Shown: positions 1 to 64,000 of the stretch, one piece after another
Position numbering within the stretch: position 1 is the stretch's first letter
Layout: each line of letters begins with the position of its first letter
Assembly (NCBI RefSeq): GCF_001940455.1
Contig: NZ_MKQR01000017.1
Coordinates: forward strand, 288,081-352,080
Direction of reading: 5' to 3'
DNA length: 64,000 nt
Origin: Actinokineospora bangkokensis
GTDB lineage: Bacteria > Actinomycetota > Actinomycetes > Mycobacteriales > Pseudonocardiaceae
Program-made: the position numbers and the translations under genes
The notes under the pieces: model-generated
Seen by the model: the letters and a program-made list of their open reading frames with translations, nothing else
Told to the model about the DNA's origin: nothing
The model's database searches: none

Positions 1-386
1 TCCCGGCGACGATGCAGCTGGTCGACGACATCCCGCTGTCGGTCAACGGCAAGGTCGACGCCAAGCGGCTGCCGGTGCCCCCGGGCGCCGAGCAGCAGGC
101 CGGGCCCGCCGGGGTCACCGACGAGGTGGAGCTGGCGGTGCGCGCCATCTGGGCCGACGTGCTCGGCGTCGAGGCCGACCGGATCGACCGGGAGACCGAC
201 TTCCACCACCTGGGCGGCACCTCGCTCACCCTGCTGGCGATGGTCGGCGCGGTCGCCGGGGCGCTCGTCGCGCCCGAGGCCGAGGAGGCCTTCACCGCCC
301 GCATCGCCGAGATCACCCGCGACCCCAGCGTCCGGCGGGTGGCCGACCTGGTGCGCTCCGCCAGCCCGGTCAGCACGCACGCCTGA
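1..386 (+). CDS. Non-ribosomal peptide synthetase, C-terminal fragment (end of adenylation domain plus carrier domain)
   Basis: This is the 3' end of a gene that begins before the window; the open frame runs from base 3. The first residues PLSVNGKVD are the A10 motif that closes an adenylation domain, with the catalytic lysine. They are followed by a peptidyl carrier domain of about 75 residues with the phosphopantetheine attachment motif HHLGGTSLTLL, whose serine carries the arm. After the carrier domain there is no condensation or thioesterase domain, so this polypeptide either ends a module that hands its aminoacyl or peptidyl chain to another protein or is a stand-alone A-PCP protein. A glycosyltransferase gene starts 29 bases downstream in the same direction, suggesting one operon making a glycosylated peptide or amino-acid-derived product. 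The substrate cannot be judged because the specificity pocket lies outside the window. Confidence 0.9.
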   Translation, partial: PATMQLVDDIPLSVNGKVDAKRLPVPPGAEQQAGPAGVTDEVELAVRAIWADVLGVEADRIDRETDFHHLGGTSLTLLAMVGAVAGALVAPEAEEAFTARIAEITRDPSVRRVADLVRSASPVSTHA

Positions 387-415
387 CACCCCCAGCGCCA
401 GGAAGAGGAAGGCAC

Positions 416-1678
416 ATGAAGCTGCACGTCATCGCCATCGGGTCCACCGGGGACGTGGCGCCGTTCACCGGCCTGGGCGTGCGCCTGCGCGACGCGGGCC
501 ACGACGTCACCGTCGCCACCCACGCCCTGCACGAGCGCCTGATCCGCGACGCGGGCCTGGGGTTCAGCCTGGTCGCGGGCGACCCCCGCGACGTCAGCAA
601 CACCGACGAGGGCCGCGAGTGGCAGAGCAACGGCCAGGGCGCGGGCGGGCTGTTCAAGTTCCTCAAGCTCATGCAGGACGAGGTCCGCCTCTACAACGCG
701 GGCATCGAGGAGGCCATGCTCCGCGCCGAGACCGACCTGTTCATCCTCTCCGGCACCTCCATCAACGGCTACCACGTCGCGGAGTCCCTGGGCGTGCCCA
801 GCATCTGCACCACCCTGGTCCCCACCCTCCCCGCCGCCGACTTCCCCCCACCCCTGATGTCGGCCAAGTCCCTCGGCCGCCCCCTCAACAAGGCCGCGTC
901 CTGGGCCATGACCGTCGGCTTCTCCCGCATGCTCGGCAAGCCCACCAACGAACTGCGCACCCGCCTCGGCCTGCCCCCCGTCACCGCCACCGGCCTCCTG
1001 CGCGAGTGGAAGCGCAAGGACTGGCCCGTCCTCCACGGCGTCAGCCCCCTGGTCGTCCCCCGCTCCCGCGAATGGCGCCCCGGCATGCAGGTCACCGGCT
1101 ACTGGTGGCCCGAACGCCCCTCCGGCTGGGCCCCGCCCCCCGACCTGCTCGACTTCCTCGCCGCGGGCCCCCCTCCGGTCCTGGTGAGCTTCGGCAGCAA
1201 CATGCCCAAGAACGCCGACAACCTCAGCGAGGTGGTGGCCACCGCCCTGCGCACCGCGGGCGTGCGGGGCATCGTGCAAGCGGGCTGGGCTGGGCTGGAG
1301 GCCCTCGACGACGACGTGCTGTCCATCGGGAACGTGCCGTACGACTGGCTGTTCCCGCAGTTGGCCGCTGCGGTGCACCACGGTGGGGCGGGCACAGCCG
1401 CCGCGCTGCTGCGCGCGGGCGTGCCCTCGGTACCGGTGCCCGCCATCGTGGACCAGGCCTTCTGGTCGGAGCGGTTGCGGCTGCTCGGCGTGAGCCCGGG
1501 TCCGATCCCGGCCGACGAACTGGACGCGGAGAACCTGGCGGCGGCGCTGCGGGTGGTGCTGGAGGACGGTCGCTACCGGGCTCGGGCGCTGGACGTGGCG
1601 GAGCAGGTGCGGGCAGAGGACGGGGCTGGGGTCGTGCTGCGCGTTGTGGAGGATGTGCTGGGGGTTGCTGCTGGGTGA
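416..1678 (+). CDS. GT1-family (MGT/GtfE-like) glycosyltransferase
   Basis: A 420-residue protein with the two-domain GT-B layout of family GT1. The N-terminus MKLHVIAIGSTGDVAPF matches the acceptor-domain start of antibiotic and sterol glycosyltransferases. The C-terminal nucleotide-sugar domain has the HHGGAGT signature at about residues 321-327 and the following VPAIVDQAFWSERL segment, equivalent to the usual 'P..DQ..NA' donor-binding loop. Such enzymes move a sugar from an NDP-sugar to a small-molecule acceptor in the cytoplasm. The start is supported by an AGGAAGAGGAAGG ribosome site 5 bases upstream. The gene follows the NRPS fragment closely and probably decorates its product. No sugar biosynthesis genes are visible, so the donor may be an ordinary UDP-sugar. 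Confidence 0.9.
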   Translation: MKLHVIAIGSTGDVAPFTGLGVRLRDAGHDVTVATHALHERLIRDAGLGFSLVAGDPRDVSNTDEGREWQSNGQGAGGLFKFLKLMQDEVRLYNAGIEEAMLRAETDLFILSGTSINGYHVAESLGVPSICTTLVPTLPAADFPPPLMSAKSLGRPLNKAASWAMTVGFSRMLGKPTNELRTRLGLPPVTATGLLREWKRKDWPVLHGVSPLVVPRSREWRPGMQVTGYWWPERPSGWAPPPDLLDFLAAGPPPVLVSFGSNMPKNADNLSEVVATALRTAGVRGIVQAGWAGLEALDDDVLSIGNVPYDWLFPQLAAAVHHGGAGTAAALLRAGVPSVPVPAIVDQAFWSERLRLLGVSPGPIPADELDAENLAAALRVVLEDGRYRARALDVAEQVRAEDGAGVVLRVVEDVLGVAAG

Positions 1679-1737
1679 GATTGCCCCGCCTCGCCTTCGG
1701 CTTCGGCGGTGGGAAGAGCCCGGTCGTTTGTTTGCTG

Positions 1738-1882
1738 GCTCGATGTGGTGGTTGCGCTTGACCGGGGCCCCTGCGGCGATCATGTGCTCGGGGTGGGGAA
1801 AAGGTGAGGCCTGCGGCCCCACCCCCCGCCGTGGGTAGCACATGATCGCCTCCCCCGGTCAAGCACAACCACCACATCGAGC
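1738..1882. repeat. Long nested palindromic element, copy A
   Basis: A 145-base imperfect palindrome. The outer arms (1738-1767 and 1853-1882) pair over 30 bases with one mismatch; the inner arms contain GCGATCATGTGCT and its complement AGCACATGATCGC; the loop has a smaller GGCC/GGCC hairpin. It is about 97% identical to the copy at 38594-38739, and similarity continues into both flanks: the upstream CTCGCCTTCGGCTTCGG stretch and the downstream AGGGCCGTAGCCGGGCCG. There is no coding capacity. It lies in the 546-base gap between a glycosyltransferase and a LacI gene. Confidence 0.85.
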
Positions 1883-1887
1883 AGGGC

Positions 1888-1976
1888 CGTAGCCGGGCCG
1901 CCGGATCCGTAGGTGGGTGCGCTGCTTTTGCTTTGCTCACAAAGCAACCACCCGCTAACCGGCGGCCCGGCTACGG
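1888..1976. repeat. Hairpin linking the two long palindromes (18-base perfect arms)
   Basis: CCGTAGCCGGGCCGCCGG at 1888-1905 is the exact reverse complement of 1959-1976. Inside it a second stem is formed by GCTTTG/CAAAGC with flanking GGGTG/CACCC-type pairs. The left arm is the conserved downstream flank of copy A, so this hairpin may be part of a larger composite element. Confidence 0.7.
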
Positions 1977-1980
1977 GGGT

Positions 1981-2130
1981 GCTCGATGCGGTGGACTTGT
2001 TTGGGTGGGGAAGGCGATCATGAGCTACCCTGTCCGGGTTGAGCGGGGCTCTTTTGGCCCCAGCTTTTCCCGCTCTCTCAGCTCATGATCGCCGTAGGGG
2101 CCCCACCCAAACAGGTCCACCGCATCGAGC
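1981..2130. repeat. Long nested palindromic element, diverged member B
   Basis: A 150-base palindrome built like copy A: outer arms 1981-2010 and 2101-2130 pair over 30 bases with one mismatch, inner arms GCGATCATGAGCT (2014-2026) and its complement (2080-2092), and a GGGGC/GCCCC hairpin in the loop. The termini GCTCGATG...CATCGAGC and the GATCATG core are shared with copy A, but the middle of each outer arm differs while still pairing. Confidence 0.8.
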
Positions 2131-2181
2131 CCGCCACCGAACGACCGGCACTCAACGCCCGAAGCCGAAGGCGAGCAGCAC

Positions 2182-2220
2182 CCCCTCTCCTGTAACATCC
2201 TGAAACACCCAGGAGAGGGG
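2182..2220 (+). promoter_or_regulatory. Hairpin covering the ribosome-binding site of the LacI-family gene
   Basis: CCCCTCTCCTG (2182-2192) is the exact reverse complement of CAGGAGAGGGG (2210-2220), with a 17-base loop. The right arm contains the Shine-Dalgarno sequence AGGAG, 9 bases before the ATG at 2225. The folded RNA would hide the ribosome site; the loop holds the candidate operator. Confidence 0.5.
2192..2206. promoter_or_regulatory. Candidate LacI-family operator (autoregulatory site)
   Basis: GTAACATCCTGAAAC reads as an imperfect palindrome GTNNCA-N3-TGNNAC. The same half sites recur with a 2-base spacer upstream of the downstream glycosidase gene (3325-3338). Sharing between the regulator's own leader and its neighbour's leader suggests a common repressor site; binding is inferred. 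Confidence 0.45.
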
Positions 2221-2224
2221 CAGC

Positions 2225-3235
2225 ATGGAGAAGCGAGCCACGGTCCGCGAGGTGGCGGCGGCCACCGGCATGTCCATCGCCACGGTGTCCCGCGTGCTCA
2301 ACGGCCAGGCCAACGTCGCCACCCACACTCGGGACCGCGTCCTGCAAGCCCTCCGCGAGCTGGGCTCCAACGCCCCCCAACCCCGCGCCACCCACCCCTC
2401 CCCGGGCTCGGTCTACGTCCGCTGCCCCTACCTGCTCACCGACTACTTCGGCCTCGTCGTCACCTCCATCGCGGAAACGCTCGCGCTGCACGACCTGGAA
2501 GTGGTGTTGGACTCCGGGGTGTCCAGCCAGAGCGCGCCCGCCCTCTCACGGCTCGCGGGCAGGCCGGGGACCAGCGGGGCCATCCTCGTGCTCCCGCCCG
2601 AGCCCGCGGAAGCGCTCGACGTCCTGCGGGCGGCGGAGGTGCCGCTGGTGGTGGTCGACCCGCGGGTGGAGCTGCCGCGGGACGTGGTGTCGGTGTCGGC
2701 GGCGCACTTCGCGGGGGCGCGCAAGCTCATGGCGCACGTGGTGGGGTTGGGGCACCGGCGGGTGGGGGTGCTGGGCGGGCCGCGGGAGTGGTTGGCGAGC
2801 GACGGGCGGTTGGCGGGGTACGCCGCGGCGCTGGCGGACGTGGGGGTGTTGGGGGCGCCGGAGCTGGTGCGGCACGTGCCGGAACCGACGGAGGAGTGGG
2901 GGCGGCGGGCGGCGGGGGAGCTGCTGGACCTCGGGGAGCGGCCGACGGCGCTGGTGGCGTTCAACGACAAGATGGCTGTGGGGGCGCTCAAGGCGGCGCG
3001 GGAGCGGGGGTTGGACGTGCCGGGGGACGTGTCCGTGGCGGGGTTCGACGACCTGGACCTGAGCCGGGCGACGACGCCGGGGCTGACCACGGTGCGGCAG
3101 CCGCTGCAGGAGATGGGGCGGATGGCGGTGACGCTGCTGGTGCGGCTGCTGCGGCGGCACGAGCTGGAGGCCACGCACGTGGAGCTGGCCACCGACCTGA
3201 TGGTGCGCGGGTCGACCGGGCCCGCGCGGGGGTGA
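2225..3235 (+). CDS. LacI-family transcriptional regulator
   Basis: A 336-residue protein of normal LacI/GalR length. Residues 4-50 (TVREVAAATGMSIATVSRVL) form the helix-turn-helix and hinge helix. The rest is a periplasmic-binding-protein-like sensor domain ending in the family pattern VSVAGFDDLDLSRATTPGLTTV. These proteins usually bind a sugar and release a palindromic operator. The ATG has the ribosome site AGGAG inside a hairpin (2182-2220). The next gene, 154 bases downstream on the same strand, encodes a secreted GH30 glycosidase; both leaders carry a related GTNNCA...TGNNAC site, so the natural inference is self-repression plus repression of the glycosidase until a glycan-derived sugar is present. 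Confidence 0.93.
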   Translation: MEKRATVREVAAATGMSIATVSRVLNGQANVATHTRDRVLQALRELGSNAPQPRATHPSPGSVYVRCPYLLTDYFGLVVTSIAETLALHDLEVVLDSGVSSQSAPALSRLAGRPGTSGAILVLPPEPAEALDVLRAAEVPLVVVDPRVELPRDVVSVSAAHFAGARKLMAHVVGLGHRRVGVLGGPREWLASDGRLAGYAAALADVGVLGAPELVRHVPEPTEEWGRRAAGELLDLGERPTALVAFNDKMAVGALKAARERGLDVPGDVSVAGFDDLDLSRATTPGLTTVRQPLQEMGRMAVTLLVRLLRRHELEATHVELATDLMVRGSTGPARG

Positions 3236-3324
3236 CCGGTTCACCGGGCGACCGGGGCGGCGGTGGAGGGTTGACACCGACCCCCCGCTGTGTTTCTGTG
3301 ATTTCTCAGCTCCGTTCCAGGTTT

Positions 3325-3338
3325 GTTTCACTTGTTAC
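3325..3338. promoter_or_regulatory. Candidate LacI-family operator upstream of the GH30 gene
   Basis: GTTTCACTTGTTAC is a partial palindrome (GTNNCA-N2-TGNNAC) matching the site in the LacI leader. It lies 52 bases before the GTG start at 3390 and downstream of a TTGACA hexamer at 3271-3276, a position suited to blocking transcription. Confidence 0.45.
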
Positions 3339-3389
3339 TCAAAGGATCCCGGGTCTGTCCCAACCCGGACGTCGTGAGAGGAGACCGCG

Positions 3390-5273
3390 GTGCCCCTGCA
3401 CCACCGCGCCCTGCTCGGCGCGGGCCTCGCCGCCGCCTGCGCCGCCGCCACCCTGATCGCCTCGCCGCCCGCCCTCGCGGCGGGCGAGCAGGTCAACCTC
3501 TGGCTCACCACCACCTCCGACGGGGGCGGCCGGGCCGTCACCCGCGGTCTTCAGCAGCAGACCCCGTTGCAGTTCAGCTCCAGCAGCGGGGGCGCCACGC
3601 ACACCATCACCGTCAACGAGGGCACCACCTACCAGCAGTTCGAGGGCGGCGGCGCGTCGATCACCGACACCACCGCCTACCTGTTCCGCGGCGGGCCCAT
3701 CTCCGCGGCCACCCGCGACCAGGTGATGCGCGAGCTGTTCTCCCCCACCGACGGCATCGGGTTGTCGTTCGTGCGCAACCCGATCGGCGCCTCCGACCTG
3801 TCCCGGCCCGGCAACGTGTCGCTGGACGACACCTGCTGCGACCTCAACGACTTCGCCACCAACGGCTACGACGACGGCGTGCTGGCGCTGACGAAGCAGG
3901 CCCGCTCGCTCAACCCGCAGCTGACGGTGAAGGCCGTGCCGTGGAGCGCGCCCGGGTGGATGAAGGACAACGGGCGCATGGACCAGATGGGCTGGCTCAA
4001 GTGGGAGCACTACCCCACCTACGCCCAGTACCTCGCCAAGTACGTCCAGCGCTACAAGGCCGCGGGCGTGCCGGTCAAGTACCTGTCGGTGCAGAACGAG
4101 CCCAACTGCTGCCAGGCGGGCAACCCCACGGCGATGAACTACCCCGGCATGAGCTGGAACCCCTCGGGACTGGTGGAGTTCACCAAGAACCACGTCTTCC
4201 CCGCCCTGCGCGCGGCGGGGCTGGACACCAAGGTGCTCGTGCACGACTGGAACTACGGCGACTACGCCAACTTCGGGGCGGGTGTCCTCGGGGACCAGGG
4301 CCTGCGCGCCGACCCCCTCTTCGGCGGCATCGCCTGGCACGGCTACGGCGGTGACCCGGCGGTGGGCACCCAGGTGCACAACCAGTTCCCGACCGTCAAG
4401 CAGTTCTCCACCGAGCACTCCGGCGGCACCTGGGTGTCCAACCAGCACGACGAGGACATGGCCGACATCGTCAACTACGCCCGCAACTGGAGCGGCAGCC
4501 TCGTCAAGTGGAGCCTGGCGCTGAACCAGAACATGGGGCCGCACAACGGCGGGTGCGGGACCTGCACCGGCCTGGTGACCGTCCAGGAGGGAGGGTCGCG
4601 CGCGGGCCAGGTCGACAAGACGATCGAGTACTACACCACCGGGCACCTGACCAAGTTCGTCAAGCCCGGCGCCTACCGCATCGACTCCACCGCGAACAGC
4701 ACCGTGCAGAACGTGGCGTGGAAGAACCCGGACGGCTCCAAGGCGCTCATAGTCCACAACAAGGGCGGTTCCGGCCAGTCGGTGAAGGTGAACTGGGGCA
4801 ACCAGTCCTTCACCTACACCCTGCCCGCGCACACCACCGCCACCTTCACCTGGGCGGGCACCCCCGGCACCGGCACCCCGCCCGGCGGCACCGGTGGCAC
4901 CATCACCGGCCTGGCGGGCAAGTGCATCGACGTCGCGGGCGCGTCCAGCGCGGACGGCACCCCCGTGCAGCTCGCCACCTGCAACGGTTCCGCCGCCCAG
5001 AGCTGGACCCGGCCCGGCGACGGCACCCTGCGCGCCCTCGGCAAGTGCCTGGACGTCAAGGACCAGTCCACCGCCGACGGCGCCCAGCTCCAGCTCTGGG
5101 CCTGCGGCGGCACCCCCAACCAGCAGTGGTCCTACAACGCCGCCACGCACGACCTCGTGAACCCCGCGGCCGACAAGTGCGCGGACGTCACGGGCAACAC
5201 CTCGGCCGACGGCACCCGCCTCCAGATCTGGACCTGCACCGGCGCCGCCAACCAGAAGTGGACCGCCAACTGA
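3390..5273 (+). CDS. Secreted glycoside hydrolase family 30 enzyme with C-terminal ricin-type lectin domain
   Basis: A 627-residue exported enzyme. Residues 1-30 are a Sec signal peptide ending in PPALAA. Residues about 35-495 are a GH30 (glucosylceramidase / endo-beta-1,6-galactanase-like) catalytic module, recognised by YQQFEGGGASITDTTAYL near the start, the acid/base Glu in VQNEPNCC (about residue 237) and the nucleophile Glu in STEHSGG (about residue 342). A Gly/Thr/Pro linker leads to a beta-trefoil lectin (CBM13) domain with repeated CLDV...QxW units at the C-terminus. The start is GTG with GAGAGGAGA upstream. It probably hydrolyses a beta-linked glycan outside the cell, with the lectin domain holding the enzyme on the polymer. 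The exact substrate within GH30 cannot be told. A LacI regulator precedes it and a terminator follows. Confidence 0.92.
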   Translation: MPLHHRALLGAGLAAACAAATLIASPPALAAGEQVNLWLTTTSDGGGRAVTRGLQQQTPLQFSSSSGGATHTITVNEGTTYQQFEGGGASITDTTAYLFRGGPISAATRDQVMRELFSPTDGIGLSFVRNPIGASDLSRPGNVSLDDTCCDLNDFATNGYDDGVLALTKQARSLNPQLTVKAVPWSAPGWMKDNGRMDQMGWLKWEHYPTYAQYLAKYVQRYKAAGVPVKYLSVQNEPNCCQAGNPTAMNYPGMSWNPSGLVEFTKNHVFPALRAAGLDTKVLVHDWNYGDYANFGAGVLGDQGLRADPLFGGIAWHGYGGDPAVGTQVHNQFPTVKQFSTEHSGGTWVSNQHDEDMADIVNYARNWSGSLVKWSLALNQNMGPHNGGCGTCTGLVTVQEGGSRAGQVDKTIEYYTTGHLTKFVKPGAYRIDSTANSTVQNVAWKNPDGSKALIVHNKGGSGQSVKVNWGNQSFTYTLPAHTTATFTWAGTPGTGTPPGGTGGTITGLAGKCIDVAGASSADGTPVQLATCNGSAAQSWTRPGDGTLRALGKCLDVKDQSTADGAQLQLWACGGTPNQQWSYNAATHDLVNPAADKCADVTGNTSADGTRLQIWTCTGAANQKWTAN

Positions 5274-5280
5274 TCCCCCT

Positions 5281-5311
5281 GGTGCGGCAGGCCACCCCGG
5301 CCTGCCGCACC
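5281..5311 (+). terminator. Rho-independent-like terminator after the GH30 gene
   Basis: GGTGCGGCAGGCC and GGCCTGCCGCACC pair as a 13-base stem with a 5-base loop, 7 bases after the stop codon. There is no U-tract, which is common in high-GC actinomycetes. Confidence 0.7.
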
Positions 5312-5425
5312 GGCCACCTCCGCCGGGCGAACCACCGGCACCGCTGCCGACCCGCCTCTGTCGTTCCCCCGTGGTACTCATAGTTCCTCGAAGCACACAC
5401 GGGAACAGCCACAGGAGGTCGGGGC

Positions 5426-5965
5426 ATGGCTGAGGCCACCGCGGTGGGCGAGCGGCGCGTGGTGGGCAACGTGCTGCGCGGCTCCATCGGCAACCTGGCC
5501 TCCGTCGCCACCTCCGACAGGGCAGGTGGCCGAGGTCGCGTACTCGCCGCCGACCGACAGGCCCTGCGTCAGGCGCGCGACCACGAGCAGGACGGGCGCC
5601 GCCACGCCGACCGTCTGAAGCGCGGGTTCTACTCCAGCTTCCAGTACGTCACCCTCTACACCTTCGCCACCTACAGCCAGAAGTTCCTGGAGAACACCGC
5701 GGGCATCCCGCGCAGGCAGGTCACGGTCATCCTGTTCCTGGCGATCCTGGTGGCGGCGGTGATGCAGCCGCCGGCGGGCAGGTTGTCCGACGTGGCCATC
5801 TTCGGCGGCACGGCGGAGCTGATCGCCCAGGCGCTCAAATCGGCCGGGCTGGAGCCGGTGTTCTTCTTCTACGTCGCGGGCACGGCCCTGGTGTCGCTGG
5901 TCGTCTACACCACCATGCGGGAGACCTCGCGCACCTCGCAGCTGCGGGGGGACCGGGAGGGGTGA
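5426..5965 (+). pseudogene. Decayed MHS-family (KgtP/ShiA-like) MFS transporter with internal inversion and deletions
   Basis: The 179-codon open frame is a patchwork of a normally 430-450-residue metabolite:H+ symporter. RRVVGNVLRGSIGNL is the usual N-terminus, but the EWYDWY segment that should follow is gone. From about 5498 to 5617 the plus frame makes no sense, whereas the minus strand reads QTVGVAAPVLLVVARL, then TQGLSVGGEYATSAT and, after a one-base shift, LSEVA, which is the conserved TM4-loop region of this family. The plus strand resumes with KRGFYSSFQYVTL, jumps to YTFATYSQKFLENTAG (TM7) and then to the C-terminal FGGTAELIAQALKSAGLEP and MRETSRTSQL. So at least two or three large deletions and one roughly 120-base inversion have occurred. 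It cannot be a working transporter. The following GNAT gene starts inside its stop codon. Confidence 0.85.
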
Positions 5966-6783
5966 GCACCGCCGACGTCCGCCGCCTCACCCTCGACGAC
6001 CTGGGGGCGTGCCTGGACCTGACCGCCGACCGCGACTGGGCGCGCGACGAGCGCAAGTGGCGCCTGCTGTTCCGGGTCGGCCACGTGGTCGGCGTCGACG
6101 CGCCCGGCGGCGGCCTGGCGGCGGTGGCCGTGGGCAGCCGGTACGGCGAGCGCGCCACCGCCGTCGGCATGGTGCTGGTCGCCCGCGCGCACGAGCGGCG
6201 GGGGCTGGGCAGGCGCGTGGTCGAGCACGTCCTGGCGGGGTCGGGCACGCCGACCGCGTGGCTCACGGCGACGGAGATGGGCAGGCCGCTGTACGAGTCG
6301 ATGGGCTTCCGGACGGTCGACCACCTCTCCACCTACACCGGCGTGCCGACAGGCGTGGCGAAGTCCGGGGTGTCGCGCGCCTGCACCGGCGCCGACCTCG
6401 ACGATGTGGCCGCCCTCGACCGCGCGGCGTTCGGCGCACCCCGGTCTGCCCTCGTGGCCGCCCTGCCCGGATTCTGCGACGACCTGCGCGTGGTGGACGG
6501 GCCGGGCGGCTACGGCGGCACGTGGCCCAGCACCGGGGTGACCGTGTTGGGGCCCGTGGTCGCGGCCACCCCCGAGATCGGCGTGGGCCTGCTGTCCGAC
6601 CTCGCGGCGGGGACGACCGGGGTGGTGCGCCTCGACGTCGGCGACCACCGGCCCGAGGTCCACGCCTGGGCCCGCGCGCACGGCCTGGAGCTGCGCCTCA
6701 CCAGCGATGTGATGCTCCTGGGCCCGGACCTGCCGCCCGGCCCCGCCCGCACCACCACCGCCGCCATGCAGGCCCTGGGGTGA
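5962..6783 (+). CDS. GNAT-family N-acetyltransferase
   Basis: A 273-residue protein starting at GTG 5962, overlapping the stop codon of the decayed transporter (GTGA), with GGGAGG just upstream. The first half is a GNAT fold: the acetyl-CoA pyrophosphate loop is visible as VLVARAHERRGLGRRVVEHVL (R-x-x-G-x-G/A type), followed by TEMGRPLYESMGF, the usual beta-bulge and terminal helix. The second half resembles a degenerate second GNAT domain without a clear acetyl-CoA loop, as in two-domain GNAT proteins. The acceptor is unknown. It ends 16 bases before the convergent fprA stop. Nothing nearby suggests a substrate, although acetylation of an antibiotic or amino group is a common role for such genes. 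Confidence 0.8.
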   Translation: MSTADVRRLTLDDLGACLDLTADRDWARDERKWRLLFRVGHVVGVDAPGGGLAAVAVGSRYGERATAVGMVLVARAHERRGLGRRVVEHVLAGSGTPTAWLTATEMGRPLYESMGFRTVDHLSTYTGVPTGVAKSGVSRACTGADLDDVAALDRAAFGAPRSALVAALPGFCDDLRVVDGPGGYGGTWPSTGVTVLGPVVAATPEIGVGLLSDLAAGTTGVVRLDVGDHRPEVHAWARAHGLELRLTSDVMLLGPDLPPGPARTTTAAMQALG

Positions 6784-6799
6784 TGGCGCGGGCCGGTGG

Positions 6800-8146
6800 T
6801 CAGCCGCGGGAGGCCCGGATCATCTCCTCGCGCTCGACGACCTTGATGCGCTCGCGGCCGTGCGGCACACCCAGGGAGCGCTCGTAGGCGTCGAGGTTCT
6901 TCCACCCCTGCCAGGTGGTGAACTCGATGCCGCGGTCGTGCAGGAAGGACAGCACCGCCGAGGGGTCGGGGTGCGGGGCGGGCCGCAGGGTCGGGGCGTC
7001 GGCGAGCAGCGACGCGACGGTCTCCGACGAGCAGCCCTTGGTGTGGCCGATGAGGCCGATGGGGCCGCGCTTGATCCAGCCGGAGACGTACACCCCCGGC
7101 ACCAGGTCCTCGTCGACGTCGAGGACGCGCCCCTTGCTGTGCGGGACGGTGCCGGAGACGTGGTCGAAGGGCAGCTCGGCCAGGTGCGAGGACAGGTAGC
7201 CCACGGCCCGGTACACGGCCTGGACGTCCCAGTCGTGGAACACCCCGGTGCCGCGCACATCGCCGTCGCCGGTCAGCTCGGTGCGCTCGGTGCGCAGGCC
7301 GGTGACCTTGCCGTCCGCCCCGAGGACGGCGGTGGGGGCGTGGAAGAAGTGCAGGTGCAGCCTGCGCGGGCGGGTGCCGACGTCGCGGATCGCCCACTCC
7401 TGCAGGGTCTTGACCACCATGTCGACCTGCTTGGACGCGCGGATCGCGGCGATCGACCCCTCGTCGAACTCGATGTCCTCCGGGTCCACCACGACCTCGA
7501 CGGTGGGCGAGTGGTCGAGCTCCCGCAGCTCCAGCGGGGTGAACTTCGCCTGCGCCGGACCGCGGCGGCCGAACACGTGCACGTCGGTCACCGCGCTGGC
7601 GGCCAACCCGGCGTGGACGTTGTCCGGGATCTCGGTCGCCAGCATCTCCTCGGCCGACTTGGCCAGCACCCTGGCCACGTCCAGCGCCACGTTCCCGACC
7701 CCGAGCACCGCCACCGACCGAGCGGTCAGCGGCCACGCCCGCGGCGCGTCCGGGTGCCCGTCGTACCAGGACACGAAGTCCGCGGCGCCGTGGCTGCCGT
7801 CCAGCCCGATCCCCGGGATCTCCAACGGCCGGTCCTCCACCGCCCCGGTGGAGAACACCACGGCGTCGTAGAACTGCCGCAACTCCTCCAGCTTCACGTC
7901 CCGCCCGTAGTCGACGTTGCCGAACAGCCGCACCCCCGGCTTCTCCAGCACCTTGTGCAGCGCGTCGACGATCCCCTTGATCCGGGGGTGGTCCGGCGCC
8001 ACCCCGTACCGGATCAACCCGAACGGCGCGGGCATCCGCTCGAACAGGTCCACGCTCACCTCGGCCCCGGACTTCACGAGCGCGTCAACGGTGTAGATCC
8101 CGGCGGGTCCGGCACCCACCACGGCGATACGCAGCGGACGGCTCAC
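6800..8146 (-). CDS. fprA: Ferredoxin/flavodoxin-NADP+ reductase, FprA type
   Basis: A 448-residue FAD enzyme of the adrenodoxin-reductase-like group that moves electrons from NADPH to ferredoxins, for example to serve cytochromes P450 or iron metabolism. RIAVVGAGPAG near the N-terminus is the FAD Rossmann motif. FGLIRYGVAPDHPRIKGI is diagnostic of FprA. VLGVGNVALDVARVL is the NADP-binding motif, and the C-terminus contains the conserved GWIKRGPIGLIGHTK. I chose GTG 8146 (VSRPLRIAVV) because family proteins start there, GGGAG lies upstream, and the iron box and a TACGAT -10-like hexamer (8184-8189) lie close to an alternative upstream ATG at 8185. An IdeR/DmdR box at 8187-8205 implies repression when iron is plentiful. 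Confidence 0.93.
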   Translation of the reverse strand: MSRPLRIAVVGAGPAGIYTVDALVKSGAEVSVDLFERMPAPFGLIRYGVAPDHPRIKGIVDALHKVLEKPGVRLFGNVDYGRDVKLEELRQFYDAVVFSTGAVEDRPLEIPGIGLDGSHGAADFVSWYDGHPDAPRAWPLTARSVAVLGVGNVALDVARVLAKSAEEMLATEIPDNVHAGLAASAVTDVHVFGRRGPAQAKFTPLELRELDHSPTVEVVVDPEDIEFDEGSIAAIRASKQVDMVVKTLQEWAIRDVGTRPRRLHLHFFHAPTAVLGADGKVTGLRTERTELTGDGDVRGTGVFHDWDVQAVYRAVGYLSSHLAELPFDHVSGTVPHSKGRVLDVDEDLVPGVYVSGWIKRGPIGLIGHTKGCSSETVASLLADAPTLRPAPHPDPSAVLSFLHDRGIEFTTWQGWKNLDAYERSLGVPHGRERIKVVEREEMIRASRG

Positions 8147-8186
8147 GAAGGCTCCCGGTGTCAGGTCGGCGGTACTCCAGACCATC

Positions 8187-8205
8187 GTAGGTAAGCCTTA
8201 CCTAA
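8187..8205 (-). promoter_or_regulatory. IdeR/DmdR iron box controlling fprA
   Basis: On the minus strand the 19 bases read TTAGGTAAGGCTTACCTAC, matching the actinobacterial iron-box consensus TTAGGTTAGGCTAACCTAA at 16 of 19 positions with intact dyad symmetry. It sits 41 bases before the chosen GTG and overlaps the likely promoter, the standard arrangement for repression by an iron-loaded DtxR-family protein. Confidence 0.85.
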
Positions 8206-8348
8206 GAAAATTGTGACCCGCGCAACCCGTCCGCATCACCGCAGGTGGGACCAGGTGCCCCAGCCCACCGCGTCACCGGCCTCACACCCGCCTCGTCCGC
8301 GATCCCGACATTCGGACCCGCCGGTGTGCCGATCCGGACCACCAGGGA

Positions 8349-8389
8349 ACGCCGCCGACCCGGGTGGGGCATACCCGGGTCGGCGGCGT
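8349..8389 (-). terminator. Terminator of the ESX-associated operon
   Basis: ACGCCGCCGACCCGGGT (8349-8365) and its exact complement (8373-8389) form a 17-base stem with a 7-base loop, 23 bases beyond the stop codon of the last gene of the leftward operon. Confidence 0.8.
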
Positions 8390-8412
8390 GGGTGGTGAGG
8401 TGAGAGGTGGGC

Positions 8413-9852
8413 CTAGTCGTCGTCGCGGGGGGTGATCACCTGGGGCGACACGGACAGCTCCTCCTCGTGGTCGTGGAAGATGCCGTACTTGCGCTGGTGC
8501 TCCTTGTCCCCCTCGCCGCGTGCCCCGGCACCCATCGCCCCCATCGGCATCCCGCCGGCGGCGGTGCCGTTGCCACCGGAACCCGTGGCGGAGCGGGACG
8601 GCTGCGTGCGGGCCTGCGCCTTGGCGGACTCCACCTCCCGGGCGCTGACCAACCGAGCGCCGGTCCCACCTCCCTGGTGCGAGCCCACCGCACCACCGGT
8701 GAACGGCACGCCCCCGCCGACGGGAGCCGACGACACCCCGGCCCCGCCGCCGCCGGAGAACCCGGTGGAACTCGGGGTGTACGGGGTGATCGGGGAGAAC
8801 GCGCTGCTCGACCGGGTGGTCTCCGGCATCTCGAACGAGCCGAGCGAGGAGGTGCGCGGCGGCACCGCGGCGGACACGCTCGGCGTGTACCCGGACGACC
8901 CCGATGACCCGGACGGCGCGGAGGCACCGCTGTAGGAGGACGGGGCACCTGGGGAACCCGAGCCCGACCCCGCCGAAGCGCTCTGCGTCGAGGCGGTGCC
9001 CTGGGCCCAGTCGTCGACCTGGTCGACGGCCGCGGCGGTCCCGGCGCCCTTCTGCTGGGCGCCCTCCCCCGCCGACGCGGCGGAGAAGGCGGCCTGGTCG
9101 GTGGCGGTGTCGGTGCTCTGGCCGCTGATGCTGGTGAGGGCCTGCTGGATCATCTGGACGACGGCCATGCCGCCCTGCACGATCTTGAGCAGGTTGTCGC
9201 CGCTGGCGAGCAGGGCGGCGAGCTTGGCGGCGATGCGCAGGGCGTACTCCACCGCGATCGCGATGCACGGCGGGATGGCCTCGACGACGCTCTGGCCCAT
9301 CGTCTCCGCCGCCCTGGCGATGGCCTGGGTCATGATGGGCACGATCTGCGAGACCGCTTCGGCGATCAGCTCCAGCACCTCGGCGATGGCCTGGGCGACG
9401 ACCTGGCCCGCGCCGATGATGGCGTTGCTGACCGAGGTCGACGCCTGGCCCAGGCCCGCGACGCCCTCGGCGTGCTGGTCGGCGGCGGTGCGGTACTGCT
9501 CGGCCGCCGGGCCCTCCCAGCCGCTGGTCTGCGCGCGGGTGGTGGCCCGGTACTCCTCGGCCACGTCCCCGATGCCCCGGCCCGCCTGGCCGAAGTCCTG
9601 GGAGCCCGACGACACCGAGGAGTGGTCGCCGCCCTGGAGCTGGGTCAGGCCGTCGCCGAGGAAGGAGACCATGGGGATGAACCAGCTCAGCCCGGCGGAG
9701 GCGAGGGCGCCCAGCGGGTTGGTGGCGGCGGTCAGCAGGCCCATCGGGGCCCCGGGCACGCCGAGGCCGGGGGCGACCCAGCCCTTGGCGTTGACGGCGT
9801 CGTCGGTCGCCCGCAGCCGGGCGACCATCTGCGCGGTGTCGCGGTCGGTCAT
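8413..9852 (-). CDS. WXG100/PPE-like ESX-associated protein with long Ser/Gly/Pro-rich tail
   Basis: A 479-residue protein and the last gene of a leftward six-gene operon. Residues 90-150 form a helical hairpin with the WXG signature SGWEGPAAEQY (Trp at about 112). Residues 150-230 are Ala-rich helices of the kind that pair in type VII (ESX) substrates. The remainder is low complexity, rich in Ser, Gly and Pro, with no toxin, protease or enzyme motif. Such proteins are usually exported by an ESX machine or coat the envelope as partners of EspG-like chaperones, and an EspG-like protein is encoded three genes upstream. The start overlaps the stop of the preceding gene by 4 bases (ATGA). No signal peptide is seen. 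Confidence 0.75.
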   Translation of the reverse strand: MTDRDTAQMVARLRATDDAVNAKGWVAPGLGVPGAPMGLLTAATNPLGALASAGLSWFIPMVSFLGDGLTQLQGGDHSSVSSGSQDFGQAGRGIGDVAEEYRATTRAQTSGWEGPAAEQYRTAADQHAEGVAGLGQASTSVSNAIIGAGQVVAQAIAEVLELIAEAVSQIVPIMTQAIARAAETMGQSVVEAIPPCIAIAVEYALRIAAKLAALLASGDNLLKIVQGGMAVVQMIQQALTSISGQSTDTATDQAAFSAASAGEGAQQKGAGTAAAVDQVDDWAQGTASTQSASAGSGSGSPGAPSSYSGASAPSGSSGSSGYTPSVSAAVPPRTSSLGSFEMPETTRSSSAFSPITPYTPSSTGFSGGGGAGVSSAPVGGGVPFTGGAVGSHQGGGTGARLVSAREVESAKAQARTQPSRSATGSGGNGTAAGGMPMGAMGAGARGEGDKEHQRKYGIFHDHEEELSVSPQVITPRDDD

Positions 9853-10151
9853 CGGTACTCCCGGTCCAGCGTGGTGGCGTTGCCGCCGTCGGTGCCCTGG
9901 TAGCCCGCCGCGGTGCGGGCGATGCCGGTGCTGACCTCGGCCACCGAGGACGAGGCGGCGGTGACGGTGTTGGCGGTCTGGGTCATCGCGCCCTGCAACC
10001 CGACGGCGAGGAAGTTCGCGAACAGGCCCAGCGCGAGGTCGGACAGGCCGCTGGGCAGCCCGCCGCCGATGGCCGAGAGCCGGTCGGCCACCTCGTCGAG
10101 GCTGGTGGCGTGCCCACGCAGCTGCGTGGTGTCGACGTCGAAGTGCGTCAT
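9849..10151 (-). CDS. Small WXG100-like (EspC/DUF2580-type) ESX substrate
   Basis: A 100-residue, mostly helical protein, MTHFDVDTTQLRGHATSLDE at its start, matching the EspC/DUF2580 style of 'type VII secretion target' family members (helix, turn, helix of about 100 residues without a WXG triplet). Near the C-terminus AAGYQGTDGG carries a YxxxD export signal (YQGTD) recognised by ESX systems. Both ends overlap the neighbouring genes by ATGA, so it is translationally coupled within the operon. It probably forms a heterodimer with the 479-residue protein encoded immediately downstream. Confidence 0.75.
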   Translation of the reverse strand: MTHFDVDTTQLRGHATSLDEVADRLSAIGGGLPSGLSDLALGLFANFLAVGLQGAMTQTANTVTAASSSVAEVSTGIARTAAGYQGTDGGNATTLDREYR

Positions 10152-10549
10152 TTCGTGATCTCCGGGGGGTTGGCGAAGTAGTCGTCGTCGTCCGGGGCTC
10201 CGGCGGGGCGCACCCCCGCGGGCAGGAACTGCTTGATGACGTCGAGCGCGGGGCCCTCGCCGAAGTGCTCGGCGGAGATGCGGGCGACCTGCGCGCTCGC
10301 CGCGCGCCGCGCCTTGCGGGTGGTGTCGAGGATCAGCCGGGCCAGCTCGTCGGCCTCCAGCGCGCGGGCGGCCGGGGTCAGCCGCAGGTCCTCCAGCACC
10401 CCGCTGGCGCCCACCCGCACCTCGACCTCGCCGCGCCGCGAGGTGGCGCGCCCGCCGACCTCGCGCAGCCGCGCGTCGGCCGCCGCGGCGCGGGCGGCGA
10501 CCTCGCCCACCCGCTGCTCGTACTGCTGGAGCCACTGCTCAGCGTCCAT
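10148..10549 (-). CDS. YbaB/EbfC-family protein
   Basis: A 133-residue protein with a central beta-rich YbaB/EbfC domain (EVEVRVGASGVLEDLRLTP) between N- and C-terminal helices. The founding family binds DNA as a dimer, but YbaB-like genes are regularly found inside actinobacterial ESX loci, where their role is unknown. The C-terminal 25 residues are acidic and disordered (PDDDDYF). It overlaps the EspG-like gene upstream by 11 bases and the small WXG100-like gene downstream by 4 bases, so all are probably made together. Confidence 0.75.
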   Translation of the reverse strand: MDAEQWLQQYEQRVGEVAARAAAADARLREVGGRATSRRGEVEVRVGASGVLEDLRLTPAARALEADELARLILDTTRKARRAASAQVARISAEHFGEGPALDVIKQFLPAGVRPAGAPDDDDYFANPPEITK

Positions 10550-11303
10550 CGTCGTCCCTCCTGGCGATCGTTGCCACGGTCGTGAGCGCGAGGCCCAGGT
10601 CCTTCGGCCGCAGCGGGTTCACGCTGAACCAGCCGTCGGCGGTGCGGTCGACGCGCACCCGCCCGCGCGGCCCGTCCAGCCAGGACAGCTCGGCGCCGCG
10701 GCGGGTGGACCCGTCGGCGCCCCGGCGGGTCGCGCCGAGCTGGCCCGCGCCGGTCAGCTCCGGCAGCACCGCGGCGAGCTCACCGAGCACCGCCGGGTCC
10801 GCGCCGCCCGGCATGGCGGTGACCGGCTCGACGGTGATCGGCATGGTCACCGCCCCCTCCACCACGGGCACGAGCGCGGTCAGCTCCTCGACGAGCGAGC
10901 CCTGCGCGACGCGGCGCACCGACACCCCGTTCGCCGCGAGGTCACCGCTGACCTGCTGGGTGCAGATCAGCGCCCACGACCGGTAGACCAGCACCAGCAC
11001 ACCGAGCACGCCGCCCGGGCTGGTGAGCACCATGTCGACGGTGGAGCGGTGGTGGCGCAGCGCGCTGACCACCTCGGCGGCCACGCCCAGCGGGCCCCGC
11101 TCCCCCGCCAGCCCGCGCGAGCGCAGCGTCACGCCCGCGGCGGCCAGCAGCACCTCGCGCTCGCCCTCGATCCGCCCGAACCGCGGCACCCGCAGCGGGA
11201 ACGGGAACGGGGTGCCCGCGTGGGTGGCCAGCAGGTCCAGCTCCACCAGGCTGAACCGGACACCGGTGTCCGGTGGCCGGGTGGCGGTGGCCGCGGCGGT
11301 CAC
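10539..11303 (-). CDS. EspG-family ESX secretion-associated chaperone
   Basis: A 254-residue protein. FSLVELDLLATHAGTPFPFPL at its start is the typical opening of the EspG family, followed by alternating strands and helices. In mycobacteria EspG binds the tip of PE/PPE dimers in the cytoplasm and hands them to the ESX ATPase. Here it sits between small and large WXG-type proteins, fitting a chaperone for them. It overlaps the upstream 114-residue gene by 4 bases. The ATP-driven secretion genes (eccB, eccC, eccD, mycosin) are not in the window, so the machine must be elsewhere. Confidence 0.8.
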   Translation of the reverse strand: MTAAATATRPPDTGVRFSLVELDLLATHAGTPFPFPLRVPRFGRIEGEREVLLAAAGVTLRSRGLAGERGPLGVAAEVVSALRHHRSTVDMVLTSPGGVLGVLVLVYRSWALICTQQVSGDLAANGVSVRRVAQGSLVEELTALVPVVEGAVTMPITVEPVTAMPGGADPAVLGELAAVLPELTGAGQLGATRRGADGSTRRGAELSWLDGPRGRVRVDRTADGWFSVNPLRPKDLGLALTTVATIARRDDDGR

Positions 11304-11644
11304 CGGCCGGTCTCCTGCTCGCTGAACCGCCAGCCGATCTCGCGGTCGCCGTCCTGGTAGCGGCGCACGGTGTCGCCGAGGGCCTGGTGGTAGCTGGCCA
11401 GCTCGCCGTCGGCGGCGGTGACCTCGCCGGTGAGCCCGGCGGGCCCGGCCGCCTCGCGCAGCCGCGCCGCCAGGTGCAGCGCGGGCGGGGCGGTGCCCAG
11501 CAGCGGGGTGCGCTCGGCCAGCGCGCCCGCGGAGCCGACCAGGCCGGTCGTCTCGTCGCCGATGCCGACCAGCGCCCGCACCTGGCCCACCAGGGCGTCG
11601 GTGAGGACCTCGAAGCCGGGCTGGGGTGGCTGCTCAGAGACCAA
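11300..11644 (-). CDS. Small ESX-associated helical protein (EspC/DUF2580-like)
   Basis: A 114-residue helical protein with the size and pattern of type VII secretion targets; near the C-terminus RRYQDGDREIG contains a YxxxD element (YQDGD), the general ESX export signal. It has no WXG triplet. It overlaps the 373-residue upstream partner by 11 bases and the EspG-like gene downstream by 4 bases. By position it is the likely dimer partner of the upstream large protein, mirroring the small/large pair at the other end of the operon. Confidence 0.65.
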   Translation of the reverse strand: MVSEQPPQPGFEVLTDALVGQVRALVGIGDETTGLVGSAGALAERTPLLGTAPPALHLAARLREAAGPAGLTGEVTAADGELASYHQALGDTVRRYQDGDREIGWRFSEQETGR

Positions 11645-12755
11645 GGTCGGGCTCCCTCTCCACGATGGCGCCGATCACCGGGTCGCTGGCCCGCTGGTCG
11701 AGCGCGAACAGGCCGGTGTCGACGTTGGGCAGGCGGGTGCGGTGCGCCTTCTCGTCGTCGGTGGTGGGGCGGGCGGCCATCGGCCCGCCCATGAACCCGC
11801 CGCCCGCACCGCCGCGGCGGGCCGCGGCCTCGGCCAGCGCCGCGCGCTCGGCGGCGAGCAGGCTGCCGACCGGGTTCGGGGCGGCACCGGCGAACCGGCC
11901 GCCCTCCAGCGCCCCGCCGCCGGTGCCGGGCGCGCCGCCGACGAGCCGCGACCAGGGCACCCCCGCCCCGGCACCGGTCCCGGAGCCGAGGGGGCCCGCG
12001 CCGACCGCGGTGGCGCCCCCGCCCCCGGCGCCCGCCGCGCTGGTCGAGCCGTCGAGGCCGTCGACCTGGTAGGAGCGGTAGCCGCCCGCGGCCTGCGAGG
12101 GCACGACCTGGGCGCTGCTGCTGTGCAGGGTGGACTCGTAGCGCTGCATCACCCGCACGGCCTCGGCCTTGGACACCCCCGCCACGGCGTCGGCGGTGAA
12201 GATGCGCGCCCCGCCGATGAGCACGGCGGCGATGGGGTTCATCGGGCCCGCGCCGACCGCGCTGGCGGCCAGCGTCATCGGGTCGGGGGTGGGCTTGGGC
12301 ATGGTGTTGCGCGCGGTGGCCAGCGCGTCGCCCGCGTCGGCCGCGGCCTTCTGCACCGTGCCCGCCCTGGCCCCGGCGTTCCAGATCCGGTCCGACAGGT
12401 CGGCCAGCCGGTCGGCGGCGGACTCCGCGGCCCGGCCCTGCCAGTTGGCCCGCAGCGCGTCGGCCTCGCGGCGCAGCGCCTCGGCGTAGCTCGTCAGGGC
12501 CTCGCTGTGCTTGCCCCAGTCGGCGGCGACGGACCCGACCTCGCCGACGTCGGCGTCCTGCCAGAGCATCCCGTAGAGCTGCTCGTGGCTGTAGGCGTTC
12601 CAGTGGGTGCCCCCGGGCGGGGTCGGGGAGCCGAAGAACTCCGCCCACACGGTGTCCAGCGCGGTGGTCAGGGTGTGCGCCAACCGCCCCAGCGGCCCGT
12701 TCGGGCTGAGCACCGAGGTGACCGCGCTCGTCAGGTCGTCGACAGAATCGAACAC
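11634..12755 (-). CDS. Large WXG100-superfamily ESX-associated protein
   Basis: First gene of the leftward operon, about 373 residues from GTG 12755; GTG 12764 is an in-frame alternative and neither has a strong ribosome site. Residues 55-150 are a WXG100-like helical hairpin with WQG at about 105-107 (RANWQGRAAESAADRL). The middle is Ala/Gly-rich and the C-terminus (TDDEKAHRTRLPNVDTG and on to EREPDLGL) is acidic. There is no enzymatic motif. It resembles PPE-like structural or secreted proteins of non-mycobacterial actinobacteria. A palindrome-bearing region lies directly upstream (12802-12832). Confidence 0.7.
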   Translation of the reverse strand: MFDSVDDLTSAVTSVLSPNGPLGRLAHTLTTALDTVWAEFFGSPTPPGGTHWNAYSHEQLYGMLWQDADVGEVGSVAADWGKHSEALTSYAEALRREADALRANWQGRAAESAADRLADLSDRIWNAGARAGTVQKAAADAGDALATARNTMPKPTPDPMTLAASAVGAGPMNPIAAVLIGGARIFTADAVAGVSKAEAVRVMQRYESTLHSSSAQVVPSQAAGGYRSYQVDGLDGSTSAAGAGGGGATAVGAGPLGSGTGAGAGVPWSRLVGGAPGTGGGALEGGRFAGAAPNPVGSLLAAERAALAEAAARRGGAGGGFMGGPMAARPTTDDEKAHRTRLPNVDTGLFALDQRASDPVIGAIVEREPDLGL

Positions 12756-12801
12756 ACCCGCCACGGTGGCCCGGCGCCCGCGCGCGCACCAGGACAGCGA
12801 C

Positions 12802-12832
12802 CGGCCACTTGTGGCCGATGGGGAAATTCCCA
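12802..12832. promoter_or_regulatory. Two short palindromes upstream of the ESX operon
   Basis: CGGCCAC-TT-GTGGCCG (12802-12817) and GGGAA-A-TTCCC (12821-12831) lie side by side in the 279-base gap between the ESX-associated operon and a divergent MFS gene. They could be operators; no regulator can be named. Confidence 0.3.
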
Positions 12833-13043
12833 GGTCAGCGCGCGGTCCGGTGGGACTCGCGGATACCGCGGCGGGGCGGGGCGGACCGCCGCCTCCGGTG
12901 CGCCGGGGAACGGCGCCGTGCCGCGATGCCGAAACCGAGGCGCAGTCGGGTGTGGCCGCGGCGCCACCGGTCCGGCGGGGGCCGTCCCAGGTGCACCCGT
13001 TCGCCGGATGGCCAGGGTCGGGGGCTGCGGTTGTGATGGGGGT

Positions 13044-14393
13044 GTGATCAGCGCGGAGGCGGTCGTGCAGGGGCTCCCGTGGAAGTGGCGGGTGCAGGGT
13101 CAGGTGTTCCTGGTCGGGGGGCTCGGGTTCCTGTTCGACGCGTGGGACGTGACGCTCAACGGGTTCCTGGTCCCGCTGCTGGCGGCCGAGTGGGGGACCT
13201 CGCTGTCCACGGCGGCGTGGCTGGGGACGGCGAACCTCGCCGGGATGGCCGTGGGCGCGTGCTCGTGGGGTGTGGTCGCCGACGCGCTCGGACGGCGGCG
13301 GGCCTTCGCGGTGACCCTGCTGGTGTTCGCGGGGTTCTCCGTCGCCGGGGCGTTCGCCCCCGACCTGGTGACCTTCTGCGTGCTCCGGTTCTTCGCCGGG
13401 GTGGGGCTCGGCGGGTGCGTGCCGGTCGACTTCGTCATGGTGAGCGAGTTCACCCCGGCGAAGGTGCGCGGGCGCGTGGTGGCGGGGATGGACCTGTGGT
13501 GGCCGGTGGGCGCGACGATCGCGGGGGTCGTCGCTGCCGCGCTGCAACCCAACTGGCGGGCCATGCTGCTCTGCATGGTGGCTCCCGCGCTGCTCCTGTT
13601 CTGGTTGCGCCTGTCGGTGCCGGAGTCCCCGATGTACCTGGCCGCCAAGGGCCGGGAGGAGGAGGCGCGGCGAGTGGTCGACGACCTTGTGCGGCGCACG
13701 GGGGCCACACCGCGGCCGTACTCCGTCGCGGCGCCCGCGGGCACGGGCACGGTGAACCCGTTCCGCGGCCTGGTGCAGCTGTGGCGGGAGGCGCCGCGGA
13801 CGACCGGGGTGCTGTGGGCGCTGTTCGCCGGGGTGTTCCTCGTCTACTTCGGAGCGCTGACCTGGCTGCCGTCCATCCTCAAGGCCCAGGGGTACGGCAC
13901 CTACGCCGCGTTCCTGTTCACCGCGCTGATGAACGCCATCGGCATCGCGGGCGTCGTGGTGAGCGCGCTGCTGGTGGACGTGGTGGGGCGCAAGCGCTTG
14001 ATCGGCATCAGCGGACCGGTCGCGGGCGCCGCCCTGGTGCTGTTCGGGCTGGCGCTGGACCTGCCGTGGTTGGCCCTGGTGTGGCTCGGCGTCTACGGGT
14101 TCGTCATCGAACTGGCGATCCCCGCGCTCTACGCCTACGCCACCGAGGTGTACCCGACCCGGCTGCGCGGGGCGGGCTTCGGCTGGGCGTCCACGGCCAG
14201 CCGGGTCAGCGCGGGCGTGGTGCCGCTGCTGCTGGGCGCGGTGCTGTGGCCCGCGCTCGGCATCGCCGGGGCGTTCGCCGTGCTGACGGTGGCCGTGGTG
14301 GCGGCATCGCTGTGGTTGGCCCGCGGCGGTGTCGAGACCGCGGGCGCCGAGCTGCCCGGCTCCGTCCCGGTTGGACAGCCGGAGGTCAGCTGA
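13044..14393 (+). CDS. MFS transporter, sugar/metabolite:proton symporter family
   Basis: A 449-residue, 12-helix membrane protein starting at GTG 13044. Motifs include DALGRRRAF after TM2 and VVGRKRL in the second half (the duplicated MFS loop motif), and PESPMYLAAKGREEEA, typical of the sugar/aromatic-acid/niacin symporter group. It should import a small organic anion or sugar with protons; the substrate cannot be read. The frame is open far upstream, but the hydrophobic protein starts here. The gene is divergent from the ESX operon and overlaps the convergent NUDIX gene by 8 bases at its 3' end. Confidence 0.85.
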   Translation: MISAEAVVQGLPWKWRVQGQVFLVGGLGFLFDAWDVTLNGFLVPLLAAEWGTSLSTAAWLGTANLAGMAVGACSWGVVADALGRRRAFAVTLLVFAGFSVAGAFAPDLVTFCVLRFFAGVGLGGCVPVDFVMVSEFTPAKVRGRVVAGMDLWWPVGATIAGVVAAALQPNWRAMLLCMVAPALLLFWLRLSVPESPMYLAAKGREEEARRVVDDLVRRTGATPRPYSVAAPAGTGTVNPFRGLVQLWREAPRTTGVLWALFAGVFLVYFGALTWLPSILKAQGYGTYAAFLFTALMNAIGIAGVVVSALLVDVVGRKRLIGISGPVAGAALVLFGLALDLPWLALVWLGVYGFVIELAIPALYAYATEVYPTRLRGAGFGWASTASRVSAGVVPLLLGAVLWPALGIAGAFAVLTVAVVAASLWLARGGVETAGAELPGSVPVGQPEVS

Positions 14394-14937
14394 GCAGCGG
14401 CTCGACGCGGGACAGGGTCTCGCGCAGGTTGTCCTCGCTGATCAGCTCGTAGGCCTCGGGCATGGCCACCCAGCGCAGCGGGGCGGTCGGCTTCTCCGGC
14501 CGCGCCGCGCCCGGGGTGCCGGTGGCCAGGACGAACCGCAGGTCGGCGTGCTCGTGCGCGGCCTCCTTGGGCGACTCGGGCACGGGGACGACCACGACGT
14601 GCCGCAGCGCCGCGTCCGGCCACGGGCTCAGGTCGGCCAGGCCGGTCTCCTCCTCGCCCTCGCGCAGCACCACCGCCAGCGGGTCGACCTCGCCGGGGTC
14701 GCCGTGGCCACCGATCTGCAACCAGCTGCCCATCTTGGCGTGCCAGCGCAGCAGGACCCGCGACGAGGCGGGGTCGACGATCACCGCGGAGGCGGTGAGG
14801 TGCAGCGGGACCTCGCGCGACCACGGGTCGTCGGCGGCGGCGATCATCTCGCGGATGCGGGCCACGTCGGCGGCCTCGGTGTCGTCGGCGGGGCGGTAGG
14901 CCTGGAGCAGGGCGTCGGCGCTGCGCGGGGTCGACAT
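14386..14937 (-). CDS. NUDIX hydrolase
   Basis: A 183-residue protein with a Nudix box at about residues 76-100 (GGHGDPGE ... LREGEEETG), one residue longer between the first Gly/Glu part and the REx2EExG part than the textbook motif but with all metal-binding acidic residues present. The preceding segment MGSWLQIGGH is usual for the family. Nudix enzymes hydrolyse a nucleoside diphosphate linked to another moiety. It sits at the left edge of the nucleoside cluster, divided from the PfkB gene by 62 bases on the same strand, and could clean up aberrant nucleotides, but its membership of the cluster is not shown. Confidence 0.85.
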   Translation of the reverse strand: MSTPRSADALLQAYRPADDTEAADVARIREMIAAADDPWSREVPLHLTASAVIVDPASSRVLLRWHAKMGSWLQIGGHGDPGEVDPLAVVLREGEEETGLADLSPWPDAALRHVVVVPVPESPKEAAHEHADLRFVLATGTPGAARPEKPTAPLRWVAMPEAYELISEDNLRETLSRVEPLLS

Positions 14938-14999
14938 GGGGGTGAGTCTAAGGTGCTCGCGGCTGGCCTCGCCTCCGGCACCGCGCGCGCCGGAACCGC

Positions 15000-15899
15000 T
15001 CACCCCTGCCCGTTGCCCGGCCGGAGGCAGTCGTAAGGGCGGTCGGTCGCGGGCTGGGCGAGGTAGGCCGCGGTCAGTTCGGCCGCCCCCGCCAGCGCCT
15101 GCGCCCAGGGCACGCCCGCCACCCGCGCCTCCAGCAGCGCGGCGAAGTGCACGTCCCCCGCGCCCACGGTCACCACGTCCCGCAGCGGGCGCTCCACCCG
15201 GTGCACGACAACGCCGTCGATGCCCGGCCCCACCGCCAGCGACCCCTCGGCGCCCAGCGTCACCACGACGTGGCCGTCGCCCGCCAGCTCCCGCGCGGCC
15301 GCGGCGGTCTCCCGGTGGTCGGGCAGGTCCCGGCCCGCCCACAGGCACAACTCCCGGTGGTTCAACGCCACCAGGTCGGCCCGGGAGCCCGGCACCAGCT
15401 TCGACACCTCCTCCGGGTCGGCCGACAGCAACCAGAACGGCTTGCCCGCCTCAGCCGCGGTCCGCCGCAGCCACGCGAGGTTGTCCGCGTGGGAATCGGT
15501 GCCCGAGGCGACCACGGCGGACTCCGCCACGTGGGCGACCACGTGCTCCCCCACGGCCCGCGGGGTCAGCGCGTCCAGGGCCTCCTGGCCGATGAAGTGC
15601 ATGGCGGACACCGAACCGTCGACCAGTTCGGCGTGGAAGACCGGCAGGGGCGAGCGGACCGGCGCCGGGCGCCACACGGCGCCGTTGGTGGTGAGGTGGG
15701 CCTCGACGGCGGTGCGGAGTTCACCGGTGTAGTCGGCGGTGATGAACACGGGCCGGGTGCCGCGGGCGCCCAGCGCGCAGGCGACGTTGTTCATGACCCC
15801 ACCCCAGCGCAGCGTGGCGGGGGCGCGGCCCGCGCCGAGGGGGCCCTCGTGCAGGAAGTCCAGCGCGACCGTGCCCACCAGCAGCGGGTGTTCCCGCAT
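15000..15899 (-). CDS. PfkB-family carbohydrate/nucleoside kinase
   Basis: About 299 residues from ATG 15899, placing the first strand (HPLLVGTVALDFL) where ribokinase-family proteins have it; ATG 15950 would add 17 residues. The anion-hole and catalytic motif VGAGDVHFAALL is present, with the family Asp in GAGD, and an early GGVMNNVACALGARG glycine loop. PfkB kinases phosphorylate sugars or nucleosides with ATP. The gene is divergent from the PurC-like gene that starts the C-nucleoside block, so it may supply or recycle a ribose phosphate or phosphorylate a nucleoside, or it may be unrelated. The substrate is undetermined. Confidence 0.8.
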   Translation of the reverse strand: MREHPLLVGTVALDFLHEGPLGAGRAPATLRWGGVMNNVACALGARGTRPVFITADYTGELRTAVEAHLTTNGAVWRPAPVRSPLPVFHAELVDGSVSAMHFIGQEALDALTPRAVGEHVVAHVAESAVVASGTDSHADNLAWLRRTAAEAGKPFWLLSADPEEVSKLVPGSRADLVALNHRELCLWAGRDLPDHRETAAAARELAGDGHVVVTLGAEGSLAVGPGIDGVVVHRVERPLRDVVTVGAGDVHFAALLEARVAGVPWAQALAGAAELTAAYLAQPATDRPYDCLRPGNGQG

Positions 15900-16050
15900 C
15901 AGGCCTACCCCCGGGTTCGGTGTGGAGTCGACGACCAGCCGGAAGATCATCCCACACCCGGGGGCCGGGGGGCGCGCGTCGGTCGCGGCCTGGTCGGGCG
16001 CGCCGGGGCCGTGCTAGCTTCCGAGCGGTTCCCAGACGGGGAGGACGAAC

Positions 16051-17013
16051 GTGAAACGCTGGTCCACCAAGGATTTGACGGTCGTGCGGGAGCCCACCGA
16101 CGGGCGCCCCGGGGAAGGGGTGATGCGCTTCTCCGACCGGTACTCGGTGTTCGACTTCGGGGTGCTGCCCGACGAGGTCCCGGGCAAGGGCGCGGCGTCG
16201 TGCGCGATGGCGGTGCGCTCCTTCGAGCTGTTCGAGGCGGCCGGGGTGCGCACGCACTTCCTGGAGCAGGTGGCCGACGACGCCATCCGCATCCGGCTGC
16301 TCGACGTGGACACCGACGGGACCAAGGGGCGCACCGGGCCGGGGCGCACGATCCCGCTCCAGGTCATCTACCGCCTGGCGCTGCCCAAGGAGTCCTCGGT
16401 GCACCGCCGCGCCCGCGCGGGCACCCTGGACCACGCCACCGTCCCGGCCTACGCCGACGCGGGCGCGCCCTGGCTGTCGCGGCCGATGGTGGAGTTCACC
16501 ACCAAGTACGAGGAGACCGACCGGTTCATCAGCCGCGCCGAGGCCGAGCGGGTGGGCGCGGTGGACGCCGCCGACATCGCCGCGGTGGCCGAGCTGGCGG
16601 AGCGGGTCGCCGGGGTCGTCGACCGGCACTGCGCCGAGGTCGGGCTGACCCTCGTCGACGGCAAGGCCGAGTTCGGCTACGACGCCGACCGCGAGCCCAT
16701 CCTCATCGACCACGCGGGCACCCCGGACGAGAACCGCTTCTACCTCGGCGGTGTCCCCGTCTGCAAGGAACTGCTGCGCTACCTGCACCCCGGGCTGCGC
16801 GAGGTGGTGCAGCGCCTGGTGGCCGACGGCGTGCCGCGCGCGCAGTGGCCCGCCCAGCCGCCACTGCCCGCCGAGTCCGTGGCCGCCACGGCGGAGGTGT
16901 ACGCGCGGTTGGCCGAGGTGTGGACCGGCGGCGACCTCGACCGGCTGCACGAGGCCGTGCGCCGGTTCCAGGCCGCCGCGGGCTCCGACCTCGACGACCG
17001 CACCGGCCTGTGA
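16051..17013 (+). CDS. SAICAR-synthetase-like enzyme (PurC family), C-nucleoside branch
   Basis: A 320-residue member of the PurC family, which joins aspartate to a carboxylated nucleotide with ATP. Visible family features are SDRYSVFDFGVLPDEVPGKG near the start, FELFEAAGVRTHFLE, RPMVEFTTKYEETDRF and the metal/nucleotide segment LVDGKAEFGYD...ILIDHAGTPDENRF (canonical 'DEIlTPDSSRF'). It starts at GTG 16051 with GGGAGG upstream and heads a rightward run PurC-like, beta-RFAP-synthase-like, PurB-like. In this setting it would activate the carboxyl group of a pyrazole C-riboside and add aspartate, the first step toward the carboxamide. It is much longer than the second PurC-like protein at 28993-29730. 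Ordinary purine synthesis is unlikely to be its job given the neighbours. Confidence 0.88.
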   Translation: MKRWSTKDLTVVREPTDGRPGEGVMRFSDRYSVFDFGVLPDEVPGKGAASCAMAVRSFELFEAAGVRTHFLEQVADDAIRIRLLDVDTDGTKGRTGPGRTIPLQVIYRLALPKESSVHRRARAGTLDHATVPAYADAGAPWLSRPMVEFTTKYEETDRFISRAEAERVGAVDAADIAAVAELAERVAGVVDRHCAEVGLTLVDGKAEFGYDADREPILIDHAGTPDENRFYLGGVPVCKELLRYLHPGLREVVQRLVADGVPRAQWPAQPPLPAESVAATAEVYARLAEVWTGGDLDRLHEAVRRFQAAAGSDLDDRTGL

Positions 17014-17063
17014 CCGCGGCGGACACCCCCGGCACGACTCCACACCGACAGGAGGAACGCGCG

Positions 17064-18110
17064 ATGGCGCACGCCGAGCGGTTCGGCCCCGAGGGGTGGG
17101 CGGTGCGGGTCACCGCCCCCGCCAGGCTCAGCTTCACCCTGATCAACCTCGACGGGGAGTCCCTGCGGCGCAACGGGATCGCCGCCATGTCCGTGCGCGA
17201 CCCGCACCTGGTCGCGCGCGTGGCCGCCGTCCCCGGCGACGGCGCGGGCACCGGCGGCGTCGAGGTCGTCGGCACCGAGGAGGAGACGGCCGTCGAGCTG
17301 GCGGGCAAGCTCGCGCAGCTGCGCGAGCTGTGGGACGGGCCCGCCGTGCGCGTCGACGTCGAGCGCCCGCTGCCCCAGCACAGCGGGTTCGGCTCCAAGA
17401 CCACCTCGCTGCTGGCCATCGGCCACGCCTACGGCATCGTGTGCGGGCAGGACGTGCCGCTGCGCGAGCTGTCCCGGTTGCTCGGCCGCGGCCGCACCTC
17501 CGGCGCCAGCACCGGGCTGGCCGCCACCGGCGGGTTCCTCGTCGACGGCGGGCACCGCAACCCGCCGGAGTTCTTCGCCGCCCCGCAGGAGTTCCTGCGC
17601 CCCAGCCGGTTCGCCACCCCGGTCGCCCCGCCGGAGCCGGTGGTGCGGCTGCCGTTCCCGCCGTGGCCGATCCTGGTGCTGCTCACCGGGGGCAGGCACC
17701 TCGGCGGCACCGAGGAGCTGGAGTGGTTCAAGTCCGTCACGCCGATCCCGCACGCCGAGGCCGCCCGCACGGCGCAGCTGGTCTTCCTGGGCCTGGCCCC
17801 CGCTGTGGCCGAGGCCGACTACGACGGGTTCTGCGCCGCGGTCGACGCCATCACCTTCGGCAGCCACTTCAAGCGCGAGCAGGTCAAGGTCGCGGGCAGC
17901 GCGGTCGGTGACGTGCTCGACGCAGGCCGCGCCGAGCCGTCCATCGACGCCATCGCGCTCAGCGTCACCGGGCCGTCCTGCTTCGCCTTCACCCGCGACC
18001 CCGGGGCGGCGACGCGCTGGGCGCAGGGGCTGCGCGAGCGGGGCGCCATCCGCGACTTCTGGTTCACCACCGCGGACAACACCGGGTTGTCCGCGGGCTT
18101 CGCACCGTAG
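17064..18110 (+). CDS. Beta-RFAP-synthase-like C-glycoside synthase (ForT/PyfQ-type)
   Basis: A 348-residue GHMP-superfamily protein resembling beta-ribofuranosylaminobenzene 5'-phosphate synthase. VTAPARLSFTLINLDGESLRRNG matches that family's N-terminus, and PLPQHSGFGSKTTSLLAIG is its glycine-rich phosphate loop. The archaeal enzyme joins PRPP to p-aminobenzoate with loss of CO2. Homologues in formycin (ForT) and pyrazofurin (PyfQ) pathways do the same with a pyrazole dicarboxylate, making the C-C glycosidic bond. That role fits here, between PurC-like and PurB-like genes; it is the key evidence for a C-nucleoside product. The start ATG has AGGAGGAACGCGCG upstream. The assignment rests on motif similarity and context; an alignment would settle it. 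Confidence 0.85.
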   Translation: MAHAERFGPEGWAVRVTAPARLSFTLINLDGESLRRNGIAAMSVRDPHLVARVAAVPGDGAGTGGVEVVGTEEETAVELAGKLAQLRELWDGPAVRVDVERPLPQHSGFGSKTTSLLAIGHAYGIVCGQDVPLRELSRLLGRGRTSGASTGLAATGGFLVDGGHRNPPEFFAAPQEFLRPSRFATPVAPPEPVVRLPFPPWPILVLLTGGRHLGGTEELEWFKSVTPIPHAEAARTAQLVFLGLAPAVAEADYDGFCAAVDAITFGSHFKREQVKVAGSAVGDVLDAGRAEPSIDAIALSVTGPSCFAFTRDPGAATRWAQGLRERGAIRDFWFTTADNTGLSAGFAP

Positions 18111-18118
18111 AGGAACAG

Positions 18119-19549
18119 ATGACCACCAAGGAAACCGTCCCCGACGTGCTCGCCAGCCGGTACGCCTCGCCGGAGCTCGTCGCGCTGTGGGCGCCGCGCA
18201 ACCGCGTGGTGGCCGAGCGCCGGATGTGGCTGGCGGTGCTGCGCGCGCAGGCCGAGCTCGGCGTGGCGGTGCCCGAGCGGGCAGTCGCCGACTACGAGGC
18301 GGTGCTCGACCGGGTCGACCAGGAGTCGATCCTGCGCCGGGAGCGGGTGACCCTGCACGACGTCAAGGCGCGCATCGAGGAGTTCAACGAGCTCGCCGGG
18401 CACGAGCACGTGCACAAGGGCATGACCTCGCGCGACCTCACCGAGAACGTCGAGCAGATGCTGGTGCGCGAGAGCCTGGCCGCCATCCGGGTGCGCGCGG
18501 TCGCGGTGCTGACCCGCCTGGCCGCGCTGGCCACCGAGCACGCGGGCACCACCATCGCCGCGCGCACGCACAACGTCGCCGCGCAGGCCATCCCGCTGGG
18601 CAAGCGGTTCGCCACCGCCGCCGACGAGCTGCTGCTGGCCGTCGAGCGCGTGGAGGACCTGCTGCGCCGCTACCCGATGCGCGGGATCAAGGGCCCGGTC
18701 GGCACCCAGCAGGACATGCTCGACCTGTTCGACGGGGACAAGGCCAAGGTCGCCGCGCTGGAGGACCGGGTGGCCGAGCACCTGGGCTTCGAGCGGCGGC
18801 TGACCAGCGTCGGGCAGGTCTACCCGCGGTCGCTGGACTACGAGGTGGTCTCCGCGCTGGCCCAGCTCGCCTCGGCGCCCGCCAGCCTGGCCAAGACGGT
18901 GCGGCTGATGACCGGGCACGAGCTGGCCTCGGAGGGCTTCGCCGAGGGCCAGGTGGGGTCCTCGGCGATGCCGCACAAGATGAACCCGCGCAACAGCGAG
19001 CGGATCAGCGGGCTGGTGGTGCTGCTGCGCGGCTACGCCTCGATGGCGGGCGAGCTGATGGGCGACCAGTGGAACGAGGGCGACGTCAGCTGCTCGGTGG
19101 TGCGCCGGGTGGTGCTGCCGCAGTCGTTCTTCGCCATCGACGGCCTGCTCCAGACCACGCTGGCGGTGCTCGACGGGTTCGCCGCGTTCCCGCGGGTCAT
19201 CGCCGCCGAGCTGGACCGCTACCTGCCGTTCCTGGCCACGACGAAGATGCTCGTCGCGGCCGTGCGGACCGGGTTGGGCCGGGAGAAGGCGCACGAGCTG
19301 ATCAAGGAGCACGCGGTGGCCGCGGCGCTGCGGATGCGCGAGGGGCAGCCGGGCAACACCCTGGTGGCCGCCCTGGGCGCCGACCAGCGCTTCCCGCTCG
19401 ACGAGGCCGAGCTGACCGCCCTGCTCGCCGACCACACCGCCTTCACCGGGGTGGGCGTCGACCAGGTCGAGCAGGTCGTGGCCCGGGTCGCCACCCTGGT
19501 CGCTCGCTGCCCGGAGGCGGTCGACTACGCTCCGGAACCGGTGCTGTGA
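18119..19549 (+). CDS. Adenylosuccinate-lyase-like enzyme (PurB family)
   Basis: A 476-residue member of the fumarase/aspartase superfamily. HKGMTSRDLTENVEQ is the conserved region carrying the TS-D motif, HNVAAQAIPLGKRF the second, and GSSAMPHKMNPRNSERI the signature loop with the catalytic Ser. PurB removes fumarate from succinyl-amino intermediates and in purine synthesis acts twice, after PurC and after PurA. The cluster encodes both PurC-like and PurA-like proteins, so this single lyase could serve both steps on the pyrazole analogues. It starts 8 bases after the C-glycoside synthase stop with GAGGAAC as ribosome site. Its length is ordinary and the active-site loop intact. Confidence 0.92.
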   Translation: MTTKETVPDVLASRYASPELVALWAPRNRVVAERRMWLAVLRAQAELGVAVPERAVADYEAVLDRVDQESILRRERVTLHDVKARIEEFNELAGHEHVHKGMTSRDLTENVEQMLVRESLAAIRVRAVAVLTRLAALATEHAGTTIAARTHNVAAQAIPLGKRFATAADELLLAVERVEDLLRRYPMRGIKGPVGTQQDMLDLFDGDKAKVAALEDRVAEHLGFERRLTSVGQVYPRSLDYEVVSALAQLASAPASLAKTVRLMTGHELASEGFAEGQVGSSAMPHKMNPRNSERISGLVVLLRGYASMAGELMGDQWNEGDVSCSVVRRVVLPQSFFAIDGLLQTTLAVLDGFAAFPRVIAAELDRYLPFLATTKMLVAAVRTGLGREKAHELIKEHAVAAALRMREGQPGNTLVAALGADQRFPLDEAELTALLADHTAFTGVGVDQVEQVVARVATLVARCPEAVDYAPEPVL

Positions 19550-19598
19550 CCGCCTGCCACCCCCGCGGGCGGGCTGAGGAGTCTGGAGGGCGGACCGG

Positions 19599-20786
19599 GT
19601 GAACTACCTGCGCATCCTGCGGCGGGAGCACTTCTTCCGGGTGTTGTTCGGCAGCTGGGTCGGACGGCTGCCCACGGCGATGGCGGCGGTGGCGATCCCG
19701 CTGGCGCTGCGCGACTCCGGTGCGGACTTCGTCTTCATCGGCCTGGTCGCGGGCTGCTTCGCGATCTCCTCCGCCATCGCGGGGCCGGTCATCGGCCGGG
19801 TGGTCGACCGGGTGGGCCAGCCCAAGGTGCTGGTGCCGACCGCGCTGCTGTCGGCGGCCGGGTACGTCACCATCGCCGCCGCGCCCACCGCGCACACCGC
19901 GGTGGTGGTCGGCGCGGTCCTCGCGGGCGCGCTCACCCCGCCGCTGGAGCCGTGCCTGCGGGTGCTGTGGCCGAGCATCGTCGACGAGGACGAACTGGAC
20001 AACGCCTACGCGGTGGACTCCGCGGCGCAGGAGATGGTGTTCGTCGCCGGTCCGCTGGTGGTGACGCTGTGCGTGGCGGTGTTCGCGCCGATCACCGCGC
20101 TGTGGGCGCAGGCCACGCTGACCCTGGTGGGCGTGCTGGTGTTCGCCACGGCGAAGCCGTCGCTGCGCTGGCGGCCCGAGCAGGTCGGGGAGCGGCACTG
20201 GCTGGGCCCGCTGCGCAAGCTGGGCCTGGCGCTGCTGCTGCTGGCCCCGGCCGGGATCGGCTTCGCCATCGGCACCCTGAACGTCCTGGTGGTCAGCTAC
20301 GCCGAGCGCAACCCGCTGCCCGGCGGCGCGCCGGTGCTGCTCACGCTGAACTCGTTCGCCTCGCTGGTGGGCGTGCTCATCTACGGCGCGATCACGTGGA
20401 CCTGGGAGCCGCGCACCCGCATCCTGCTGTTCGCCTGCGGGCTGGTGGTCGGCTACGGGATGCTCGTGCTGGTGCCGGGTCCGCTGGCGATGGCCGGGCT
20501 GATGCTGCTCACCGGGTTCTTCCTGGCCCCGATGCTGGCCGCGGTGTTCGGGCTCATCGGGGACCTCGCCCCGCGCGGCACGGTCACCGAGGCGTTCGCG
20601 TGGCTGGTGACGCTGTTCGCGGCGGGCAACTCCTTCGGCGCGGCGGCCGTGGGCCCGCTGCTCCAGCGCGACGAGCTGCACACGGCCGCGGCGAACGCCA
20701 GCTACGGTTCGGTCGCCTGCCTGGTGCTGGTGATCCTGGGCTACCGGCTGATGAAGCCCACCCCGGCGGCGGTGCAGGCCGCCTGA
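19599..20786 (+). CDS. MFS transporter, probable exporter of the nucleoside product
   Basis: A 395-residue, 12-helix MFS protein starting at GTG 19599 (GGAGGGCGGACC upstream), 49 bases after the PurB-like gene and followed by a strong terminator, so probably the last gene of the PurC-like operon. It lacks the DHA2 C-motif and resembles the loosely defined MFS group often found in antibiotic clusters (SWVGRLPTAMAAVAIPLALRDS at the start). The inferred role is export and self-protection; import of a precursor cannot be excluded. Confidence 0.85.
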   Translation: MNYLRILRREHFFRVLFGSWVGRLPTAMAAVAIPLALRDSGADFVFIGLVAGCFAISSAIAGPVIGRVVDRVGQPKVLVPTALLSAAGYVTIAAAPTAHTAVVVGAVLAGALTPPLEPCLRVLWPSIVDEDELDNAYAVDSAAQEMVFVAGPLVVTLCVAVFAPITALWAQATLTLVGVLVFATAKPSLRWRPEQVGERHWLGPLRKLGLALLLLAPAGIGFAIGTLNVLVVSYAERNPLPGGAPVLLTLNSFASLVGVLIYGAITWTWEPRTRILLFACGLVVGYGMLVLVPGPLAMAGLMLLTGFFLAPMLAAVFGLIGDLAPRGTVTEAFAWLVTLFAAGNSFGAAAVGPLLQRDELHTAAANASYGSVACLVLVILGYRLMKPTPAAVQAA

Positions 20787-20794
20787 CCGACGCG

Positions 20795-20831
20795 CGTCGG
20801 CCCCGGGACCACTGTGGTCCCGGGGCCGACG
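20795..20831. terminator. Bidirectional terminator between MFS and HAD genes
   Basis: An 18-base perfect stem, CGTCGGCCCCGGGACCAC with its complement (20814-20831), and a single unpaired base at the centre, lying between convergent genes. Confidence 0.8.
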
Positions 20832-20892
20832 TGCGTCGTCGTGGTCAGCGGGTGCGGTGCTGTGCTGCAGGTGTCCGCGCGCGCCGCGGCGG

Positions 20893-21591
20893 TCAGAAGT
20901 GGTCGAGCAGCTCGGGGAAGGTGCGCAGGGTCAGCACCCGGTCGTCGCCCTCGTCCAGCTCGTCGTGCTCCAGGCCCCAGGTGTTGTCGTTGGGGATGAA
21001 CACCGCGCACATGCCCACCGCGCGGGCGGGGCGGATGTCGGACTTGGGCGAGTTGCCGATCATCCAGGTCTGCTCGGGCTCCAGGCCGTGCTCGGAGACC
21101 AGCGCCGCGTAGGTCTCGGCGTTCTTCTCCGGCACGATGTGGATGTGCTCGAAGTGGTCGGACAGGCCCGAGGCGTCCAGCTTGCTCTGCTGCTCCTCGG
21201 TGTCGCCCTTGGTCAGCAGCAGCAGGGTGTAGCGCTTGCCCAGCTCGGCCAGGGTGTGCTCGACCCCGGGGATCAGCTCCACCTCGCGGCGCACCAGGGC
21301 CCCGGCCAGCTCGTCGATGGCGGCGCGCTCGCGCTCGTCGGCGGGGCGCTCGCTGAGCTTGGCGAAGCAGTCGTGCAGGCTGCGCAGCAGCATCTTGGCC
21401 CCGTAGCCGTGCGTGACGGCGTTGGCGGCCTCGATCTCGTCGAGCACCGCCCGCACCTGCGCGCGGTCGAGGGTGGGGTGGGCCAGCCAGTCCAGGAAGC
21501 CCTCGATCACCCGCTCGAACAGGACGTTGTTCTCCCAGAGCGTGTCATCGGCGTCGAAGATCAGCACCTTGGCTGATGCGGTCCGGCTCAC
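20893..21591 (-). CDS. HAD-superfamily hydrolase, probable nucleotide 5'-phosphatase
   Basis: A 232-residue HAD protein starting at about GTG 21591. Motif I is LIFDADDTLWENN (two catalytic Asp), motif II the Thr in LLLLTKGD, motif III the Lys in VPEKNAETY, and motif IV MIGNSPKSDIRPA. It belongs to the YjjG-like/phosphoglycolate-phosphatase type. C-nucleosides built through a beta-RFAP-synthase-like step arise as 5'-phosphates and need dephosphorylation before export; this is the only obvious phosphatase in the cluster. It is divergent from the amidohydrolase gene. Substrate assignment is inference. Confidence 0.88.
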   Translation of the reverse strand: MSRTASAKVLIFDADDTLWENNVLFERVIEGFLDWLAHPTLDRAQVRAVLDEIEAANAVTHGYGAKMLLRSLHDCFAKLSERPADERERAAIDELAGALVRREVELIPGVEHTLAELGKRYTLLLLTKGDTEEQQSKLDASGLSDHFEHIHIVPEKNAETYAALVSEHGLEPEQTWMIGNSPKSDIRPARAVGMCAVFIPNDNTWGLEHDELDEGDDRVLTLRTFPELLDHF

Positions 21592-21685
21592 TCGGTAGAC
21601 GGTACCAAAGCGACCCCGGGCCCGGCACGCTGGTTTCGCCGTCCCCGCACCGGAAGCGGGCCCGGCGCGAGGAGGGGGAAGGGCA

Positions 21686-22894
21686 GTGGAGCGAGCGCGC
21701 ACCCTGGTGCTCACCGGGGCGGCCACGGTGTTCTCCGGCGACCTCGCCGCACCCGTGCTGCCCGGCGTCGACACCGTCGCCTGCGCCGACGGGGTGGTCA
21801 CGGCCGTGGGCACCGCCGCGGACCTGCGCGCCGAACTGGACACCGCGGACGTCCACGTGGACCTGCGCGGCGGCACCCTCGCCCCCGGCCTGATCGACTC
21901 CCACGGCCACGTCACCTTCGGCGACTACAGCCCCCGCCAGCGCGCCGTGGACTACCTCGCCAGCTACCTGCAGGGCGGCATCACCACCACCATCTCCGCG
22001 GGCGAGGTCCACGTCCCGGGCCGCCCCCGCGACCGCGCGGGCGTCAAGGCCCTCGCCGTCGCCGCCCACGCCAGCTACCGCACCTACCGCCCCGGCGGCA
22101 TGCGGGTCCGGGCGGGCGCCCTGCTCATCGAACCCACCCTGCGCGAACCCGACTACCGGGAGGTCGCGGACGCGGGCGTCCACCTGGCCAAGTTCGGCTT
22201 CGGCGCCTTCACCTCCGCCCACGAGGGCGTCGACCACGTCCGCTGGGCCCAGCGCGCGGGCCTGACCGTCATGTGCCACGCGGGCGGCGCCAGCGCCGCG
22301 GGCGGCGCCTCCATCGGCGGCCCGGAACTGCTCGCCCTGCGCCCCGACGTCTGCGGCCACGCCAACGGCGGCCCCACCGCCCTGCCGGAGGACGCCGTCG
22401 CGGCCCTGTTCGACGAGACCGGGATGGCCCTGCAGGTGGTGCAGGCGGGCAACCTCCGAGCAGCCCTGCGCATCATCGACATGGCCCGGGAGCGCGATGC
22501 CCTGCACCGCGTCGTCATCGGCTCCGACACCCCCTCCGGCTTCGGCGTCATGCCCCTGGGCGTGATCAAGACGGTGGTGGAGCTGTCCGCACTGGGCGGT
22601 CTGCCCCCCGAGCGGTCCTGGGCGCTGGCCACCGGCGGCCCCGGCCGGGTGTGGGCCCTGCCCGAGGGCGTGCTGCGGGTGGGCGCCCCAGCCGACCTGC
22701 TCTGCCTCGGCGCACCGGCCGGGTCCCAAGCGGACACCGCCTCGGAGGCCATCTCGATCGGCGACATGCCCGCCATCACCGCCGTGGTCACCGACGGAGC
22801 GGTGCGCGCCGCCCCCGGCCGCAACACCCCCAAACCCGCGGTCCCCGTCACCATCACCGGCCACCACCCCGCCGCCGCACCGGACCACGCGTAG
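21686..22894 (+). CDS. Amidohydrolase-superfamily enzyme, enamidase-like
   Basis: A 402-residue metal-dependent amidohydrolase with GTG start and a strong GAGGAGGGGGAAGG ribosome site. Metal ligands are visible: HxH in GLIDSHGHVTFGD, His in MCHAGGASA, His in CGHANGG and the Asp in VIGSDTPSGFG. This pattern fits enamidase and related cyclic-amide hydrolases rather than dihydroorotase or adenosine deaminase. Within a nucleoside cluster it could open or close a lactam ring or hydrolyse an enamide intermediate; alternatively it degrades a toxic by-product. It is convergent with the PurH-like gene (45-base gap). No counterpart in known formycin chemistry can be named from the sequence. Confidence 0.82.
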   Translation: MERARTLVLTGAATVFSGDLAAPVLPGVDTVACADGVVTAVGTAADLRAELDTADVHVDLRGGTLAPGLIDSHGHVTFGDYSPRQRAVDYLASYLQGGITTTISAGEVHVPGRPRDRAGVKALAVAAHASYRTYRPGGMRVRAGALLIEPTLREPDYREVADAGVHLAKFGFGAFTSAHEGVDHVRWAQRAGLTVMCHAGGASAAGGASIGGPELLALRPDVCGHANGGPTALPEDAVAALFDETGMALQVVQAGNLRAALRIIDMARERDALHRVVIGSDTPSGFGVMPLGVIKTVVELSALGGLPPERSWALATGGPGRVWALPEGVLRVGAPADLLCLGAPAGSQADTASEAISIGDMPAITAVVTDGAVRAAPGRNTPKPAVPVTITGHHPAAAPDHA

Positions 22895-22939
22895 CCAGGA
22901 TTCACCTACCGCCCTGGTTCTCCGCTTCCCGCCCGAGGA

Positions 22940-23518
22940 TCACCCAGTGCTCGACCGGAACAACGCGGCCACCGAGGCCTCGTAAGCAGCGCTCACCTCG
23001 AACGCCTTCGCCGCCAACGCGAACCGCCGCTCCTGCGACACCCCTTCCGGCGACCCGCCCGCGGCGGCCAGTTCCGCCACCACCCCCGCGTAGTCGTCCG
23101 GGTCGCACAGCGGGACCACGTGCGCGCAGTTCTTCCCCGCGGCCCGCAGCATCGCGGGACCGCCCACGTCGATCTTCTCCCGGAACTGGTCCATCGACGA
23201 CGCCGCGGCGGGCAGCACGTAGTAGTTGCAGGCCACCAGGTGCACCCGCTCGACCCCGTGCTCGGCCAACTCCGACAGGTCGGGCTCGGCGTCGCGGGCC
23301 AGGATGCCCGCCATCACCGACACGGTCAGCGTCTTGACGCGCCCGCCGAGCATCGTGGGCACGCCCGCCAGGTCGGAGACGGCCCCGACGGACAGGCCCG
23401 CCTCGGCGATGGCGCGGCGGGTGCCCTCGGTGGCCACGACGTCCCACCCGAGGTCGAGCAGGCCCCCGGCCAGGACCTCGATGGAGCGCTTGTCGCTCAC
23501 GCCCAGGACTGCGAGCAC
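22940..23518 (-). CDS. IMP-cyclohydrolase-like domain protein (PurH N-terminal half only)
   Basis: A 192-residue protein equal to the N-terminal MGS-like cyclohydrolase domain of PurH; the C-terminal AICAR transformylase domain is absent. Family features are VLGVSDKRSIEVLAGGLLDL at the start, the ATEGTRRAI loop and GGRVKTLTVSVMAGILARD. In ordinary PurH the last segment reads KTLHPxxHGG; here the His-Pro and second His are replaced, suggesting a changed substrate or mechanism. The start is GTG 23518 with GAGGAG 9 bases upstream, 11 bases after the PurA-like stop on the same strand. It would close the pyrimidine ring of the pyrazolopyrimidine after formylation, which must come from another enzyme. 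Confidence 0.85.
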   Translation of the reverse strand: MLAVLGVSDKRSIEVLAGGLLDLGWDVVATEGTRRAIAEAGLSVGAVSDLAGVPTMLGGRVKTLTVSVMAGILARDAEPDLSELAEHGVERVHLVACNYYVLPAAASSMDQFREKIDVGGPAMLRAAGKNCAHVVPLCDPDDYAGVVAELAAAGGSPEGVSQERRFALAAKAFEVSAAYEASVAALFRSSTG

Positions 23519-23529
23519 GGTGGGACTCC

Positions 23530-24816
23530 TCAGCTGCGGGTGCGGGGGCCGCGGTCGATCAGGGCGTCGCGGTGGGCGCCGACCGAGACGAAGCGGACGT
23601 AGGTCTCCAGCAGGGACTCGACGCGCTCGACGTAGGCGCGCGCGGCGGCGGGCAGGTCGTCGTAGGAGCGGGCGCCGGTGATGTCGTCGTCCCAGCCGGG
23701 CAGCACCTCGTAGACCGGGGTGGAGCGCTCCAGGACGGCCGGGTCGGGGGTGAACGACGTGGTGCGGGCGCCGTCGCACTCGTAGGCGACGCACACCTTC
23801 AGCTCGCCGGTGCCGGTGAGCTGGTCGAGGTTGGTCAGGGCCACCTCGTCGGTGCCCTGCATGAGCGCGCCGTAGCGGGTGGCGACGCCGTCGAAGGCGC
23901 CGAGCCTGCGCGGGCGGTTGGTGGTGGCGCCGAACTCGCCCCACAGCTCGCGCAGCCGGTCGCCGGTCTCGGTGTCGAACTCGGTGACCAGCGGGCCCGC
24001 GCCGATGCAGCTGGAGAAGGCCTTGGTCACCCCCACCACCCGGTCCAGGCGCGCCCACGGCACGCCCATGCCCACCGGGGCGTGCGCGGTGAGGCAGGTG
24101 GAGGAGGTGGTGAAGGGGTAGATGCCGAAGTAGATGTCCTTGAGCGCGCCGAGCTGGCCCTCCGCGAGGACGGTGGCGCCGCGGGCGAGGGCGTCGCCGA
24201 GCAGGGTGGTCACGTCGCGCACGTGCGGGCGCAGCTGCTCGCGCAGGCCCGTCACCCAGTCGTGCACCTCGGCGACCACCAGCGGCTTCGCGCCGTAGAT
24301 GGTGGTGAGCCTGCTGTTGGCCCAGTCGAGCACCGAGGTGAGCCTGCGCTCGAGGTTCTCGTCGTCGAACAGCTCGCGCACCAGCAGGGTCTTCTTCATG
24401 ACCCGGTCGCCGTAGGCCGGGGAGATGCCCATCCGGGTGGAGCCGTAGCCGTCCTTGCCGAGCCGGACCTCCTCGGCGGCGTCGAGGTCGCGGTGGAAGG
24501 GGAAGCACACCGACGCCGCGTCGGAGACGACGACGCGCGCCGGGTCGCAGCCGTGCTCGACGACCGAGGCGACCTCCTGCAGGAAGGTCTCCACGTCGAC
24601 GACCATGCCGGGGCCGAGCACGCTGGTGGTGCCGGGGCGGAAGACGCTGCTGGGCAGGTTGTGCAGGCTGAACTTGCCCTCGTCGACGACGATGGTGTGC
24701 CCGGCGTTGCCCCCGCCGTGGTAGCGCACGACGAACTCGGCGTCGCCGCCGATGGCGTCGACCATCTTGCCCTTGCCCTCGTCGCCCCAGTTGAGGCCCG
24801 CCACGGCGGTCAGCAC
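23530..24816 (-). CDS. Adenylosuccinate-synthetase-like enzyme (PurA family)
   Basis: A 428-residue PurA homologue from GTG 24816. The GTP loop GLNWGDEGKGK with catalytic Asp and the GGGNAGHT loop with catalytic His are intact, so it should still use GTP and aspartate. Other canonical parts differ: GTTGRGIGPAY is GSTRMGISPAY, EGAQG is EGQLG, and DIDHGTYPYVTSS is DIYFGIYPFTTSS, all regions around IMP. This is expected if the substrate is the C-nucleoside analogue of IMP (formycin B 5'-phosphate). Together with the PurB-like lyase it would replace the oxo group by an amino group. It is co-directional with the PurH-like gene and the Rieske oxygenase (42-base gap). Confidence 0.9.
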   Translation of the reverse strand: MLTAVAGLNWGDEGKGKMVDAIGGDAEFVVRYHGGGNAGHTIVVDEGKFSLHNLPSSVFRPGTTSVLGPGMVVDVETFLQEVASVVEHGCDPARVVVSDAASVCFPFHRDLDAAEEVRLGKDGYGSTRMGISPAYGDRVMKKTLLVRELFDDENLERRLTSVLDWANSRLTTIYGAKPLVVAEVHDWVTGLREQLRPHVRDVTTLLGDALARGATVLAEGQLGALKDIYFGIYPFTTSSTCLTAHAPVGMGVPWARLDRVVGVTKAFSSCIGAGPLVTEFDTETGDRLRELWGEFGATTNRPRRLGAFDGVATRYGALMQGTDEVALTNLDQLTGTGELKVCVAYECDGARTTSFTPDPAVLERSTPVYEVLPGWDDDITGARSYDDLPAAARAYVERVESLLETYVRFVSVGAHRDALIDRGPRTRS

Positions 24817-24858
24817 AGAACTCCCCCTCCTCGGCCCGCGGCGGCGCGGGCCACGTGG

Positions 24859-26082
24859 TCACACGACGAAGTGGCGCCAGTCCTCACCCGCGCGGACCAC
24901 GACCGACGCGGAGGAGATCTTGAGGTAGTCCACGTCGTCGCCCAGCCCGGCGGGCACGCCCCCCTCCGCGAACGCCTTGACGGCGTCGAGCAGGAAGTGG
25001 CGCGCGCGAACGATACCAGTGTCGCTCTTGCCGGGGTTCTCCCGAGTTCGATCAACGACCGGGCCCATGCTCTCCTGCACCGCGATGTCCTGCATGGCCA
25101 GCCCCCGGATGCCGGAGAAGCTCTCCCCCGAGCGCATCGCCGCCCGGTCCTGGCCCCACCGGTTGCCCCGGTCGAAGCCCTCGCGGAAGTTGTCCGGGTT
25201 CATCCCGTCGAGGTCCAGGCCGAACTGCGCGGCGAAGTAGGCGGGGTCCACCGGGCGGTCGAGGTTGTACCACAGGTACCAGAAGATCGTGCGGTGCTCG
25301 TTGACCGGCACCCAGGCGTGCCAGAGCCGGTCGCCGTTGGGCAGCTCGGGCACGATGGTGTACCACGGCATGACCATGGGCTTGACCCGCACCAGCTTGT
25401 CCCCTGTGGACAGCTTGCGGATGGCGGCGTAGCGGATGCCCCAGTCGGTGGGCTCGATCTCGTCCACCGGCGCGCGGTCGTCGAGCAGGTCGCGCAGCGG
25501 GCCGGCGGCGGCCTCGGTCTCGTGCAGCAGGGACACGTGCGCGGAGTCCACATCGGCCTCCAGGCCCTGCACCCAGTTGCACTCCAGGTCCGCGACGATG
25601 GCGAAGACGTTCTCGCTGGGCAGCTCGGTGAAGGCGAACCGGGGGAAGGGGCGCGCCGCGCGGCCGGGGCCGCCGACCCACACCCAGATCACCCCGCCCG
25701 CCTCGACGACCGGGTGGTGGCGCAGCTTGACCCGGCCGGCGAACCGGCCGCCGTCCTCCTGCTCGGACGGGGTCTCCAGCACCTCGCCGGAGGTGGAGAA
25801 CTTCCAGCCGTGGTAGATGCAGCGCAGCGCGCAGTCCTCGTTGCGGGCCAGGGCGAGCGAGGCGCCGCGGTGCGGGCACGCCTCGTCGAAGCAGCCCAGC
25901 GAGCCGTCCTCGCCGCGGAAGACGACGTAGCGCTCCCCCAGCAGCTCCACCGGGACGGGGTCGCCGCCCGCCACCACGCGCTGCGCGCGCAGCACCGGCA
26001 TCCAGTACTCGCGCAGGAGGTCGCCCATCGGCGTGCCCGCCGCCACGCCGGTCAGGGTCTCGTTGACGGACCTGGTCGCCAT
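24859..26082 (-). CDS. Rieske non-heme iron oxygenase, phthalate-dioxygenase-like
   Basis: A 407-residue oxygenase alpha subunit. The N-terminal Rieske [2Fe-2S] site is CPHRGASLALARNEDC...CIYHGWKF (CxH and CxxH). The catalytic domain resembles phthalate 4,5-dioxygenase and related monooxygenases (LECNWVQGLEADVDSAHVSLLHE holds the non-heme iron ligands D..H....H). The reaction could be hydroxylation or ring desaturation of a pathway intermediate, for example oxidation of the glutamate-derived carbon chain before pyrazole aromatisation. No reductase or ferredoxin gene is adjacent; fprA at 6.8 kb could help. It is the upstream gene of the leftward Rieske, PurA-like, PurH-like operon, with GAGAGAGG before the ATG. 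Confidence 0.88.
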   Translation of the reverse strand: MATRSVNETLTGVAAGTPMGDLLREYWMPVLRAQRVVAGGDPVPVELLGERYVVFRGEDGSLGCFDEACPHRGASLALARNEDCALRCIYHGWKFSTSGEVLETPSEQEDGGRFAGRVKLRHHPVVEAGGVIWVWVGGPGRAARPFPRFAFTELPSENVFAIVADLECNWVQGLEADVDSAHVSLLHETEAAAGPLRDLLDDRAPVDEIEPTDWGIRYAAIRKLSTGDKLVRVKPMVMPWYTIVPELPNGDRLWHAWVPVNEHRTIFWYLWYNLDRPVDPAYFAAQFGLDLDGMNPDNFREGFDRGNRWGQDRAAMRSGESFSGIRGLAMQDIAVQESMGPVVDRTRENPGKSDTGIVRARHFLLDAVKAFAEGGVPAGLGDDVDYLKISSASVVVRAGEDWRHFVV

Positions 26083-26196
26083 CGCGCGACACCTCTCTCG
26101 TGCATCGGGTACTACCACTGTGGACAGTCGGATCCGGGGGCGCCCTGGGCAGGGGACGACCGGGCGCGCGGGCCCGGGTGCGGCGGGGGTGACGTG

Positions 26197-26277
26197 GACC
26201 GCCCGCACCGCAACTGTAAGCGCACCAGGCGCACCGGCAACACCCCCGGCGCTTGCCGGTGCGCGCCGCGGGCGGTC
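26197..26277 (+). promoter_or_regulatory. Nested hairpin in the leader of the dehydrogenase gene
   Basis: Outer arms GACCGCCCGC (26197-26206) and GCGGGCGGTC (26268-26277) enclose a perfect 12-base stem GCGCACCGGCAA (26229-26240) with its complement (26253-26264). It lies 70 bases before the ATG at 26347, in the 264-base gap between divergent genes, and could act as an attenuator or an RNA-stability element. Confidence 0.4.
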
Positions 26278-26346
26278 ATCCTGGGTGGGCGCCTGCCCCT
26301 CGGCACGGCCGCCAGCCCCCCACTCGACCCGGAGGTCCTGCGAACA

Positions 26347-27351
26347 ATGCGACCCACCGTCGTCATCCTCGGCGAGCTCTACGACCCCGCCGCGGAGGAC
26401 CACATCGCCGAGCACGCCGAGCTGGTGAAGGTCGACCCGGACGACGCGGCGGCGGTGGCCGCCGCGCTGCCGCGCGCGCACGGGCTCATCGCCAAGTACC
26501 CGGCGCCGATCACCGCCGAGGTGCTGGCCGCCGCGCCGAACCTGGTGGCGGTGCTCTCCAGCGGCCGAGGCGTGGACAACATCGACATCCCGGCGGCCAC
26601 CGCCGCGGGCGTGGTCATCGCCAACAACCCCGGCCTGGGCGGGCGCCCGGTGTCCGAGCACGCGCTGGGCCTGATGATCACCATCAGCCGGGACCTGCAC
26701 GCGGTGACCCGGCTGGGCATCGAGGGCGCCTGGGAGCGCAGGCTGACCACGACCCGGGTGGAGCTGGCCGACAGCACGCTGGGCATCGTGGGCCTGGGCA
26801 ACGTCGGCAGCAACATGGCCCACCGGGCGGCGCGCGGGTTCGGCATGACGGTGCTGGCCTACGACCCCTACGTCAGCGCCGAGGAGATGGCCGAGCACGG
26901 CGCGACCAAGGTCGACGACCTGTTCGAGATGCTGGGGCAGGCCGACTTCGTCACCTGCCACCCGGAGATGAACGACGAGACCGAGCACATGTTCGACGAC
27001 GCGGCGTTCGCGGCGATGAAGCCCGGCGCCTACTTCGTGAACACCTCGCGCGGTCGGGTCGTCGACACCGACGCCCTGGTGCGGGCGCTGCGCAGCGGGC
27101 ACCTCGCCGCGGCGGCGATGGACGTCTACGAGGAGGAGCCGCTCGACCCGGCCAGCCCGCTGCTGGGCATGGACAACGTGGCGCTCACCGCGCACGTCGC
27201 CGACTTCACCGTGCAGACCAAGACGGCGCTGGCGTTCTCGGCGGCCACGAAGGTGCTGGGGGCGCTGGCGGGCGAGGTCCCGCCCAGCGCGCTGAACCCG
27301 CAGGCCTGGGACGCCGCCGACCGCAGGCGCAAGGAACTGCTGGGCGGGTGA
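26347..27351 (+). CDS. D-2-hydroxyacid dehydrogenase (phosphoglycerate-dehydrogenase-like)
   Basis: A 334-residue NAD-dependent dehydrogenase. GIVGLGNVGSNMAHRA is the nucleotide loop, and the catalytic Arg lies in SSGRGVDNID with the GHLAAAAMDVYEEEPL region near the C-terminus. The usual catalytic His sits in LTAHVADFT, where most family members have HIG/HTG, a small but visible change. It is the only rightward gene between the two leftward operons and stands alone with a terminator behind it. In the cluster it could oxidise a 2-hydroxy or reduce a 2-oxo acid on the glutamate-derived chain of the pyrazole; this is inference. A serine-pathway role cannot be excluded. Confidence 0.85.
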   Translation: MRPTVVILGELYDPAAEDHIAEHAELVKVDPDDAAAVAAALPRAHGLIAKYPAPITAEVLAAAPNLVAVLSSGRGVDNIDIPAATAAGVVIANNPGLGGRPVSEHALGLMITISRDLHAVTRLGIEGAWERRLTTTRVELADSTLGIVGLGNVGSNMAHRAARGFGMTVLAYDPYVSAEEMAEHGATKVDDLFEMLGQADFVTCHPEMNDETEHMFDDAAFAAMKPGAYFVNTSRGRVVDTDALVRALRSGHLAAAAMDVYEEEPLDPASPLLGMDNVALTAHVADFTVQTKTALAFSAATKVLGALAGEVPPSALNPQAWDAADRRRKELLGG

Positions 27352-27358
27352 GCCGCGG

Positions 27359-27386
27359 GGCGCGCACCGGGTCACCGGTGCGCGCC
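27359..27386. terminator. Bidirectional terminator between dehydrogenase and HisG-like gene
   Basis: GGCGCGCACCGG and CCGGTGCGCGCC form a 12-base perfect stem around a GTCA loop, between convergent genes. Confidence 0.8.
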
Positions 27387-28256
27387 TCACCGCTCGACCA
27401 GCTTGGCGACCGCCGTCTCCACGACCTGCACCGCGCCCGCGTCCACCAGCGCGGTGATGGCCTCGGCCAGGCCCACCAGCGGGTAGGGCGCCTGGGCGAC
27501 GACCACCCCCTCCTGGCCGCCCAGCCGCCACCAGCGGGCGGGCAGGAGGTCGCGCACGGCGTCCCAGCGGTCGGCGGGGGTCAGCACCGTGAGCAGGGTG
27601 TGCTCGGCGGCGGCCGTCGCCGCGCCCAGCAGCGCCGAGAGGCGGTCGATCGCCGCGCGCCTGCGCGGGTCGCCCCACGCCTGGGGGTTGGCGATCAGCC
27701 GGGGGACGCAGCGGCGCACGGTCGCCAGCTCGCGCAACCCGTTGTGCCGCAGCGAGGTCCCGGTCTCCACGACCTCCAGCACCGCGTCGGCCAGGTCTGG
27801 CACCTTGGCCTCGGTGGAGCCGTGCGAGTGCACGACGGTGACTTCTAGCCCGAGCCGCTGGAAGTGGTTGCCCGCCAGGGTCGGGTACTCGGTGGCGATC
27901 CGGGTGCCCGGCGGCAGCTGCGCGATCGTGGTGGCCGGGTGGTCGACCGGGACGGCCAGCACCACCCCCCAGCCCGCCTCGGTGGCCTTGGAGTAGTTGA
28001 AGTCGCGCACCGGCTCGACCTTGGCCCCGGTCTCCTCGATCCAGTCCGAGCCGGTGAGCCCGAGGTCGAAGACCCCGTCGGCGACGAAGCCGGGGATCTC
28101 CCTGGGCTTGCAGAACACCACCTGCCGCACGCCGGGGAAGGCGATGGTGGCCCGCAGCGAGCGCGCCGAGACCCGGCGCACCGCCAGCCCGGCGGCGTCG
28201 AACAGGCGCAGGGTGGGCTCGGTGAGCGACCCGGTGGGCAGGGCGAGGGTGACCAC
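27387..28256 (-). CDS. ATP-phosphoribosyltransferase-like enzyme (HisG family; PenA/CofA-type)
   Basis: A 289-residue HisG homologue starting at GTG 28256. Recognisable pieces are FDLGLTGSDWIEETGAKVE, RIATEYPTLAGNHF, and the PRPP loop ADAVLEVVETGTSLRHNGL. HisG couples ATP to PRPP at the start of histidine synthesis; in pentostatin and coformycin clusters a paralogue (PenA) starts formation of the diazepine ring nucleoside. It is followed in the same operon by an SDR and a SAICAR-synthetase-like gene, the same trio as PenA-PenB-PenC. Isolation from any other his gene supports the antibiotic role. A regulatory C-terminal domain of the long HisG type seems to be present. Confidence 0.88.
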   Translation of the reverse strand: MVTLALPTGSLTEPTLRLFDAAGLAVRRVSARSLRATIAFPGVRQVVFCKPREIPGFVADGVFDLGLTGSDWIEETGAKVEPVRDFNYSKATEAGWGVVLAVPVDHPATTIAQLPPGTRIATEYPTLAGNHFQRLGLEVTVVHSHGSTEAKVPDLADAVLEVVETGTSLRHNGLRELATVRRCVPRLIANPQAWGDPRRRAAIDRLSALLGAATAAAEHTLLTVLTPADRWDAVRDLLPARWWRLGGQEGVVVAQAPYPLVGLAEAITALVDAGAVQVVETAVAKLVER

Positions 28257-28295
28257 GGCTCCATCCTCTCGACGGGGGTCCGGTGCGCGGGCGGG

Positions 28296-29003
28296 TCAGA
28301 CGTGCAGCAGGCGGTCGATCCCGGCCACCGGGGCGCCGGGCAGCCGGGCGGGGCGGAACTCGACCTCGCCCACCACCAGGTCCGCGGGCATCCGGGTGAC
28401 CAGGTCCGCGACGAACCGCCCCACCGAGTCCGTGGTGATCTTGGTGGGGGCGGTGTCGTCGTCGAAGTTCGCGATCGCGCCCGGCGACAGCAGGCACGCG
28501 CGCACCCCGTGCGGGCGCTCCTCCAGCAGCAGCGTCTCCACCAGGCCTTTGAGCGCGGCCTTGGTGGCGCTGTAGGCGGCCCCGCCCTCGAAGTAGTGGG
28601 TGGCGGCGTGGCTGCCCATCACCACGAACAGGCCCCGCCGGGCGCGCAGGGCGGGCAGCGCGGTGCGCGCCAGGTGGAACACCGAGCTGAGGTTCACCGC
28701 CACCTGCCGGTCCCAGTCCGCGGCCGACATCTGCGCGACCGGGGTGAACACCCGGTCGACGGCGTTGGCCACGCACAGGTCGAGCCCGCCCTCCTCCTCG
28801 ACCACCCGGCCGGTGGCGGCCACGACCGCCCCGGCGTCGGCCAGGTCGCAGGGCAGCTCCCCCAGGTCGGGGTCGCCCAGCGGGGTGCGGTTGAGCGAGC
28901 GCACCCGGTACCCGGCGGCCAGCAGCCCGCGGGCGATGGCCAGCCCGCTGCCCCGGTTGCTGCCGGTCACCAGGGCCACCGGCGCCCCCGGCTCAGAGCC
29001 CAT
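28296..29003 (-). CDS. Short-chain dehydrogenase/reductase (PenB/CofB-type)
   Basis: A 235-residue SDR. The NAD(P) loop is VALVTGSNRGSGLAIARG (TGxxxGxG), the active site is the Ser in MGSHAATH with YSATKAALKG (YxxxK). In pentostatin and coformycin biosynthesis an SDR reduces the 8-keto group of the seven-membered ring to the alcohol that mimics the transition state of adenosine deaminase. The gene overlaps the SAICAR-synthetase-like gene upstream by 11 bases and precedes the HisG-like gene, so the three are co-translated. The substrate role is inferred from the trio. Confidence 0.88.
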   Translation of the reverse strand: MGSEPGAPVALVTGSNRGSGLAIARGLLAAGYRVRSLNRTPLGDPDLGELPCDLADAGAVVAATGRVVEEEGGLDLCVANAVDRVFTPVAQMSAADWDRQVAVNLSSVFHLARTALPALRARRGLFVVMGSHAATHYFEGGAAYSATKAALKGLVETLLLEERPHGVRACLLSPGAIANFDDDTAPTKITTDSVGRFVADLVTRMPADLVVGEVEFRPARLPGAPVAGIDRLLHV

Positions 29004-29730
29004 CGAAGGCCCGCTTCCACTGCTCGACCAGCTCCTCGGCGGTGGCGCCCTGGCGGAACAGGTCCTTGTCCAGCGGCGAGCCGTCGGCGTGGCGCAGCCG
29101 CATGCAGTCCTGCGACACCTCGGAGTTGAGCACCAGCTCCCCCGCGGCGTCGAAGCCGAAGATCAGGCAGAAGTCCCACACCTGCAACGGCGCCAGCCAC
29201 TCCCGCAGCACGTCGTTGACCAGCAGCGACTTCTCCCGCATGAGGTCGACCGGCAGGTCGAGCACGCGCAGGTAGTCCTCCCCGATCGGCTGGTCCTCCG
29301 GGTCGGTGCGGTAGTCGAACTTCACCACCGGCCGCGGCAGCGGGGCGCGGTCGGGGAACAGGCCGGGGTACTTGCGGGTGGTGGAGCCGTTGGCCACGTT
29401 CTTGACGATCACCTCGAACGGCGGCCCCGGCGCCCACTCGGCCAGGTAGGCGATCTCGCCCACCCGGCGGTGGAAGGCGCAGCGCACCCCGGCGGCGGTG
29501 AGCTTCTCGGCGGCCTTCTCGTAGAAGGCCAGCCGCAGCGGGCCGGTCTCGTCGACCAGCTCGTCGCGGTCGTAGCTGAAGCTGCGCAGGCTGGGGATGA
29601 GCTCGACCAGGCACTTGCCGTCGTCGAGGCGCCAGAGCCGCTTGCTGCGGCCGACGATGTCCGGTGGACGGCTGTCCACCACCCCGGCGAGGGGCTCCGG
29701 GCCGGGCAGCCGGTCTCCCGCTGTGCTCAC
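28993..29730 (-). CDS. SAICAR-synthetase-like enzyme (PurC family; PenC/CofC-type)
   Basis: A 245-residue PurC-family protein. I chose GTG 29730 because GGAGGGAGATCAG precedes it; an in-frame ATG at 29766 would overlap the aminotransferase stop. KRLWRLDDGKCLVELIPSLRSF resembles the N-terminal ATP strand of PurC; FEVIVKNVANGSTTRKYPGL corresponds to PurC's 'EvVvRniaaGS..kr'; WDFCLIFGFDAAGELVLNSEVSQDCMRL is the 'DfKlEFG...ilaDEisPD' region. It belongs to the subset found with PenA/PenB homologues. A second, longer PurC-like gene lies 12 kb away in the other module, so the two most likely act on different substrates. Confidence 0.85.
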   Translation of the reverse strand: MSTAGDRLPGPEPLAGVVDSRPPDIVGRSKRLWRLDDGKCLVELIPSLRSFSYDRDELVDETGPLRLAFYEKAAEKLTAAGVRCAFHRRVGEIAYLAEWAPGPPFEVIVKNVANGSTTRKYPGLFPDRAPLPRPVVKFDYRTDPEDQPIGEDYLRVLDLPVDLMREKSLLVNDVLREWLAPLQVWDFCLIFGFDAAGELVLNSEVSQDCMRLRHADGSPLDKDLFRQGATAEELVEQWKRAFDGL

Positions 29731-29765
29731 CTGATCTCCCTCCCCGCGGTGGTGGACGGCGCCCA

Positions 29766-31067
29766 TCAGCCCTGCGCCCTGGCCTGCTCGACGACGGCGC
29801 CCACGGCGGCGTCGAAGGCCTCGGCGTAGGTGTCGACCTCCTGCTGGCCCATCGGGGTCGACACGCAGCCCAGGCCGCTGTCACCGATGAGCACGCCGTT
29901 GAGCAGCAGCTCCTGGAACAGCAGGTGGCCGAGGCGGGCGGAGTTCACCGAGGAGTCCGGGACGGTGCCGGTGACGACCCGGAACAGCGACTCGACGCCG
30001 TTGACCTCCCAGTCCAGGCCGTTGTCGGCGATGGTCTTGCGCATGGTGTCGCGCAACTGCTCGCCGAGGCCGCCGATGCGCTTCCACTCCGCCTCGGTGA
30101 GCAGCCGCAGCGAGGCCACGCCCGCGCTCATGCTCACCGGGTTGGCGTTGTAGGAGCCCGAGTGCGGCAGCTTCGGCTTGCCCTCGCTGGGGTCGAACAC
30201 GGCCATGACCTCGGCCTTGCCCACCACCGCGCCGATCGGCATGCCGCCGCCGATGACCTTGCCCAGCACGGTCAGGTCGGCCACGCCGCCGATGGCGTCG
30301 ATGGCGCCGTGGAAGCCCGCGCGGAACGAGCCGACCTCGTCGGAGACGAGCAGGACCCCGGTCTCGTCGCACACCGCGCGCAGGGCGGCGATGTACTCGG
30401 CGGTCGCGGGCACCAGGCCCGAGCGCCACGGCACCGGGTCGATGAGCGCGCAGGCCAGCTCGCCCGCGTGCGCGCGCAGCACCTCGGTGGCGCCCTCGGG
30501 GTCGTTGAACGGGATGATGATGGTGTTGTCCAGCACCGCCTGCGGCATGCCCGCGGTGTGGCTGTGGCTGATCAGCGAGCCGGAGCCGTCGTTGTTGACC
30601 GCGACCGAGTCGTAGGCGCCGTGGTAGGAGCCCGCGCACTTGGCGATCTTGGGCCTGCCGGTGTGCGCCCGCGCGGCCTGCACGGCCATCATGACCGCCT
30701 CGGTGCCCGAGCTGGTGAACCGGGCGCGCTCGTAGGCGTCGCTGCGCGCGCACAGCGCCTCGGCGAAGAGCACCTCGGCCTCGGTGGGCAGGCCGAAGCA
30801 GGTGCCCCTGGCCGCGGCCTCGGAGATCGCGGCGACGATCTCGGGGTGGGCGTGGCCGTGCACCAGGGTGGTGCTGTTGCCCAGGAAGTCCAGGCGCGAG
30901 GTGCCGTCGAGGTCGACGACCCGGCAGCCCTGGCCCGCGGCGGCGTAGATCGGGTACGGCGAGTTGTAGACCGCCGTCCGGCTGTTGCCGCCGGGCAGCA
31001 CGGCGCGCGCCCGCGCGTACATCTCCTTGGACGCGGTCGACACGGCCTCGTAGGTCACGGCGCTCAC
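29766..31067 (-). CDS. Class-III aminotransferase, glutamate-1-semialdehyde-aminomutase-like
   Basis: A 433-residue PLP enzyme from GTG 31067 (GGAGAGG upstream). MYARARAVLPGGNSRTAVYNS is a typical GSAM start. SSGTEAVMMAVQAARAHTGR is the phosphate-binding region, LVSDEVGSFR carries the PLP-ring Asp, and the Schiff-base Lys lies in TVLGKVIGGGMPIGAVVG. Haem synthesis is not expected here; GSAM-like paralogues in clusters transfer amino groups. Because formycin's pyrazole carries a 4-amino group, whereas pyrazofurin's carries a 4-hydroxyl, this enzyme is the best candidate for installing that nitrogen. It is co-directional with the PenABC-like trio on one side and the N-N bond genes on the other. 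Confidence 0.85.
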   Translation of the reverse strand: MSAVTYEAVSTASKEMYARARAVLPGGNSRTAVYNSPYPIYAAAGQGCRVVDLDGTSRLDFLGNSTTLVHGHAHPEIVAAISEAAARGTCFGLPTEAEVLFAEALCARSDAYERARFTSSGTEAVMMAVQAARAHTGRPKIAKCAGSYHGAYDSVAVNNDGSGSLISHSHTAGMPQAVLDNTIIIPFNDPEGATEVLRAHAGELACALIDPVPWRSGLVPATAEYIAALRAVCDETGVLLVSDEVGSFRAGFHGAIDAIGGVADLTVLGKVIGGGMPIGAVVGKAEVMAVFDPSEGKPKLPHSGSYNANPVSMSAGVASLRLLTEAEWKRIGGLGEQLRDTMRKTIADNGLDWEVNGVESLFRVVTGTVPDSSVNSARLGHLLFQELLLNGVLIGDSGLGCVSTPMGQQEVDTYAEAFDAAVGAVVEQARAQG

Positions 31068-31121
31068 GGTGTTCCTCTCCTCGTTCCTCGTGTCCAGGCG
31101 TCGGTGCGGATGTCCCGCTGG

Positions 31122-33152
31122 TCAGCGCGGGGCGGTGAAGTACCGGGTCTCGAACTTCACCGCCGCCCCCGGGGCCACCCAGCCCGGCACCGCCGACAGC
31201 GGCACGCCGTCGGGCTCGCCGACGGCGGTGGCCAGCCGGGCGCCGAGGCCGGGGGCCAGCGGCGCCGCGGCCATCGCGACCGCGCGCACCGCCATCAGCT
31301 CCAGCGCCGCGCAGGTGCGCGCCAGGCCGGTGCCCGGCATCGCCTCCTGCACGTCCGCGCTGACCTCGGCGAAGTCCTCGGCGCGGGCGACCAGCTCGCG
31401 CAGCCCGGCCAGCACCGCCCTGGCGCCCGCCCGCTCGGGGCGCAGCTCCAGCGCGGCGGTGGCGCACAGCCGGGCGATGTGGCCGTAGAAGCGCTCGGCC
31501 TCGGCGTTCCAGGCGCCGCCCTCGGGGGCGACCCCGGCGAAGTGCTCGGCCACCCGCGACCCCACACCGTCCAACCAGGACTGCCACCGGCCCAGCTCGC
31601 CGGTGCTGAACCGGGCGTAGCCCTCGGCGGTGAAGTCGCGCCGGCGCACGTCCGGCGCGGTGGCGGTCAGGTAGAGCCGCAGCTGGTCGGCGGTGTCCTC
31701 GGTCAGCGCCTCGCGCGCCCAGACGGCGTGCTTGCGGCCGGTCGAGAACTTCTGCCCGTCCAGCAGGTAGAACTCATTGCACACCAGCGTGTCCGGCAGG
31801 GCAACCAGGTCGGTGAAGGCGCCGAGCACGGCCGGGAAGGCGAACGCGCGCAGGAAGGCGTTGTCGAAGCCGAAGAACAGCGCGGTGCGCGGGCTGGTGG
31901 CCGCGGCGTAGGCGGCCCAGCCGTCGACGCCCTCCTGCCGGGCCAGGTGCTCCAGGGCGACCAGGAACCGGGCGACCAGCTCGAAGGCGGAGTACATCCG
32001 CTGCTCGGCGTGCGCGGGGTCGGCGCCGTCGACCTGCTCGACGCGGATCGGGATGCCGGAGTCGGCCGGGGTGCTCACCGGCAGGTCGGGCAGCGGGTGG
32101 GCGATCACCCGCTCGACGTAGCCGCGCAGCCGGGAGTGCATCGCCGCGCCGCGCAGGTACCCGGTCAGCCGCTCGCGCAGCGGTTCCAGGGGCAGGAAGT
32201 AGCGGGTGAGCGGCACCTGCTCGGCGGGGGCGCCGCAGGTGGCGCAGCTGGGGTCGACCAGGTCGCGGTCGTGGTAGGGCAGCGCGCACACCTCGCACTC
32301 GATGCCCGCGGTCTGGTCGGAGCCGCAGTGCGGGCAGCGCCCGGCGACGAACGCCTCCAGCAGGAACCGCCCGCACGGGGCGCAGTGGTTGGTCGGCTCG
32401 GTGCGGGCCACCACGGCCCCGTCGGCGAGCAGCCGCTCGAACACCTCGCGGGCCAGCCCGGGGTAGGTCTGGTCGGAGGGGCGCACGAACACGTCCCACT
32501 CCACCCGCGCGGCGCGCAGCCCCTCCTGGATGGCGTCGGTGTTGCGCTCGGCCAGCTCGTAGAAGGACAGGCCCTCGGCGGCCGCGGCGGCGGCGACCTG
32601 GCTCTGGTGGCCGACCGTGCCGAGCAGCAGCTTGGCCTGCTCCCCCGCGGCCAGCAGCGCGCGGCGGCAGGTGTCGGCGGTGAGGAACGGGCCCGCGATG
32701 TGGCCCAGGTGCAGCTCGCCGTTCGGGGTGGGGAACGACGGCAGCAGCAGCACCGGCCGCCCGTCGGCGCGGGTGGCGCCCGCGCGCTGCCGCTCGGCGT
32801 GCGCCTGCTGGAAGCCCGCCATGTCCTCCCACCAGATCGAGAAGAACGACAGCGGCCGGTCGGTGGCGATGTTGCGCAGGGTGTGCGGGGCAAGCGGGGG
32901 CAGGTAGACGCTGTCGCCCGCCCGCAGCGGGCGCGTCAGCCCGTCCCAGCCGACCTCGCCCTCACCGTCGAGCACCACCCACACCTCCAGGTCGTGGTGG
33001 TTGTGCGCGGCGGTGACCTCCCCGGGGCGCAGGGTGACCCGGCGGACCTGGAACGGCGGACGCGCGTGCGCCGCCCAGTCCGGGGGCGCGCTGCGGACGA
33101 ACCCTTCGGCGGCGAGGTCGGCCACCTCGCGGGGGACACCACTGGTGATCAT
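31122..33152 (-). CDS. Cupin/methionyl-tRNA-synthetase-like fusion, probable hydrazine synthetase
   Basis: A 676-residue fusion. Residues 1-125 are a cupin with metal ligands HNHH...E and a distal His in LPPLAPHTLRN. From about 140 the protein follows methionyl-tRNA synthetase: HLGHIAGP for the HIGH motif, paired zinc-type cysteines (CAPCG, CPHCG, CEVC, CATCG) and GQKFSTGRKH in place of KMSKS. In s56-p1 and related pathways such a fusion joins N6-hydroxylysine to an amino acid, the synthetase part activating the hydroxylamine and the cupin part catalysing N-N bond formation; formycin and pyrazofurin clusters contain relatives. The lysine N6-hydroxylase is the next gene upstream, which makes the assignment strong. 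The start ATG 33152 has AGGAG 11 bases upstream. Confidence 0.92.
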   Translation of the reverse strand: MITSGVPREVADLAAEGFVRSAPPDWAAHARPPFQVRRVTLRPGEVTAAHNHHDLEVWVVLDGEGEVGWDGLTRPLRAGDSVYLPPLAPHTLRNIATDRPLSFFSIWWEDMAGFQQAHAERQRAGATRADGRPVLLLPSFPTPNGELHLGHIAGPFLTADTCRRALLAAGEQAKLLLGTVGHQSQVAAAAAAEGLSFYELAERNTDAIQEGLRAARVEWDVFVRPSDQTYPGLAREVFERLLADGAVVARTEPTNHCAPCGRFLLEAFVAGRCPHCGSDQTAGIECEVCALPYHDRDLVDPSCATCGAPAEQVPLTRYFLPLEPLRERLTGYLRGAAMHSRLRGYVERVIAHPLPDLPVSTPADSGIPIRVEQVDGADPAHAEQRMYSAFELVARFLVALEHLARQEGVDGWAAYAAATSPRTALFFGFDNAFLRAFAFPAVLGAFTDLVALPDTLVCNEFYLLDGQKFSTGRKHAVWAREALTEDTADQLRLYLTATAPDVRRRDFTAEGYARFSTGELGRWQSWLDGVGSRVAEHFAGVAPEGGAWNAEAERFYGHIARLCATAALELRPERAGARAVLAGLRELVARAEDFAEVSADVQEAMPGTGLARTCAALELMAVRAVAMAAAPLAPGLGARLATAVGEPDGVPLSAVPGWVAPGAAVKFETRYFTAPR

Positions 33153-33235
33153 CGGGGTCGGCACTCCTGTCGACGTGCTGGGGCTGTGGAGCTGGTGGAG
33201 CCGGGTGGCGGGCCCGCGCGGGGCCCGCCGACCGC

Positions 33236-34645
33236 TTACCGGTGGCCGAGCACGGCCATCGGGACGTCGTGGTCGGGGTCGGCGTCGGCCGCCGGGTGCC
33301 CCACCCAGTCCAGGGCGGCGCGCACGGCACCGGTGTCGTAGCGCTCGAAGCCCAGCAGCGAGTTCGCGATGGTGGCGCTGCGCCAGGCCAGCAGGCTCAG
33401 GTTCGGGTCGGCGACGCCGAAGCGGTGCCGGGCGGCGTTCTGCACGTACACCCGGTTCTGCTCGGGCCCGCGCCACTCCAGGCTGAAGTCGGCGCGCACG
33501 GCCAGTTCCCCGCCGGGCACCAGCAGCTCGCGCAGCCGGTGCAGCGGGGCGGGCAGGTCGTGGCGGTAGCCGGTGGCGCAGATGACCACGTCGACGTCCT
33601 CGGTGAGCCCGCTGCCGTCGCCCGCCAACCAGCCGGTGCGCAGCGCGCCCGCGGCGTCGGTGACCGAGGTGAGCCGGTGGCCCAGCAGCACCCGGCACGG
33701 GCGGTCCAGGCCGTCGAGCTCCTCCAGGTCGTAGAGCCGCTGGTAGATGGCCTCCAGCAGGGACGCCGACACCCCGTCGCTGGCCATCCGCTGCCGCTCG
33801 ACGAGCGCGGCGCGGCGGGCGGCGGGCAGGCCGTGGAAGTAGGTGCTGTAGTTCGGCACGAACAGCTCGTCGACGAACGGGGTGTCGTCCAGCGGCAGCA
33901 GGTTGTCCCGGGAGGTGCCCCAGAGCACCGCCGCGGGCCGGTCCGGGGTGCTCAGCAGGTGGTGCACGACCTCGGCGCCGCTCTGCCCGCCGCCGACGAC
34001 GGCCACCCGCAGCCCGGTGAAGTCGCGCGGCTGGGCGAGCACCTGCGAGGCGTGGAACACCCGGTGCGGCTCGAACCCGGTGGCGCAGGCGGGCAGCTTC
34101 GGGTCCAGGCCGGTGCCGGTGACGACGTTGCGGGCGCGGTAGGTGCCCTCGCCGGTCTCGACGGTGAACAGCTCGCCGTCCCAGTCCACCGCGCGCACGT
34201 CCACTCCGAAGCGCAGGTTGGGCACCCGCTCGGCGGCCCACTGGCAGTACTGCTCGAACTCCCGGCGCGGCACCTTGGAGCGGCCGGTGACCAGCAGCCG
34301 GTAGAACCGCTTGTTCTCCACCAGGAACGCGGGGAACGAGTACGGGCTGGTCGGGTCGACCGGGGTCACCAGGTCCTTGAGGTAGTGCACCTGCATCTGC
34401 ACGTCGGGCAGCATCAGCCCGGCGTGCCAGGTGAAGCGCTCCGCGCGGTCGAGGAACACCGCCCTGACGCCGTCCCCGCCGGGGGCGCCGGGACCGGCGG
34501 TGCGCTCGGCGCCCGCCAGCAGCGCGGCGAGGCTGAGGTTGGACGGGCCGATGCCGATGCCGACCACGTCGAGCACCTCGCCGGTGGGCGGGGCGGTCGG
34601 GTCGGGGGTGCCCGGGTGCGGGCTGCTCATCGGGTGCGTGGTCAT
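33236..34645 (-). CDS. L-lysine N6-monooxygenase (flavin-dependent N-hydroxylase)
   Basis: A 469-residue class-B flavin N-hydroxylase. GIGIGPSNLSLAALL is the FAD motif with the family Pro-Ser-Asn, VVGGGQSGAEVVHHL the NADPH motif, and CATGYRHDLP the C-terminal ATGY element. These enzymes hydroxylate the side-chain nitrogen of lysine or ornithine. Siderophore synthesis is the best known use, but next to a cupin/MetRS fusion it supplies N6-hydroxylysine for N-N bond formation. The first 25 residues are Pro/Thr-rich and probably disordered. The ATG overlaps the upstream saccharopine-dehydrogenase-like stop by 4 bases (ATGA), so the two are coupled. Confidence 0.92.
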   Translation of the reverse strand: MTTHPMSSPHPGTPDPTAPPTGEVLDVVGIGIGPSNLSLAALLAGAERTAGPGAPGGDGVRAVFLDRAERFTWHAGLMLPDVQMQVHYLKDLVTPVDPTSPYSFPAFLVENKRFYRLLVTGRSKVPRREFEQYCQWAAERVPNLRFGVDVRAVDWDGELFTVETGEGTYRARNVVTGTGLDPKLPACATGFEPHRVFHASQVLAQPRDFTGLRVAVVGGGQSGAEVVHHLLSTPDRPAAVLWGTSRDNLLPLDDTPFVDELFVPNYSTYFHGLPAARRAALVERQRMASDGVSASLLEAIYQRLYDLEELDGLDRPCRVLLGHRLTSVTDAAGALRTGWLAGDGSGLTEDVDVVICATGYRHDLPAPLHRLRELLVPGGELAVRADFSLEWRGPEQNRVYVQNAARHRFGVADPNLSLLAWRSATIANSLLGFERYDTGAVRAALDWVGHPAADADPDHDVPMAVLGHR

Positions 34646-35850
34646 CGTGGTGCGCCTCCGGTTCCGGCGGCGCCCGGGGACGCCGGTGCGGTGTCGCCGC
34701 CGTCGGACGACCAGCGCACGCCCAGGGCGGCGAGGTCGGCGGTCAGTCGGGTGAACAGCTGCGGGGTGGTGGCCAGGTGCGGGCGGACCCACCCGGTGCC
34801 CGCCACCGCGCCCTCGGCGAGCGCGGCGGTGGCCCAGGCGAGGGTGAAGCCGGTGGTGCGGGCCATCGCGGGGAGCCCGGTGGCCGGGTCCTGGCGGTCG
34901 ACGAGCAGGGCGCGCAGGGCGAGCACGCGGCCCTCGGCGTCGGGGCGGCCGCGGCCGACGACGTCGAGCACCACCAGGTCGCGGTCGTCGGGCCCGGCCC
35001 GCAGGCGGGGCGCGAGCACGTGCTCGACGACCCGCTTCGGGGCCACGCTGACGCCGTCGACCTCCAGCGGCCGCTCGTCGAGCAGCCCGAGGTCGGCCAG
35101 GCCGGTGACGGCCGCGGCGAACCCGGGCCAGCGCAGGGTCTTCTGGGTGCAGTCGGCGCCCGCCAGCGCCGGGTGCTCGGCCAGCCAGGGCACCATGCCG
35201 TCGTGGTAGGCCTCCAGGGTGCCCACGCCGGGCACCGCCACCTGCTCGACGCCGGAGAACCGGGGGTGCTCCACGACCGCCCCGCCCGCCACCGCCAGCG
35301 CGGCGCGCTGCGCGACGGGCAGGTGGTTGGCCAGCTCCCCGCCGAAGAACGCGGTGTAGCCCCAGGGCGGGCGCGGGGCGTGCGGGACGCCGCCGCAGCG
35401 CACCTCGACCGCCGCGGGCCCCTCCCCGGTCAGCTCGACGATCCGCCGGGCGACGTCGGTGGCGACCAGCTCGGTGAGCCCGGGCTCCAGCCCGATCGGC
35501 AGCAGCACCGGGACGCGGCCGTCGGCGGCGGCGTGCAGGTCGGCCAGCTCCTCGGTGGGGGGCCGGGTGATGCTGGCCAGCGGGACCCCGGCGGCGGCGG
35601 CCTCGGCCACCGCCGCCCGGGTGGCCGACCAGGGCACCGCCGCGGCCACCGCGGCGCACCCGGGCAGCGCGGCGGCGAGGTCGTCGGCGACCCGGACCCG
35701 GCGGCCGGTGCCGTCGAGCCACCGGGCGAGCCCGGCCGCCCGGTCGCGGTCCCGGTCGACGAGGGTGATGCCGCTGGTGCGCGGGTCGCGCGCGAGCGCG
35801 TGGGCGGCGCCGCGGCCCATCTGGCCGCAGCCGAGCAGCGTGACCTCCAC
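34642..35850 (-). CDS. Saccharopine-dehydrogenase-like oxidoreductase
   Basis: A 402-residue protein from GTG 35850 with GGAGAGG upstream. TLLGCGQMGRGAAHALA is the Rossmann loop; the middle (GLEPGLTELVATDVARRI) and later regions match saccharopine / lysine 6-dehydrogenase relatives. Saccharopine dehydrogenase cleaves the C-N bond joining the lysine side chain to an amino acid. The hydrazine adduct of N6-hydroxylysine and an amino acid has the same geometry, so this enzyme may split it, leaving a hydrazino acid and aminoadipate semialdehyde. Coupling (ATGA) with the lysine hydroxylase supports involvement at this point. The last 20 residues are low-complexity. Confidence 0.82.
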   Translation of the reverse strand: MEVTLLGCGQMGRGAAHALARDPRTSGITLVDRDRDRAAGLARWLDGTGRRVRVADDLAAALPGCAAVAAAVPWSATRAAVAEAAAAGVPLASITRPPTEELADLHAAADGRVPVLLPIGLEPGLTELVATDVARRIVELTGEGPAAVEVRCGGVPHAPRPPWGYTAFFGGELANHLPVAQRAALAVAGGAVVEHPRFSGVEQVAVPGVGTLEAYHDGMVPWLAEHPALAGADCTQKTLRWPGFAAAVTGLADLGLLDERPLEVDGVSVAPKRVVEHVLAPRLRAGPDDRDLVVLDVVGRGRPDAEGRVLALRALLVDRQDPATGLPAMARTTGFTLAWATAALAEGAVAGTGWVRPHLATTPQLFTRLTADLAALGVRWSSDGGDTAPASPGAAGTGGAPR

Positions 35851-35939
35851 CTGCCTGCCTCTCCGGTCGGCGGTGCTGTCGTCGTGGGTGTTGAGGTGTA
35901 GGTGCTGGGGTGTGGTGGTCCGGGGTGTGGTGCCGGACC

Positions 35940-37184
35940 TCAGCCCGCGGTGACGCGGGCGGTGACGACCTCGGGCACCGCGTCGAGCAGCGCGTCGAGA
36001 CCCGCGCGGTGCACGTGGCGCGCGCACACCGCGGCGACCCGCTGGCTGCCGAAGTCGGCGGGCGGCAGCTTCACCGCCGCACCCACCGGCACCTCGGTGA
36101 AGACGTGGTCGTAGCCGGGGGCGTCGACCAGCTCGGCCACCCCGTCCAGCCCGGCGTAGGTGCCCGCGGACCCGGCCAGCACGAACCGCAGCCCCGCGTG
36201 CAGGTCCCGGTCGGGGGTCAGCCGCAGCGGCTCGCCGGTGGCGACCCGGATGACGTTCTCGAAGAACGGGATGCCGGTGGCGGCGGGCACCAGGTGCGAG
36301 CCGATGTAGTCACCGGCGGGCCGGGCGGCCACCTCCAGGAACCGCATGCCGCGCTCGCCCCACTTGGCCTCCAGGTGGAAGGCGCAGTTGTCGAAGCCCA
36401 GCGCCCGCACCACCTCGCCCGCCTGCCTGCTGATCGTGGCCTGCGCGTCGGTGGGCAGCGCGCTCGGGAAGCGGTGGGTCAGCTCCAGGTGGAACGGGTC
36501 GGTGGTCACCTTGTCGGTGATGCCGACGACGTGCACCTGCCCGGCGGCGACGAAGCCCTCCACCGACAGCTCCACCCCGTCGAGGTACTCCTCGACGATG
36601 AACTCGGCGCCGAACTGCTGGAACACCGGGTCGAAGCCGGGGTCGGCGATGCGCAGCAGCTCGGTCATCGCCGGTTCCAGGTCGGCCTCCGAGCGCAGCT
36701 CGAAGATGCCCTTGGACCCCGAGGCGCCGGTGGGCTTGACCACGGCGGGCAGCCCGATCCGCTCGACCGCGGCGCGCAGCCCGGCCAGGTCGGTGACCCG
36801 CTCGTAGGCGGGCAGCACGTCGACCTTCCCGGAGATGGCCTGCTTCATCACGTACTTGTTGCGCGCGGCCAGGGCGGCCTCGGCGGGCAGCGCGGGCAGC
36901 CCGAGGTCGGTGGCGATCGCGCTGACCAGCCGCACGTCGACCTCGGTGAAGTTGGGCACGCCCGCGATGTCGTGCTCGGCGGCCAGTTCCCTGGCCAGCT
37001 TGACCGACCGCTCGGTGTCGTAGGTGTCGACCTGGTGGAAGCTGTCGACCAGCGGTTCGGCGAACGCGGGCAGCGCGCGGCCCAGCACCACCACCCGGTA
37101 CCCGAGCGCCCGAGCGGCGAGCAGGGCCTCCTGGCCCTCCCGCTTGATCCGCCTGAGGTTCACGAACAGGACACTGCGGCTCAC
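35940..37184 (-). CDS. ATP-grasp ligase
   Basis: A 414-residue ATP-grasp protein from GTG 37184 with GGAGG upstream. RNKYVMKQAI marks the start of the ATP-grasp fold, LPAVVKPTGASGSKGIF is the glycine-rich ATP loop with the conserved Lys, and EVAARPAGDYIG near the end of the fold is the magnesium/phosphate region (usually E-NxR; here E-x-x-ARP). It resembles L-amino-acid ligases and carboxylate-amine ligases. It heads the leftward run ligase, saccharopine-DH-like, lysine hydroxylase, fusion. It may activate a carboxylate of the glutamate-derived unit for ring closure or carry a protecting amino acid; a PurP-like formylating role is less likely by sequence. Confidence 0.82.
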   Translation of the reverse strand: MSRSVLFVNLRRIKREGQEALLAARALGYRVVVLGRALPAFAEPLVDSFHQVDTYDTERSVKLARELAAEHDIAGVPNFTEVDVRLVSAIATDLGLPALPAEAALAARNKYVMKQAISGKVDVLPAYERVTDLAGLRAAVERIGLPAVVKPTGASGSKGIFELRSEADLEPAMTELLRIADPGFDPVFQQFGAEFIVEEYLDGVELSVEGFVAAGQVHVVGITDKVTTDPFHLELTHRFPSALPTDAQATISRQAGEVVRALGFDNCAFHLEAKWGERGMRFLEVAARPAGDYIGSHLVPAATGIPFFENVIRVATGEPLRLTPDRDLHAGLRFVLAGSAGTYAGLDGVAELVDAPGYDHVFTEVPVGAAVKLPPADFGSQRVAAVCARHVHRAGLDALLDAVPEVVTARVTAG

Positions 37185-37388
37185 CGGTTCCTCCAGTAGA
37201 CGTCGTGCGCGCCGGTGCGGCGCCGGCCGTCGATGATCTTCACCGGCACCTCGCCGAGTCAACCACAGCGCCCACCCCCCACCAACCCCGGCTCCACTGT
37301 GGACGCCTTGCGCCGCTCGTCCCCGGCCGGCTATCTCTGGGGTCCGGGGCCTGAGCGGGCGCCCGTCGCCGACGCGGGAGGAACTGAC

Positions 37389-38483
37389 ATGCGGGTCGTC
37401 ACCATCGGAGCGGGCGCCATCGGCACCGCGACCGCCCTGCGCCTGCGCCAAGCGGGCGCCGAGGTCGTCCACGTCGCCGCCACCGCCCCCCGCGACACCC
37501 TGTCCGCGCACAGCTTCTCGTGGGCCAACGGCATCGACGAGGGGTCCGAGGCCTACTGGCACCTGAGCCTGGAGGCCCTCGCCGCGCACCGGCGCCTCGC
37601 CGCCGAGACCGACCCGGCGTGGCTGGGCACCGGCGGCAACCTGCACTGGGCCGCCGACCCCGCGGGCGAGGAATCCCTGGCCACCGCGGCGAAGGGCTAC
37701 CGCGCCCTGGACTACCCGGTGCGGGAGCTGACCACCGCGCAGGCGCTGGAGCTGGAACCGGGACTGCGCCTGGACGACGCGGTGGGCCCCATCCGCTTCT
37801 ACCCCGACGACGTGTTCCTCCACACGGACCTGATGCTCGACGCGGTGGCGCGGGCGGCGACCGGGCTGGGGGTGCGGCAGCGGTTCGGCGAGCCGGTCGC
37901 CGGGATCGCCGCCGACGGCCGCGGCGTGCGGCTGGCGTCGGGGGAGGTCGTCGGGGCCGACGCGGTGGTGTGCTGCGCGGGCAGGGGGAACGCGGAACTG
38001 CTGGCGGGGTTGGGGATCACCCTCCCGCTGCTGGCGCCGGGCAGCCCGCGGCGGCTGACGCACGGGCTGATGGTGCGCACGACGCCGGTCGAGGCGGGGG
38101 TGCGGCGGGTGGTCCACGCGCCGCACCTGAGCATCCGGCCCGCGTCGGGGGGCGCGCTGATGTTGCACTGCCACGACCTGGACTGGTTGTTGAACGAGGG
38201 GGCCGACCCGGGGGAGCTGGCGGAGCGGGTGGTGTCGCGGCTGCCGGGGGTGCTGCCCTCGGCGGGTGGGGCGCGGGTGGCGTCGTACCTCGCCGCCGTG
38301 CGGCCGGTGCCGGTGGACGGGATGACGATCGTGGGGCCGGTGGCGGAGGGGTCGGCGGTGTCCGTGGTGGCCACGCACAGCGGGGTCACGTTGGCGGCGG
38401 TGCTGGCGGAGGTGGTGGTGGGGGACCTGGTGGGGCGACCGCACCCGCTGGCTGATGGGTTCCGGTTGTCGCGGTTCGGGTGA
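37389..38483 (+). CDS. FAD-dependent amine/amino-acid oxidase (DAAO/glycine-oxidase-like)
   Basis: A 364-residue flavoprotein. MRVVTIGAGAIGTATALRLR is the FAD-binding start, with GGAGGAACTGAC as ribosome site. Other DAAO-family features are the EALAAHRRLAAETDPAWLGTGG region, and VRPVPVDGMTIVGPVAEGSAVSVVATHSG near the end. In s56-p1-type hydrazine pathways a flavin oxidase of this family oxidises the N-N adduct so that a free hydrazino acid is released, so this gene and the saccharopine-dehydrogenase-like gene are alternative or sequential candidates for that step. It is divergent from the ATP-grasp gene, with a 204-base gap. Confidence 0.85.
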   Translation: MRVVTIGAGAIGTATALRLRQAGAEVVHVAATAPRDTLSAHSFSWANGIDEGSEAYWHLSLEALAAHRRLAAETDPAWLGTGGNLHWAADPAGEESLATAAKGYRALDYPVRELTTAQALELEPGLRLDDAVGPIRFYPDDVFLHTDLMLDAVARAATGLGVRQRFGEPVAGIAADGRGVRLASGEVVGADAVVCCAGRGNAELLAGLGITLPLLAPGSPRRLTHGLMVRTTPVEAGVRRVVHAPHLSIRPASGGALMLHCHDLDWLLNEGADPGELAERVVSRLPGVLPSAGGARVASYLAAVRPVPVDGMTIVGPVAEGSAVSVVATHSGVTLAAVLAEVVVGDLVGRPHPLADGFRLSRFG

Positions 38484-38593
38484 GGTGGAGGCTCGTCTGG
38501 GCTTTGGCTTGGCGGTCGCCTCGCCTTGCTTCGGGGGGTGGAGGGGTCGCCTCGCCTTCGGCTTCGGCGGGTGATTTCGGGATTTTGGGGCTG

Positions 38594-38739
38594 GCTCGAT
38601 GTGGTGGTTGTGCTTGACCGGGGCCCCTGCGGCGATCATGTGCTCGGGGTGGGGAAAAGGTGAGGCCTTCGGCCCCACCCCCCGGCCGTGGGTAGCACAT
38701 GATCGCCTTCCCCGGTCAAGCACAACCACCACATCGAGC
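38594..38739. repeat. Long nested palindromic element, copy C (near-identical to copy A)
   Basis: Outer arms GCTCGATGTGGTGGTTGTGC... (38594-38623) and their complement (38710-38739) pair perfectly over 30 bases; the inner GCGATCATGTGCT arms and loop hairpin (GGCC-TTC-GGCC) match copy A with only about five differences. The flank upstream (CTCGCCTTCGGCTTCGG) and downstream (AGGGCCGTAGCCGGGCCG, TCCGTAGGTGG) also match. It fills most of the 364-base gap between the flavin oxidase and the convergent IPNS-like gene. Confidence 0.85.
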
Positions 38740-38799
38740 AGGGCCGTAGCCGGGCCGGCGGGTCCGTAGGTGGTGCTGTCTTTGAAGGGAAAGGACAGT

Positions 38800-38847
38800 G
38801 GGGGGTGGGGCTGGGGAAGGCTTGGGGGGCTTGGGGTTGGGGGTGGG
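38800..38847 (+). other. G-rich tract able to form G-quadruplexes
   Basis: Seven or more runs of three to six G separated by one to four bases, on the plus strand, ending directly at the stop codon of the leftward IPNS-like gene. It may slow polymerase or act as a terminator for read-through from the left. Confidence 0.4.
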
Positions 38848-39828
38848 CTAGCTGTCCAGGGCGGTGCCCAGGCCCGCGAAGCGGTTGGCGATGAAATCGC
38901 CCCAGGTGGGGTCGAGGGTCTTGAGGCCATCGGGGCCGATCTGCCACTGCTTCGCGGCGTGGGGCGGGTAGGCGAACATGACCGAGGACATGCGGACGTA
39001 CTCGCCGTCGCCGAAGGGTTGGGGGGTTTGGAGGGTGGAGCGGTGGACGCGGTGGGTGGAGGGGCGGAAGCGGTTCTCCGAGGCGTGGGTGAGCATGCGG
39101 CCGACGTTGCAGAGCAGGACGTCGGTGCCCGCGATGATGGGTTCGACCCAGGTGCCGTCGTGCAGGACGTACTGGAGGCCGCCGTCGGACGGGGGGAGTT
39201 GGAGGCCGAGCATCTGGATGCCGGAGTGCTCGTGGGCGAGGACCTCGCGGTCGCCGGTGCCGCGGTAGTGGATGACGCGCAGGTTGGTGGCGCCGCGGTC
39301 GAGGTCGAGGCTGGGGGCGCCGTCGGGGAGCATGCCGCGGATGACGTCGCTGAAGGTGGTGATGACCTGGAAGGCGGTGTCGAACACGGCGCGGGCGTGG
39401 CCCGCGAACTCCGGGAACGCGCGCAGCAGGGCGTCGGCGCCCTCCGGGCGGTTGTCGAGCATGCCGCCGGAGACGTGCACGAACTCCTTCGGGTCCGGCA
39501 CGCCCTTGGCCAGGCGGGGGATCTCGGAGTTGTACGGGAAGAACCCGTGGGTGCCGCCGTTGGACAGCTGGGGGGTGCGCTCGTAGGCGTAGTCGTCGAG
39601 GGACGGGTCGGTCGACAGGCAGGCGTCGCGGAAGCTGGACATCATCGCCCGCACCCGGTCACCGATCCCGGGCACCTCCACCGACATGAAGCCCCAGCCC
39701 TCCAACTGCTCGCGGATCGGGTCCGCGGCCGCGGTCAGGTCGGCGCGCACGTCGGTGGCGCGCACCACCGGCACCGACCCCGCGAGGGGGAAGGCGGTCA
39801 CGTTCGCTTCGGTCTCCACTGCATCCAT
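38848..39828 (-). CDS. Isopenicillin-N-synthase-like non-heme iron oxygenase with unusual metal motif
   Basis: A 326-residue member of the 2-oxoglutarate/Fe(II) or IPNS-like superfamily. The N-terminal DIOX_N-type region (VPVVRATDVRADL ... EQLEGWGFMSVEVPG) and C-terminal jelly-roll are clear. The metal site reads AHEHSGIQMLGLQ where the family has HxDxGxxTLL, so the acidic ligand appears replaced by His. The distal His lies in PSTHRVHRS and the 2-oxoglutarate RxS in YVRMSSV. The enzyme may therefore use a different ligand set or be inactive in the usual chemistry. The start ATG 39828 has GGAG upstream. It is probably co-transcribed with the ParB-domain regulator upstream and could oxidise a pathway intermediate. 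Confidence 0.83.
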   Translation of the reverse strand: MDAVETEANVTAFPLAGSVPVVRATDVRADLTAAADPIREQLEGWGFMSVEVPGIGDRVRAMMSSFRDACLSTDPSLDDYAYERTPQLSNGGTHGFFPYNSEIPRLAKGVPDPKEFVHVSGGMLDNRPEGADALLRAFPEFAGHARAVFDTAFQVITTFSDVIRGMLPDGAPSLDLDRGATNLRVIHYRGTGDREVLAHEHSGIQMLGLQLPPSDGGLQYVLHDGTWVEPIIAGTDVLLCNVGRMLTHASENRFRPSTHRVHRSTLQTPQPFGDGEYVRMSSVMFAYPPHAAKQWQIGPDGLKTLDPTWGDFIANRFAGLGTALDS

Positions 39829-39875
39829 GGTCGCTCCAGGGGGACGTCGGTCCAACGGCAAGGGGGTCGCGGCGC

Positions 39876-40757
39876 TCAGGCGGTGCGCTCGTCGAGGTGG
39901 TCGGCGAACTGCGCCCACGCCTCGGCGCAGTCCCTGGCGATGTCGGCCACCGCGGTCGCGCAGTGCGCGGGGGTGTTGTCCGCGATGCGCTTCCAGGTGG
40001 CGGGGGTGATCGAGTGCAGGTCGAGCAGGCGCAGCAGGGCGCGGCCGCACTCGCTGAACCGCAGCGACGGGTCGCGCCGCAACCGCTGCAGGTCCAGCGG
40101 GCGGTTGGCGGTGCCCGCGTCGGCGGCGCGCTGCGCGCCGCGCACCCGCACCGGCCGCTCCTCGGCGGCCGGTGCCACCGGTTCCGGCGCGGGCGCCGGG
40201 CGGGCGGGCACCCGGCGGGTGCGGCCGTCGCGGCCGACCCGCCCGGTCGACTGAGGAATTTCCGCACTTGACCGCGCGCGCACCGCGCCCGCGGTCTTCG
40301 GCGACAGCCCGGTGGCGGCGGCGACCCGCCGGTCGGACCACTCCGGGAACGACCGCAGGATGCGCGCCGCGGCGGCGGTGCGGTCGGCCAGGGTCAGCGG
40401 CAGGCCGTGCTCGACGTTGGCGCGCACCGACTGCACGAACGCGGCGGCCTCGTCGCCGTCGAAGAACAGCACGGCGATGTCGGTCGCGCCGCGCAGCTGC
40501 GCCGCGCGCAGCCGGTGCACCCCGTCGAGCACGCGCATCGTCTGCCGGTGCACCAGGATCGGCGGCAGCGCGGGCAGCACCTCGGCGAGCGCGCGGACGT
40601 GGCCGTCGTCGAGGCCCGCGCGCCGGGGCGAGCGGTCGTAGGCGAGCGCGGCGATGGCGACCCGGGTGCCCTCCTCGGCCACCCTGGTCGGAGCGGGTTG
40701 CCCGGTCCGCTGCGCGGGGACCGCGGACAGCAGGCGGGACTCGGTCAGCTGGTTCAC
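39876..40757 (-). CDS. ParB-domain transcriptional regulator (StrR/NovG-like), probable cluster activator
   Basis: A 293-residue protein from GTG 40757. Residues about 25-125 are a ParB-like domain (VLDGVHRLRAAQLRGATDIAV), followed by a helix-turn-helix region (DRRVAAATGLSPKTAGAVRAR) and a C-terminal helical domain. This order is that of StrR-type pathway-specific activators of streptomycin and aminocoumarin clusters. It is the only regulator in the 16-41 kb region, so it is the likely switch for the nucleoside cluster. A tandem array of four 17-18-base units lies directly upstream (40782-40852) and may be a binding array or part of the leader. An upstream in-frame extension through the array is possible but has no good start. 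Confidence 0.85.
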   Translation of the reverse strand: MNQLTESRLLSAVPAQRTGQPAPTRVAEEGTRVAIAALAYDRSPRRAGLDDGHVRALAEVLPALPPILVHRQTMRVLDGVHRLRAAQLRGATDIAVLFFDGDEAAAFVQSVRANVEHGLPLTLADRTAAAARILRSFPEWSDRRVAAATGLSPKTAGAVRARSSAEIPQSTGRVGRDGRTRRVPARPAPAPEPVAPAAEERPVRVRGAQRAADAGTANRPLDLQRLRRDPSLRFSECGRALLRLLDLHSITPATWKRIADNTPAHCATAVADIARDCAEAWAQFADHLDERTA

Positions 40758-40781
40758 GGCGTGGTTCCTCGATGCTGCTCG

Positions 40782-40852
40782 GTGCTGCTCGGGGTGGATC
40801 TGCTGCTCGGGGTGACCTGCGGCTCTGAGTGGATCTGCGGCTCTGAGTGGAT
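40782..40852. repeat. Four-copy 17-18-base tandem repeat upstream of the regulator gene
   Basis: Units 40782-40799, 40800-40816, 40817-40834 and 40835-40852. The last two are identical (CTGCGGCTCTGAGTGGAT); the first two read GTGCTGCTCGGGGTGGAT and CTGCTGCTCGGGGTGAC. The array begins 25 bases before the GTG start of the regulator. Confidence 0.75.
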
Positions 40853-40919
40853 CTGGCAGCGGCACAGCGGGACCCGGGGCGACCGGGTCCCCCACCCGCG
40901 CCGGGCGGGTGCGGGCGCG

Positions 40920-42296
40920 TCAGCGCGCGGCGGGTTGCGGGGCGGGCAGGCCCAGGTGGTCGCGCAGCGTCGTCCCGCTGTACTCGGTGCGGAACAGGCC
41001 GCGGCGCTGCAACTCGGGCACCACCAGGTCGCAGAAGGCGGTGACGGAGCCGGGCACGTGCTCGGGGTAGACGTTGAAGCCGTCGGCCACCCCCGTCTCG
41101 AACCACTCCTGCAGCACGTCGGCCACCTCCACCGGGTTGCCCACCACCGGGTAGGCCAGCTGGGTCGGGGTGGCGTGCACCAGGTCGGCGTAGGTGATGG
41201 CCCCGGGGCCGCGCCGGGTCAGCCGGGTGATCTCACCGAGCCTGCGGGCCCCGTCGGCCGACACCGCGGCCAGCACCTCGCGCGGCACCACCTCGTCGAG
41301 GTCGCGGCCGCGCACGTCCACCCCGAACGCCCGGGAGGCCGAGCTGAGGTTGCGGCGCAGGCCCTCCCCCATGCCCCCGGCCCGGACCAGCTCGCCGGGC
41401 TCCTGCTCGGGGTCGAGCACCAGCAGGGAGTTCAACCGGTCGTAGAGCGCCACCGCCTCCTCGGTGGTGGGCGCCACGACCGGCGCCACCCCGGGCAGCA
41501 CGGCCACCCGGTCGGCGCGGCCGTGCGCGGCGGCGCGGGACTTGATGTCGGTGTAGTAGTCCCGGCGCGCGGCCACCGTCGGCTGCGGCCCGGCGAAGAC
41601 CAGGTCCGAGGCGCGCGCGCCCAGGTCGCGGGAGCGGTCGGAGGTGCCCGCGTTGAGCAGCACCACCCGCCCCTGCGGCGGGCGCGGCACGTCCAGCGGC
41701 CCGTCGACCTGGAAGAACCGGCCGCGGTGGTCGATGGAGCGGGCCCGGCCGCCGGGCTCGGCGGCACCGTCCCAGAGCGCCCAGACCACCTCCAGGGTCT
41801 CCTCGGCCCAGTCGTAGCGGGTCTCGGTGTCCCAGTGCCGGTCGCGGCCGAAGTTCAGCGCCGCGGCGGGGTCGGCGCCGGTGACCAGGTTCCAGGCCGC
41901 CCGGCCGCCGCTGAGGTGGTCGAGCGAGGCCAGCATGCGGGCGGTGGTGTAGGGGTCGGAGTAGGTGGGGTTGGCGGTGACGACGACGCCGATCCGCTCG
42001 GTGGCCGCCGCCATGGCCATCGCGGCGGTGTAGGGCTCCAGCCGGGAGATCTGCGCGGGGTTGCTGTGCTGCAGGGCCGGGTCGCTGGCCAGCCGGTCGC
42101 CCAGGAAGACGAAGTCCAGCTTGGCGCGCTCGCAGGCGCGGGCGACGTCGGTGAGGACGTCGAGGCGGTAGGCGGCGTCGGCGGCGGCGTCGGGGTGGCG
42201 CCAGCCCGCGGCGTGCGTCCCGGTCGCCCAGAACATCAGCCCGAGGGACATCCGGCGCTGGTCGGTCGGCTCAGGCGGAGTCGGTGTGGTGGGCAT
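40920..42296 (-). CDS. LLM-class flavin monooxygenase, NtaA/SnaA/DszA family
   Basis: A 458-residue FMNH2-dependent monooxygenase of the luciferase-like superfamily. MSLGLMFWATGTHAAGWRHPD at the start, the ARMLASLDHLSGGRAAWNLVTG core and HWDTETRYDWAEETLEVVWALWD are characteristic of NtaA/DszA members, which oxidise N- or S-containing compounds with FMNH2 from a separate reductase. No reductase is adjacent. It lies 8 bases from a second, shorter LLM gene, both leftward. Whether it belongs to the nucleoside pathway or to a catabolic unit with the flavoprotein gene at 43.7 kb is unclear. Confidence 0.88.
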   Translation of the reverse strand: MPTTPTPPEPTDQRRMSLGLMFWATGTHAAGWRHPDAAADAAYRLDVLTDVARACERAKLDFVFLGDRLASDPALQHSNPAQISRLEPYTAAMAMAAATERIGVVVTANPTYSDPYTTARMLASLDHLSGGRAAWNLVTGADPAAALNFGRDRHWDTETRYDWAEETLEVVWALWDGAAEPGGRARSIDHRGRFFQVDGPLDVPRPPQGRVVLLNAGTSDRSRDLGARASDLVFAGPQPTVAARRDYYTDIKSRAAAHGRADRVAVLPGVAPVVAPTTEEAVALYDRLNSLLVLDPEQEPGELVRAGGMGEGLRRNLSSASRAFGVDVRGRDLDEVVPREVLAAVSADGARRLGEITRLTRRGPGAITYADLVHATPTQLAYPVVGNPVEVADVLQEWFETGVADGFNVYPEHVPGSVTAFCDLVVPELQRRGLFRTEYSGTTLRDHLGLPAPQPAAR

Positions 42297-42304
42297 GTGC
42301 GGTG

Positions 42305-43243
42305 TCAGCTCCTGGCCGTGGCGAAGCGGTTCTGCGGTCGGGACAGCCCGAGCCGGGCGCGCAGCGTCGTGGCACCCGGTGCGGTGGCGCCCGGGGGGCG
42401 CAGCCGGGGCAGCACGTGGGCGGTGAAGGCGCGCACGGCGGCGGCGTCGGTGGGCCGCACGAGCAGGCCGCGCACCCCGCGCCCCCGCTCGGCGAGCTCG
42501 TCGGCGACTGCGCCCGGTCCACCCGGCACGGCCACCTCGTCCGGTGTGGAGGGTGCGGTGGCGAACGGCCGCACGCCCAGCAGGACGGTGCCGGGGTCGG
42601 CGCCCGGCGACGCGGCGACCACGAGGTCGGCGGCGGCGGCGACCGGCCCGTCCGAGGCCGCGGCGAGCACGACGGGGTGGCCCTGCGGGGGGCGGATGAC
42701 GTTGAGCGGGCCGCGCACGCGCAGCGCCGCGCCCTCGTGGTCGACGGGGTGGATGCGGGCCGGGTCGACGAACTGCCCGGTCGCCTTGTCGTGCACGAAG
42801 GCCCCGTCCTCCCAGCTGTCCCAGAGGGCGCGCACGACGGGCACGTGCTCGGCGGCGCGCACCGCGCGGTCGGCGGTGGGGCGCGGGTGGTTGGCGTCGG
42901 CGTCGCGGGTGGTGGCGGAGGTGGCCCACCACCCGGCGCGGCCCCCGGTGACGTGGTCGAGCGAGGCGACCATGCGCGCCAGGTTGTAGGGCTCGTGGTA
43001 GGCGGTCGAGGCCTCGACGACGAGGCCGGGGCCCGCCGCGCGCCCGGCGGCCAGGGTGGCCAGCAGCAGCGCCGAGGGCGGGCCGGGCACCCCGGTGGGG
43101 GTGGCCGGGGAATCGGGGAGCACCAGGAAGTCGACGCCCGCCGCGGCCGCCGACTGGATTATTCCGAGGATATCGGACAACGCCCCGCACAACGCCTGAA
43201 CGGGCAGTGCGAGACCGATCGGAAATGCGGCGGGCGCGGTCAC
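42305..43243 (-). CDS. Short LLM-class flavin monooxygenase (NtaA-like)
   Basis: A 312-residue luciferase-like protein from GTG 43243. IGLALPVQALCGALSDILG, EPYNLARMVASLDHVTGGRAGWWATS and PVVRALWDSWEDGAF align with the NtaA family, but the protein is about 130 residues shorter than its neighbour, with parts of the C-terminal barrel reduced. The 5' end is unusually AT-rich (43140-43260: GGATTATTCCGAGGATATC). It may form a heteromer with the 458-residue protein, as some two-component luciferase-like enzymes do, or be a shortened paralogue. Confidence 0.8.
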   Translation of the reverse strand: MTAPAAFPIGLALPVQALCGALSDILGIIQSAAAAGVDFLVLPDSPATPTGVPGPPSALLLATLAAGRAAGPGLVVEASTAYHEPYNLARMVASLDHVTGGRAGWWATSATTRDADANHPRPTADRAVRAAEHVPVVRALWDSWEDGAFVHDKATGQFVDPARIHPVDHEGAALRVRGPLNVIRPPQGHPVVLAAASDGPVAAAADLVVAASPGADPGTVLLGVRPFATAPSTPDEVAVPGGPGAVADELAERGRGVRGLLVRPTDAAAVRAFTAHVLPRLRPPGATAPGATTLRARLGLSRPQNRFATARS

Positions 43244-43704
43244 CGTCGAATTCCGCGATGATCGGGAGAGGGGCAGCAGGACATGCTCGTCCTCCTCGGG
43301 TGGGGTGGGTTGTGCGCGGCCGGGCCCGGCTCCTGGCTCGGTGGGCGGTGCGCTCGGCGGGCGCGGCCAGCCCCCGCCGTCGACGGCCGCAGGACTGAGT
43401 CAACCAGCCACCACGGGGCCCTGCAACTTGTCAACCTGCGCGTACACCGGCGATCGGGCTCACCCGCGACACCGGTCTAAGATCAACGGCACGATCCGTG
43501 ACCGGGGCAGCGGGGTGTCCTCGTCCGTCCGGAGGGGTCCCTTGCCGAGTGGGACGGCGGCCGTTCGGCCGCTGCCGGGCACCGCGCGTGTCCGCTTGCT
43601 CCAATGGGGGGAAGATATCTCGACAACGTTAAAGCTTGCCCCGGCCGAATGCGCCTGTATACCTTCCGCGACGGACTCCCACCGGCATTCGGAAAGGAAT
43701 CGCA
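43244..43704. other. Divergent intergenic region
   Basis: 461 bases between the leftward LLM operon and the rightward flavoprotein gene. It is locally AT-rich (for example GAAGATATCTCGACAACGTT near 43611) and has a TAAGAT -10-like hexamer (43478-43483) on the plus strand and a TTGACA hexamer on the minus strand near 43435, but no convincing complete promoter, gene or repeat. Confidence 0.4.
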
Positions 43705-45312
43705 GTGGCGCACGCGACGCAGAGCGGCATTCCCACCCCGGCGGCGGACGTGGTGGTGGTCGGGTCGGGCGGGGCGGGTCTGCTGGCCGCGGCCGTCGCC
43801 GCCGACGCGGGGCTGCGGGTGGTGGTGCTCGAGCGCACCGGCCTGCTCGGCGGCACCACGGCGGTCTCCGGCGGCATGATCTGGGCCCCCGGCAGCCCGC
43901 TGCTCACCGACGACTCCCCCGACGACGCCCTGCGCTACCTCACCGCGGTGGGCGAGGGCTCGGTGGACGAGTCCGTGGTGGAGCACTACGTCAAGACCAT
44001 CCCCGAGGTGGTGCGGTGGATGCTGGAGCGCACGCCCGTGCGGCTGTTCCCCATCGACCGCCCGGACTACCACTCCGACTGGCCGGGGGCGCGGGACTTC
44101 GGGCGCTGCCTGGACAACGAGCCGTTCGACACCTCGTCGCGGCCCGGCCTGGCCGACCGGGTGCGGCGCGGCCCGCAGTTCCCGCCGCTGACCTACGACG
44201 AGCGCCACCGCTCCCGCTTCACCGGCCCGGACCAGGACCTGGTGGCGCGGCGGCGCGAGCGAGGCGTCCTCACCGTCGGCGCGGCGCTGGTGGCCGCCCT
44301 CGTGGCGGCGTGCGACGACCGGGGCGTGGAGTTCGCGACCGGCGCCCGCGCCGTGGGGCTGCTGCGGGAAGGTGAGGCCGTCACGGGTGTGCGCACAGAG
44401 GACGGTCGCGACTTCGCCGGGCGCGCGGTCGTGCTCGCCAGCGGCGGGTTCGAGTGGGACCCCGCGCTGACCCGGGCGTTCCTGGGCGACACCCCCGTGC
44501 TGCCCGCCAGCCCGCCGGTCAACCACGGCGACGCCCTGCGGATGGCGATGGCGGCGGGCGCCGCGCTGGAGCGGATGAACCAGGCGTGGTGGGTGCCCGC
44601 GATCGTCGGGGTGCCCGAGGAGTACGAGGGGCACCCGCTCACCCGCCACCTCGTCGGCGAGCGGTGCCTGCCCGGCTCGATCCTGGTGGACCGGCACGGC
44701 AAGCGGTTCGTCAACGAGGCGGTGAACTACCACGACATCACCCGCACCCTGTTCAACTTCGACGCCGACGCCCACGAGCCCGCCCACCTGCCCGCGTGGC
44801 TGGTGTTCGACGAGCGCTTCCGCACCAGCTACCAGGTGGGCCCGGCCGCCCCGACCGACCCCGCCCCGTCCTGGTTCACCACCGCGCCGACCCTGGCCGG
44901 GCTGGCCGAGCGGCTGGGCGTGGACACCGCGGCCCTGGAGGTGACCGTCGCCCGGTTCAACACCCACGCCCGCACCGGCACCGACCCGGACTTCCACCGC
45001 GGCGAGACCAGCCACGACCGCTACTACGGCGACCCCCGGCACACCCCCAACCCGTGCCTGGGCGAGCTGTCCACGCCGCCCTTCCACGCCGTGCGCGTCG
45101 CCCCCGGCGCGCTGGGCACCAAGGGCGGGCCCGCCACCGACCTCGACGCGCGCGTCCTCACCCCCGGCGGCACGCCCATCCCGGGCCTCTACGCCTGCGG
45201 GAACGTCGCGGCGGCGGCGGCCGGTCCCGGCTACCCCGGTTCCGGCGGCACGATCGGCCCGGCCCTGGTGGCCGCCTACTCCGCCGCCCGGTCGCTCGTG
45301 GACAAGCGCTGA
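43705..45312 (+). CDS. FAD-binding dehydrogenase, 3-ketosteroid-delta1-dehydrogenase / fumarate-reductase-flavoprotein family
   Basis: A 535-residue flavoprotein; GTG 43705 is preferred because GGAAAGGAATCGCA precedes it and the FAD motif VVVVGSGGAGLLAAAVAADAG then falls near residue 15. TGLLGGTTAVSGGMIW is the second family block, and YACGNVAAAAAGPGYPGSGG the C-terminal FAD segment shared with KstD. Such enzymes desaturate C-C bonds or reduce activated alkenes; the natural substrate is unknown. It is divergent from the two LLM genes and followed by a strong terminator. It could form a small catabolic or tailoring unit with them. Confidence 0.85.
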   Translation: MAHATQSGIPTPAADVVVVGSGGAGLLAAAVAADAGLRVVVLERTGLLGGTTAVSGGMIWAPGSPLLTDDSPDDALRYLTAVGEGSVDESVVEHYVKTIPEVVRWMLERTPVRLFPIDRPDYHSDWPGARDFGRCLDNEPFDTSSRPGLADRVRRGPQFPPLTYDERHRSRFTGPDQDLVARRRERGVLTVGAALVAALVAACDDRGVEFATGARAVGLLREGEAVTGVRTEDGRDFAGRAVVLASGGFEWDPALTRAFLGDTPVLPASPPVNHGDALRMAMAAGAALERMNQAWWVPAIVGVPEEYEGHPLTRHLVGERCLPGSILVDRHGKRFVNEAVNYHDITRTLFNFDADAHEPAHLPAWLVFDERFRTSYQVGPAAPTDPAPSWFTTAPTLAGLAERLGVDTAALEVTVARFNTHARTGTDPDFHRGETSHDRYYGDPRHTPNPCLGELSTPPFHAVRVAPGALGTKGGPATDLDARVLTPGGTPIPGLYACGNVAAAAAGPGYPGSGGTIGPALVAAYSAARSLVDKR

Positions 45313-45359
45313 CCGCTCCCCCGCCCGCTGATCCCCCTGGCCGGTCCCCCGCTGACCGT

Positions 45360-45402
45360 GCCCTTGGGGCAGGGTGAACGCCCTTGACCCTGCCCCAAGG
45401 GC
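45360..45402 (+). terminator. Strong terminator after the flavoprotein gene
   Basis: GCCCTTGGGGCAGGGT (45360-45375) pairs exactly with ACCCTGCCCCAAGGGC (45387-45402) across an 11-base loop, 47 bases after the stop codon. Confidence 0.85.
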
Positions 45403-45456
45403 AGGCGGTCAACTCGGTGTGCACGCCACAACACCGACATCGGGGGAGCTTCCCGC

Positions 45457-47004
45457 ATGAAACGGAACCACCTGGGCCGAACGCTGGCCCTGGCGGTCGC
45501 GCTGGGCCTGACCGGCTCGCTCGCCGCCGCACCCGCCACCGCGCAACCCGCGCCCACCACCCGGCCGCAGTGGGGCCCCTGCCCCGCGGACGTCGCGTCC
45601 GGCGCGGTCGTCCTGGAGTGCGCCACCGTGCCCGTCCCGCTCGACTACACCGACCCGGGCGGCACCGCGATCGACATCATGATCTCCCGCCTGCCCAGCA
45701 CCGACCCGGGGAAGCGGCGCGGGGTGCTGCTGCTCAACCCCGGCGGGCCCGGCGGGTCGGGGCTGTCCCTGCCCGCGACCCTGTCGCGCATGGGGATCCC
45801 GGACAGCGTGCTCGACGCCTACGACCTCATCGGGATGGACACCCGGGGCATCGGCCACTCCGCACCGGTCAGCTGCGGGTTCACCGTCGACCAGGACTAC
45901 CGGGGCAACGTCCCGCCCTACGCCGTCGACGACGCGGCCGTGCTGCGCGAGGCCGAGAAGGCCAAGGCCGTCGCCGACCAGTGCGCCGCGCACGACACCG
46001 GCGACCGCCTGCGGCATCTGACCACGGCGAACACGGCCCGCGACCTCGACCGCGTCCGCGCGGCGTTGGGCGAGGAGAAGGCCAGCTACCTCGGCTACTC
46101 CTACGGCAGCGCGCTGGGCGCAGCGTACGCGTCGCTGTTCCCCGACCGCACCGACCGGGTGGTGCTCGACAGCAACATCGGCGACACCTACTCCAACCGG
46201 GAGTCGGTGCGCCGCTTCGCCCTCGGGTTCGAGCAGACCTTCCCGGACTTCGCCAGGTGGATGGCCGACCGGCACGGCGCCTACGGCCTGGGCCGCACGC
46301 CTGAGCAGGTGCGCGCCACCTACTTCCGGCTGGCGGAGAAGCTGGACGAGCAGCCGTTGCCCGACGTCGACGGCCCGTTGTTCCGCTTCGCCACGTTCTT
46401 CGCCCTCTACGGCAAGACGAGCTACGGCCTGATCGCCCAGCTGTGGCAGCACGCCCAGAACGCCACCGCCACCGCCCCTGCCGCGCAGGCCCCGGGCCAA
46501 CTGTCCCCCAACGACAACGGGTGGGCGGTGTACCTCGCGGTCACGTGCAACGACAGCAACTGGCCCGAGGACATCCGCACCTACCAGCGCGGCGTGGCCG
46601 AGGACCGCCGGAAGTACCCGATGTTCGGCGCGTCCCCGGCCAACGTGACGCCCTGCGCGTTCTGGCACCACGAGCCGTCCGAGCCGCCGGTACCGGTCAA
46701 CGACAACGGCCCCACCAACATCCTGGTGGTGCAGAACCTGCGCGACCCCGCCACCCCCCTGCTCGGCGGCAAGCTCACCCACGCCAAGTTCCCGCACCGC
46801 TCCCGCCTGCTGCCCGTCGACGCCAGCGGCCACGGCGCCTACGTCTTCGGCGACAACGCCTGCGCCCTGAGCACCACCACGGCGTTCCTGGTCGACGGCA
46901 AGCTCCCGGCCAGGGGCAAGACCTGCGCGGCGACCCCCTCGGCCTTCGACACCGCGACCCAGCGGCAACGGGCGGAGGTGCCGGGCGGCGTGCTGACCCC
47001 GTGA
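45457..47004 (+). CDS. Secreted alpha/beta-hydrolase, tripeptidyl-aminopeptidase type (peptidase S33)
   Basis: A 515-residue exported peptidase. Residues 1-30 form a signal peptide (LALAVALGLTGSLAAAPATAQ). The nucleophile elbow is GYSYGSALG (about residues 210-218), after an oxyanion GGPGGSGL. The C-terminal TAP-like domain supplies the acid in NLRDPATPL and the His in DASGHGAYV. Streptomyces relatives (SlpD, Tap) remove N-terminal peptides from secreted proteins or digest short peptides outside the cell. ATG has GGGGAG upstream. It stands alone between two terminators and has no visible link to the nucleoside cluster. Confidence 0.92.
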   Translation: MKRNHLGRTLALAVALGLTGSLAAAPATAQPAPTTRPQWGPCPADVASGAVVLECATVPVPLDYTDPGGTAIDIMISRLPSTDPGKRRGVLLLNPGGPGGSGLSLPATLSRMGIPDSVLDAYDLIGMDTRGIGHSAPVSCGFTVDQDYRGNVPPYAVDDAAVLREAEKAKAVADQCAAHDTGDRLRHLTTANTARDLDRVRAALGEEKASYLGYSYGSALGAAYASLFPDRTDRVVLDSNIGDTYSNRESVRRFALGFEQTFPDFARWMADRHGAYGLGRTPEQVRATYFRLAEKLDEQPLPDVDGPLFRFATFFALYGKTSYGLIAQLWQHAQNATATAPAAQAPGQLSPNDNGWAVYLAVTCNDSNWPEDIRTYQRGVAEDRRKYPMFGASPANVTPCAFWHHEPSEPPVPVNDNGPTNILVVQNLRDPATPLLGGKLTHAKFPHRSRLLPVDASGHGAYVFGDNACALSTTTAFLVDGKLPARGKTCAATPSAFDTATQRQRAEVPGGVLTP

Positions 47005-47009
47005 CCCGA

Positions 47010-47041
47010 GCGCCGGGGGCGGGCCCACCCGCCCCCGGCGC
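47010..47041. terminator. Bidirectional terminator
   Basis: GCGCCGGGGGCGGG (47010-47023) and its complement (47028-47041) with a 4-base loop, between the peptidase and a convergent small gene. Confidence 0.8.
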
Positions 47042-47046
47042 CCCGC

Positions 47047-47499
47047 TCAGGAAGCGAGGTAGCGGAACAGCAGCCGCAGGTCGTCCTCCACCGCGTTCAG
47101 CAGCTTGGCGTCGTTGATCACGCTCTTGCCGGGGTAGTGGTCCTTGCCGTTGGTCTGCTTGCCCTCGCGGGAGAGCAGCGTGCTCGTGGTCCGGTAGGTG
47201 CCGTCGTCGGCGACCTCGAAGAACAGGTGGTTGGCCACCGCGCGGGTCACCGTGAAGTGGCACAGGTGCCACTCGTCGCTCTTGGGGTTCTTGGTGAGCG
47301 GCTTGGTGATGGTGAGGTGCGCGTCGTACTCGGTGCCGTCCAGGGTGAGCTCGATGCCCTCCAGGTACAGCCACCCCCCGTCGGACTTGCGGTCGTAGTC
47401 GACCTTCGGGGTGGGCACGGACAGCACGCGCAGGTTCACCGGCGGGGGCACGGCGTCGATCGCCTCCCAGAGCTCGATCGTCCTGCTGACAGAAGGCAT
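47047..47499 (-). CDS. Uncharacterised cytoplasmic protein
   Basis: I do not recognise this 150-residue protein. ATG 47499 is preferred over an in-frame upstream ATG (47544) because GAGAGGTGGG lies just before it. The sequence is a mixture of predicted beta strands (GWLYLEGIELTLDGTEYDAHLTI is one, interrupted) and one C-terminal helix (INDAKLLNAVEDDLRLLFRYL), with no signal peptide, membrane segment or cysteine cluster. The single-domain, mostly beta character resembles small ligand-binding or immune-inhibitor folds, but that is only an impression. It has its own terminator and is followed by a Ser/Thr kinase gene on the same strand. Confidence 0.65.
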   Translation of the reverse strand: MPSVSRTIELWEAIDAVPPPVNLRVLSVPTPKVDYDRKSDGGWLYLEGIELTLDGTEYDAHLTITKPLTKNPKSDEWHLCHFTVTRAVANHLFFEVADDGTYRTTSTLLSREGKQTNGKDHYPGKSVINDAKLLNAVEDDLRLLFRYLAS

Positions 47500-47619
47500 C
47501 GGGATCCCACCTCTCGTCGGGCCCTCCCGTGGAGGGCCGCACACCGAGGTGGTCGGCGGTGCCCGCTCCGGCGTTATACCCCCGGCGGTTATCCGACCTG
47601 GTGCGCGCGGTTCGGCGCG

Positions 47620-49329
47620 TCAGCTGTCGCGGGGGTAGAGCTTGAGGACCTCGCCCTTGAGGGTGGCCTCCAGGTAGGCACCGCCGTAGTCGTCGCTGAG
47701 GTAGAGGCGCAGGGACGGGGTGTCGTCGATGATGTCGCAGGACACGATGAAGTAGCGGAGGGTGGGCTTGGGCACGCCGAGTTCCTTGGCGGCCCGGTCC
47801 CACAGGGCGGGCAGGGCGTCCCAGTTGACGTCGTTGAGGTCGAGGACGGCGCGGTCGGGGTCGACGCGGTCGGGGCCCTCCCGGGTGGCGGTCCCGTCGC
47901 GGTACTCGAAGTCGTCGAAGCCGTTCTTGACCGCGGGGGTGGGGGCGGACGCGGAGGCGTGGTCGTCGTAGACGGTCATCTCCGCGACCTTCGTGCCGCC
48001 GATGACCCCGGTGAGGGCGCCGACCACCTGCCGCGCCCCGGCGGGGCTGAGCAGGTCGTCGGTCGCGGCGGCAGCGGTGGTGGCGGGCGGGGCGGCCGTG
48101 GTCGTCGGCGCGGGCGTGGCACCGCCCGCGGTCCCGGGGTCGACCGGGGCGCCCACCCGCTGCGTGGTGGCACCCGTGCTCGGCGCGCCCGCGCGGGTGC
48201 CCGCCGGGTCGTCGTCGCCCAGGCCGCGGACGACGAGGCCGACCGCCAGCACGGCGGCCAGCGAGACCACGGCCACCACCGCGGCGATCGCGCGCCTGCG
48301 CCCCGGCGGCGTCACCGGCCGCGACGCCTGCCCGGGTCGCGCCCACTGGGTCGTGCCGGGGCCCGGGCTCGGGAACCCGGTGTGCGGCGTCGGGAACCCG
48401 GGGTGCGGCGGGGCGGGGAAACCCGCGGGGGTGGGCGGGCCCAGCGGGGCCGCGAACCCGGCCGGGGTGGGCGGGCCGAAGGGGGCGCCGCCGTGCTCGA
48501 CGGCGGCGAGCATCCGGTCGAAGGCCTCCCCGGTGGGCCGCGCCGCCGGGTCGGGCACCAGGACCGCGGCCAGCGCGGGGCCCAGCGGCCCGGCGCGCCG
48601 CGCGGGCGGCACCGGTTCGGTCATCACCGCGGCGAGGGTGGCCATGGTGGTCGCGCGGCGCAGCGGGTGGTGGCCCTCGACGGCGACGTAGAGCAACATC
48701 GCCAGCGACCACAGGTCCGAGGCGGTGCGCGTCTCGTCCCCGCGCAGCCGCTCCGGCGCGATGTACTCCGGCGAGCCGATGACCTCGCCGGTGGCGGTGA
48801 GCTGGCCGGAGTCGTGCAGGGCGGCGATGCCGAAGTCGGTGAGCACCGCGCTGCCGTCGGTGCGCAGCAGCACGTTGCCCGGCTTGACGTCGCGGTGCAT
48901 CACCCCGGCGGCGTGCGCGGCCCGCAGCGCCGCGAGCACGTCGCGGCCGATCCCGGCCGCCTCCGCCGGGGTCAGCACGCCCTCGCGCAGCCTGCCCTCC
49001 AGCGAGGTGCCGCGGACGAACTCCATGACGATCCACGGGTACGGCGAGTCGTCGGACTCGATGATCTGGTAGATCGAGACGACGTTGGGGTGCTGCAACC
49101 GGGCCAGCGCGCGCGACTCGCGCAGCACCCGCTCCCGCTGCTGGGCGGCCAGCGCCGGGTCGTGCTCGTGGAGCGCGGCGTCGACCGGCCGCACCTCCTT
49201 GATGGCGACCTCGCGCTGGAGGCCGACGTCCACGGCCCGCCACACGGTCCCCATGCCACCGCTGCCCAGCGGCGCCAACAGCTCGAACCGGCCACCCACC
49301 ACGCGCCCGGTCTGCTCTCCCTCAGACAC
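47620..49329 (-). CDS. Membrane-anchored Ser/Thr protein kinase (PknB family) with extracytoplasmic domain
   Basis: A 569-residue kinase. The N-terminal catalytic domain (about 12-275) has LGSGGMGTVW, the ATP Lys in VAIKEV, HRDVKPGNVLL and DFGIAAL. A Gly/Pro-rich juxtamembrane region follows, then one TM helix (IAAVVAVVSLAAVLAVGLVV, about 350-370), a Thr/Ala/Pro-rich linker, and a C-terminal domain of about 150 residues that lacks PASTA repeats and ends in YLEATLKGEVLKLYP. The outside domain resembles an unassigned sensor. Actinobacterial kinases of this build tune growth and secondary metabolism. The start ATG is divergent from an amino-acid permease gene. Confidence 0.92.
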   Translation of the reverse strand: MSEGEQTGRVVGGRFELLAPLGSGGMGTVWRAVDVGLQREVAIKEVRPVDAALHEHDPALAAQQRERVLRESRALARLQHPNVVSIYQIIESDDSPYPWIVMEFVRGTSLEGRLREGVLTPAEAAGIGRDVLAALRAAHAAGVMHRDVKPGNVLLRTDGSAVLTDFGIAALHDSGQLTATGEVIGSPEYIAPERLRGDETRTASDLWSLAMLLYVAVEGHHPLRRATTMATLAAVMTEPVPPARRAGPLGPALAAVLVPDPAARPTGEAFDRMLAAVEHGGAPFGPPTPAGFAAPLGPPTPAGFPAPPHPGFPTPHTGFPSPGPGTTQWARPGQASRPVTPPGRRRAIAAVVAVVSLAAVLAVGLVVRGLGDDDPAGTRAGAPSTGATTQRVGAPVDPGTAGGATPAPTTTAAPPATTAAAATDDLLSPAGARQVVGALTGVIGGTKVAEMTVYDDHASASAPTPAVKNGFDDFEYRDGTATREGPDRVDPDRAVLDLNDVNWDALPALWDRAAKELGVPKPTLRYFIVSCDIIDDTPSLRLYLSDDYGGAYLEATLKGEVLKLYPRDS

Positions 49330-49461
49330 CGCGCCACGCTAGCAACCACCCCCACCGCCCCGGCCCCCGACAGCCACCTCTTCGCACAGGTGAACCGCCC
49401 CGGTCGCCTATCGTGCGCGGCAGGGACCCGCGGCGGGCGGGGCGGCAGGGGGAGGTGGGGT

Positions 49462-50712
49462 GTGCCCGGACCCGAGCTGCGCCGTCGCCTGAGCACGTCC
49501 GACGCGGTGGTCATCGGCCTCGGGGCGATGGTCGGGGCGGGGGTGTTCACCGCGTTCGCCCCCGCGGCCCGCGCCGCCGGTGCGGCCCTGCTGCTGGGGC
49601 TGGCCGTCGCCGCCGTGGTCGCCTACTGCAACGCGGTGGCCTCCGCGCAGTTGGCGGCGGTGTACCCGACCTCCGGCGGCACCTACGCCTACGGCCGCGA
49701 ACGGCTCGGCGACTGGTGGGGCTTCACCGCCGGGTGGGGCTTCGTGGTGGGCAAGTCGGCGTCCTGCGCGGCGATGGCCCTGACCTTCGCCACCTACGCC
49801 GTGCCGGGTCCGCCCTGGGCGCAGCGGGTGGTGGCGGTGGCGGCTGTCCTCGGGGTGGCCGCGCTCAACCTGCGCGGTGTCACCCGGACGGTCGCGATGA
49901 CCCGGGTCCTGGTCTGCACCAGCCTCGCCGCCCTGGCCGCGGTGGTCGTCGGCGTCCTCGCGGGCGGCCGGGCGGACCCGGCGAACCTGACCGACTGGGC
50001 GGGCGCGAGCCCGCTGGGCGTGCTGCAGGCGGCGGGCCTGCTGTTCTTCGCCTTCGCGGGCTACGCGCGGGTCGCCACCCTGGGCGAGGAGGTGCGCGAC
50101 CCCCGGCGCACCATCCCCCGCGCCATCCCGATCGCCCTGCTGATCACCGTGGCGGTCTACCTGGTGGTGGGCGTGGTGGCCCTGCTGGTGCTCGGCCCGC
50201 AGCGCCTGGCCTCCGCCGCGGCCCCCCTGACCGCCGCGGTCGAGGCAGGCGGCGTCGGCGGCTTGGCCCCGGTGGTGCGGGTGGGCGCGGCGCTGGCGTC
50301 GCTGGGCGCGCTGCTGGCCCTGGTCGCGGGCATCGGCCGCACCGCCATGGCCATGGCCCGCCACCGCGACCTGCCCGCCCCCCTGGCCGCCGTCCACCCC
50401 ACCCGCCACGTCCCGCACCGCGCGGAGGTGGCGGTCGCGCTGCTCGTGGCGCTGGCGGTGTCCCTGGTGGACCTGCGCGGCGCCATCGGCTTCTCCTCCT
50501 TCGGCGTCCTGGTCTACTACGCCATCGCCAACGCGGCGGCGTTCACCCTGCCCCGCGAGCAGCGCCGCTGGCCGCGCTGGCTGTCGGTCCTGGGGCTGGT
50601 CGGCTGCGCGGCCCTGGTGGTGACCCTGCCCTGGCAGTCCGTGCTGGCGGGCGCGGCGGTGTTCGCCGTGGGCCTGCTGGGCCGGGCGGTCGTGCGCCGC
50701 GGGCGGGGGTGA
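49462..50712 (+). CDS. APC-family amino-acid/polyamine permease
   Basis: A 416-residue, 12-helix membrane transporter from GTG 49462 (GGGGGAGGTGGG upstream). VVIGLGAMVGAGVFTAFAPAA is the typical first helix with the substrate-binding GAMVGAGVF bend, followed by YPTSGGTYAYGRERLG and, in helix 6, FFAFAGYARVATLGEEV. These are amino-acid antiporter/permease marks; the specific amino acid is not predictable. It is divergent from the kinase gene and convergent, with 7 bases between, to the DHA2 exporter gene. Confidence 0.9.
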   Translation: MPGPELRRRLSTSDAVVIGLGAMVGAGVFTAFAPAARAAGAALLLGLAVAAVVAYCNAVASAQLAAVYPTSGGTYAYGRERLGDWWGFTAGWGFVVGKSASCAAMALTFATYAVPGPPWAQRVVAVAAVLGVAALNLRGVTRTVAMTRVLVCTSLAALAAVVVGVLAGGRADPANLTDWAGASPLGVLQAAGLLFFAFAGYARVATLGEEVRDPRRTIPRAIPIALLITVAVYLVVGVVALLVLGPQRLASAAAPLTAAVEAGGVGGLAPVVRVGAALASLGALLALVAGIGRTAMAMARHRDLPAPLAAVHPTRHVPHRAEVAVALLVALAVSLVDLRGAIGFSSFGVLVYYAIANAAAFTLPREQRRWPRWLSVLGLVGCAALVVTLPWQSVLAGAAVFAVGLLGRAVVRRGRG

Positions 50713-50719
50713 TCGGGGA

Positions 50720-52168
50720 TCACGCCGCCCGCGCGCGGACCACGCCGAAGGCGACCAGGGCGGCCGCGGCGAGGGTCAGGACCACGCCGGAGAGCACGGC
50801 GGCCTGGTGGAACTCGGCGGCTTGGCCTGCGGTCCAGTGGGCGGCGGTGATGGAGCCGGTGAACAGGGCGGCGAGGGTGGTGCCGGTGACGGCGACGCCC
50901 GCGGCGGAGGTGACCTCGGTGGCGGTGTCGGTGAGCGCGGCGCCGATGGTGGTGCGGTTGTCGGGCAGGCCGCGCAGGACGTTGACGGCGGCGACGGCGC
51001 CGACGACCCGCATGCCCGCGGCGACCAGGGCCAGGGCGACGGCGACCCACGGGTAGCCCAGGCCGCCGAGCAGGGTGTAGACGGCCAGGCCGAGCACCAC
51101 CGAGGACGCGCTCAGCCAGGCGGCGCGGCCGAGGCCGAGCCTGCGGACGACCGGGCCGACCAGGGCGCCGCCCGCGATGAGGACCACGACCTGCGGCAGC
51201 AGGCCGAGGGCGGCGCGGGTGGGCGACCAGCCCCAGGCCAGTTGCAGGTGCAGGGTCACCAGGTAGCCCAGCCCGGCGGTGGCCAGCGCGGCCGCGGCCT
51301 TGTAGACCAGACCGCTGGCGACCAGCGGCCGGGCGACCAGGCGCAGGTCGAGCAGGGGGTGGCGGGCGGTGCGCTGGCGCCGGGTGAACAGGGCCGCGCT
51401 CGCGGCGGCGCCCGCGGTGGCCGCCCACGGGGTCCAGGAGCCCGCGCCAGCCTCGACGAACAGGGTGGGGGCGGTGAGGGCGAGCACCACGGTGAGCGTG
51501 CCGAGGACGGCGCCGGGCACGTCGACGGGGTCGCGGTGCAGGTCGGCCGGGTCGTCGGCGGCGATGCCCGACCGCACGCCGAGGACGGCCAGGGCGGCGA
51601 TGGGGACGTTGGCCAGCAGCAGCACCTGCCACGGGGCGACGGCGAGCACGGCGCCGCCGAGGGTCGGGCCGACGGCGAGCCCGACCAGGCCGACGGTGGA
51701 GATCAGCGTCGTGGCGCGCACGCGCAGGTCGTCGTCGGCGAACAGGCGGAAGGCCAGCGCCATCGAGCCGGGGGTGGTCATCGCCGCGGCGACGCCGGTG
51801 GCGGCCCGCACGGCGATCAACCCGCCCGCGGTGGTGACGAAGGCGGTGGCCAGGCTGGCGGCGCCGAGCAGCACCAGCCCGACGAGCATCACCCGCCGCC
51901 TGCCGAACCGGTCGGCCACGGCGCCGAAGGCGAGCATCAGCCCGCCGAAGACGACCGCGTAGGCGCTGGTGACCCACTGCAGGGCGGTGGTGGAGGTGTG
52001 CAGGTCGCGCCCGATGGTGGGCAGGGCGACGGTGAGGATCGAATTGTCGAGCATCTCGAACAGGAAGACGGCGGACAGCCCCGCCAGCGCCACCCACGCC
52101 GCGCGCAGCGTCTGCGGGCGGGCGGGTCCAGGCGGTTCTACGGGCTGTTCGTGCAGGTGAGCGGTCAT
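50720..52168 (-). CDS. DHA2-family (QacA/EmrB-like) multidrug MFS exporter
   Basis: A 482-residue, 14-helix MFS protein. FLFEMLDNSILTVALPTIGRD is the DHA2 first helix with the conserved D-x-S/T-I-V-N/T-V-A-L-P pattern; LQWVTSAYAV and FGRRRVMLVG (loop motif A), and GSMALAFRLF (motif C region) follow. It should expel cationic or amphipathic toxic compounds with protons. A TetR gene is divergent, and three palindromic operators lie between the two, one of them 24 bases before this gene's ATG. Confidence 0.92.
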   Translation of the reverse strand: MTAHLHEQPVEPPGPARPQTLRAAWVALAGLSAVFLFEMLDNSILTVALPTIGRDLHTSTTALQWVTSAYAVVFGGLMLAFGAVADRFGRRRVMLVGLVLLGAASLATAFVTTAGGLIAVRAATGVAAAMTTPGSMALAFRLFADDDLRVRATTLISTVGLVGLAVGPTLGGAVLAVAPWQVLLLANVPIAALAVLGVRSGIAADDPADLHRDPVDVPGAVLGTLTVVLALTAPTLFVEAGAGSWTPWAATAGAAASAALFTRRQRTARHPLLDLRLVARPLVASGLVYKAAAALATAGLGYLVTLHLQLAWGWSPTRAALGLLPQVVVLIAGGALVGPVVRRLGLGRAAWLSASSVVLGLAVYTLLGGLGYPWVAVALALVAAGMRVVGAVAAVNVLRGLPDNRTTIGAALTDTATEVTSAAGVAVTGTTLAALFTGSITAAHWTAGQAAEFHQAAVLSGVVLTLAAAALVAFGVVRARAA

Positions 52169-52191
52169 GGGACGCCTCTCGGATCGGTGAC

Positions 52192-52263
52192 GAACACCGT
52201 TCTACTCCGGAACAGTGTTCGTGACAAGACGAGCGCTGTTCAAAGTGGTTCGGAACACTGTTC
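52192..52263. promoter_or_regulatory. Triple TetR-type operator array
   Basis: Three copies of an 11-base palindrome: GAACACCGTTC (52192-52202), GAACAGTGTTC (52210-52220) and GAACACTGTTC (52253-52263); the last two are perfect apart from the central base. The third lies 21 bases before the TetR ATG and next to a TAGACT -10-like hexamer. Confidence 0.8.
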
Positions 52264-52284
52264 GCGAGCGGCTAGACTGCGCCC

Positions 52285-53022
52285 ATGTCACCGACCCCGC
52301 AGCAGCGCCGGGCCGCACGCCACCAGCTCGCCACGGGCCCGGTCGCCACCCGGCGCGGCCCCGCGGGCGCGCGCAAGAAGCCGATCACGGTGGACCTGAT
52401 CGTCGACACCGCGTTCGCGATCGTGGCCGCCGAGGGCTACGACGCGCTCACCATGCGCAGGCTCGCCACCACCCTGGAGACCGGCCCGTCCTCGCTCTAC
52501 GCGCACGTGGTGAACAAGGAGGACCTGGACGAGCTGCTGATCGGCAGGCTGTGCGCGCGGGTCGCCCTGCCCGAGCCCGACCCCGCCACCTGGCGCGACC
52601 AGCTGGTCGACGTGTGCACCCAGCTGCGCGAGCAGTACCTGCGCTACCCGGGCATCTCCCAGGCCGCCTTCGCCGCCGCCCCCACCAACCTCGACACCCT
52701 CCGCCTGGCCGAGGGCCTGCTGGGCATCCTGCTGGCGGGCGGCGTGCCCCCGCAGACCGCGGCGTGGGCGATCGACGCCCTGGTGCTCTACGTCAACGCC
52801 CACACCCTGGAGGTCTCCCTCGCCCGCCGCCGCCCCGCCCGCGACGACGACACCTGGGTGGTCAGCCGCGACGAGGTCCTGCGCCGCTTCGCCGCGCTCC
52901 CGGAGACCTACCCGCACACCAAGCGGCACGCCGACGAGCTGACCACGGGCACCCCCGAGGACCGCTTCGCCTTCACCGTGCGCCTCATGGTCGACGGCCT
53001 GGTCGGCTCGGCGCAGGGGTGA
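52285..53022 (+). CDS. TetR-family repressor of the adjacent exporter
   Basis: A 245-residue regulator. Residues 30-80 form the TetR DNA-binding domain (ITVDLIVDTAFAIVAAEGYDALTMRRLATTLE, here broken only for naming, with the recognition helix GPSSLYAHV). The C-terminal TetR_C domain should bind the exporter's substrate. Its divergent neighbour is the DHA2 exporter, and three GAACANTGTTC-like sites fill the gap, a classic drug-responsive pair. A TAGACT hexamer ends 7 bases before the ATG and no Shine-Dalgarno is visible, so the message may be leaderless. Confidence 0.92.
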   Translation: MSPTPQQRRAARHQLATGPVATRRGPAGARKKPITVDLIVDTAFAIVAAEGYDALTMRRLATTLETGPSSLYAHVVNKEDLDELLIGRLCARVALPEPDPATWRDQLVDVCTQLREQYLRYPGISQAAFAAAPTNLDTLRLAEGLLGILLAGGVPPQTAAWAIDALVLYVNAHTLEVSLARRRPARDDDTWVVSRDEVLRRFAALPETYPHTKRHADELTTGTPEDRFAFTVRLMVDGLVGSAQG

Positions 53023-53053
53023 CGACGCTTGTCCACCCGGGACAGGCGGACCG

Positions 53054-53099
53054 CCGCTGGGCGTTGGGGCGCAACGCGTTGCGCCGGTCGGCCCAGCGG
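53054..53099 (+). terminator. Large palindrome after the TetR gene
   Basis: CCGCTGGGC and GCCCAGCGG enclose an 18-base perfect palindrome GGCGCAACGCGTTGCGCC (53068-53085). Position and shape fit a transcription terminator, though the centre could also be a protein-binding site. Confidence 0.6.
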
Positions 53100-53200
53100 G
53101 GCGGCGGCAGAGCGGCCGCTCCTCGCCGCGCGCCGTGTGATCGTCCGGCGCCGGGGGTAGGTGGAGGGCACTCGTGTCCCACGGAGGAAGGCGGCGCGCA

Positions 53201-53353
53201 ATGCCTCGCGTGCAGCAGCACCGGCGCAGGCTGCCGGGGAGTTGGTTCCGGACCACCAGCGTGCGGAGCCACTACCGGAAGTCCCCTGCCCTGATCCCGA
53301 CCATCATCGCGGTGGTCCTCGCCCTGGTCCTCCTGGCGGTCCTGATCTTCTAG
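53201..53353 (+). CDS. Small membrane protein (50 residues)
   Basis: ATG 53201 to TAG 53353. The first half is very basic (MPRVQQHRRRLPGSWFRTTS...), the second half is a single hydrophobic helix (ALIPTIIAVVLALVLLAVLI) that ends the protein. GGAGGA lies 12 bases upstream. Basic-in, tail-anchored topology is typical of small regulatory or stabilising membrane proteins. No homologue is recognised. It converges with and overlaps the stop codon of the MerR-type gene by four bases. It is too short for many gene finders, so it may be missing from standard annotation. Confidence 0.6.
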   Translation: MPRVQQHRRRLPGSWFRTTSVRSHYRKSPALIPTIIAVVLALVLLAVLIF

Positions 53354-54117
53354 CGGGCCGGGTTCTCGGGCGGACGGCGTCGGGCGGGGGTGCGGGCTGG
53401 GACCGCGCCCCCGCCCGACGCCTGCCCGGACCGCTCCAGCAGGGCGAGGTAGTCGTCGAGCCGGGCCGCGCCGGTAAGCAGCGCGCGGCCTCGGGCCAGG
53501 AGGCGGGCCTGCCACGCGTCGAGGAAGGCGGCCAAGTCCCCCGCGCCACCGGCGGCCCGCAAGGATTCCACGAAACGGGCCACCTGGGGCAGCGGGTGGT
53601 GGCCGCGGCGGAGCTGCCGGGCCACTTCGGCATCGCGCACGGACTCCGGCCCGTAGACCCGGTGACCGGTGGCGCGGTCGCGCTCGGGGCGCAGGATGCC
53701 CGCCGCCTCCCACGTGCGCAAGGTCGCCGGGTGCAGGCCGAGCCGCCGCGCGAGTTCGCCCACCGACAACGGCGGAGAAGCGGTGGCGGCGGGCGTGCCC
53801 GACAGGTCGTCCAGGGCGGCTGCCACCTCCGAGCGGGTGCGGCGCTCGGCGGTGAGGGCGGCGTGGGCCGAGTCGATGAGCCGGTAGGCGGCGTCGAGGT
53901 CACCCCGGTGGGTCGCGCGCAGGATCTCCACCGCCTGCTGGTGGCCGTGGCCGGGGCGCAGCGCGAGGAACGCGCGGAGAGCCTGGGCGTGCAGGGGCGT
54001 GTAGTGCCGGTACCCGGAGCCGGTGCGCTCGGCGGGCGGCAGCGCGCCCGCGTCCTCGTAGTTGCGCACGGCCTGGGCGGACAGGCCGTGCTCCCGCGCG
54101 AGGTCGACCGGCCGCAC
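53350..54117 (-). CDS. MerR-type regulator with two HTH domains
   Basis: About 255 residues from GTG 54117, chosen because AAAGGGGG lies 5 bases upstream; GTG 54144 is the in-frame alternative. Residues 1-60 form a MerR winged helix (LAREHGLSAQAVRNYEDAGAL then SGYRHYTP). A second MerR-like helix-turn-helix begins near 115 (LSVGELARRLGLHPATLRTWEAAGIL then GHRVYGPE). Two DNA-reading domains in one chain are unusual for MerR proteins, which normally dimerise to obtain two. It is divergent from an erythromycin-esterase gene and likely controls it. Confidence 0.85.
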   Translation of the reverse strand: MRPVDLAREHGLSAQAVRNYEDAGALPPAERTGSGYRHYTPLHAQALRAFLALRPGHGHQQAVEILRATHRGDLDAAYRLIDSAHAALTAERRTRSEVAAALDDLSGTPAATASPPLSVGELARRLGLHPATLRTWEAAGILRPERDRATGHRVYGPESVRDAEVARQLRRGHHPLPQVARFVESLRAAGGAGDLAAFLDAWQARLLARGRALLTGAARLDDYLALLERSGQASGGGAVPARTPARRRPPENPAR

Positions 54118-54200
54118 GTGAACCCCCTTTGAAGCTTTCGGCACTCAACACCACGGCAACGACGACGAAGTTTCACCCGAGTGTTCAACGATACTGTCAA

Positions 54201-54224
54201 GGACCGTTCCGAACGGAAGGGTCC
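54201..54224 (+). promoter_or_regulatory. Hairpin over the ribosome site of the erythromycin esterase gene
   Basis: GGACC-g-TTCCG-aa-CGGAA-g-GGTCC pairs over ten positions and contains the GGAAGGG Shine-Dalgarno, 3 bases before the ATG at 54228. It could limit translation until unfolded. Confidence 0.45.
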
Positions 54225-54227
54225 ACC

Positions 54228-55421
54228 ATGTCCACCACCCACCCCGTCCCCCTCGACGACCCGGCGAGCCTGGGGCGCGCCCTGGACGACCTGTTGGTCA
54301 CCCGGCCCGCACTGCTCGCCCTCGGGGAGCCGACCCACGGCATCGAGGCGTTCCCCCGGCTGCGCAACGACGTCCTGGCCCATCTCGTCGACCGCGGCTT
54401 CCGCTCGATCGCCCTGGAGACGGACGCCTTCGCCGCCGCCCTCGTCGACGACTACACCGCGGGCGGTAACTACGACGTCGACACCCTGGACGTCGACACC
54501 GTGCTGGCCCAGGGCTTCAGCCACGGGTTCGGCAACGTGCCGGGCAACCGCGAACTCCTCGACTGGCTGCGCGAGCACAACGCGGGCCGTGCCCCCGAGG
54601 ACCGCGTGCGCTTCCACGGCTTCGACGCCCCGCTGGAGAGCTCGGGCGCGCCGAGCCCGCGCACAGCCCTTACCCGCGCCGTCGAGCACCTCCCCGAGGC
54701 GCTGCGCCCACCGTCCACGTGCGACCTCGACGCGCTGCTGGGCGAAGACGAGCCGTGGACGAACCCCGCGGCGATGTACGACCCGACCGCCTCGATCGGC
54801 GGCTCCGAGCGGGTCAGGTCCCTGCACGTCGCCGCCGACGACGTGGTGAGCGCCCTGCGCCGCGCGTCCCCCGCGCTGCGCCAGGCCGACCCCACGGGCT
54901 TCGACCTCGCCGTCGCCCACGCCCGCACGGCCCGGGGCCTGCTGCGCTACCACGCCGCCATGGCCCGCGACACCCCCGACCGCATCGGCACCCTGCTCAG
55001 CCTGCGCGCGGAGATGATGGCCGACAACCTGCTGTCCATCGTCGAGCAAGAGCAGCAGCGCGGCCCCACCCTGGTGTTCGCCCACAACGCGCACCTGAAC
55101 CGGGCACTCTCCCGCATCCCCGTGGGTGGGCAGGACGTCAGCTGGGCGAGCGCGGGCGCTCTCGTCGCCCTCACCCTCGGCAGCCGCTACGCCGTCGTCG
55201 TGACCGACTCCAACCCGAACAGCGAACCGGGCACCCTGCAAGGTGAGATGGCCGCGCAGACCCGCACCCGCAGCCTGTTCCAGGGCGGTGCGCTGCCCAG
55301 CGGTGCGGCGGGGAAGCCGATCCTGCCCGGCCACATCCCGCTCACGCCGGACGACCTCGCCGCCGCCGACGCCGTCATCTTCGTCGCGGACACCGACGGC
55401 ACGCGCCACCAGTACTGGTGA
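54228..55421 (+). CDS. Erythromycin-esterase-family protein
   Basis: A 397-residue protein of the EreA/EreB family. ALGEPTHGIEAFPRLRND contains the family Glu and His, FRSIALETDAFAAAL the second block, and VFAHNAHLNR the conserved His pair; FHGFDAPLESSG follows the pattern of EreB-like enzymes. Such enzymes open macrolide lactones, but many members have unknown hydrolytic roles. ATG 54228 lies behind a hairpin that includes the ribosome site, and the divergent MerR-type gene is a likely regulator. It may give self-resistance to an ester or lactone antibiotic. Confidence 0.88.
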   Translation: MSTTHPVPLDDPASLGRALDDLLVTRPALLALGEPTHGIEAFPRLRNDVLAHLVDRGFRSIALETDAFAAALVDDYTAGGNYDVDTLDVDTVLAQGFSHGFGNVPGNRELLDWLREHNAGRAPEDRVRFHGFDAPLESSGAPSPRTALTRAVEHLPEALRPPSTCDLDALLGEDEPWTNPAAMYDPTASIGGSERVRSLHVAADDVVSALRRASPALRQADPTGFDLAVAHARTARGLLRYHAAMARDTPDRIGTLLSLRAEMMADNLLSIVEQEQQRGPTLVFAHNAHLNRALSRIPVGGQDVSWASAGALVALTLGSRYAVVVTDSNPNSEPGTLQGEMAAQTRTRSLFQGGALPSGAAGKPILPGHIPLTPDDLAAADAVIFVADTDGTRHQYW

Positions 55422-55424
55422 CGG

Positions 55425-56255
55425 TCACTTCACCCCGGTGCGGCTCACCCCCTGCACGAAGTACCGCTGGAACACCAGGAACAGCAGCACCATCGGCAAC
55501 ACGGACAGCAGCGCGAACGCCATGGTGCCGCCGTAGTCCGAGCCGTACTGGCCCTGCAGGTAGAGCAGGCCCACCGGGGCGGTGAACAGGCGGTTCTCCT
55601 TCAGCGCGATCAGCGGCCAGGCGAAGTCGTTCCAGCTCTGGAGCAGGGACATGAAGAACAGCACCGCCAGCAGCGGCCGCGACAGCGGGAGCACGATGCC
55701 GAAGAACACCCTGGCGTGCCCGGCGCCGTCGATCCGCGCCGCCTCCACCAGCTCGCGCGGGATGTCCAGGATGGACTGGCGGGCCAGGAACACGCCGAAC
55801 GCCGAGGCCACCGCGGGCAGGATGACCGCCCAGTACGTGCCGTAGAGGCCCAGGGAGATCACGAGCTTGAACTGCGCGACCATGATGACCTGCACGGGCA
55901 CCATCAGCGTCGACAGCGCCACCAGGAACACCGCCCCGGACCCGCGGAACCTCAGCTGTGCCAGGGCGTAGCCCGCCATCGTGCTCGTGGCGACGATGAG
56001 CAGCGACGACACCAGCGCGATCGCCACCGAGTTGCCGAACCACGTCAGCACGGGGTAGCTGTCGAACAGCGTGGTGAAGTTGTCGGTGGTGGGCGCGCCC
56101 GGCCACAGCCGCAGCCCGCCGCCGAGCAGCTCGGCGCGGCTGGTGAACGCGACCACGACCATCCAGTACAGCGGGAACAGCAGCACGGCGGCGAGCACCA
56201 GCGCCAGCAGCAGCCGCACGACCAGCCCCACCCGCTCGCGCACCGCGGCGCTCAT
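55425..56255 (-). CDS. Sugar ABC transporter permease (MalG-like)
   Basis: A 276-residue inner-membrane protein with six helices. The EAA loop is ELVEAARIDGAGHARVFFGI (ARIDGA-x-x-x-x-x-F-x-x-I/V), the contact site for the ATPase. LFPLYWMVVVAFTSRAEL is the family's first segment and QSWNDFAWPLIALKE the late periplasmic part. It is the last gene of a substrate-binding protein, permease, permease operon, overlapping the upstream permease by ATGA. No ATPase gene is included; a shared MsiK-like ATPase elsewhere is the norm in actinomycetes. Confidence 0.93.
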   Translation of the reverse strand: MSAAVRERVGLVVRLLLALVLAAVLLFPLYWMVVVAFTSRAELLGGGLRLWPGAPTTDNFTTLFDSYPVLTWFGNSVAIALVSSLLIVATSTMAGYALAQLRFRGSGAVFLVALSTLMVPVQVIMVAQFKLVISLGLYGTYWAVILPAVASAFGVFLARQSILDIPRELVEAARIDGAGHARVFFGIVLPLSRPLLAVLFFMSLLQSWNDFAWPLIALKENRLFTAPVGLLYLQGQYGSDYGGTMAFALLSVLPMVLLFLVFQRYFVQGVSRTGVK

Positions 56256-57160
56256 CCGGTCACCTCCGCGGACCTCGCCGCGCGCCAGCGCAGCACGGTG
56301 AAGGCGAGGGTGAGCAGCAGGAGCACCACGCCGATCGCGGCGGAGTAGCCGTGGTCGCGGGTGGTGAACGCGGTGTCGTAGGCGTAGGTGACCAGCACCG
56401 ACGTGGCGTCGCGCGGGCCGCCGCCGGTGAGCACGAAGACGATGTCGAACACCTGGAAGGAGTAGATCACGTTCATCACCACCAGGAAGAACGACGAGGG
56501 CGCCAGCGCGGGCACCGTGACGGCGCGGAAGCGCTGCCAGCCGTTCGCGCCGTCCAACCGGCACGCCTCGTGCAGGGTCGGGTCGACGTTCTGCAGGCCC
56601 GCCAGGTAGATCAGCGCGTTGAACCCCACCCGCCACCACAGCGTCACCAGCACCACCGAGGCGAACGCGGCGGTGCCCCCGGACTGCCACTGCACCGCGG
56701 GCAGGCCCAGGGCGCCGAGCAGCCCGTTGAGCACGCCGTTGTTCTCGTTGAACACCAACGCCCCGGTGAGCGCGGTGGCCACCCCGGACACCGCCATCGG
56801 CAGCACGACGACGGAGCGGAAGAACCCGCGCGCGGGCAGCAGCGAGTTCAGCAGCACCGCCGCGCCCAGGCCCAGCGCCATCGACACGGGCGTCACCACG
56901 GCGGTGAACAGCGCGGTGTTCGCCGTGGCGCGCCAGAAGTGCGGGTCGCCCAGCAGGCGGGTGTAGTTGTCCAGACCCGTCCAGGACGCGTCGCCGAAGC
57001 CGGTGTCGCGCTGGAAGCTGATCGTGACCGCCCACACCAGCGGCAGCAGCGCGAACAGCACCAGCACCAGCAGGTACGGCGAGAGGAACGCCCACGCCGC
57101 GCGCGCCTCCTGCCCGCCGCCCGCCCGACGCGCACGGGCCACGCCCGCCCCCGCGCTCAC
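56252..57160 (-). CDS. Sugar ABC transporter permease (MalF-like)
   Basis: A 302-residue membrane protein from GTG 57160. FLSPYLLVLVLFALLPLVWA is the first helix, and HEACRLDGANGWQRFRAVTV the EAA loop. It pairs with the MalG-like protein to form the channel. It overlaps the binding-protein stop by GTGA and the downstream permease by ATGA. The N-terminal 20 residues are a basic cytoplasmic stretch. Confidence 0.93.
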   Translation of the reverse strand: MSAGAGVARARRAGGGQEARAAWAFLSPYLLVLVLFALLPLVWAVTISFQRDTGFGDASWTGLDNYTRLLGDPHFWRATANTALFTAVVTPVSMALGLGAAVLLNSLLPARGFFRSVVVLPMAVSGVATALTGALVFNENNGVLNGLLGALGLPAVQWQSGGTAAFASVVLVTLWWRVGFNALIYLAGLQNVDPTLHEACRLDGANGWQRFRAVTVPALAPSSFFLVVMNVIYSFQVFDIVFVLTGGGPRDATSVLVTYAYDTAFTTRDHGYSAAIGVVLLLLTLAFTVLRWRAARSAEVTG

Positions 57161-58500
57161 GGGGTGCGCGCCGTGGCCGCGGCGATGCCCTCGGACAGCG
57201 CCGCCAGGGTCGCACCGGTGTCGCGGTCGCCCACGAACGCCTCCTCCAGTTCGTCGCTGAGCACCGCGTTGATGGCGTCCATCGCGGGCGAGGCCACCTG
57301 CTCGGCGTCCTGCGGCAGCACGGTCGTGGCCTGCCCGAGGAACACCGGCGTCAGGTCGGGCCGGGCGGTGAACCGCAGGCCGCCGGAGACCAGGTCGCGG
57401 CGGGTGGGCAGGGCCGAGGACGCCACGCAGAACGAGCGCATCGGGTCCTCGCGGGTGACCAGCTCCAGGAACGCCGCCGCCAACTCGGGCTTGGCCGTGC
57501 CCGCCGTCGCGACCAGGGCGTTGCCGCCGAGGTCCCCGCCGCCGCGCACCCCGCGCGGGGCGAACGTGGCCCCCCACTCGAAGTCCAGCGTGGCGTCGGC
57601 GTCGGGCAGCAGGAACGCGCCGCCGAAGGTCATCGCCGTCGTCTGCCCGTACCAGGTGTCGCTGGCGTAGGTGGTCGACTTGACCGAGGAGTTCGGCGGC
57701 ACGAACCCGCGCCGGAAGAACCCCTGGGTGAACTCCAGCGCCGCCCGCCCGGCCGCCGAGTCCACCGCGGGCGCGCGCAGGTCCGGCGCCAGCACCCGGC
57801 CGTCGGCCTCGAACAGCCACGACAGCCACCGCGTCACCCCGGTCAGCTGCCAGTTGACCGCGAACGGGTACCGGTCCGGCGGCAGCGCCCGCCGCAGCGC
57901 CACCGCGACCTGCTCGAACCGCTCCCACGTCCACGCCTCGTCGAGGGTGGTGGGGATGTCGGTGATCCCGGCCGAGCGCAGCGCCTCGGCGTTGTAGAGC
58001 AGCACGGAGGTGTCGGTGTGGTGCGGCACCCCGAAGGTCCGGTCCCCGCGCCGCACCGCCCGCCACATCGCGGGGGTGAACCGGTCCCCGAACCCGGCGG
58101 GCAGGTGCGGGCCGAGGTCGAGCAGCTGCTGTCCCCCCGCGTACACCCCGAACGTGTCGTAGTCCACCCGGAACACGTCCGGCGCCTGCCCGGCCTGCAA
58201 CTGCGCGTCGATGTTGGTGAAGAAGTTCTCGTACGGCGCGGTGTTGATGAGCACCCGCGTCCCCGGGTTCTCCCGCGTGAACGCGGCGGCCAGCTCGCGG
58301 AAGGCGCCGAGTTCGGCCTCCGTCCCCCACGTGGTGAACGACAACGCCCCCGGGTCGCCCGCCGCCGACCGCCGCGGCACGAACCCGCACGCGGAACCCC
58401 CCACCACCGCGACCACCGCACCCGCTGCGGCCAGGAACGCCCTGCGCCCCAACCGGTTCGGCCCAGCGCTCACCACACCGCCACCGACGCCCCGCCGCAC
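57157..58500 (-). CDS. Sugar ABC transporter substrate-binding lipoprotein
   Basis: A 447-residue extracytoplasmic binding protein from GTG 58500; GTG 58473 is an equally plausible start. A twin-arginine-like and lipoprotein signal (NRLGRRAFLAAAGAV followed by VGGSAC with the lipid-bearing Cys) is followed by a type-I family-1 binding domain (LSFTTWGTEAELGAF, GQAPDVFRVDYDTFGVYAGG, PTTLDEAWTWERF). It captures an oligosaccharide or glycoside outside the cell. The operon runs leftward into two permeases; no local regulator or hydrolase indicates the sugar. Confidence 0.92.
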   Translation of the reverse strand: MRRGVGGGVVSAGPNRLGRRAFLAAAGAVVAVVGGSACGFVPRRSAAGDPGALSFTTWGTEAELGAFRELAAAFTRENPGTRVLINTAPYENFFTNIDAQLQAGQAPDVFRVDYDTFGVYAGGQQLLDLGPHLPAGFGDRFTPAMWRAVRRGDRTFGVPHHTDTSVLLYNAEALRSAGITDIPTTLDEAWTWERFEQVAVALRRALPPDRYPFAVNWQLTGVTRWLSWLFEADGRVLAPDLRAPAVDSAAGRAALEFTQGFFRRGFVPPNSSVKSTTYASDTWYGQTTAMTFGGAFLLPDADATLDFEWGATFAPRGVRGGGDLGGNALVATAGTAKPELAAAFLELVTREDPMRSFCVASSALPTRRDLVSGGLRFTARPDLTPVFLGQATTVLPQDAEQVASPAMDAINAVLSDELEEAFVGDRDTGATLAALSEGIAAATARTP

Positions 58501-58589
58501 GCCCGGCCGCCGACCGCCGTCTCCCCCGCAGGCTCTGCCATGGGCTCAATCTTGCAGCCTCACCCCCGGTTCGGCTGGCCGCCGAGCGC

Positions 58590-61361
58590 TCAGGGCTCGG
58601 GCGCGGGGCGGCCGCCCGAAGTGGACAGCGCCCGCTCGACCCTGACGCGCAGGTCCCGCACGACGTCGTGCCTGCCCTGTTCCCGGCACAGCCGCTCGGC
58701 CTCGGACCACGCCGCCGCCGCGCGGTCGGCGCGCCCGGCGCCGCTGTGGGCCTCGCCCAGCCGGATCAGGGTGTGGGTGCGGGCGTAGGTGCTGCCGAGG
58801 CTGTCCAGCAGCGCCGCCGCGCGCTCCAGGTGGCGGGTGGCGTCGGGGTCGCCGCCGCGGAGCGCGATCTCACCGAGGCTGTCGAGCGCCGCCGCCTCCA
58901 GGTCGCGGTCGCGCGCCCGCCGGGCGCGGCTGAGCGCCTCACCGCACAGCCGCGCGGCCGTGTCGTGGTGGTCCAGCCGGGAGTGGTAGAGGCCGATGGC
59001 GTTGAGCACCTGGATCTCGGCGCGCCCGAGGCCGAGCGCGCGATACCCGCCGAGCGCCTGCGCCGCGTGCTCGACGGCGCCGAGGTGGTCGTCGAACTCG
59101 CCGAGCGCCCACGCGAGGGTGTGGTGGGCCTGGGCGGTGCCGAGGTCGTCCCCCGCCGCTTCGCGCAGGGCCGTGCGCAGGTGGGTCAGCGCCACGCGCC
59201 GGTCGCCGCGGCGGGCGTGCGCGGCACCGAGCAGCCGGTGCGCGAGCGCGTGGGCCGTCGGGTCACCCAGCCGTTCCGCCGCCGCGCACCCGAGCGCGAG
59301 GGAGGTGACGTGGTCGGTGTCGTGGCCGCGCCGGTGGTGGTAGGTGTGCAGCGCCCACGCGAGGTCCCAGGCGCCGCGGTGGTCCCCCAGCCCGGCGGCG
59401 GTGCCCTGGGCGGCGAGGAGGCAGGCGTGCTCGGCGTCGAACCACGCCAGCGCGCGGTTCCTCGACCCCTCGTCCCCGCCCACTCCCGGCGGGTGCCTGC
59501 CCGGGTCGAGGGCGCGGTCGTGGGCGGTGGCGGCGCGGCCCAGGTGGGCGATGACCCGTCGCTGCGCGGCGCCCACCTCCTCGGGGTGGGCGCGCGCCTG
59601 CGCCTCGGCGTGCGCGCGGACCAGGTCGTGCATCCGGTACCGGCCCGGCACGGGGGCGTGCACCAGCGACACCGCCTCCAAGTCGTCGAGCAGGCGCGCC
59701 ACCTGGTCGGCGTCCACGCCCACCAGCGCCGCGGCGTTGTCGACACCGGTGTCCGGGCCGGGGCAGGCGCCGAGCAACCGGTAGAGGCGGCGCTGCTCCG
59801 GGTCGAGGTGGCGGGTGGACCAGGACAGCACGGCGGGCACGCTGGCGGCCGGATCGGCGTCGGAGAGCGCGTCCAAGCCCGCGCGCCGGATGTGCCCGAC
59901 CAGGTCCGCGACGCCGAGGTGCGACCGGGTGCGCAGCCTCCCCGCCGCCACCGCCAGGGCGAGCGGGAACCCCCGGCAGGCCTCGACGAGGTCGGCGGTA
60001 CCGGGGTCAGCGCCGACGGCGGCGCCCAACCTGGCGGTGAGGAGCGCCAGCGACCCCGCCCGGTCCAGCGGCGCCAGGTCGACGTGGTGGGCCCACCGGG
60101 TGCTCACCAGGCCGGTGAGCCTGCGCCTGCTGGTGATCACGGTCGCGCACCGCCCACCACCGGGTAGCAGGTCGACGACCTGGGCCGCGTCGTGGGCGTT
60201 GTCGAGCACGACGAGCACCGCGCGGTCGGCCAGCGCGCTGCGCAGCAGGGCGGCGCGGTCCCGGGGATCGGTGCCCGCGTGCGCGGGGTCCACCCCCAGC
60301 GCGGTGAGGAATCCCCGGACAGCCGCGTCGGCGGTCACCGGTTCGCCCGGCCCGAAACCGCCGAGGTCGACGTGCAACTGCCCGTCCGGGAAGCGCGCCG
60401 CGCTGCGGTGCGCCCAGTGCAACGCGAGGGCGGTCTTGCCGATCCCCCCTGGGCCGGAGATCACCACGACGGGGTCCGGGCGTTCCCCCAGGACCGCGTC
60501 GAGGGCGCGCAACTGCTCGTCGCGGGCGCTGAGCACCGGGATGTCGGCGGGCAGCTGACGGGGCACGTCGGGCGGGGGTGCGGGAGCCCGCCCGGGGTGG
60601 GTGCCGTCGAGCAGTCGCGCGTGCAGCGCGGCGAACTCCGCACCCGGGCCGGTGCCCATCTCCGCGGCCAGGTCGCGCAGGTACACCTGGCAGGCCGCCA
60701 GCGCCTCGGCGTGGGCGCCCGCGGCGGCCAGGCAGCGCACGAGCAGCAGGTGCGTGGGTTCGCGCAGCGGGTTGGCCAGGGAGAGCGCCCGCAGCTCGTC
60801 CACCAGGGCGGGCGCGGGGCGGCCCGCGTCGAGCTCGCCTGCCAGCAGCGCCTCGGTGGCGGTGAGGCGCTGCTCGGCCAACCGCGCGCGGTCGCCGTCG
60901 AGCGCGGGCAGGTCCACGTCGGCGAACGGCTCGCCGCGCCAGCAGCCCAGCGCCGAGCGCAGCAGGTCGGCGGCGAGGTCGCGCGACGACGCCCCGCCCG
61001 CCCTGGACACCAGGTCGCGGAACCGGTGCAGGTCCACCGACTCGTCCGGCACGTCGAGCGCGTAGCCGTGCGGGGCGGACCGGACAAGGGTCTTCGCCCG
61101 GTCCCCGAGCAGTTGGCGCAGCGCCCGGATGGTCTGCTGGACCACGTTGCGCGGGTCCCTGGGCAGGGGACGACCGCCCGGGGACCACAGCAGGTCCACC
61201 ACCCGGTCCACCGTGACGCCCGCGCCACGGGCCAGCAGCAGCGCGACCAGGACGCCCCGCCGGTTGGTGCCCGCGACCGCGACCTCGCGCCCCGCCGCGT
61301 CGCGGACCCGGAGCGGGCCGAGCACGTCGAAGGTGAAGCCCGCGACCCCCGAAGACGACAC
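58590..61361 (-). CDS. SARP-NB-ARC-TPR transcriptional activator (AfsR-like)
   Basis: A 923-residue regulator from about GTG 61361. Residues 5-100 are the OmpR-like winged helix of SARP proteins (FDVLGPLRVRDAAGREVAV..., RNVVQQTIRALRQLLGD), 105-245 the bacterial transcriptional activator domain, about 265-540 the NB-ARC ATPase with Walker A GPGGIGKTALALH and a GxP-like GFPLALAVAAGRL, and the C-terminus a set of TPR-like helices. AfsR-type proteins activate antibiotic genes after phosphorylation by kinases; a PknB-type kinase gene lies 9 kb to the left, though a link is not shown. It may act on this genome's biosynthetic clusters globally. Confidence 0.92.
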   Translation of the reverse strand: MSSSGVAGFTFDVLGPLRVRDAAGREVAVAGTNRRGVLVALLLARGAGVTVDRVVDLLWSPGGRPLPRDPRNVVQQTIRALRQLLGDRAKTLVRSAPHGYALDVPDESVDLHRFRDLVSRAGGASSRDLAADLLRSALGCWRGEPFADVDLPALDGDRARLAEQRLTATEALLAGELDAGRPAPALVDELRALSLANPLREPTHLLLVRCLAAAGAHAEALAACQVYLRDLAAEMGTGPGAEFAALHARLLDGTHPGRAPAPPPDVPRQLPADIPVLSARDEQLRALDAVLGERPDPVVVISGPGGIGKTALALHWAHRSAARFPDGQLHVDLGGFGPGEPVTADAAVRGFLTALGVDPAHAGTDPRDRAALLRSALADRAVLVVLDNAHDAAQVVDLLPGGGRCATVITSRRRLTGLVSTRWAHHVDLAPLDRAGSLALLTARLGAAVGADPGTADLVEACRGFPLALAVAAGRLRTRSHLGVADLVGHIRRAGLDALSDADPAASVPAVLSWSTRHLDPEQRRLYRLLGACPGPDTGVDNAAALVGVDADQVARLLDDLEAVSLVHAPVPGRYRMHDLVRAHAEAQARAHPEEVGAAQRRVIAHLGRAATAHDRALDPGRHPPGVGGDEGSRNRALAWFDAEHACLLAAQGTAAGLGDHRGAWDLAWALHTYHHRRGHDTDHVTSLALGCAAAERLGDPTAHALAHRLLGAAHARRGDRRVALTHLRTALREAAGDDLGTAQAHHTLAWALGEFDDHLGAVEHAAQALGGYRALGLGRAEIQVLNAIGLYHSRLDHHDTAARLCGEALSRARRARDRDLEAAALDSLGEIALRGGDPDATRHLERAAALLDSLGSTYARTHTLIRLGEAHSGAGRADRAAAAWSEAERLCREQGRHDVVRDLRVRVERALSTSGGRPAPEP

Positions 61362-61524
61362 ATCCTCAGCGTAGGTGGGGCAGGGGCGGCGCGCACGCCC
61401 CCCGGCAGGACAGATCGAGGACAACCCGGCAGCTCAGCGCCGGTTCAGCGCCGATTCAGCGATCCCGTCGACAGTTGACCAAGCCAACGAGCGGTTGGTG
61501 GACGACAACCGGAAGGCGGACGGC

Positions 61525-61905
61525 ATGAAGCACATCGGCACGGTCCTCGCCCTGGCGGGGGCATTCGCGATCACGGGGGCGACCGTCGGGGCGACAGGCG
61601 CCTCGGCGTCCCCCGCGGGGGCGCAGAGCTGGCACGAGGCCAGCGTGGGGGGCGGCAACTCCGGCGGGGCGGTGACGCTCCGGGACTGCTACCACCCGAC
61701 CCAGACCCCCACCACGAGCTGCGGCCCCGTCGCGTCGGTGCCCACCGGCACGGTGGTGCACGTGGTGTGCCAGGCGGGCGGCCAGAACATCTACGGCAAC
61801 GCCGTCTGGGACTACGTCGTGACCCCCTACGGCGAGGGCTACATGGCGGACTACTACCTGTTCACCGGGTACGACGGCTGGATCCCGAGCGTCGACCGCT
61901 GCTAG
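61525..61905 (+). CDS. Small secreted SH3-like protein
   Basis: A 126-residue secreted protein. Residues 1-29 are a signal peptide (VLALAGAFAITGATVG, then ASASPAGA). The mature part has four cysteines in two pairs (RDCYHP/TTSCGP and VVCQAG/VDRC) and a beta-rich SH3b-like pattern (VPTGTVVHVVCQAG, WDYVVTPYGEGYMADYYLF), which is common in small actinomycete secreted proteins that bind cell-wall material. The substrate is unknown. ATG has GGAAGGCGG upstream, and a strong terminator follows. Confidence 0.8.
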   Translation: MKHIGTVLALAGAFAITGATVGATGASASPAGAQSWHEASVGGGNSGGAVTLRDCYHPTQTPTTSCGPVASVPTGTVVHVVCQAGGQNIYGNAVWDYVVTPYGEGYMADYYLFTGYDGWIPSVDRC

Positions 61906-61914
61906 CGCGCACCC

Positions 61915-61950
61915 CGCTCGGGGGACGGGCACCCGCCCGTCCCCCGAGCG
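61915..61950. terminator. Bidirectional terminator
   Basis: CGCTCGGGGGACGGGC (61915-61930) pairs exactly with 61935-61950 around a 4-base loop, between convergent genes. Confidence 0.85.
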
Positions 61951-61959
61951 CGACGGGGC

Positions 61960-63477
61960 TCAGGGCTTGAGGTCGCGCTTGAGGATCTTGCCGGTGGGGC
62001 CCTTGGGGAGGGTGTCGACGAAGGTGATGCCGCGGGGGTACTTGTAGGCGGCGAGGTGCTGCTTGCAGTGCTCGACCAGGTCCTGCTCGGTGGTGGTGGA
62101 GCCCGGTTCGAGGGTGACGTAGGCGATGACCTCCTCGCCGAGGCGGGAGTCCGGCTTGCCGATGACGGCGGCCTCGACGACGGCGGGGTGCTCGTAGAGG
62201 ACTTCCTCGACCTCGCGGGGGTAGACGTTGTAGCCGCCGCGGATGATGAGGTCCTTGAGGCGGTCGACGACGAAGAAGTAGCCGTCCTCGTCCTGGTAGC
62301 CCAGGTCGCCGGAGTGGAACCAGCCGTCGCGGAGGGCGGCGGCGGTGTCCTCGGGGCGCTTGTAGTAGCCCTTCATGACGTTGTGGCCGCGGATGACGAT
62401 CTCCCCGACGTGGGCCGCACCGCGCGGGAGCTCGGTGCCGTCGGGGTCGACGACCTTGGTGTCCACGCCCCAGATCGGCTTGCCGATGGACAGGACCTTG
62501 CGGTCCTGGGCGCTGGTGTTGAACGTGGTGGTGCTGGCGGTCTCCGACAGCCCGTAGCCCTCCAGCACGACCACGCCGGGGAACTTCTCCTCGAAGGCGC
62601 GGATCACCTCGCCGGGCATCGAGGCGCCGCCGGAGAGCGCGGCGCGCAGGCTGGTCAGGTCGCGGCCCTCGGCCGGGTGGTGCAGCAGGGCGACGAACAT
62701 CGTCGGCACGCCCAGGAACAGGGTGCACCGGTGCGCCTCGACCGCGTCGAGGACGGCGGCGGGTTCGAAGCGCGGGACGAGCACGAGCGTGGCGCCGAAG
62801 CGCACCGCCACGTTGAGCACGCTGGAGAGCCCGAAGACGTGGAACAGCGGCAGCACGGCCACCGACACGTCGTCGGGGCGGGCGCCGAAGATCGAACCGG
62901 CCAGGGTGCAGTTCATGTAGAGCTGGAAGTGGCTCAGCTCGGCGCCCTTGGGCTTGCCGGTGGTGCCGCTGGTGTAGAGCAGCACGGCGGTGTCCTCGGC
63001 GGACCCGGCGTGGAACAGGCCGGTGTCCTGCGCGGCGAGCAGGTCGTCGAAGGGCAGCGCGCCCGCGGGCGGCGGGGCGCCGGTGGCGCTGACGACGTAG
63101 GTCGCCACCCCGCCCGCCCTGGCCGCGCCGTCGACGGCGGAGGCGGTGAACAGCTCGAAGGTGATCAGCGCCCGGGAGTCGCTGTCGGTGAGGTGGTAGG
63201 CGATCTCGGTCGCGGTCAGCAGCGGGTTGAGCGGCACCACGACCAGCCCGGCCTTGAGCGCGCCGAAGTAGGCGAGCAGGAACTGCGGCACGTTGGGCAG
63301 GTGCACCGCGACCTTGTCCCCCGGCCGCAGGCCGAGCCCGCGCAGCGCGGTGGCCACCCGCCCGGACAGCGCGTCCACCTGGGCGTAGGTGACCGCGCGG
63401 TCACCGGCGTGCGCGAGCGGTTTGTCCGGGTGGGCGGCCGCGGACTCGCGGAGGATCGTGGCGAGGTTGAACGACAT
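61960..63477 (-). CDS. Long-chain fatty-acid-CoA ligase (ANL superfamily)
   Basis: A 505-residue acyl-CoA synthetase. LLYTSGTTGKPKGAELSH is the AMP-binding P-loop, VLEGYGLSETAS the A5 motif, HSGDLGYQDEDGYFFVVDR with LIIRGGYNVYPREVEEV the A7-A8 hinge, and PKGPTGKILKRDL the terminal lysine motif. It makes acyl-CoA from a fatty or aromatic acid, ATP and CoA. The start has GGAGAACCACATCG upstream. It lies 46 bases downstream of an acyl-CoA dehydrogenase gene, so the two probably form a beta-oxidation-type operon. Confidence 0.92.
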   Translation of the reverse strand: MSFNLATILRESAAAHPDKPLAHAGDRAVTYAQVDALSGRVATALRGLGLRPGDKVAVHLPNVPQFLLAYFGALKAGLVVVPLNPLLTATEIAYHLTDSDSRALITFELFTASAVDGAARAGGVATYVVSATGAPPPAGALPFDDLLAAQDTGLFHAGSAEDTAVLLYTSGTTGKPKGAELSHFQLYMNCTLAGSIFGARPDDVSVAVLPLFHVFGLSSVLNVAVRFGATLVLVPRFEPAAVLDAVEAHRCTLFLGVPTMFVALLHHPAEGRDLTSLRAALSGGASMPGEVIRAFEEKFPGVVVLEGYGLSETASTTTFNTSAQDRKVLSIGKPIWGVDTKVVDPDGTELPRGAAHVGEIVIRGHNVMKGYYKRPEDTAAALRDGWFHSGDLGYQDEDGYFFVVDRLKDLIIRGGYNVYPREVEEVLYEHPAVVEAAVIGKPDSRLGEEVIAYVTLEPGSTTTEQDLVEHCKQHLAAYKYPRGITFVDTLPKGPTGKILKRDLKP

Positions 63478-63523
63478 CGATGTGGTTCTCCTTCACGCGT
63501 GCGGTGCCCGCGGCCGGGCCGGG

Positions 63524-64000
63524 TCAGCGGGCCTCTCGGGCGGCGGCCTGGCGGCGCAGCTCGCTCTTGGCCAGCGCGTTCTTGTGGACCTCGTCGGGGC
63601 CGTCGGCGAAGCGCAGCGTCCGCACGCCCGCGTACATCGCCGCCAGCGGGAAGTCCTGGGACAGGCCCCCGGCGCCGTGCACCTGGATGGCCTTGTCCAG
63701 GATCCACTGCACGGTCTCCGGGGTGGCGATCTTGATGGCCTGGATCTCGGTGTGCGCGCCCTTGTTGCCGACGGTGTCCATCAGCCACGCGGTCTTGAGC
63801 ACCAGCAGCCGCAGCTGCTCCAGCTTGACCCGCGCCTCGGCGATCCAGGTGCGCACCACGCCCTGCTCGGCGATCGGCCTGCCGAAGGCCACCCGGTCCT
63901 CGGCGCGCGCGCACATCAGCTCGATGGCCCGCTCGGCGATGCCGATGCTGCGCATGCAGTGGTGGATGCGGCCGGGGCCGAGCCGGGCCTGGGCGATGCC
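63524..64000 (-). CDS. Acyl-CoA dehydrogenase, C-terminal fragment
   Basis: The 3' part of a gene that continues beyond the window's right edge; the frame is open to base 64000. It contains the FAD- and subunit-contact helices of the acyl-CoA dehydrogenase family: [65 protein letters not shown] and the end [20 protein letters not shown]. This enzyme introduces a trans-2 double bond in acyl-CoA and passes electrons to ETF. It is paired with the CoA ligase 46 bases downstream. Confidence 0.92.

What the first reader, a model, noticed from the sequence alone, without database searches (positions are those of the whole stretch)
16051..40757. A hybrid cluster for a formycin-type C-nucleoside and a coformycin/pentostatin-type deaminase inhibitor
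Seen: a beta-RFAP-synthase-like gene between PurC-like and PurB-like genes, PurA-like and PurH-N-like genes, a lysine N6-hydroxylase next to a cupin/MetRS fusion, and a HisG-like/SDR/PurC-like trio. Known: ForT/PyfQ-type enzymes make C-nucleosides, N6-hydroxylysine-dependent fusions make N-N bonds, and PenA-PenB-PenC make 1,3-diazepine nucleosides that inhibit adenosine deaminase. Inference: one locus makes an adenosine-like C-nucleoside and its protector. Gene order is mixed between modules, and Rieske, enamidase-like, GSAM-like and IPNS-like genes may indicate a variant product.
Basis: partly seen in the sequence, partly recalled or inferred. Interest (0 to 1): 0.92.

Follow-up and report, generated by a model that had tools for sequence, protein, structure and literature searches.

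The report
Formycin gene cluster carrying nucleotide halogenase
A soil actinomycete carries a formycin-type gene cluster (a known kind of adenosine-mimic antibiotic locus) that, unlike its relatives examined here, also holds an enzyme gene for attaching chlorine to adenine nucleotides, so it probably makes formycin together with a chlorinated partner that protects it.

Summary
ForT is 70% identical to crystallised S. kaniharaensis ForT; the "GSAM-like" gene is ForI; nine further genes, Rieske and amidohydrolase among them, recur in 9 of 11 other ForT loci, including S. resistomycificus, a reported formycin/coformycin source. Joint formycin-coformycin loci are published, so that core is a new member of a known kind. 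Genome statistics identify the host as Actinokineospora bangkokensis 44EHW.

The diazepine trio (HisG-like, SDR, PurC-like) groups with two family relatives apart from the S. resistomycificus type, and the PF08282 phosphatase found in 7 of 7 other loci with the SDR-PurC pair is missing.

Best explanation: formycin A plus a 2'-chloropentostatin (adechlorin)-type deaminase inhibitor; no product was measured. Rivals: unchlorinated protector, or chlorinated formycin. New variant of a known kind.

The parts
14386..14937 (-). NUDIX-domain protein (g14)
   Evidence: Pfam NUDIX 3.1e-9; 57-76% in 5 of 11 other ForT loci
15000..15950 (-). PfkB-family kinase (g15)
   Evidence: Pfam PfkB; 51-62% in 8 of 11 other ForT loci
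16120..17013 (+). PurC-like, ForA-type (g16)
   Evidence: Pfam SAICAR_synt; 59-76% in 9 and 41-42% in 2 of 11 loci; 32% to the other copy in the genome
17064..18110 (+). ForT, C-glycoside synthase (g17)
   Evidence: phmmer vs PDB 6yqq 8e-145, 70% identity; tree
18119..19549 (+). PurB-like lyase (g18)
   Evidence: Pfam; clade with G239/G289, apart from the other PurB of the genome
19599..20786 (+). MFS exporter (g19)
   Evidence: Pfam MFS_1; 43-75% in 7 of 11 loci
20893..21567 (-). HAD-family phosphatase (g20)
   Evidence: Pfam Hydrolase/HAD_2; 57-70% in 5 of 11 loci
   Evidence: Pfam Amidohydro_1; 57-75% in 9 of 11 loci
22940..23518 (-). PurH N-terminal-like (g22)
   Evidence: Pfam MGS + start of AICARFT; 44-73% in 8 of 11 loci
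23530..24816 (-). PurA-like adenylosuccinate synthetase (g23)
   Evidence: Pfam 8.6e-140; 42% to the other PurA of the genome, 63-79% to six cluster copies
24859..26082 (-). Rieske oxygenase (g24)
   Evidence: Pfam Rieske + LigXa_C; 68-80% in 9 of 11 loci
26347..27351 (+). ForF-type phosphoglycerate-dehydrogenase-like (g25)
   Evidence: Pfam 2-Hacid_dh; 64-85% in 7 of 11 loci
27387..28256 (-). HisG-like phosphoribosyltransferase, PenA/AdeC-type by inference (g26)
   Evidence: NCBIfam TIGR00070; separate long-branched clade with G239/G289
28296..28979 (-). SDR dehydrogenase, PenB-type by inference (g27)
   Evidence: Pfam adh_short; clade with G239/G289
28993..29682 (-). second PurC-like, PenC-type by inference (g28)
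   Evidence: Pfam SAICAR_synt; clade with G239/G289
29766..31067 (-). ForI aminotransferase (g29)
   Evidence: phmmer vs ForI 6ssd 1.3e-177; 63-77% in 7 of 11 loci, 29% in G293
31122..33164 (-). ForJ cupin-MetRS hydrazine synthetase (g30)
   Evidence: Pfam Cupin_2 + tRNA-synt_1g; 58-70% in 9 of 11 loci
33236..34645 (-). ForK lysine N6-hydroxylase (g31)
   Evidence: Pfam Lys_Orn_oxgnase 1.9e-97; 58-69% in 9 of 11 loci, 31% in G293
34642..35850 (-). saccharopine-dehydrogenase-like (g32)
   Evidence: Pfam; 52-66% in 9 of 11 loci
35940..37184 (-). ATP-grasp ligase (g33)
   Evidence: Pfam ATP-grasp_4; 65-73% in 9 of 11 loci
37389..38483 (+). FAD (DAO-type) oxidase (g34), hydrazine cleavage by analogy
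   Evidence: Pfam DAO; 46-51% in 9 of 11 loci
38594..38739 (.). 146-bp element with perfect 30-bp inverted repeat between g34 and the halogenase
38848..39819 (-). AdaV/AdeV-type Fe/2OG nucleotide 2'-halogenase (g35)
   Evidence: phmmer vs AdaV 9.2e-139; active-site residues; no homologue in the 11 other ForT loci as fetched
39876..40757 (-). ParB/StrR-like putative regulator (g36)
   Evidence: no Pfam match; weak PDB ParB hits E 0.0098-0.018; DGVHRLRAA motif and HTH-like stretch by eye; found in G239 and G289 only; StrR likeness is recalled
40920..42251 (-). luciferase-like monooxygenase 1 (g37)
   Evidence: Pfam; 70-75% in 8 of 11 loci
42305..43123 (-). luciferase-like monooxygenase 2 (g38)
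   Evidence: Pfam; 45-51% in 8 of 11 loci
43705..45312 (+). FAD_binding_2 dehydrogenase (g39)
   Evidence: Pfam 2.8e-77; 57-73% in 9 of 11 loci

Best explanation
One locus (14386-45312) makes two nucleosides. (1) A formycin-type C-nucleoside: lysine is N6-hydroxylated (ForK), joined to glutamate by the cupin-MetRS fusion (ForJ), cleaved by the FAD oxidase and carried to the aminopyrazole dicarboxylate (ForI, ForF and others), C-ribosylated with PRPP by ForT, then built into the adenine-like ring by PurC-, PurB-, PurH- and PurA-like copies. (2) A 1,3-diazepine adenosine-deaminase inhibitor that protects the first: the AdaV-type halogenase turns dAMP into 2'-chloro-dAMP; the dedicated HisG-like enzyme couples PRPP to the 2'-modified adenine nucleotide; histidine-pathway-like steps follow; the PurC-like enzyme closes the diazepine ring and the SDR reduces it, giving 2'-chloropentostatin (adechlorin). 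Shown here: gene identities, active-site conservation, shared and unshared gene content, clades. Inferred from published homologues: each reaction. Not shown: expression, products, and that the halogenase feeds this trio.
For: ForT and ForI match the crystallised formycin enzymes; nine core genes recur in 9 of 11 other ForT loci, one of them S. resistomycificus DSM 40133; PMC8724604 names S. resistomycificus NRRL 2290 as a formycin/coformycin source. ForI, ForF, PurA- and PurH-like genes are present, so the formycin rather than the pyrazofurin branch (PMC8724604 sections 8, 9). Halogenase: 207 of 307 aligned AdaV residues identical; H194, H252, G196 (HXG), R177, R237, D105 and the six dAMP/dGMP-discriminating positions N175, A272, Y273, I299, R302, F303 all the same (positions from PMC11186838, and PMC12766721). 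Diazepine side: SDR and PurC-like trees split window+G239+G289 from the five other loci, S. resistomycificus among them, 100/100 in both; the HisG-like gene of the same three loci is a clade far from the four presumed housekeeping HisGs, and no HisG was found in the S. resistomycificus, S. pyxinae or Streptacidiphilus loci. Dedicated hisG homologues are reported in adechlorin, pentostatin and pyrazomycin clusters (PMC13055916), PenA being linked with coupling PRPP to dATP (PMC12648386).
Against: No metabolite data. The halogenase sits in a Luc2-Luc1-g36-halogenase run, not beside the trio, and could be silent or serve another pathway. AdeK (PriA-like), which accompanies adeV in published ade clusters, has no counterpart among 55 of the 56 called window genes scanned with Pfam. 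G239/G289 carry the same HisG clade without a halogenase, so that HisG need not mean chlorination. PenA, AdeC and cof sequences could not be fetched, so the clades are named by context; PMC12648386 says that the S. kaniharaensis cof cluster strikingly resembles pen, which blurs the distinction I draw. In the pyrazofurin producer the coformycin-type genes gave no detected product (PMC8724604). Micromonospora ForT loci also have a HisG-like gene, grouped with the housekeeping ones (that tree's bootstrap had not settled). Without the PF08282 phosphatase the last dephosphorylation is unassigned.
Confidence: 0.6

Rival explanations
1. Formycin plus an unchlorinated diazepine (coformycin or pentostatin), as in known producers; the halogenase makes 2'-chloro-dAMP/2'-chlorodeoxyadenosine for a separate purpose or is a recent, unused arrival.
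For: The core is the same as in known formycin/coformycin loci. The trio is shared with G239 and G289, in whose fetched stretches no halogenase was found. The halogenase lies next to a repeated palindromic element and in the slot between g36 and g34, which is 71 and 45 bases wide in G239 and G289, as a late insertion would.
Against: The halogenase reading frame is intact with 21 of 22 printed active-site-region positions identical to AdaV, which an unused gene would not be expected to keep for long; it is 56 bp behind g36 on the same strand.
Confidence: 0.22
2. The halogenase acts on the C-nucleoside side: a 2'-deoxyformycin nucleotide is chlorinated to 2'-chloro-2'-deoxyformycin 5'-phosphate.
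For: The enzyme family recognises a purine base and a 5'-phosphate (PMC11186838), and formycin 5'-phosphate is an adenylate mimic made in the same cell; the gene lies next to the formycin gene g34.
Against: The characterised members act on 2'-deoxynucleotide monophosphates; formycin is a ribonucleotide and no ribonucleotide reductase was matched among 55 of 56 called window genes. Residues at the base and phosphate sites equal those of the dAMP enzyme, with no sign of a new base.
Confidence: 0.1
3. A pyrazofurin-type rather than formycin-type C-nucleoside.
For: G289, which shares the trio, has no ForI, ForF, PurA- or PurH-like match in the 60 kb fetched, as expected of pyrazofurin; hisG homologues are reported in pyrazomycin clusters (PMC13055916). 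G289's ForT lies inside the same set as the window's, so ForT alone does not separate the two products.
Against: The window has ForI, ForF, PurA- and PurH-like genes, and its ForT pairs with G239, which also has them (90/90).
Confidence: 0.04

Closest known systems
Formycin/coformycin clusters (foc, Nocardia interforma; for/cof, Streptomyces kaniharaensis; S. resistomycificus locus)
   Same: ForT, ForI, ForF, cupin-MetRS, lysine hydroxylase, Pur-like copies, SDR + PurC-like pair in one stretch (gene by gene comparison only with the S. resistomycificus locus and six other named records)
   Different: Window adds an AdaV-type halogenase, a HisG of another clade and a ParB-like putative regulator; lacks the PF08282 phosphatase and the sigma-factor-like gene seen in six loci; trio of a separate clade
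Adechlorin (2'-chloropentostatin) cluster ade/ada of Actinomadura/Nonomuraea sp. ATCC 39365
   Same: AdaV-type dAMP halogenase together with HisG-like and SAICAR-synthetase-like genes and a pathway said to resemble pen
   Different: ade pairs the protector with 2'-amino-2'-deoxyadenosine and carries adeK; the window pairs it with a C-nucleoside and shows no PriA-like gene in 55 of 56 called genes scanned
Pyrazofurin/pyrazomycin clusters (prf/pyr)
   Same: ForT-type C-nucleoside genes plus hisG homologue and coformycin-type genes in one cluster (PMC8724604 section 9; PMC13055916)
   Different: Window has the formycin-branch genes ForI, ForF, PurA- and PurH-like, and a halogenase
Pentostatin/vidarabine cluster pen
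   Same: PenA-PenB-PenC trio composition (PMC12648386 section 5)
   Different: Partner nucleoside is Ara-A; no halogenase is mentioned in the section read

Membership tests
Formycin biosynthetic cluster | ForT-type C-glycoside synthase | tested here: met
   70% identity to 6yqq and same set in the tree
Formycin biosynthetic cluster | N-N bond genes: lysine N6-hydroxylase and cupin-MetRS fusion | tested here: met
Formycin biosynthetic cluster | ForI and ForF (branch to the aminopyrazole; pyrazofurin goes through HDCP instead) | tested here: met
   ForI 6ssd 1.3e-177; 2-Hacid_dh
Formycin biosynthetic cluster | dedicated PurA/B/C/H-like copies distinct from housekeeping | tested here: met
   PurC 32%, PurA 42%, PurB 68% to the other copy in the genome; PurB and PurA trees put cluster copies apart. 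PurC by identity only; PurH-like not tested against housekeeping
Formycin biosynthetic cluster | strain makes formycin A | not testable with these tools
   no metabolite data
Coformycin (cof) type diazepine module | SDR and SAICAR-synthetase-like pair | tested here: met
Coformycin (cof) type diazepine module | same clade as the S. resistomycificus pair | tested here: not met
   separate clade with G239/G289 in both trees, 100/100
Adechlorin (ade) type diazepine module | AdeV/AdaV halogenase with intact active site | tested here: met
Adechlorin (ade) type diazepine module | HisG-like (AdeC), SDR and SAICAR-like (AdeA) genes | tested here: inconclusive
   All three classes present, but AdeA/AdeC sequences could not be fetched for direct comparison
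Adechlorin (ade) type diazepine module | adeK (PriA-like) gene | tested here: not met
   no HisA/PriA-family match among 55 of the 56 called window genes scanned with Pfam; the 30-aa ORF left out
dAMP 2'-halogenase (AdaV family) | HXG motif and dAMP-type residues at six discriminating positions | tested here: met
   positions from PMC11186838
dAMP 2'-halogenase (AdaV family) | activity on dAMP | not testable with these tools
   PMC11186838 lists BJP25 among identified dAMP halogenases; that it is this gene is inferred

The most novel reading that the evidence does not exclude
The locus makes a halogenated C-nucleoside: the AdaV-type enzyme chlorinates a 2'-deoxyformycin nucleotide, giving 2'-chloro-2'-deoxyformycin, besides or instead of a chlorinated diazepine; this would be a naturally chlorinated C-nucleoside antibiotic.
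Probability: 0.1. Interest if true: 0.85.

Novelty: new variant of a known kind. Interest (0 to 1): 0.55.

Why it matters
It joins two known nucleoside chemistries, C-nucleoside assembly and enzymatic 2'-chlorination of adenine nucleotides, in one locus of a cultured type strain in which gene disruption has been reported (PMC6273641, abstract). If the reading is right, a protector-protege pair (formycin with a chlorinated deaminase inhibitor) that I did not see in the papers found here becomes directly testable by LC-MS and one gene deletion. It also gives a natural setting for a halogenase known from enzyme work, and a comparative rule to test: a dedicated HisG with its own SDR/PurC clade marks 2'-modified (pentostatin/adechlorin-type) rather than ribo (coformycin-type) protectors.

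Tried and rejected
Rejected: IPNS-like for 38848-39819 (AdaV at 9e-139 against at best 2e-10 for other 2OG enzymes). Rejected: that Rieske, amidohydrolase and GSAM-like genes signal a variant. Rejected: cluster PurA/PurB/PurC-like genes as stray housekeeping copies. Led nowhere: first genome-contig scan with ForT alone, no relative; ForT in the genus, 1 of 16, itself; ForT in an order sample, 1 of 397, itself; AdaV homologues elsewhere, 1 of 297 family genomes, itself, 0 of 295 genomes of the genus of S. resistomycificus (the tool warns that an empty answer without a positive control shows nothing), none in plasmids; the PurC-like pair member in a class sample, 1 of 394, itself. So no ade or pen locus could be fetched for comparison. 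A plasmid search with the HisG-like protein gave 59 records, all under 60% identity; of the 10 listed 8 are annotated hisG, best 31.6%. PDB searches with the SDR, Rieske and PurC-like proteins gave only general family relatives in the lists shown. The AlphaFold model of g36 was poor (mean pLDDT 49.5), so no fold search was run. No Rfam family; promoter/terminator scan of 38400-43800 empty. Key papers on the for and cof clusters were not held, nor did I see the AdaV structure paper; what I recall of the S. kaniharaensis cof pathway (branching from histidine biosynthesis without a dedicated HisG) is recall only and not used as a test.


Full report
What is there. Gene calling by codon usage gave 56 genes in the window. 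In all, 55 of the 56 genes were scanned; a 30-aa ORF was left out.

Where it comes from. The window lies in an assembly of 7,453,713 bases in 32 contigs, one of them 931,456 bases long. The published draft of Actinokineospora bangkokensis 44EHW has exactly these numbers (PMC6273641, passages read). Its table of 35 clusters (section read) lists one 'nucleosid' cluster; its scaffold numbers do not match the contig numbers used here, so I do not map it. The words formycin and nucleoside have no occurrence in that paper's main text.

The formycin side. ForT is 70% identical to the S. kaniharaensis enzyme of known structure; the aminotransferase's best structure match is ForI. I collected 11 other ForT loci: 7 named ones from a scan of genome contigs and 4 unnamed ones among 297 genomes of a family sample (5 hits including the window's own). 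Between 33 and 60 kb of each was fetched. Nine genes (PurB-like, amidohydrolase, Rieske, cupin-MetRS, lysine hydroxylase, saccharopine-dehydrogenase-like, ATP-grasp, DAO-type, FAD-binding) occur at 46% identity or more in 9 of these 11; ForT and PurC-like in 11 of 11; ForI and ForF at 63% or more in 7 of 11; the two luciferase-like genes in 8 of 11. The two exceptions, G293 and G126, are more distant ForT loci; G293 has remote matches (25-31%) to the lysine hydroxylase, ForI, ATP-grasp and PurB. Some absences are contig or fetch ends: the CBMA123 contig ends in the MetRS gene, the OV450 contig is 33 kb, and the S. resistomycificus stretch ends after ForF. S. resistomycificus (strain NRRL 2290 in the paper, DSM 40133 in the record used here) is named as a source of formycin A and coformycin, and joint loci are published for N. 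interforma and S. kaniharaensis (PMC8724604, section 8 read).

Own-genome searches found another copy of each: PurC-like at 32%, PurB at 68% (and a 26% match on a third contig), PurA at 42% identity; I take these as the housekeeping genes. In the PurB tree the window copy groups with G239 and G289 (100/100) while the other copy groups with two PDB adenylosuccinate lyases (98/94); the remaining cluster PurBs form further groups, so cluster PurBs as a whole are not shown to be one clade. In the PurA tree the window and the six close cluster copies are together (100/99), the distant G126 copy on the other side with the housekeeping one, both on long branches. The housekeeping sample is small. In the ForT tree the window pairs with G239 (90/90) inside an 11-row set (100/100) that holds the S. 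kaniharaensis chain and also G289. No PyfQ sequence was available.

The halogenase. Of 307 aligned AdaV residues, 207 are identical (67.4%). Both iron histidines, the glycine of the HXG motif, the phosphate arginines R177 and R237, D105, and all six positions that separate dAMP from dGMP halogenases are the same; of 22 positions printed, one differs (AdaV N101, window K105), for which I saw no role in the passages read (roles from passages of PMC11186838, and PMC12766721, the latter with a numbering shift of two that I inferred). PMC11186838 (section 6 read) sets aside DI270, ADK38 and BJP25 as already identified dAMP halogenases, citing a 2022 paper that I have not seen; BJP25 is the A. bangkokensis prefix and G000 has a single AdaV-like gene, so this gene has most likely been assayed as an enzyme. 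No homologue was found in the fetched stretches of the 11 other ForT loci (best E 1.4).

The diazepine side. The SDR + PurC-like pair is in 7 of the 11 other loci. In both trees the window, G239 and G289 form one clade (100/100) apart from the five others, S. resistomycificus among them. A HisG-like gene is in 4 of the 7: G239 and G289 (67%, 66%), same clade as the window's, and the two Micromonospora loci (31%, 30%), which group with the four presumed housekeeping HisGs (bootstrap not settled in that tree). In the S. resistomycificus, S. pyxinae and Streptacidiphilus loci none was found, and each of these genomes gave one HisG match, on another contig; the S. resistomycificus one is a 282-aa ORF next to a 94-aa ORF, as expected of hisG beside hisE, though the small ORF was not tested. 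A HAD phosphatase of Pfam family PF08282 is in 7 of 7 loci with the pair and matches none of the 55 window genes scanned; the strongest similarity was 33% over 110 residues (E 7e-4) to a TetR-type regulator at 52285-53022. The rest of the genome was not searched for it. Reviews link PenA with coupling PRPP to dATP (PMC12648386, section 5 read) and report hisG homologues in adechlorin, pentostatin and pyrazomycin clusters (PMC13055916, passages read). A dedicated HisG with its own partner clade therefore points to a 2'-modified adenine nucleotide as substrate, and the halogenase supplies exactly that. This chain is inference; against it, PMC12648386 calls the cof cluster strikingly similar to pen, and coformycin-type genes in the pyrazofurin cluster gave no detected product (PMC8724604, section 9 read).

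Position of the halogenase. It stands 56 bp behind g36 on the same strand, in a run Luc2-Luc1-g36-halogenase, 364 bp from the convergent DAO gene. In G239 and G289 g36 and DAO are neighbours, 71 and 45 bases apart by the gene calls. The extra gap in the window holds a palindromic element with a perfect 30-bp stem, second copy at 1742-1878 (DNA fold z = -10.2). This fits a late insertion of the halogenase gene, but the order of events is not shown.

Print status. Searches of the held library listed no paper that I recognised as describing a formycin locus with a halogenase; I judged by titles, abstract starts and the passages cited. PMC13055916 mentions adeV homologues in several Streptomyces clusters and has no mention of Actinokineospora in its main text. 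The library lacks most subscription papers, so the context may be in print.

Verdict. A formycin-type locus, complete by comparison with its relatives, with an intact nucleotide halogenase gene and a diazepine trio apart from the S. resistomycificus type; most likely formycin plus 2'-chloropentostatin. New variant of a known kind.

Noticed in passing
L033-L035 (G289:C10:76000-135999): ForT locus with lysine hydroxylase, cupin-MetRS, HisG/SDR/PurC trio but no ForI, ForF, PurA- or PurH-like match in the 60 kb fetched: looks like a pyrazofurin-type cluster in the window's family.
   Followed up: partly
L039-L041 (G126:C46:406000-465999): A distant ForT homologue (44-46%) with PurC-, PurA- and PurH-like, PfkB, HAD, luciferase-like, TPP-enzyme, CoA-transferase and acyl-CoA dehydrogenase genes, but no lysine hydroxylase or cupin-MetRS match: perhaps a C-nucleoside with another base.
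   Followed up: partly
L036-L038 (G293:C218:1-55000): A distant ForT homologue (51-52%) with PurH, two DegT aminotransferases, UDP-sugar dehydrogenase, xylose-isomerase-like and lysine/ornithine hydroxylase genes nearby: an unfamiliar C-nucleoside-like cluster.
   Followed up: partly
window 1742-1878 and 38594-38739: Two copies of a palindromic element with 26-30-bp arms (0 expected in shuffles); the second lies between the DAO gene and the halogenase.
   Followed up: partly
L044:4786-5382 and counterparts in five more loci: A family of about 200 aa between ForI and ForF is in 6 of 11 ForT loci; its M. okii member is a sigma-70-type factor. No counterpart was found in window, G239 or G289, which have the ParB-like g36 instead: perhaps a regulator swap.
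   Followed up: partly
window 8413-12764: Run of WXG100/PPE/EspC/EspG-like genes (type VII secretion kind) left of the cluster.
   Followed up: no
window 3390-5273: Glycosyl hydrolase family 30 enzyme with a ricin-type lectin domain.
   Followed up: no
window 54228-55421: Erythromycin-esterase-family protein next to a MerR-type regulator.
   Followed up: no
window 47620-50712: Ser/Thr protein kinase and amino-acid permease genes right of the cluster, not shared with the other ForT loci apart from a 27% partial permease match in G126.
   Followed up: no
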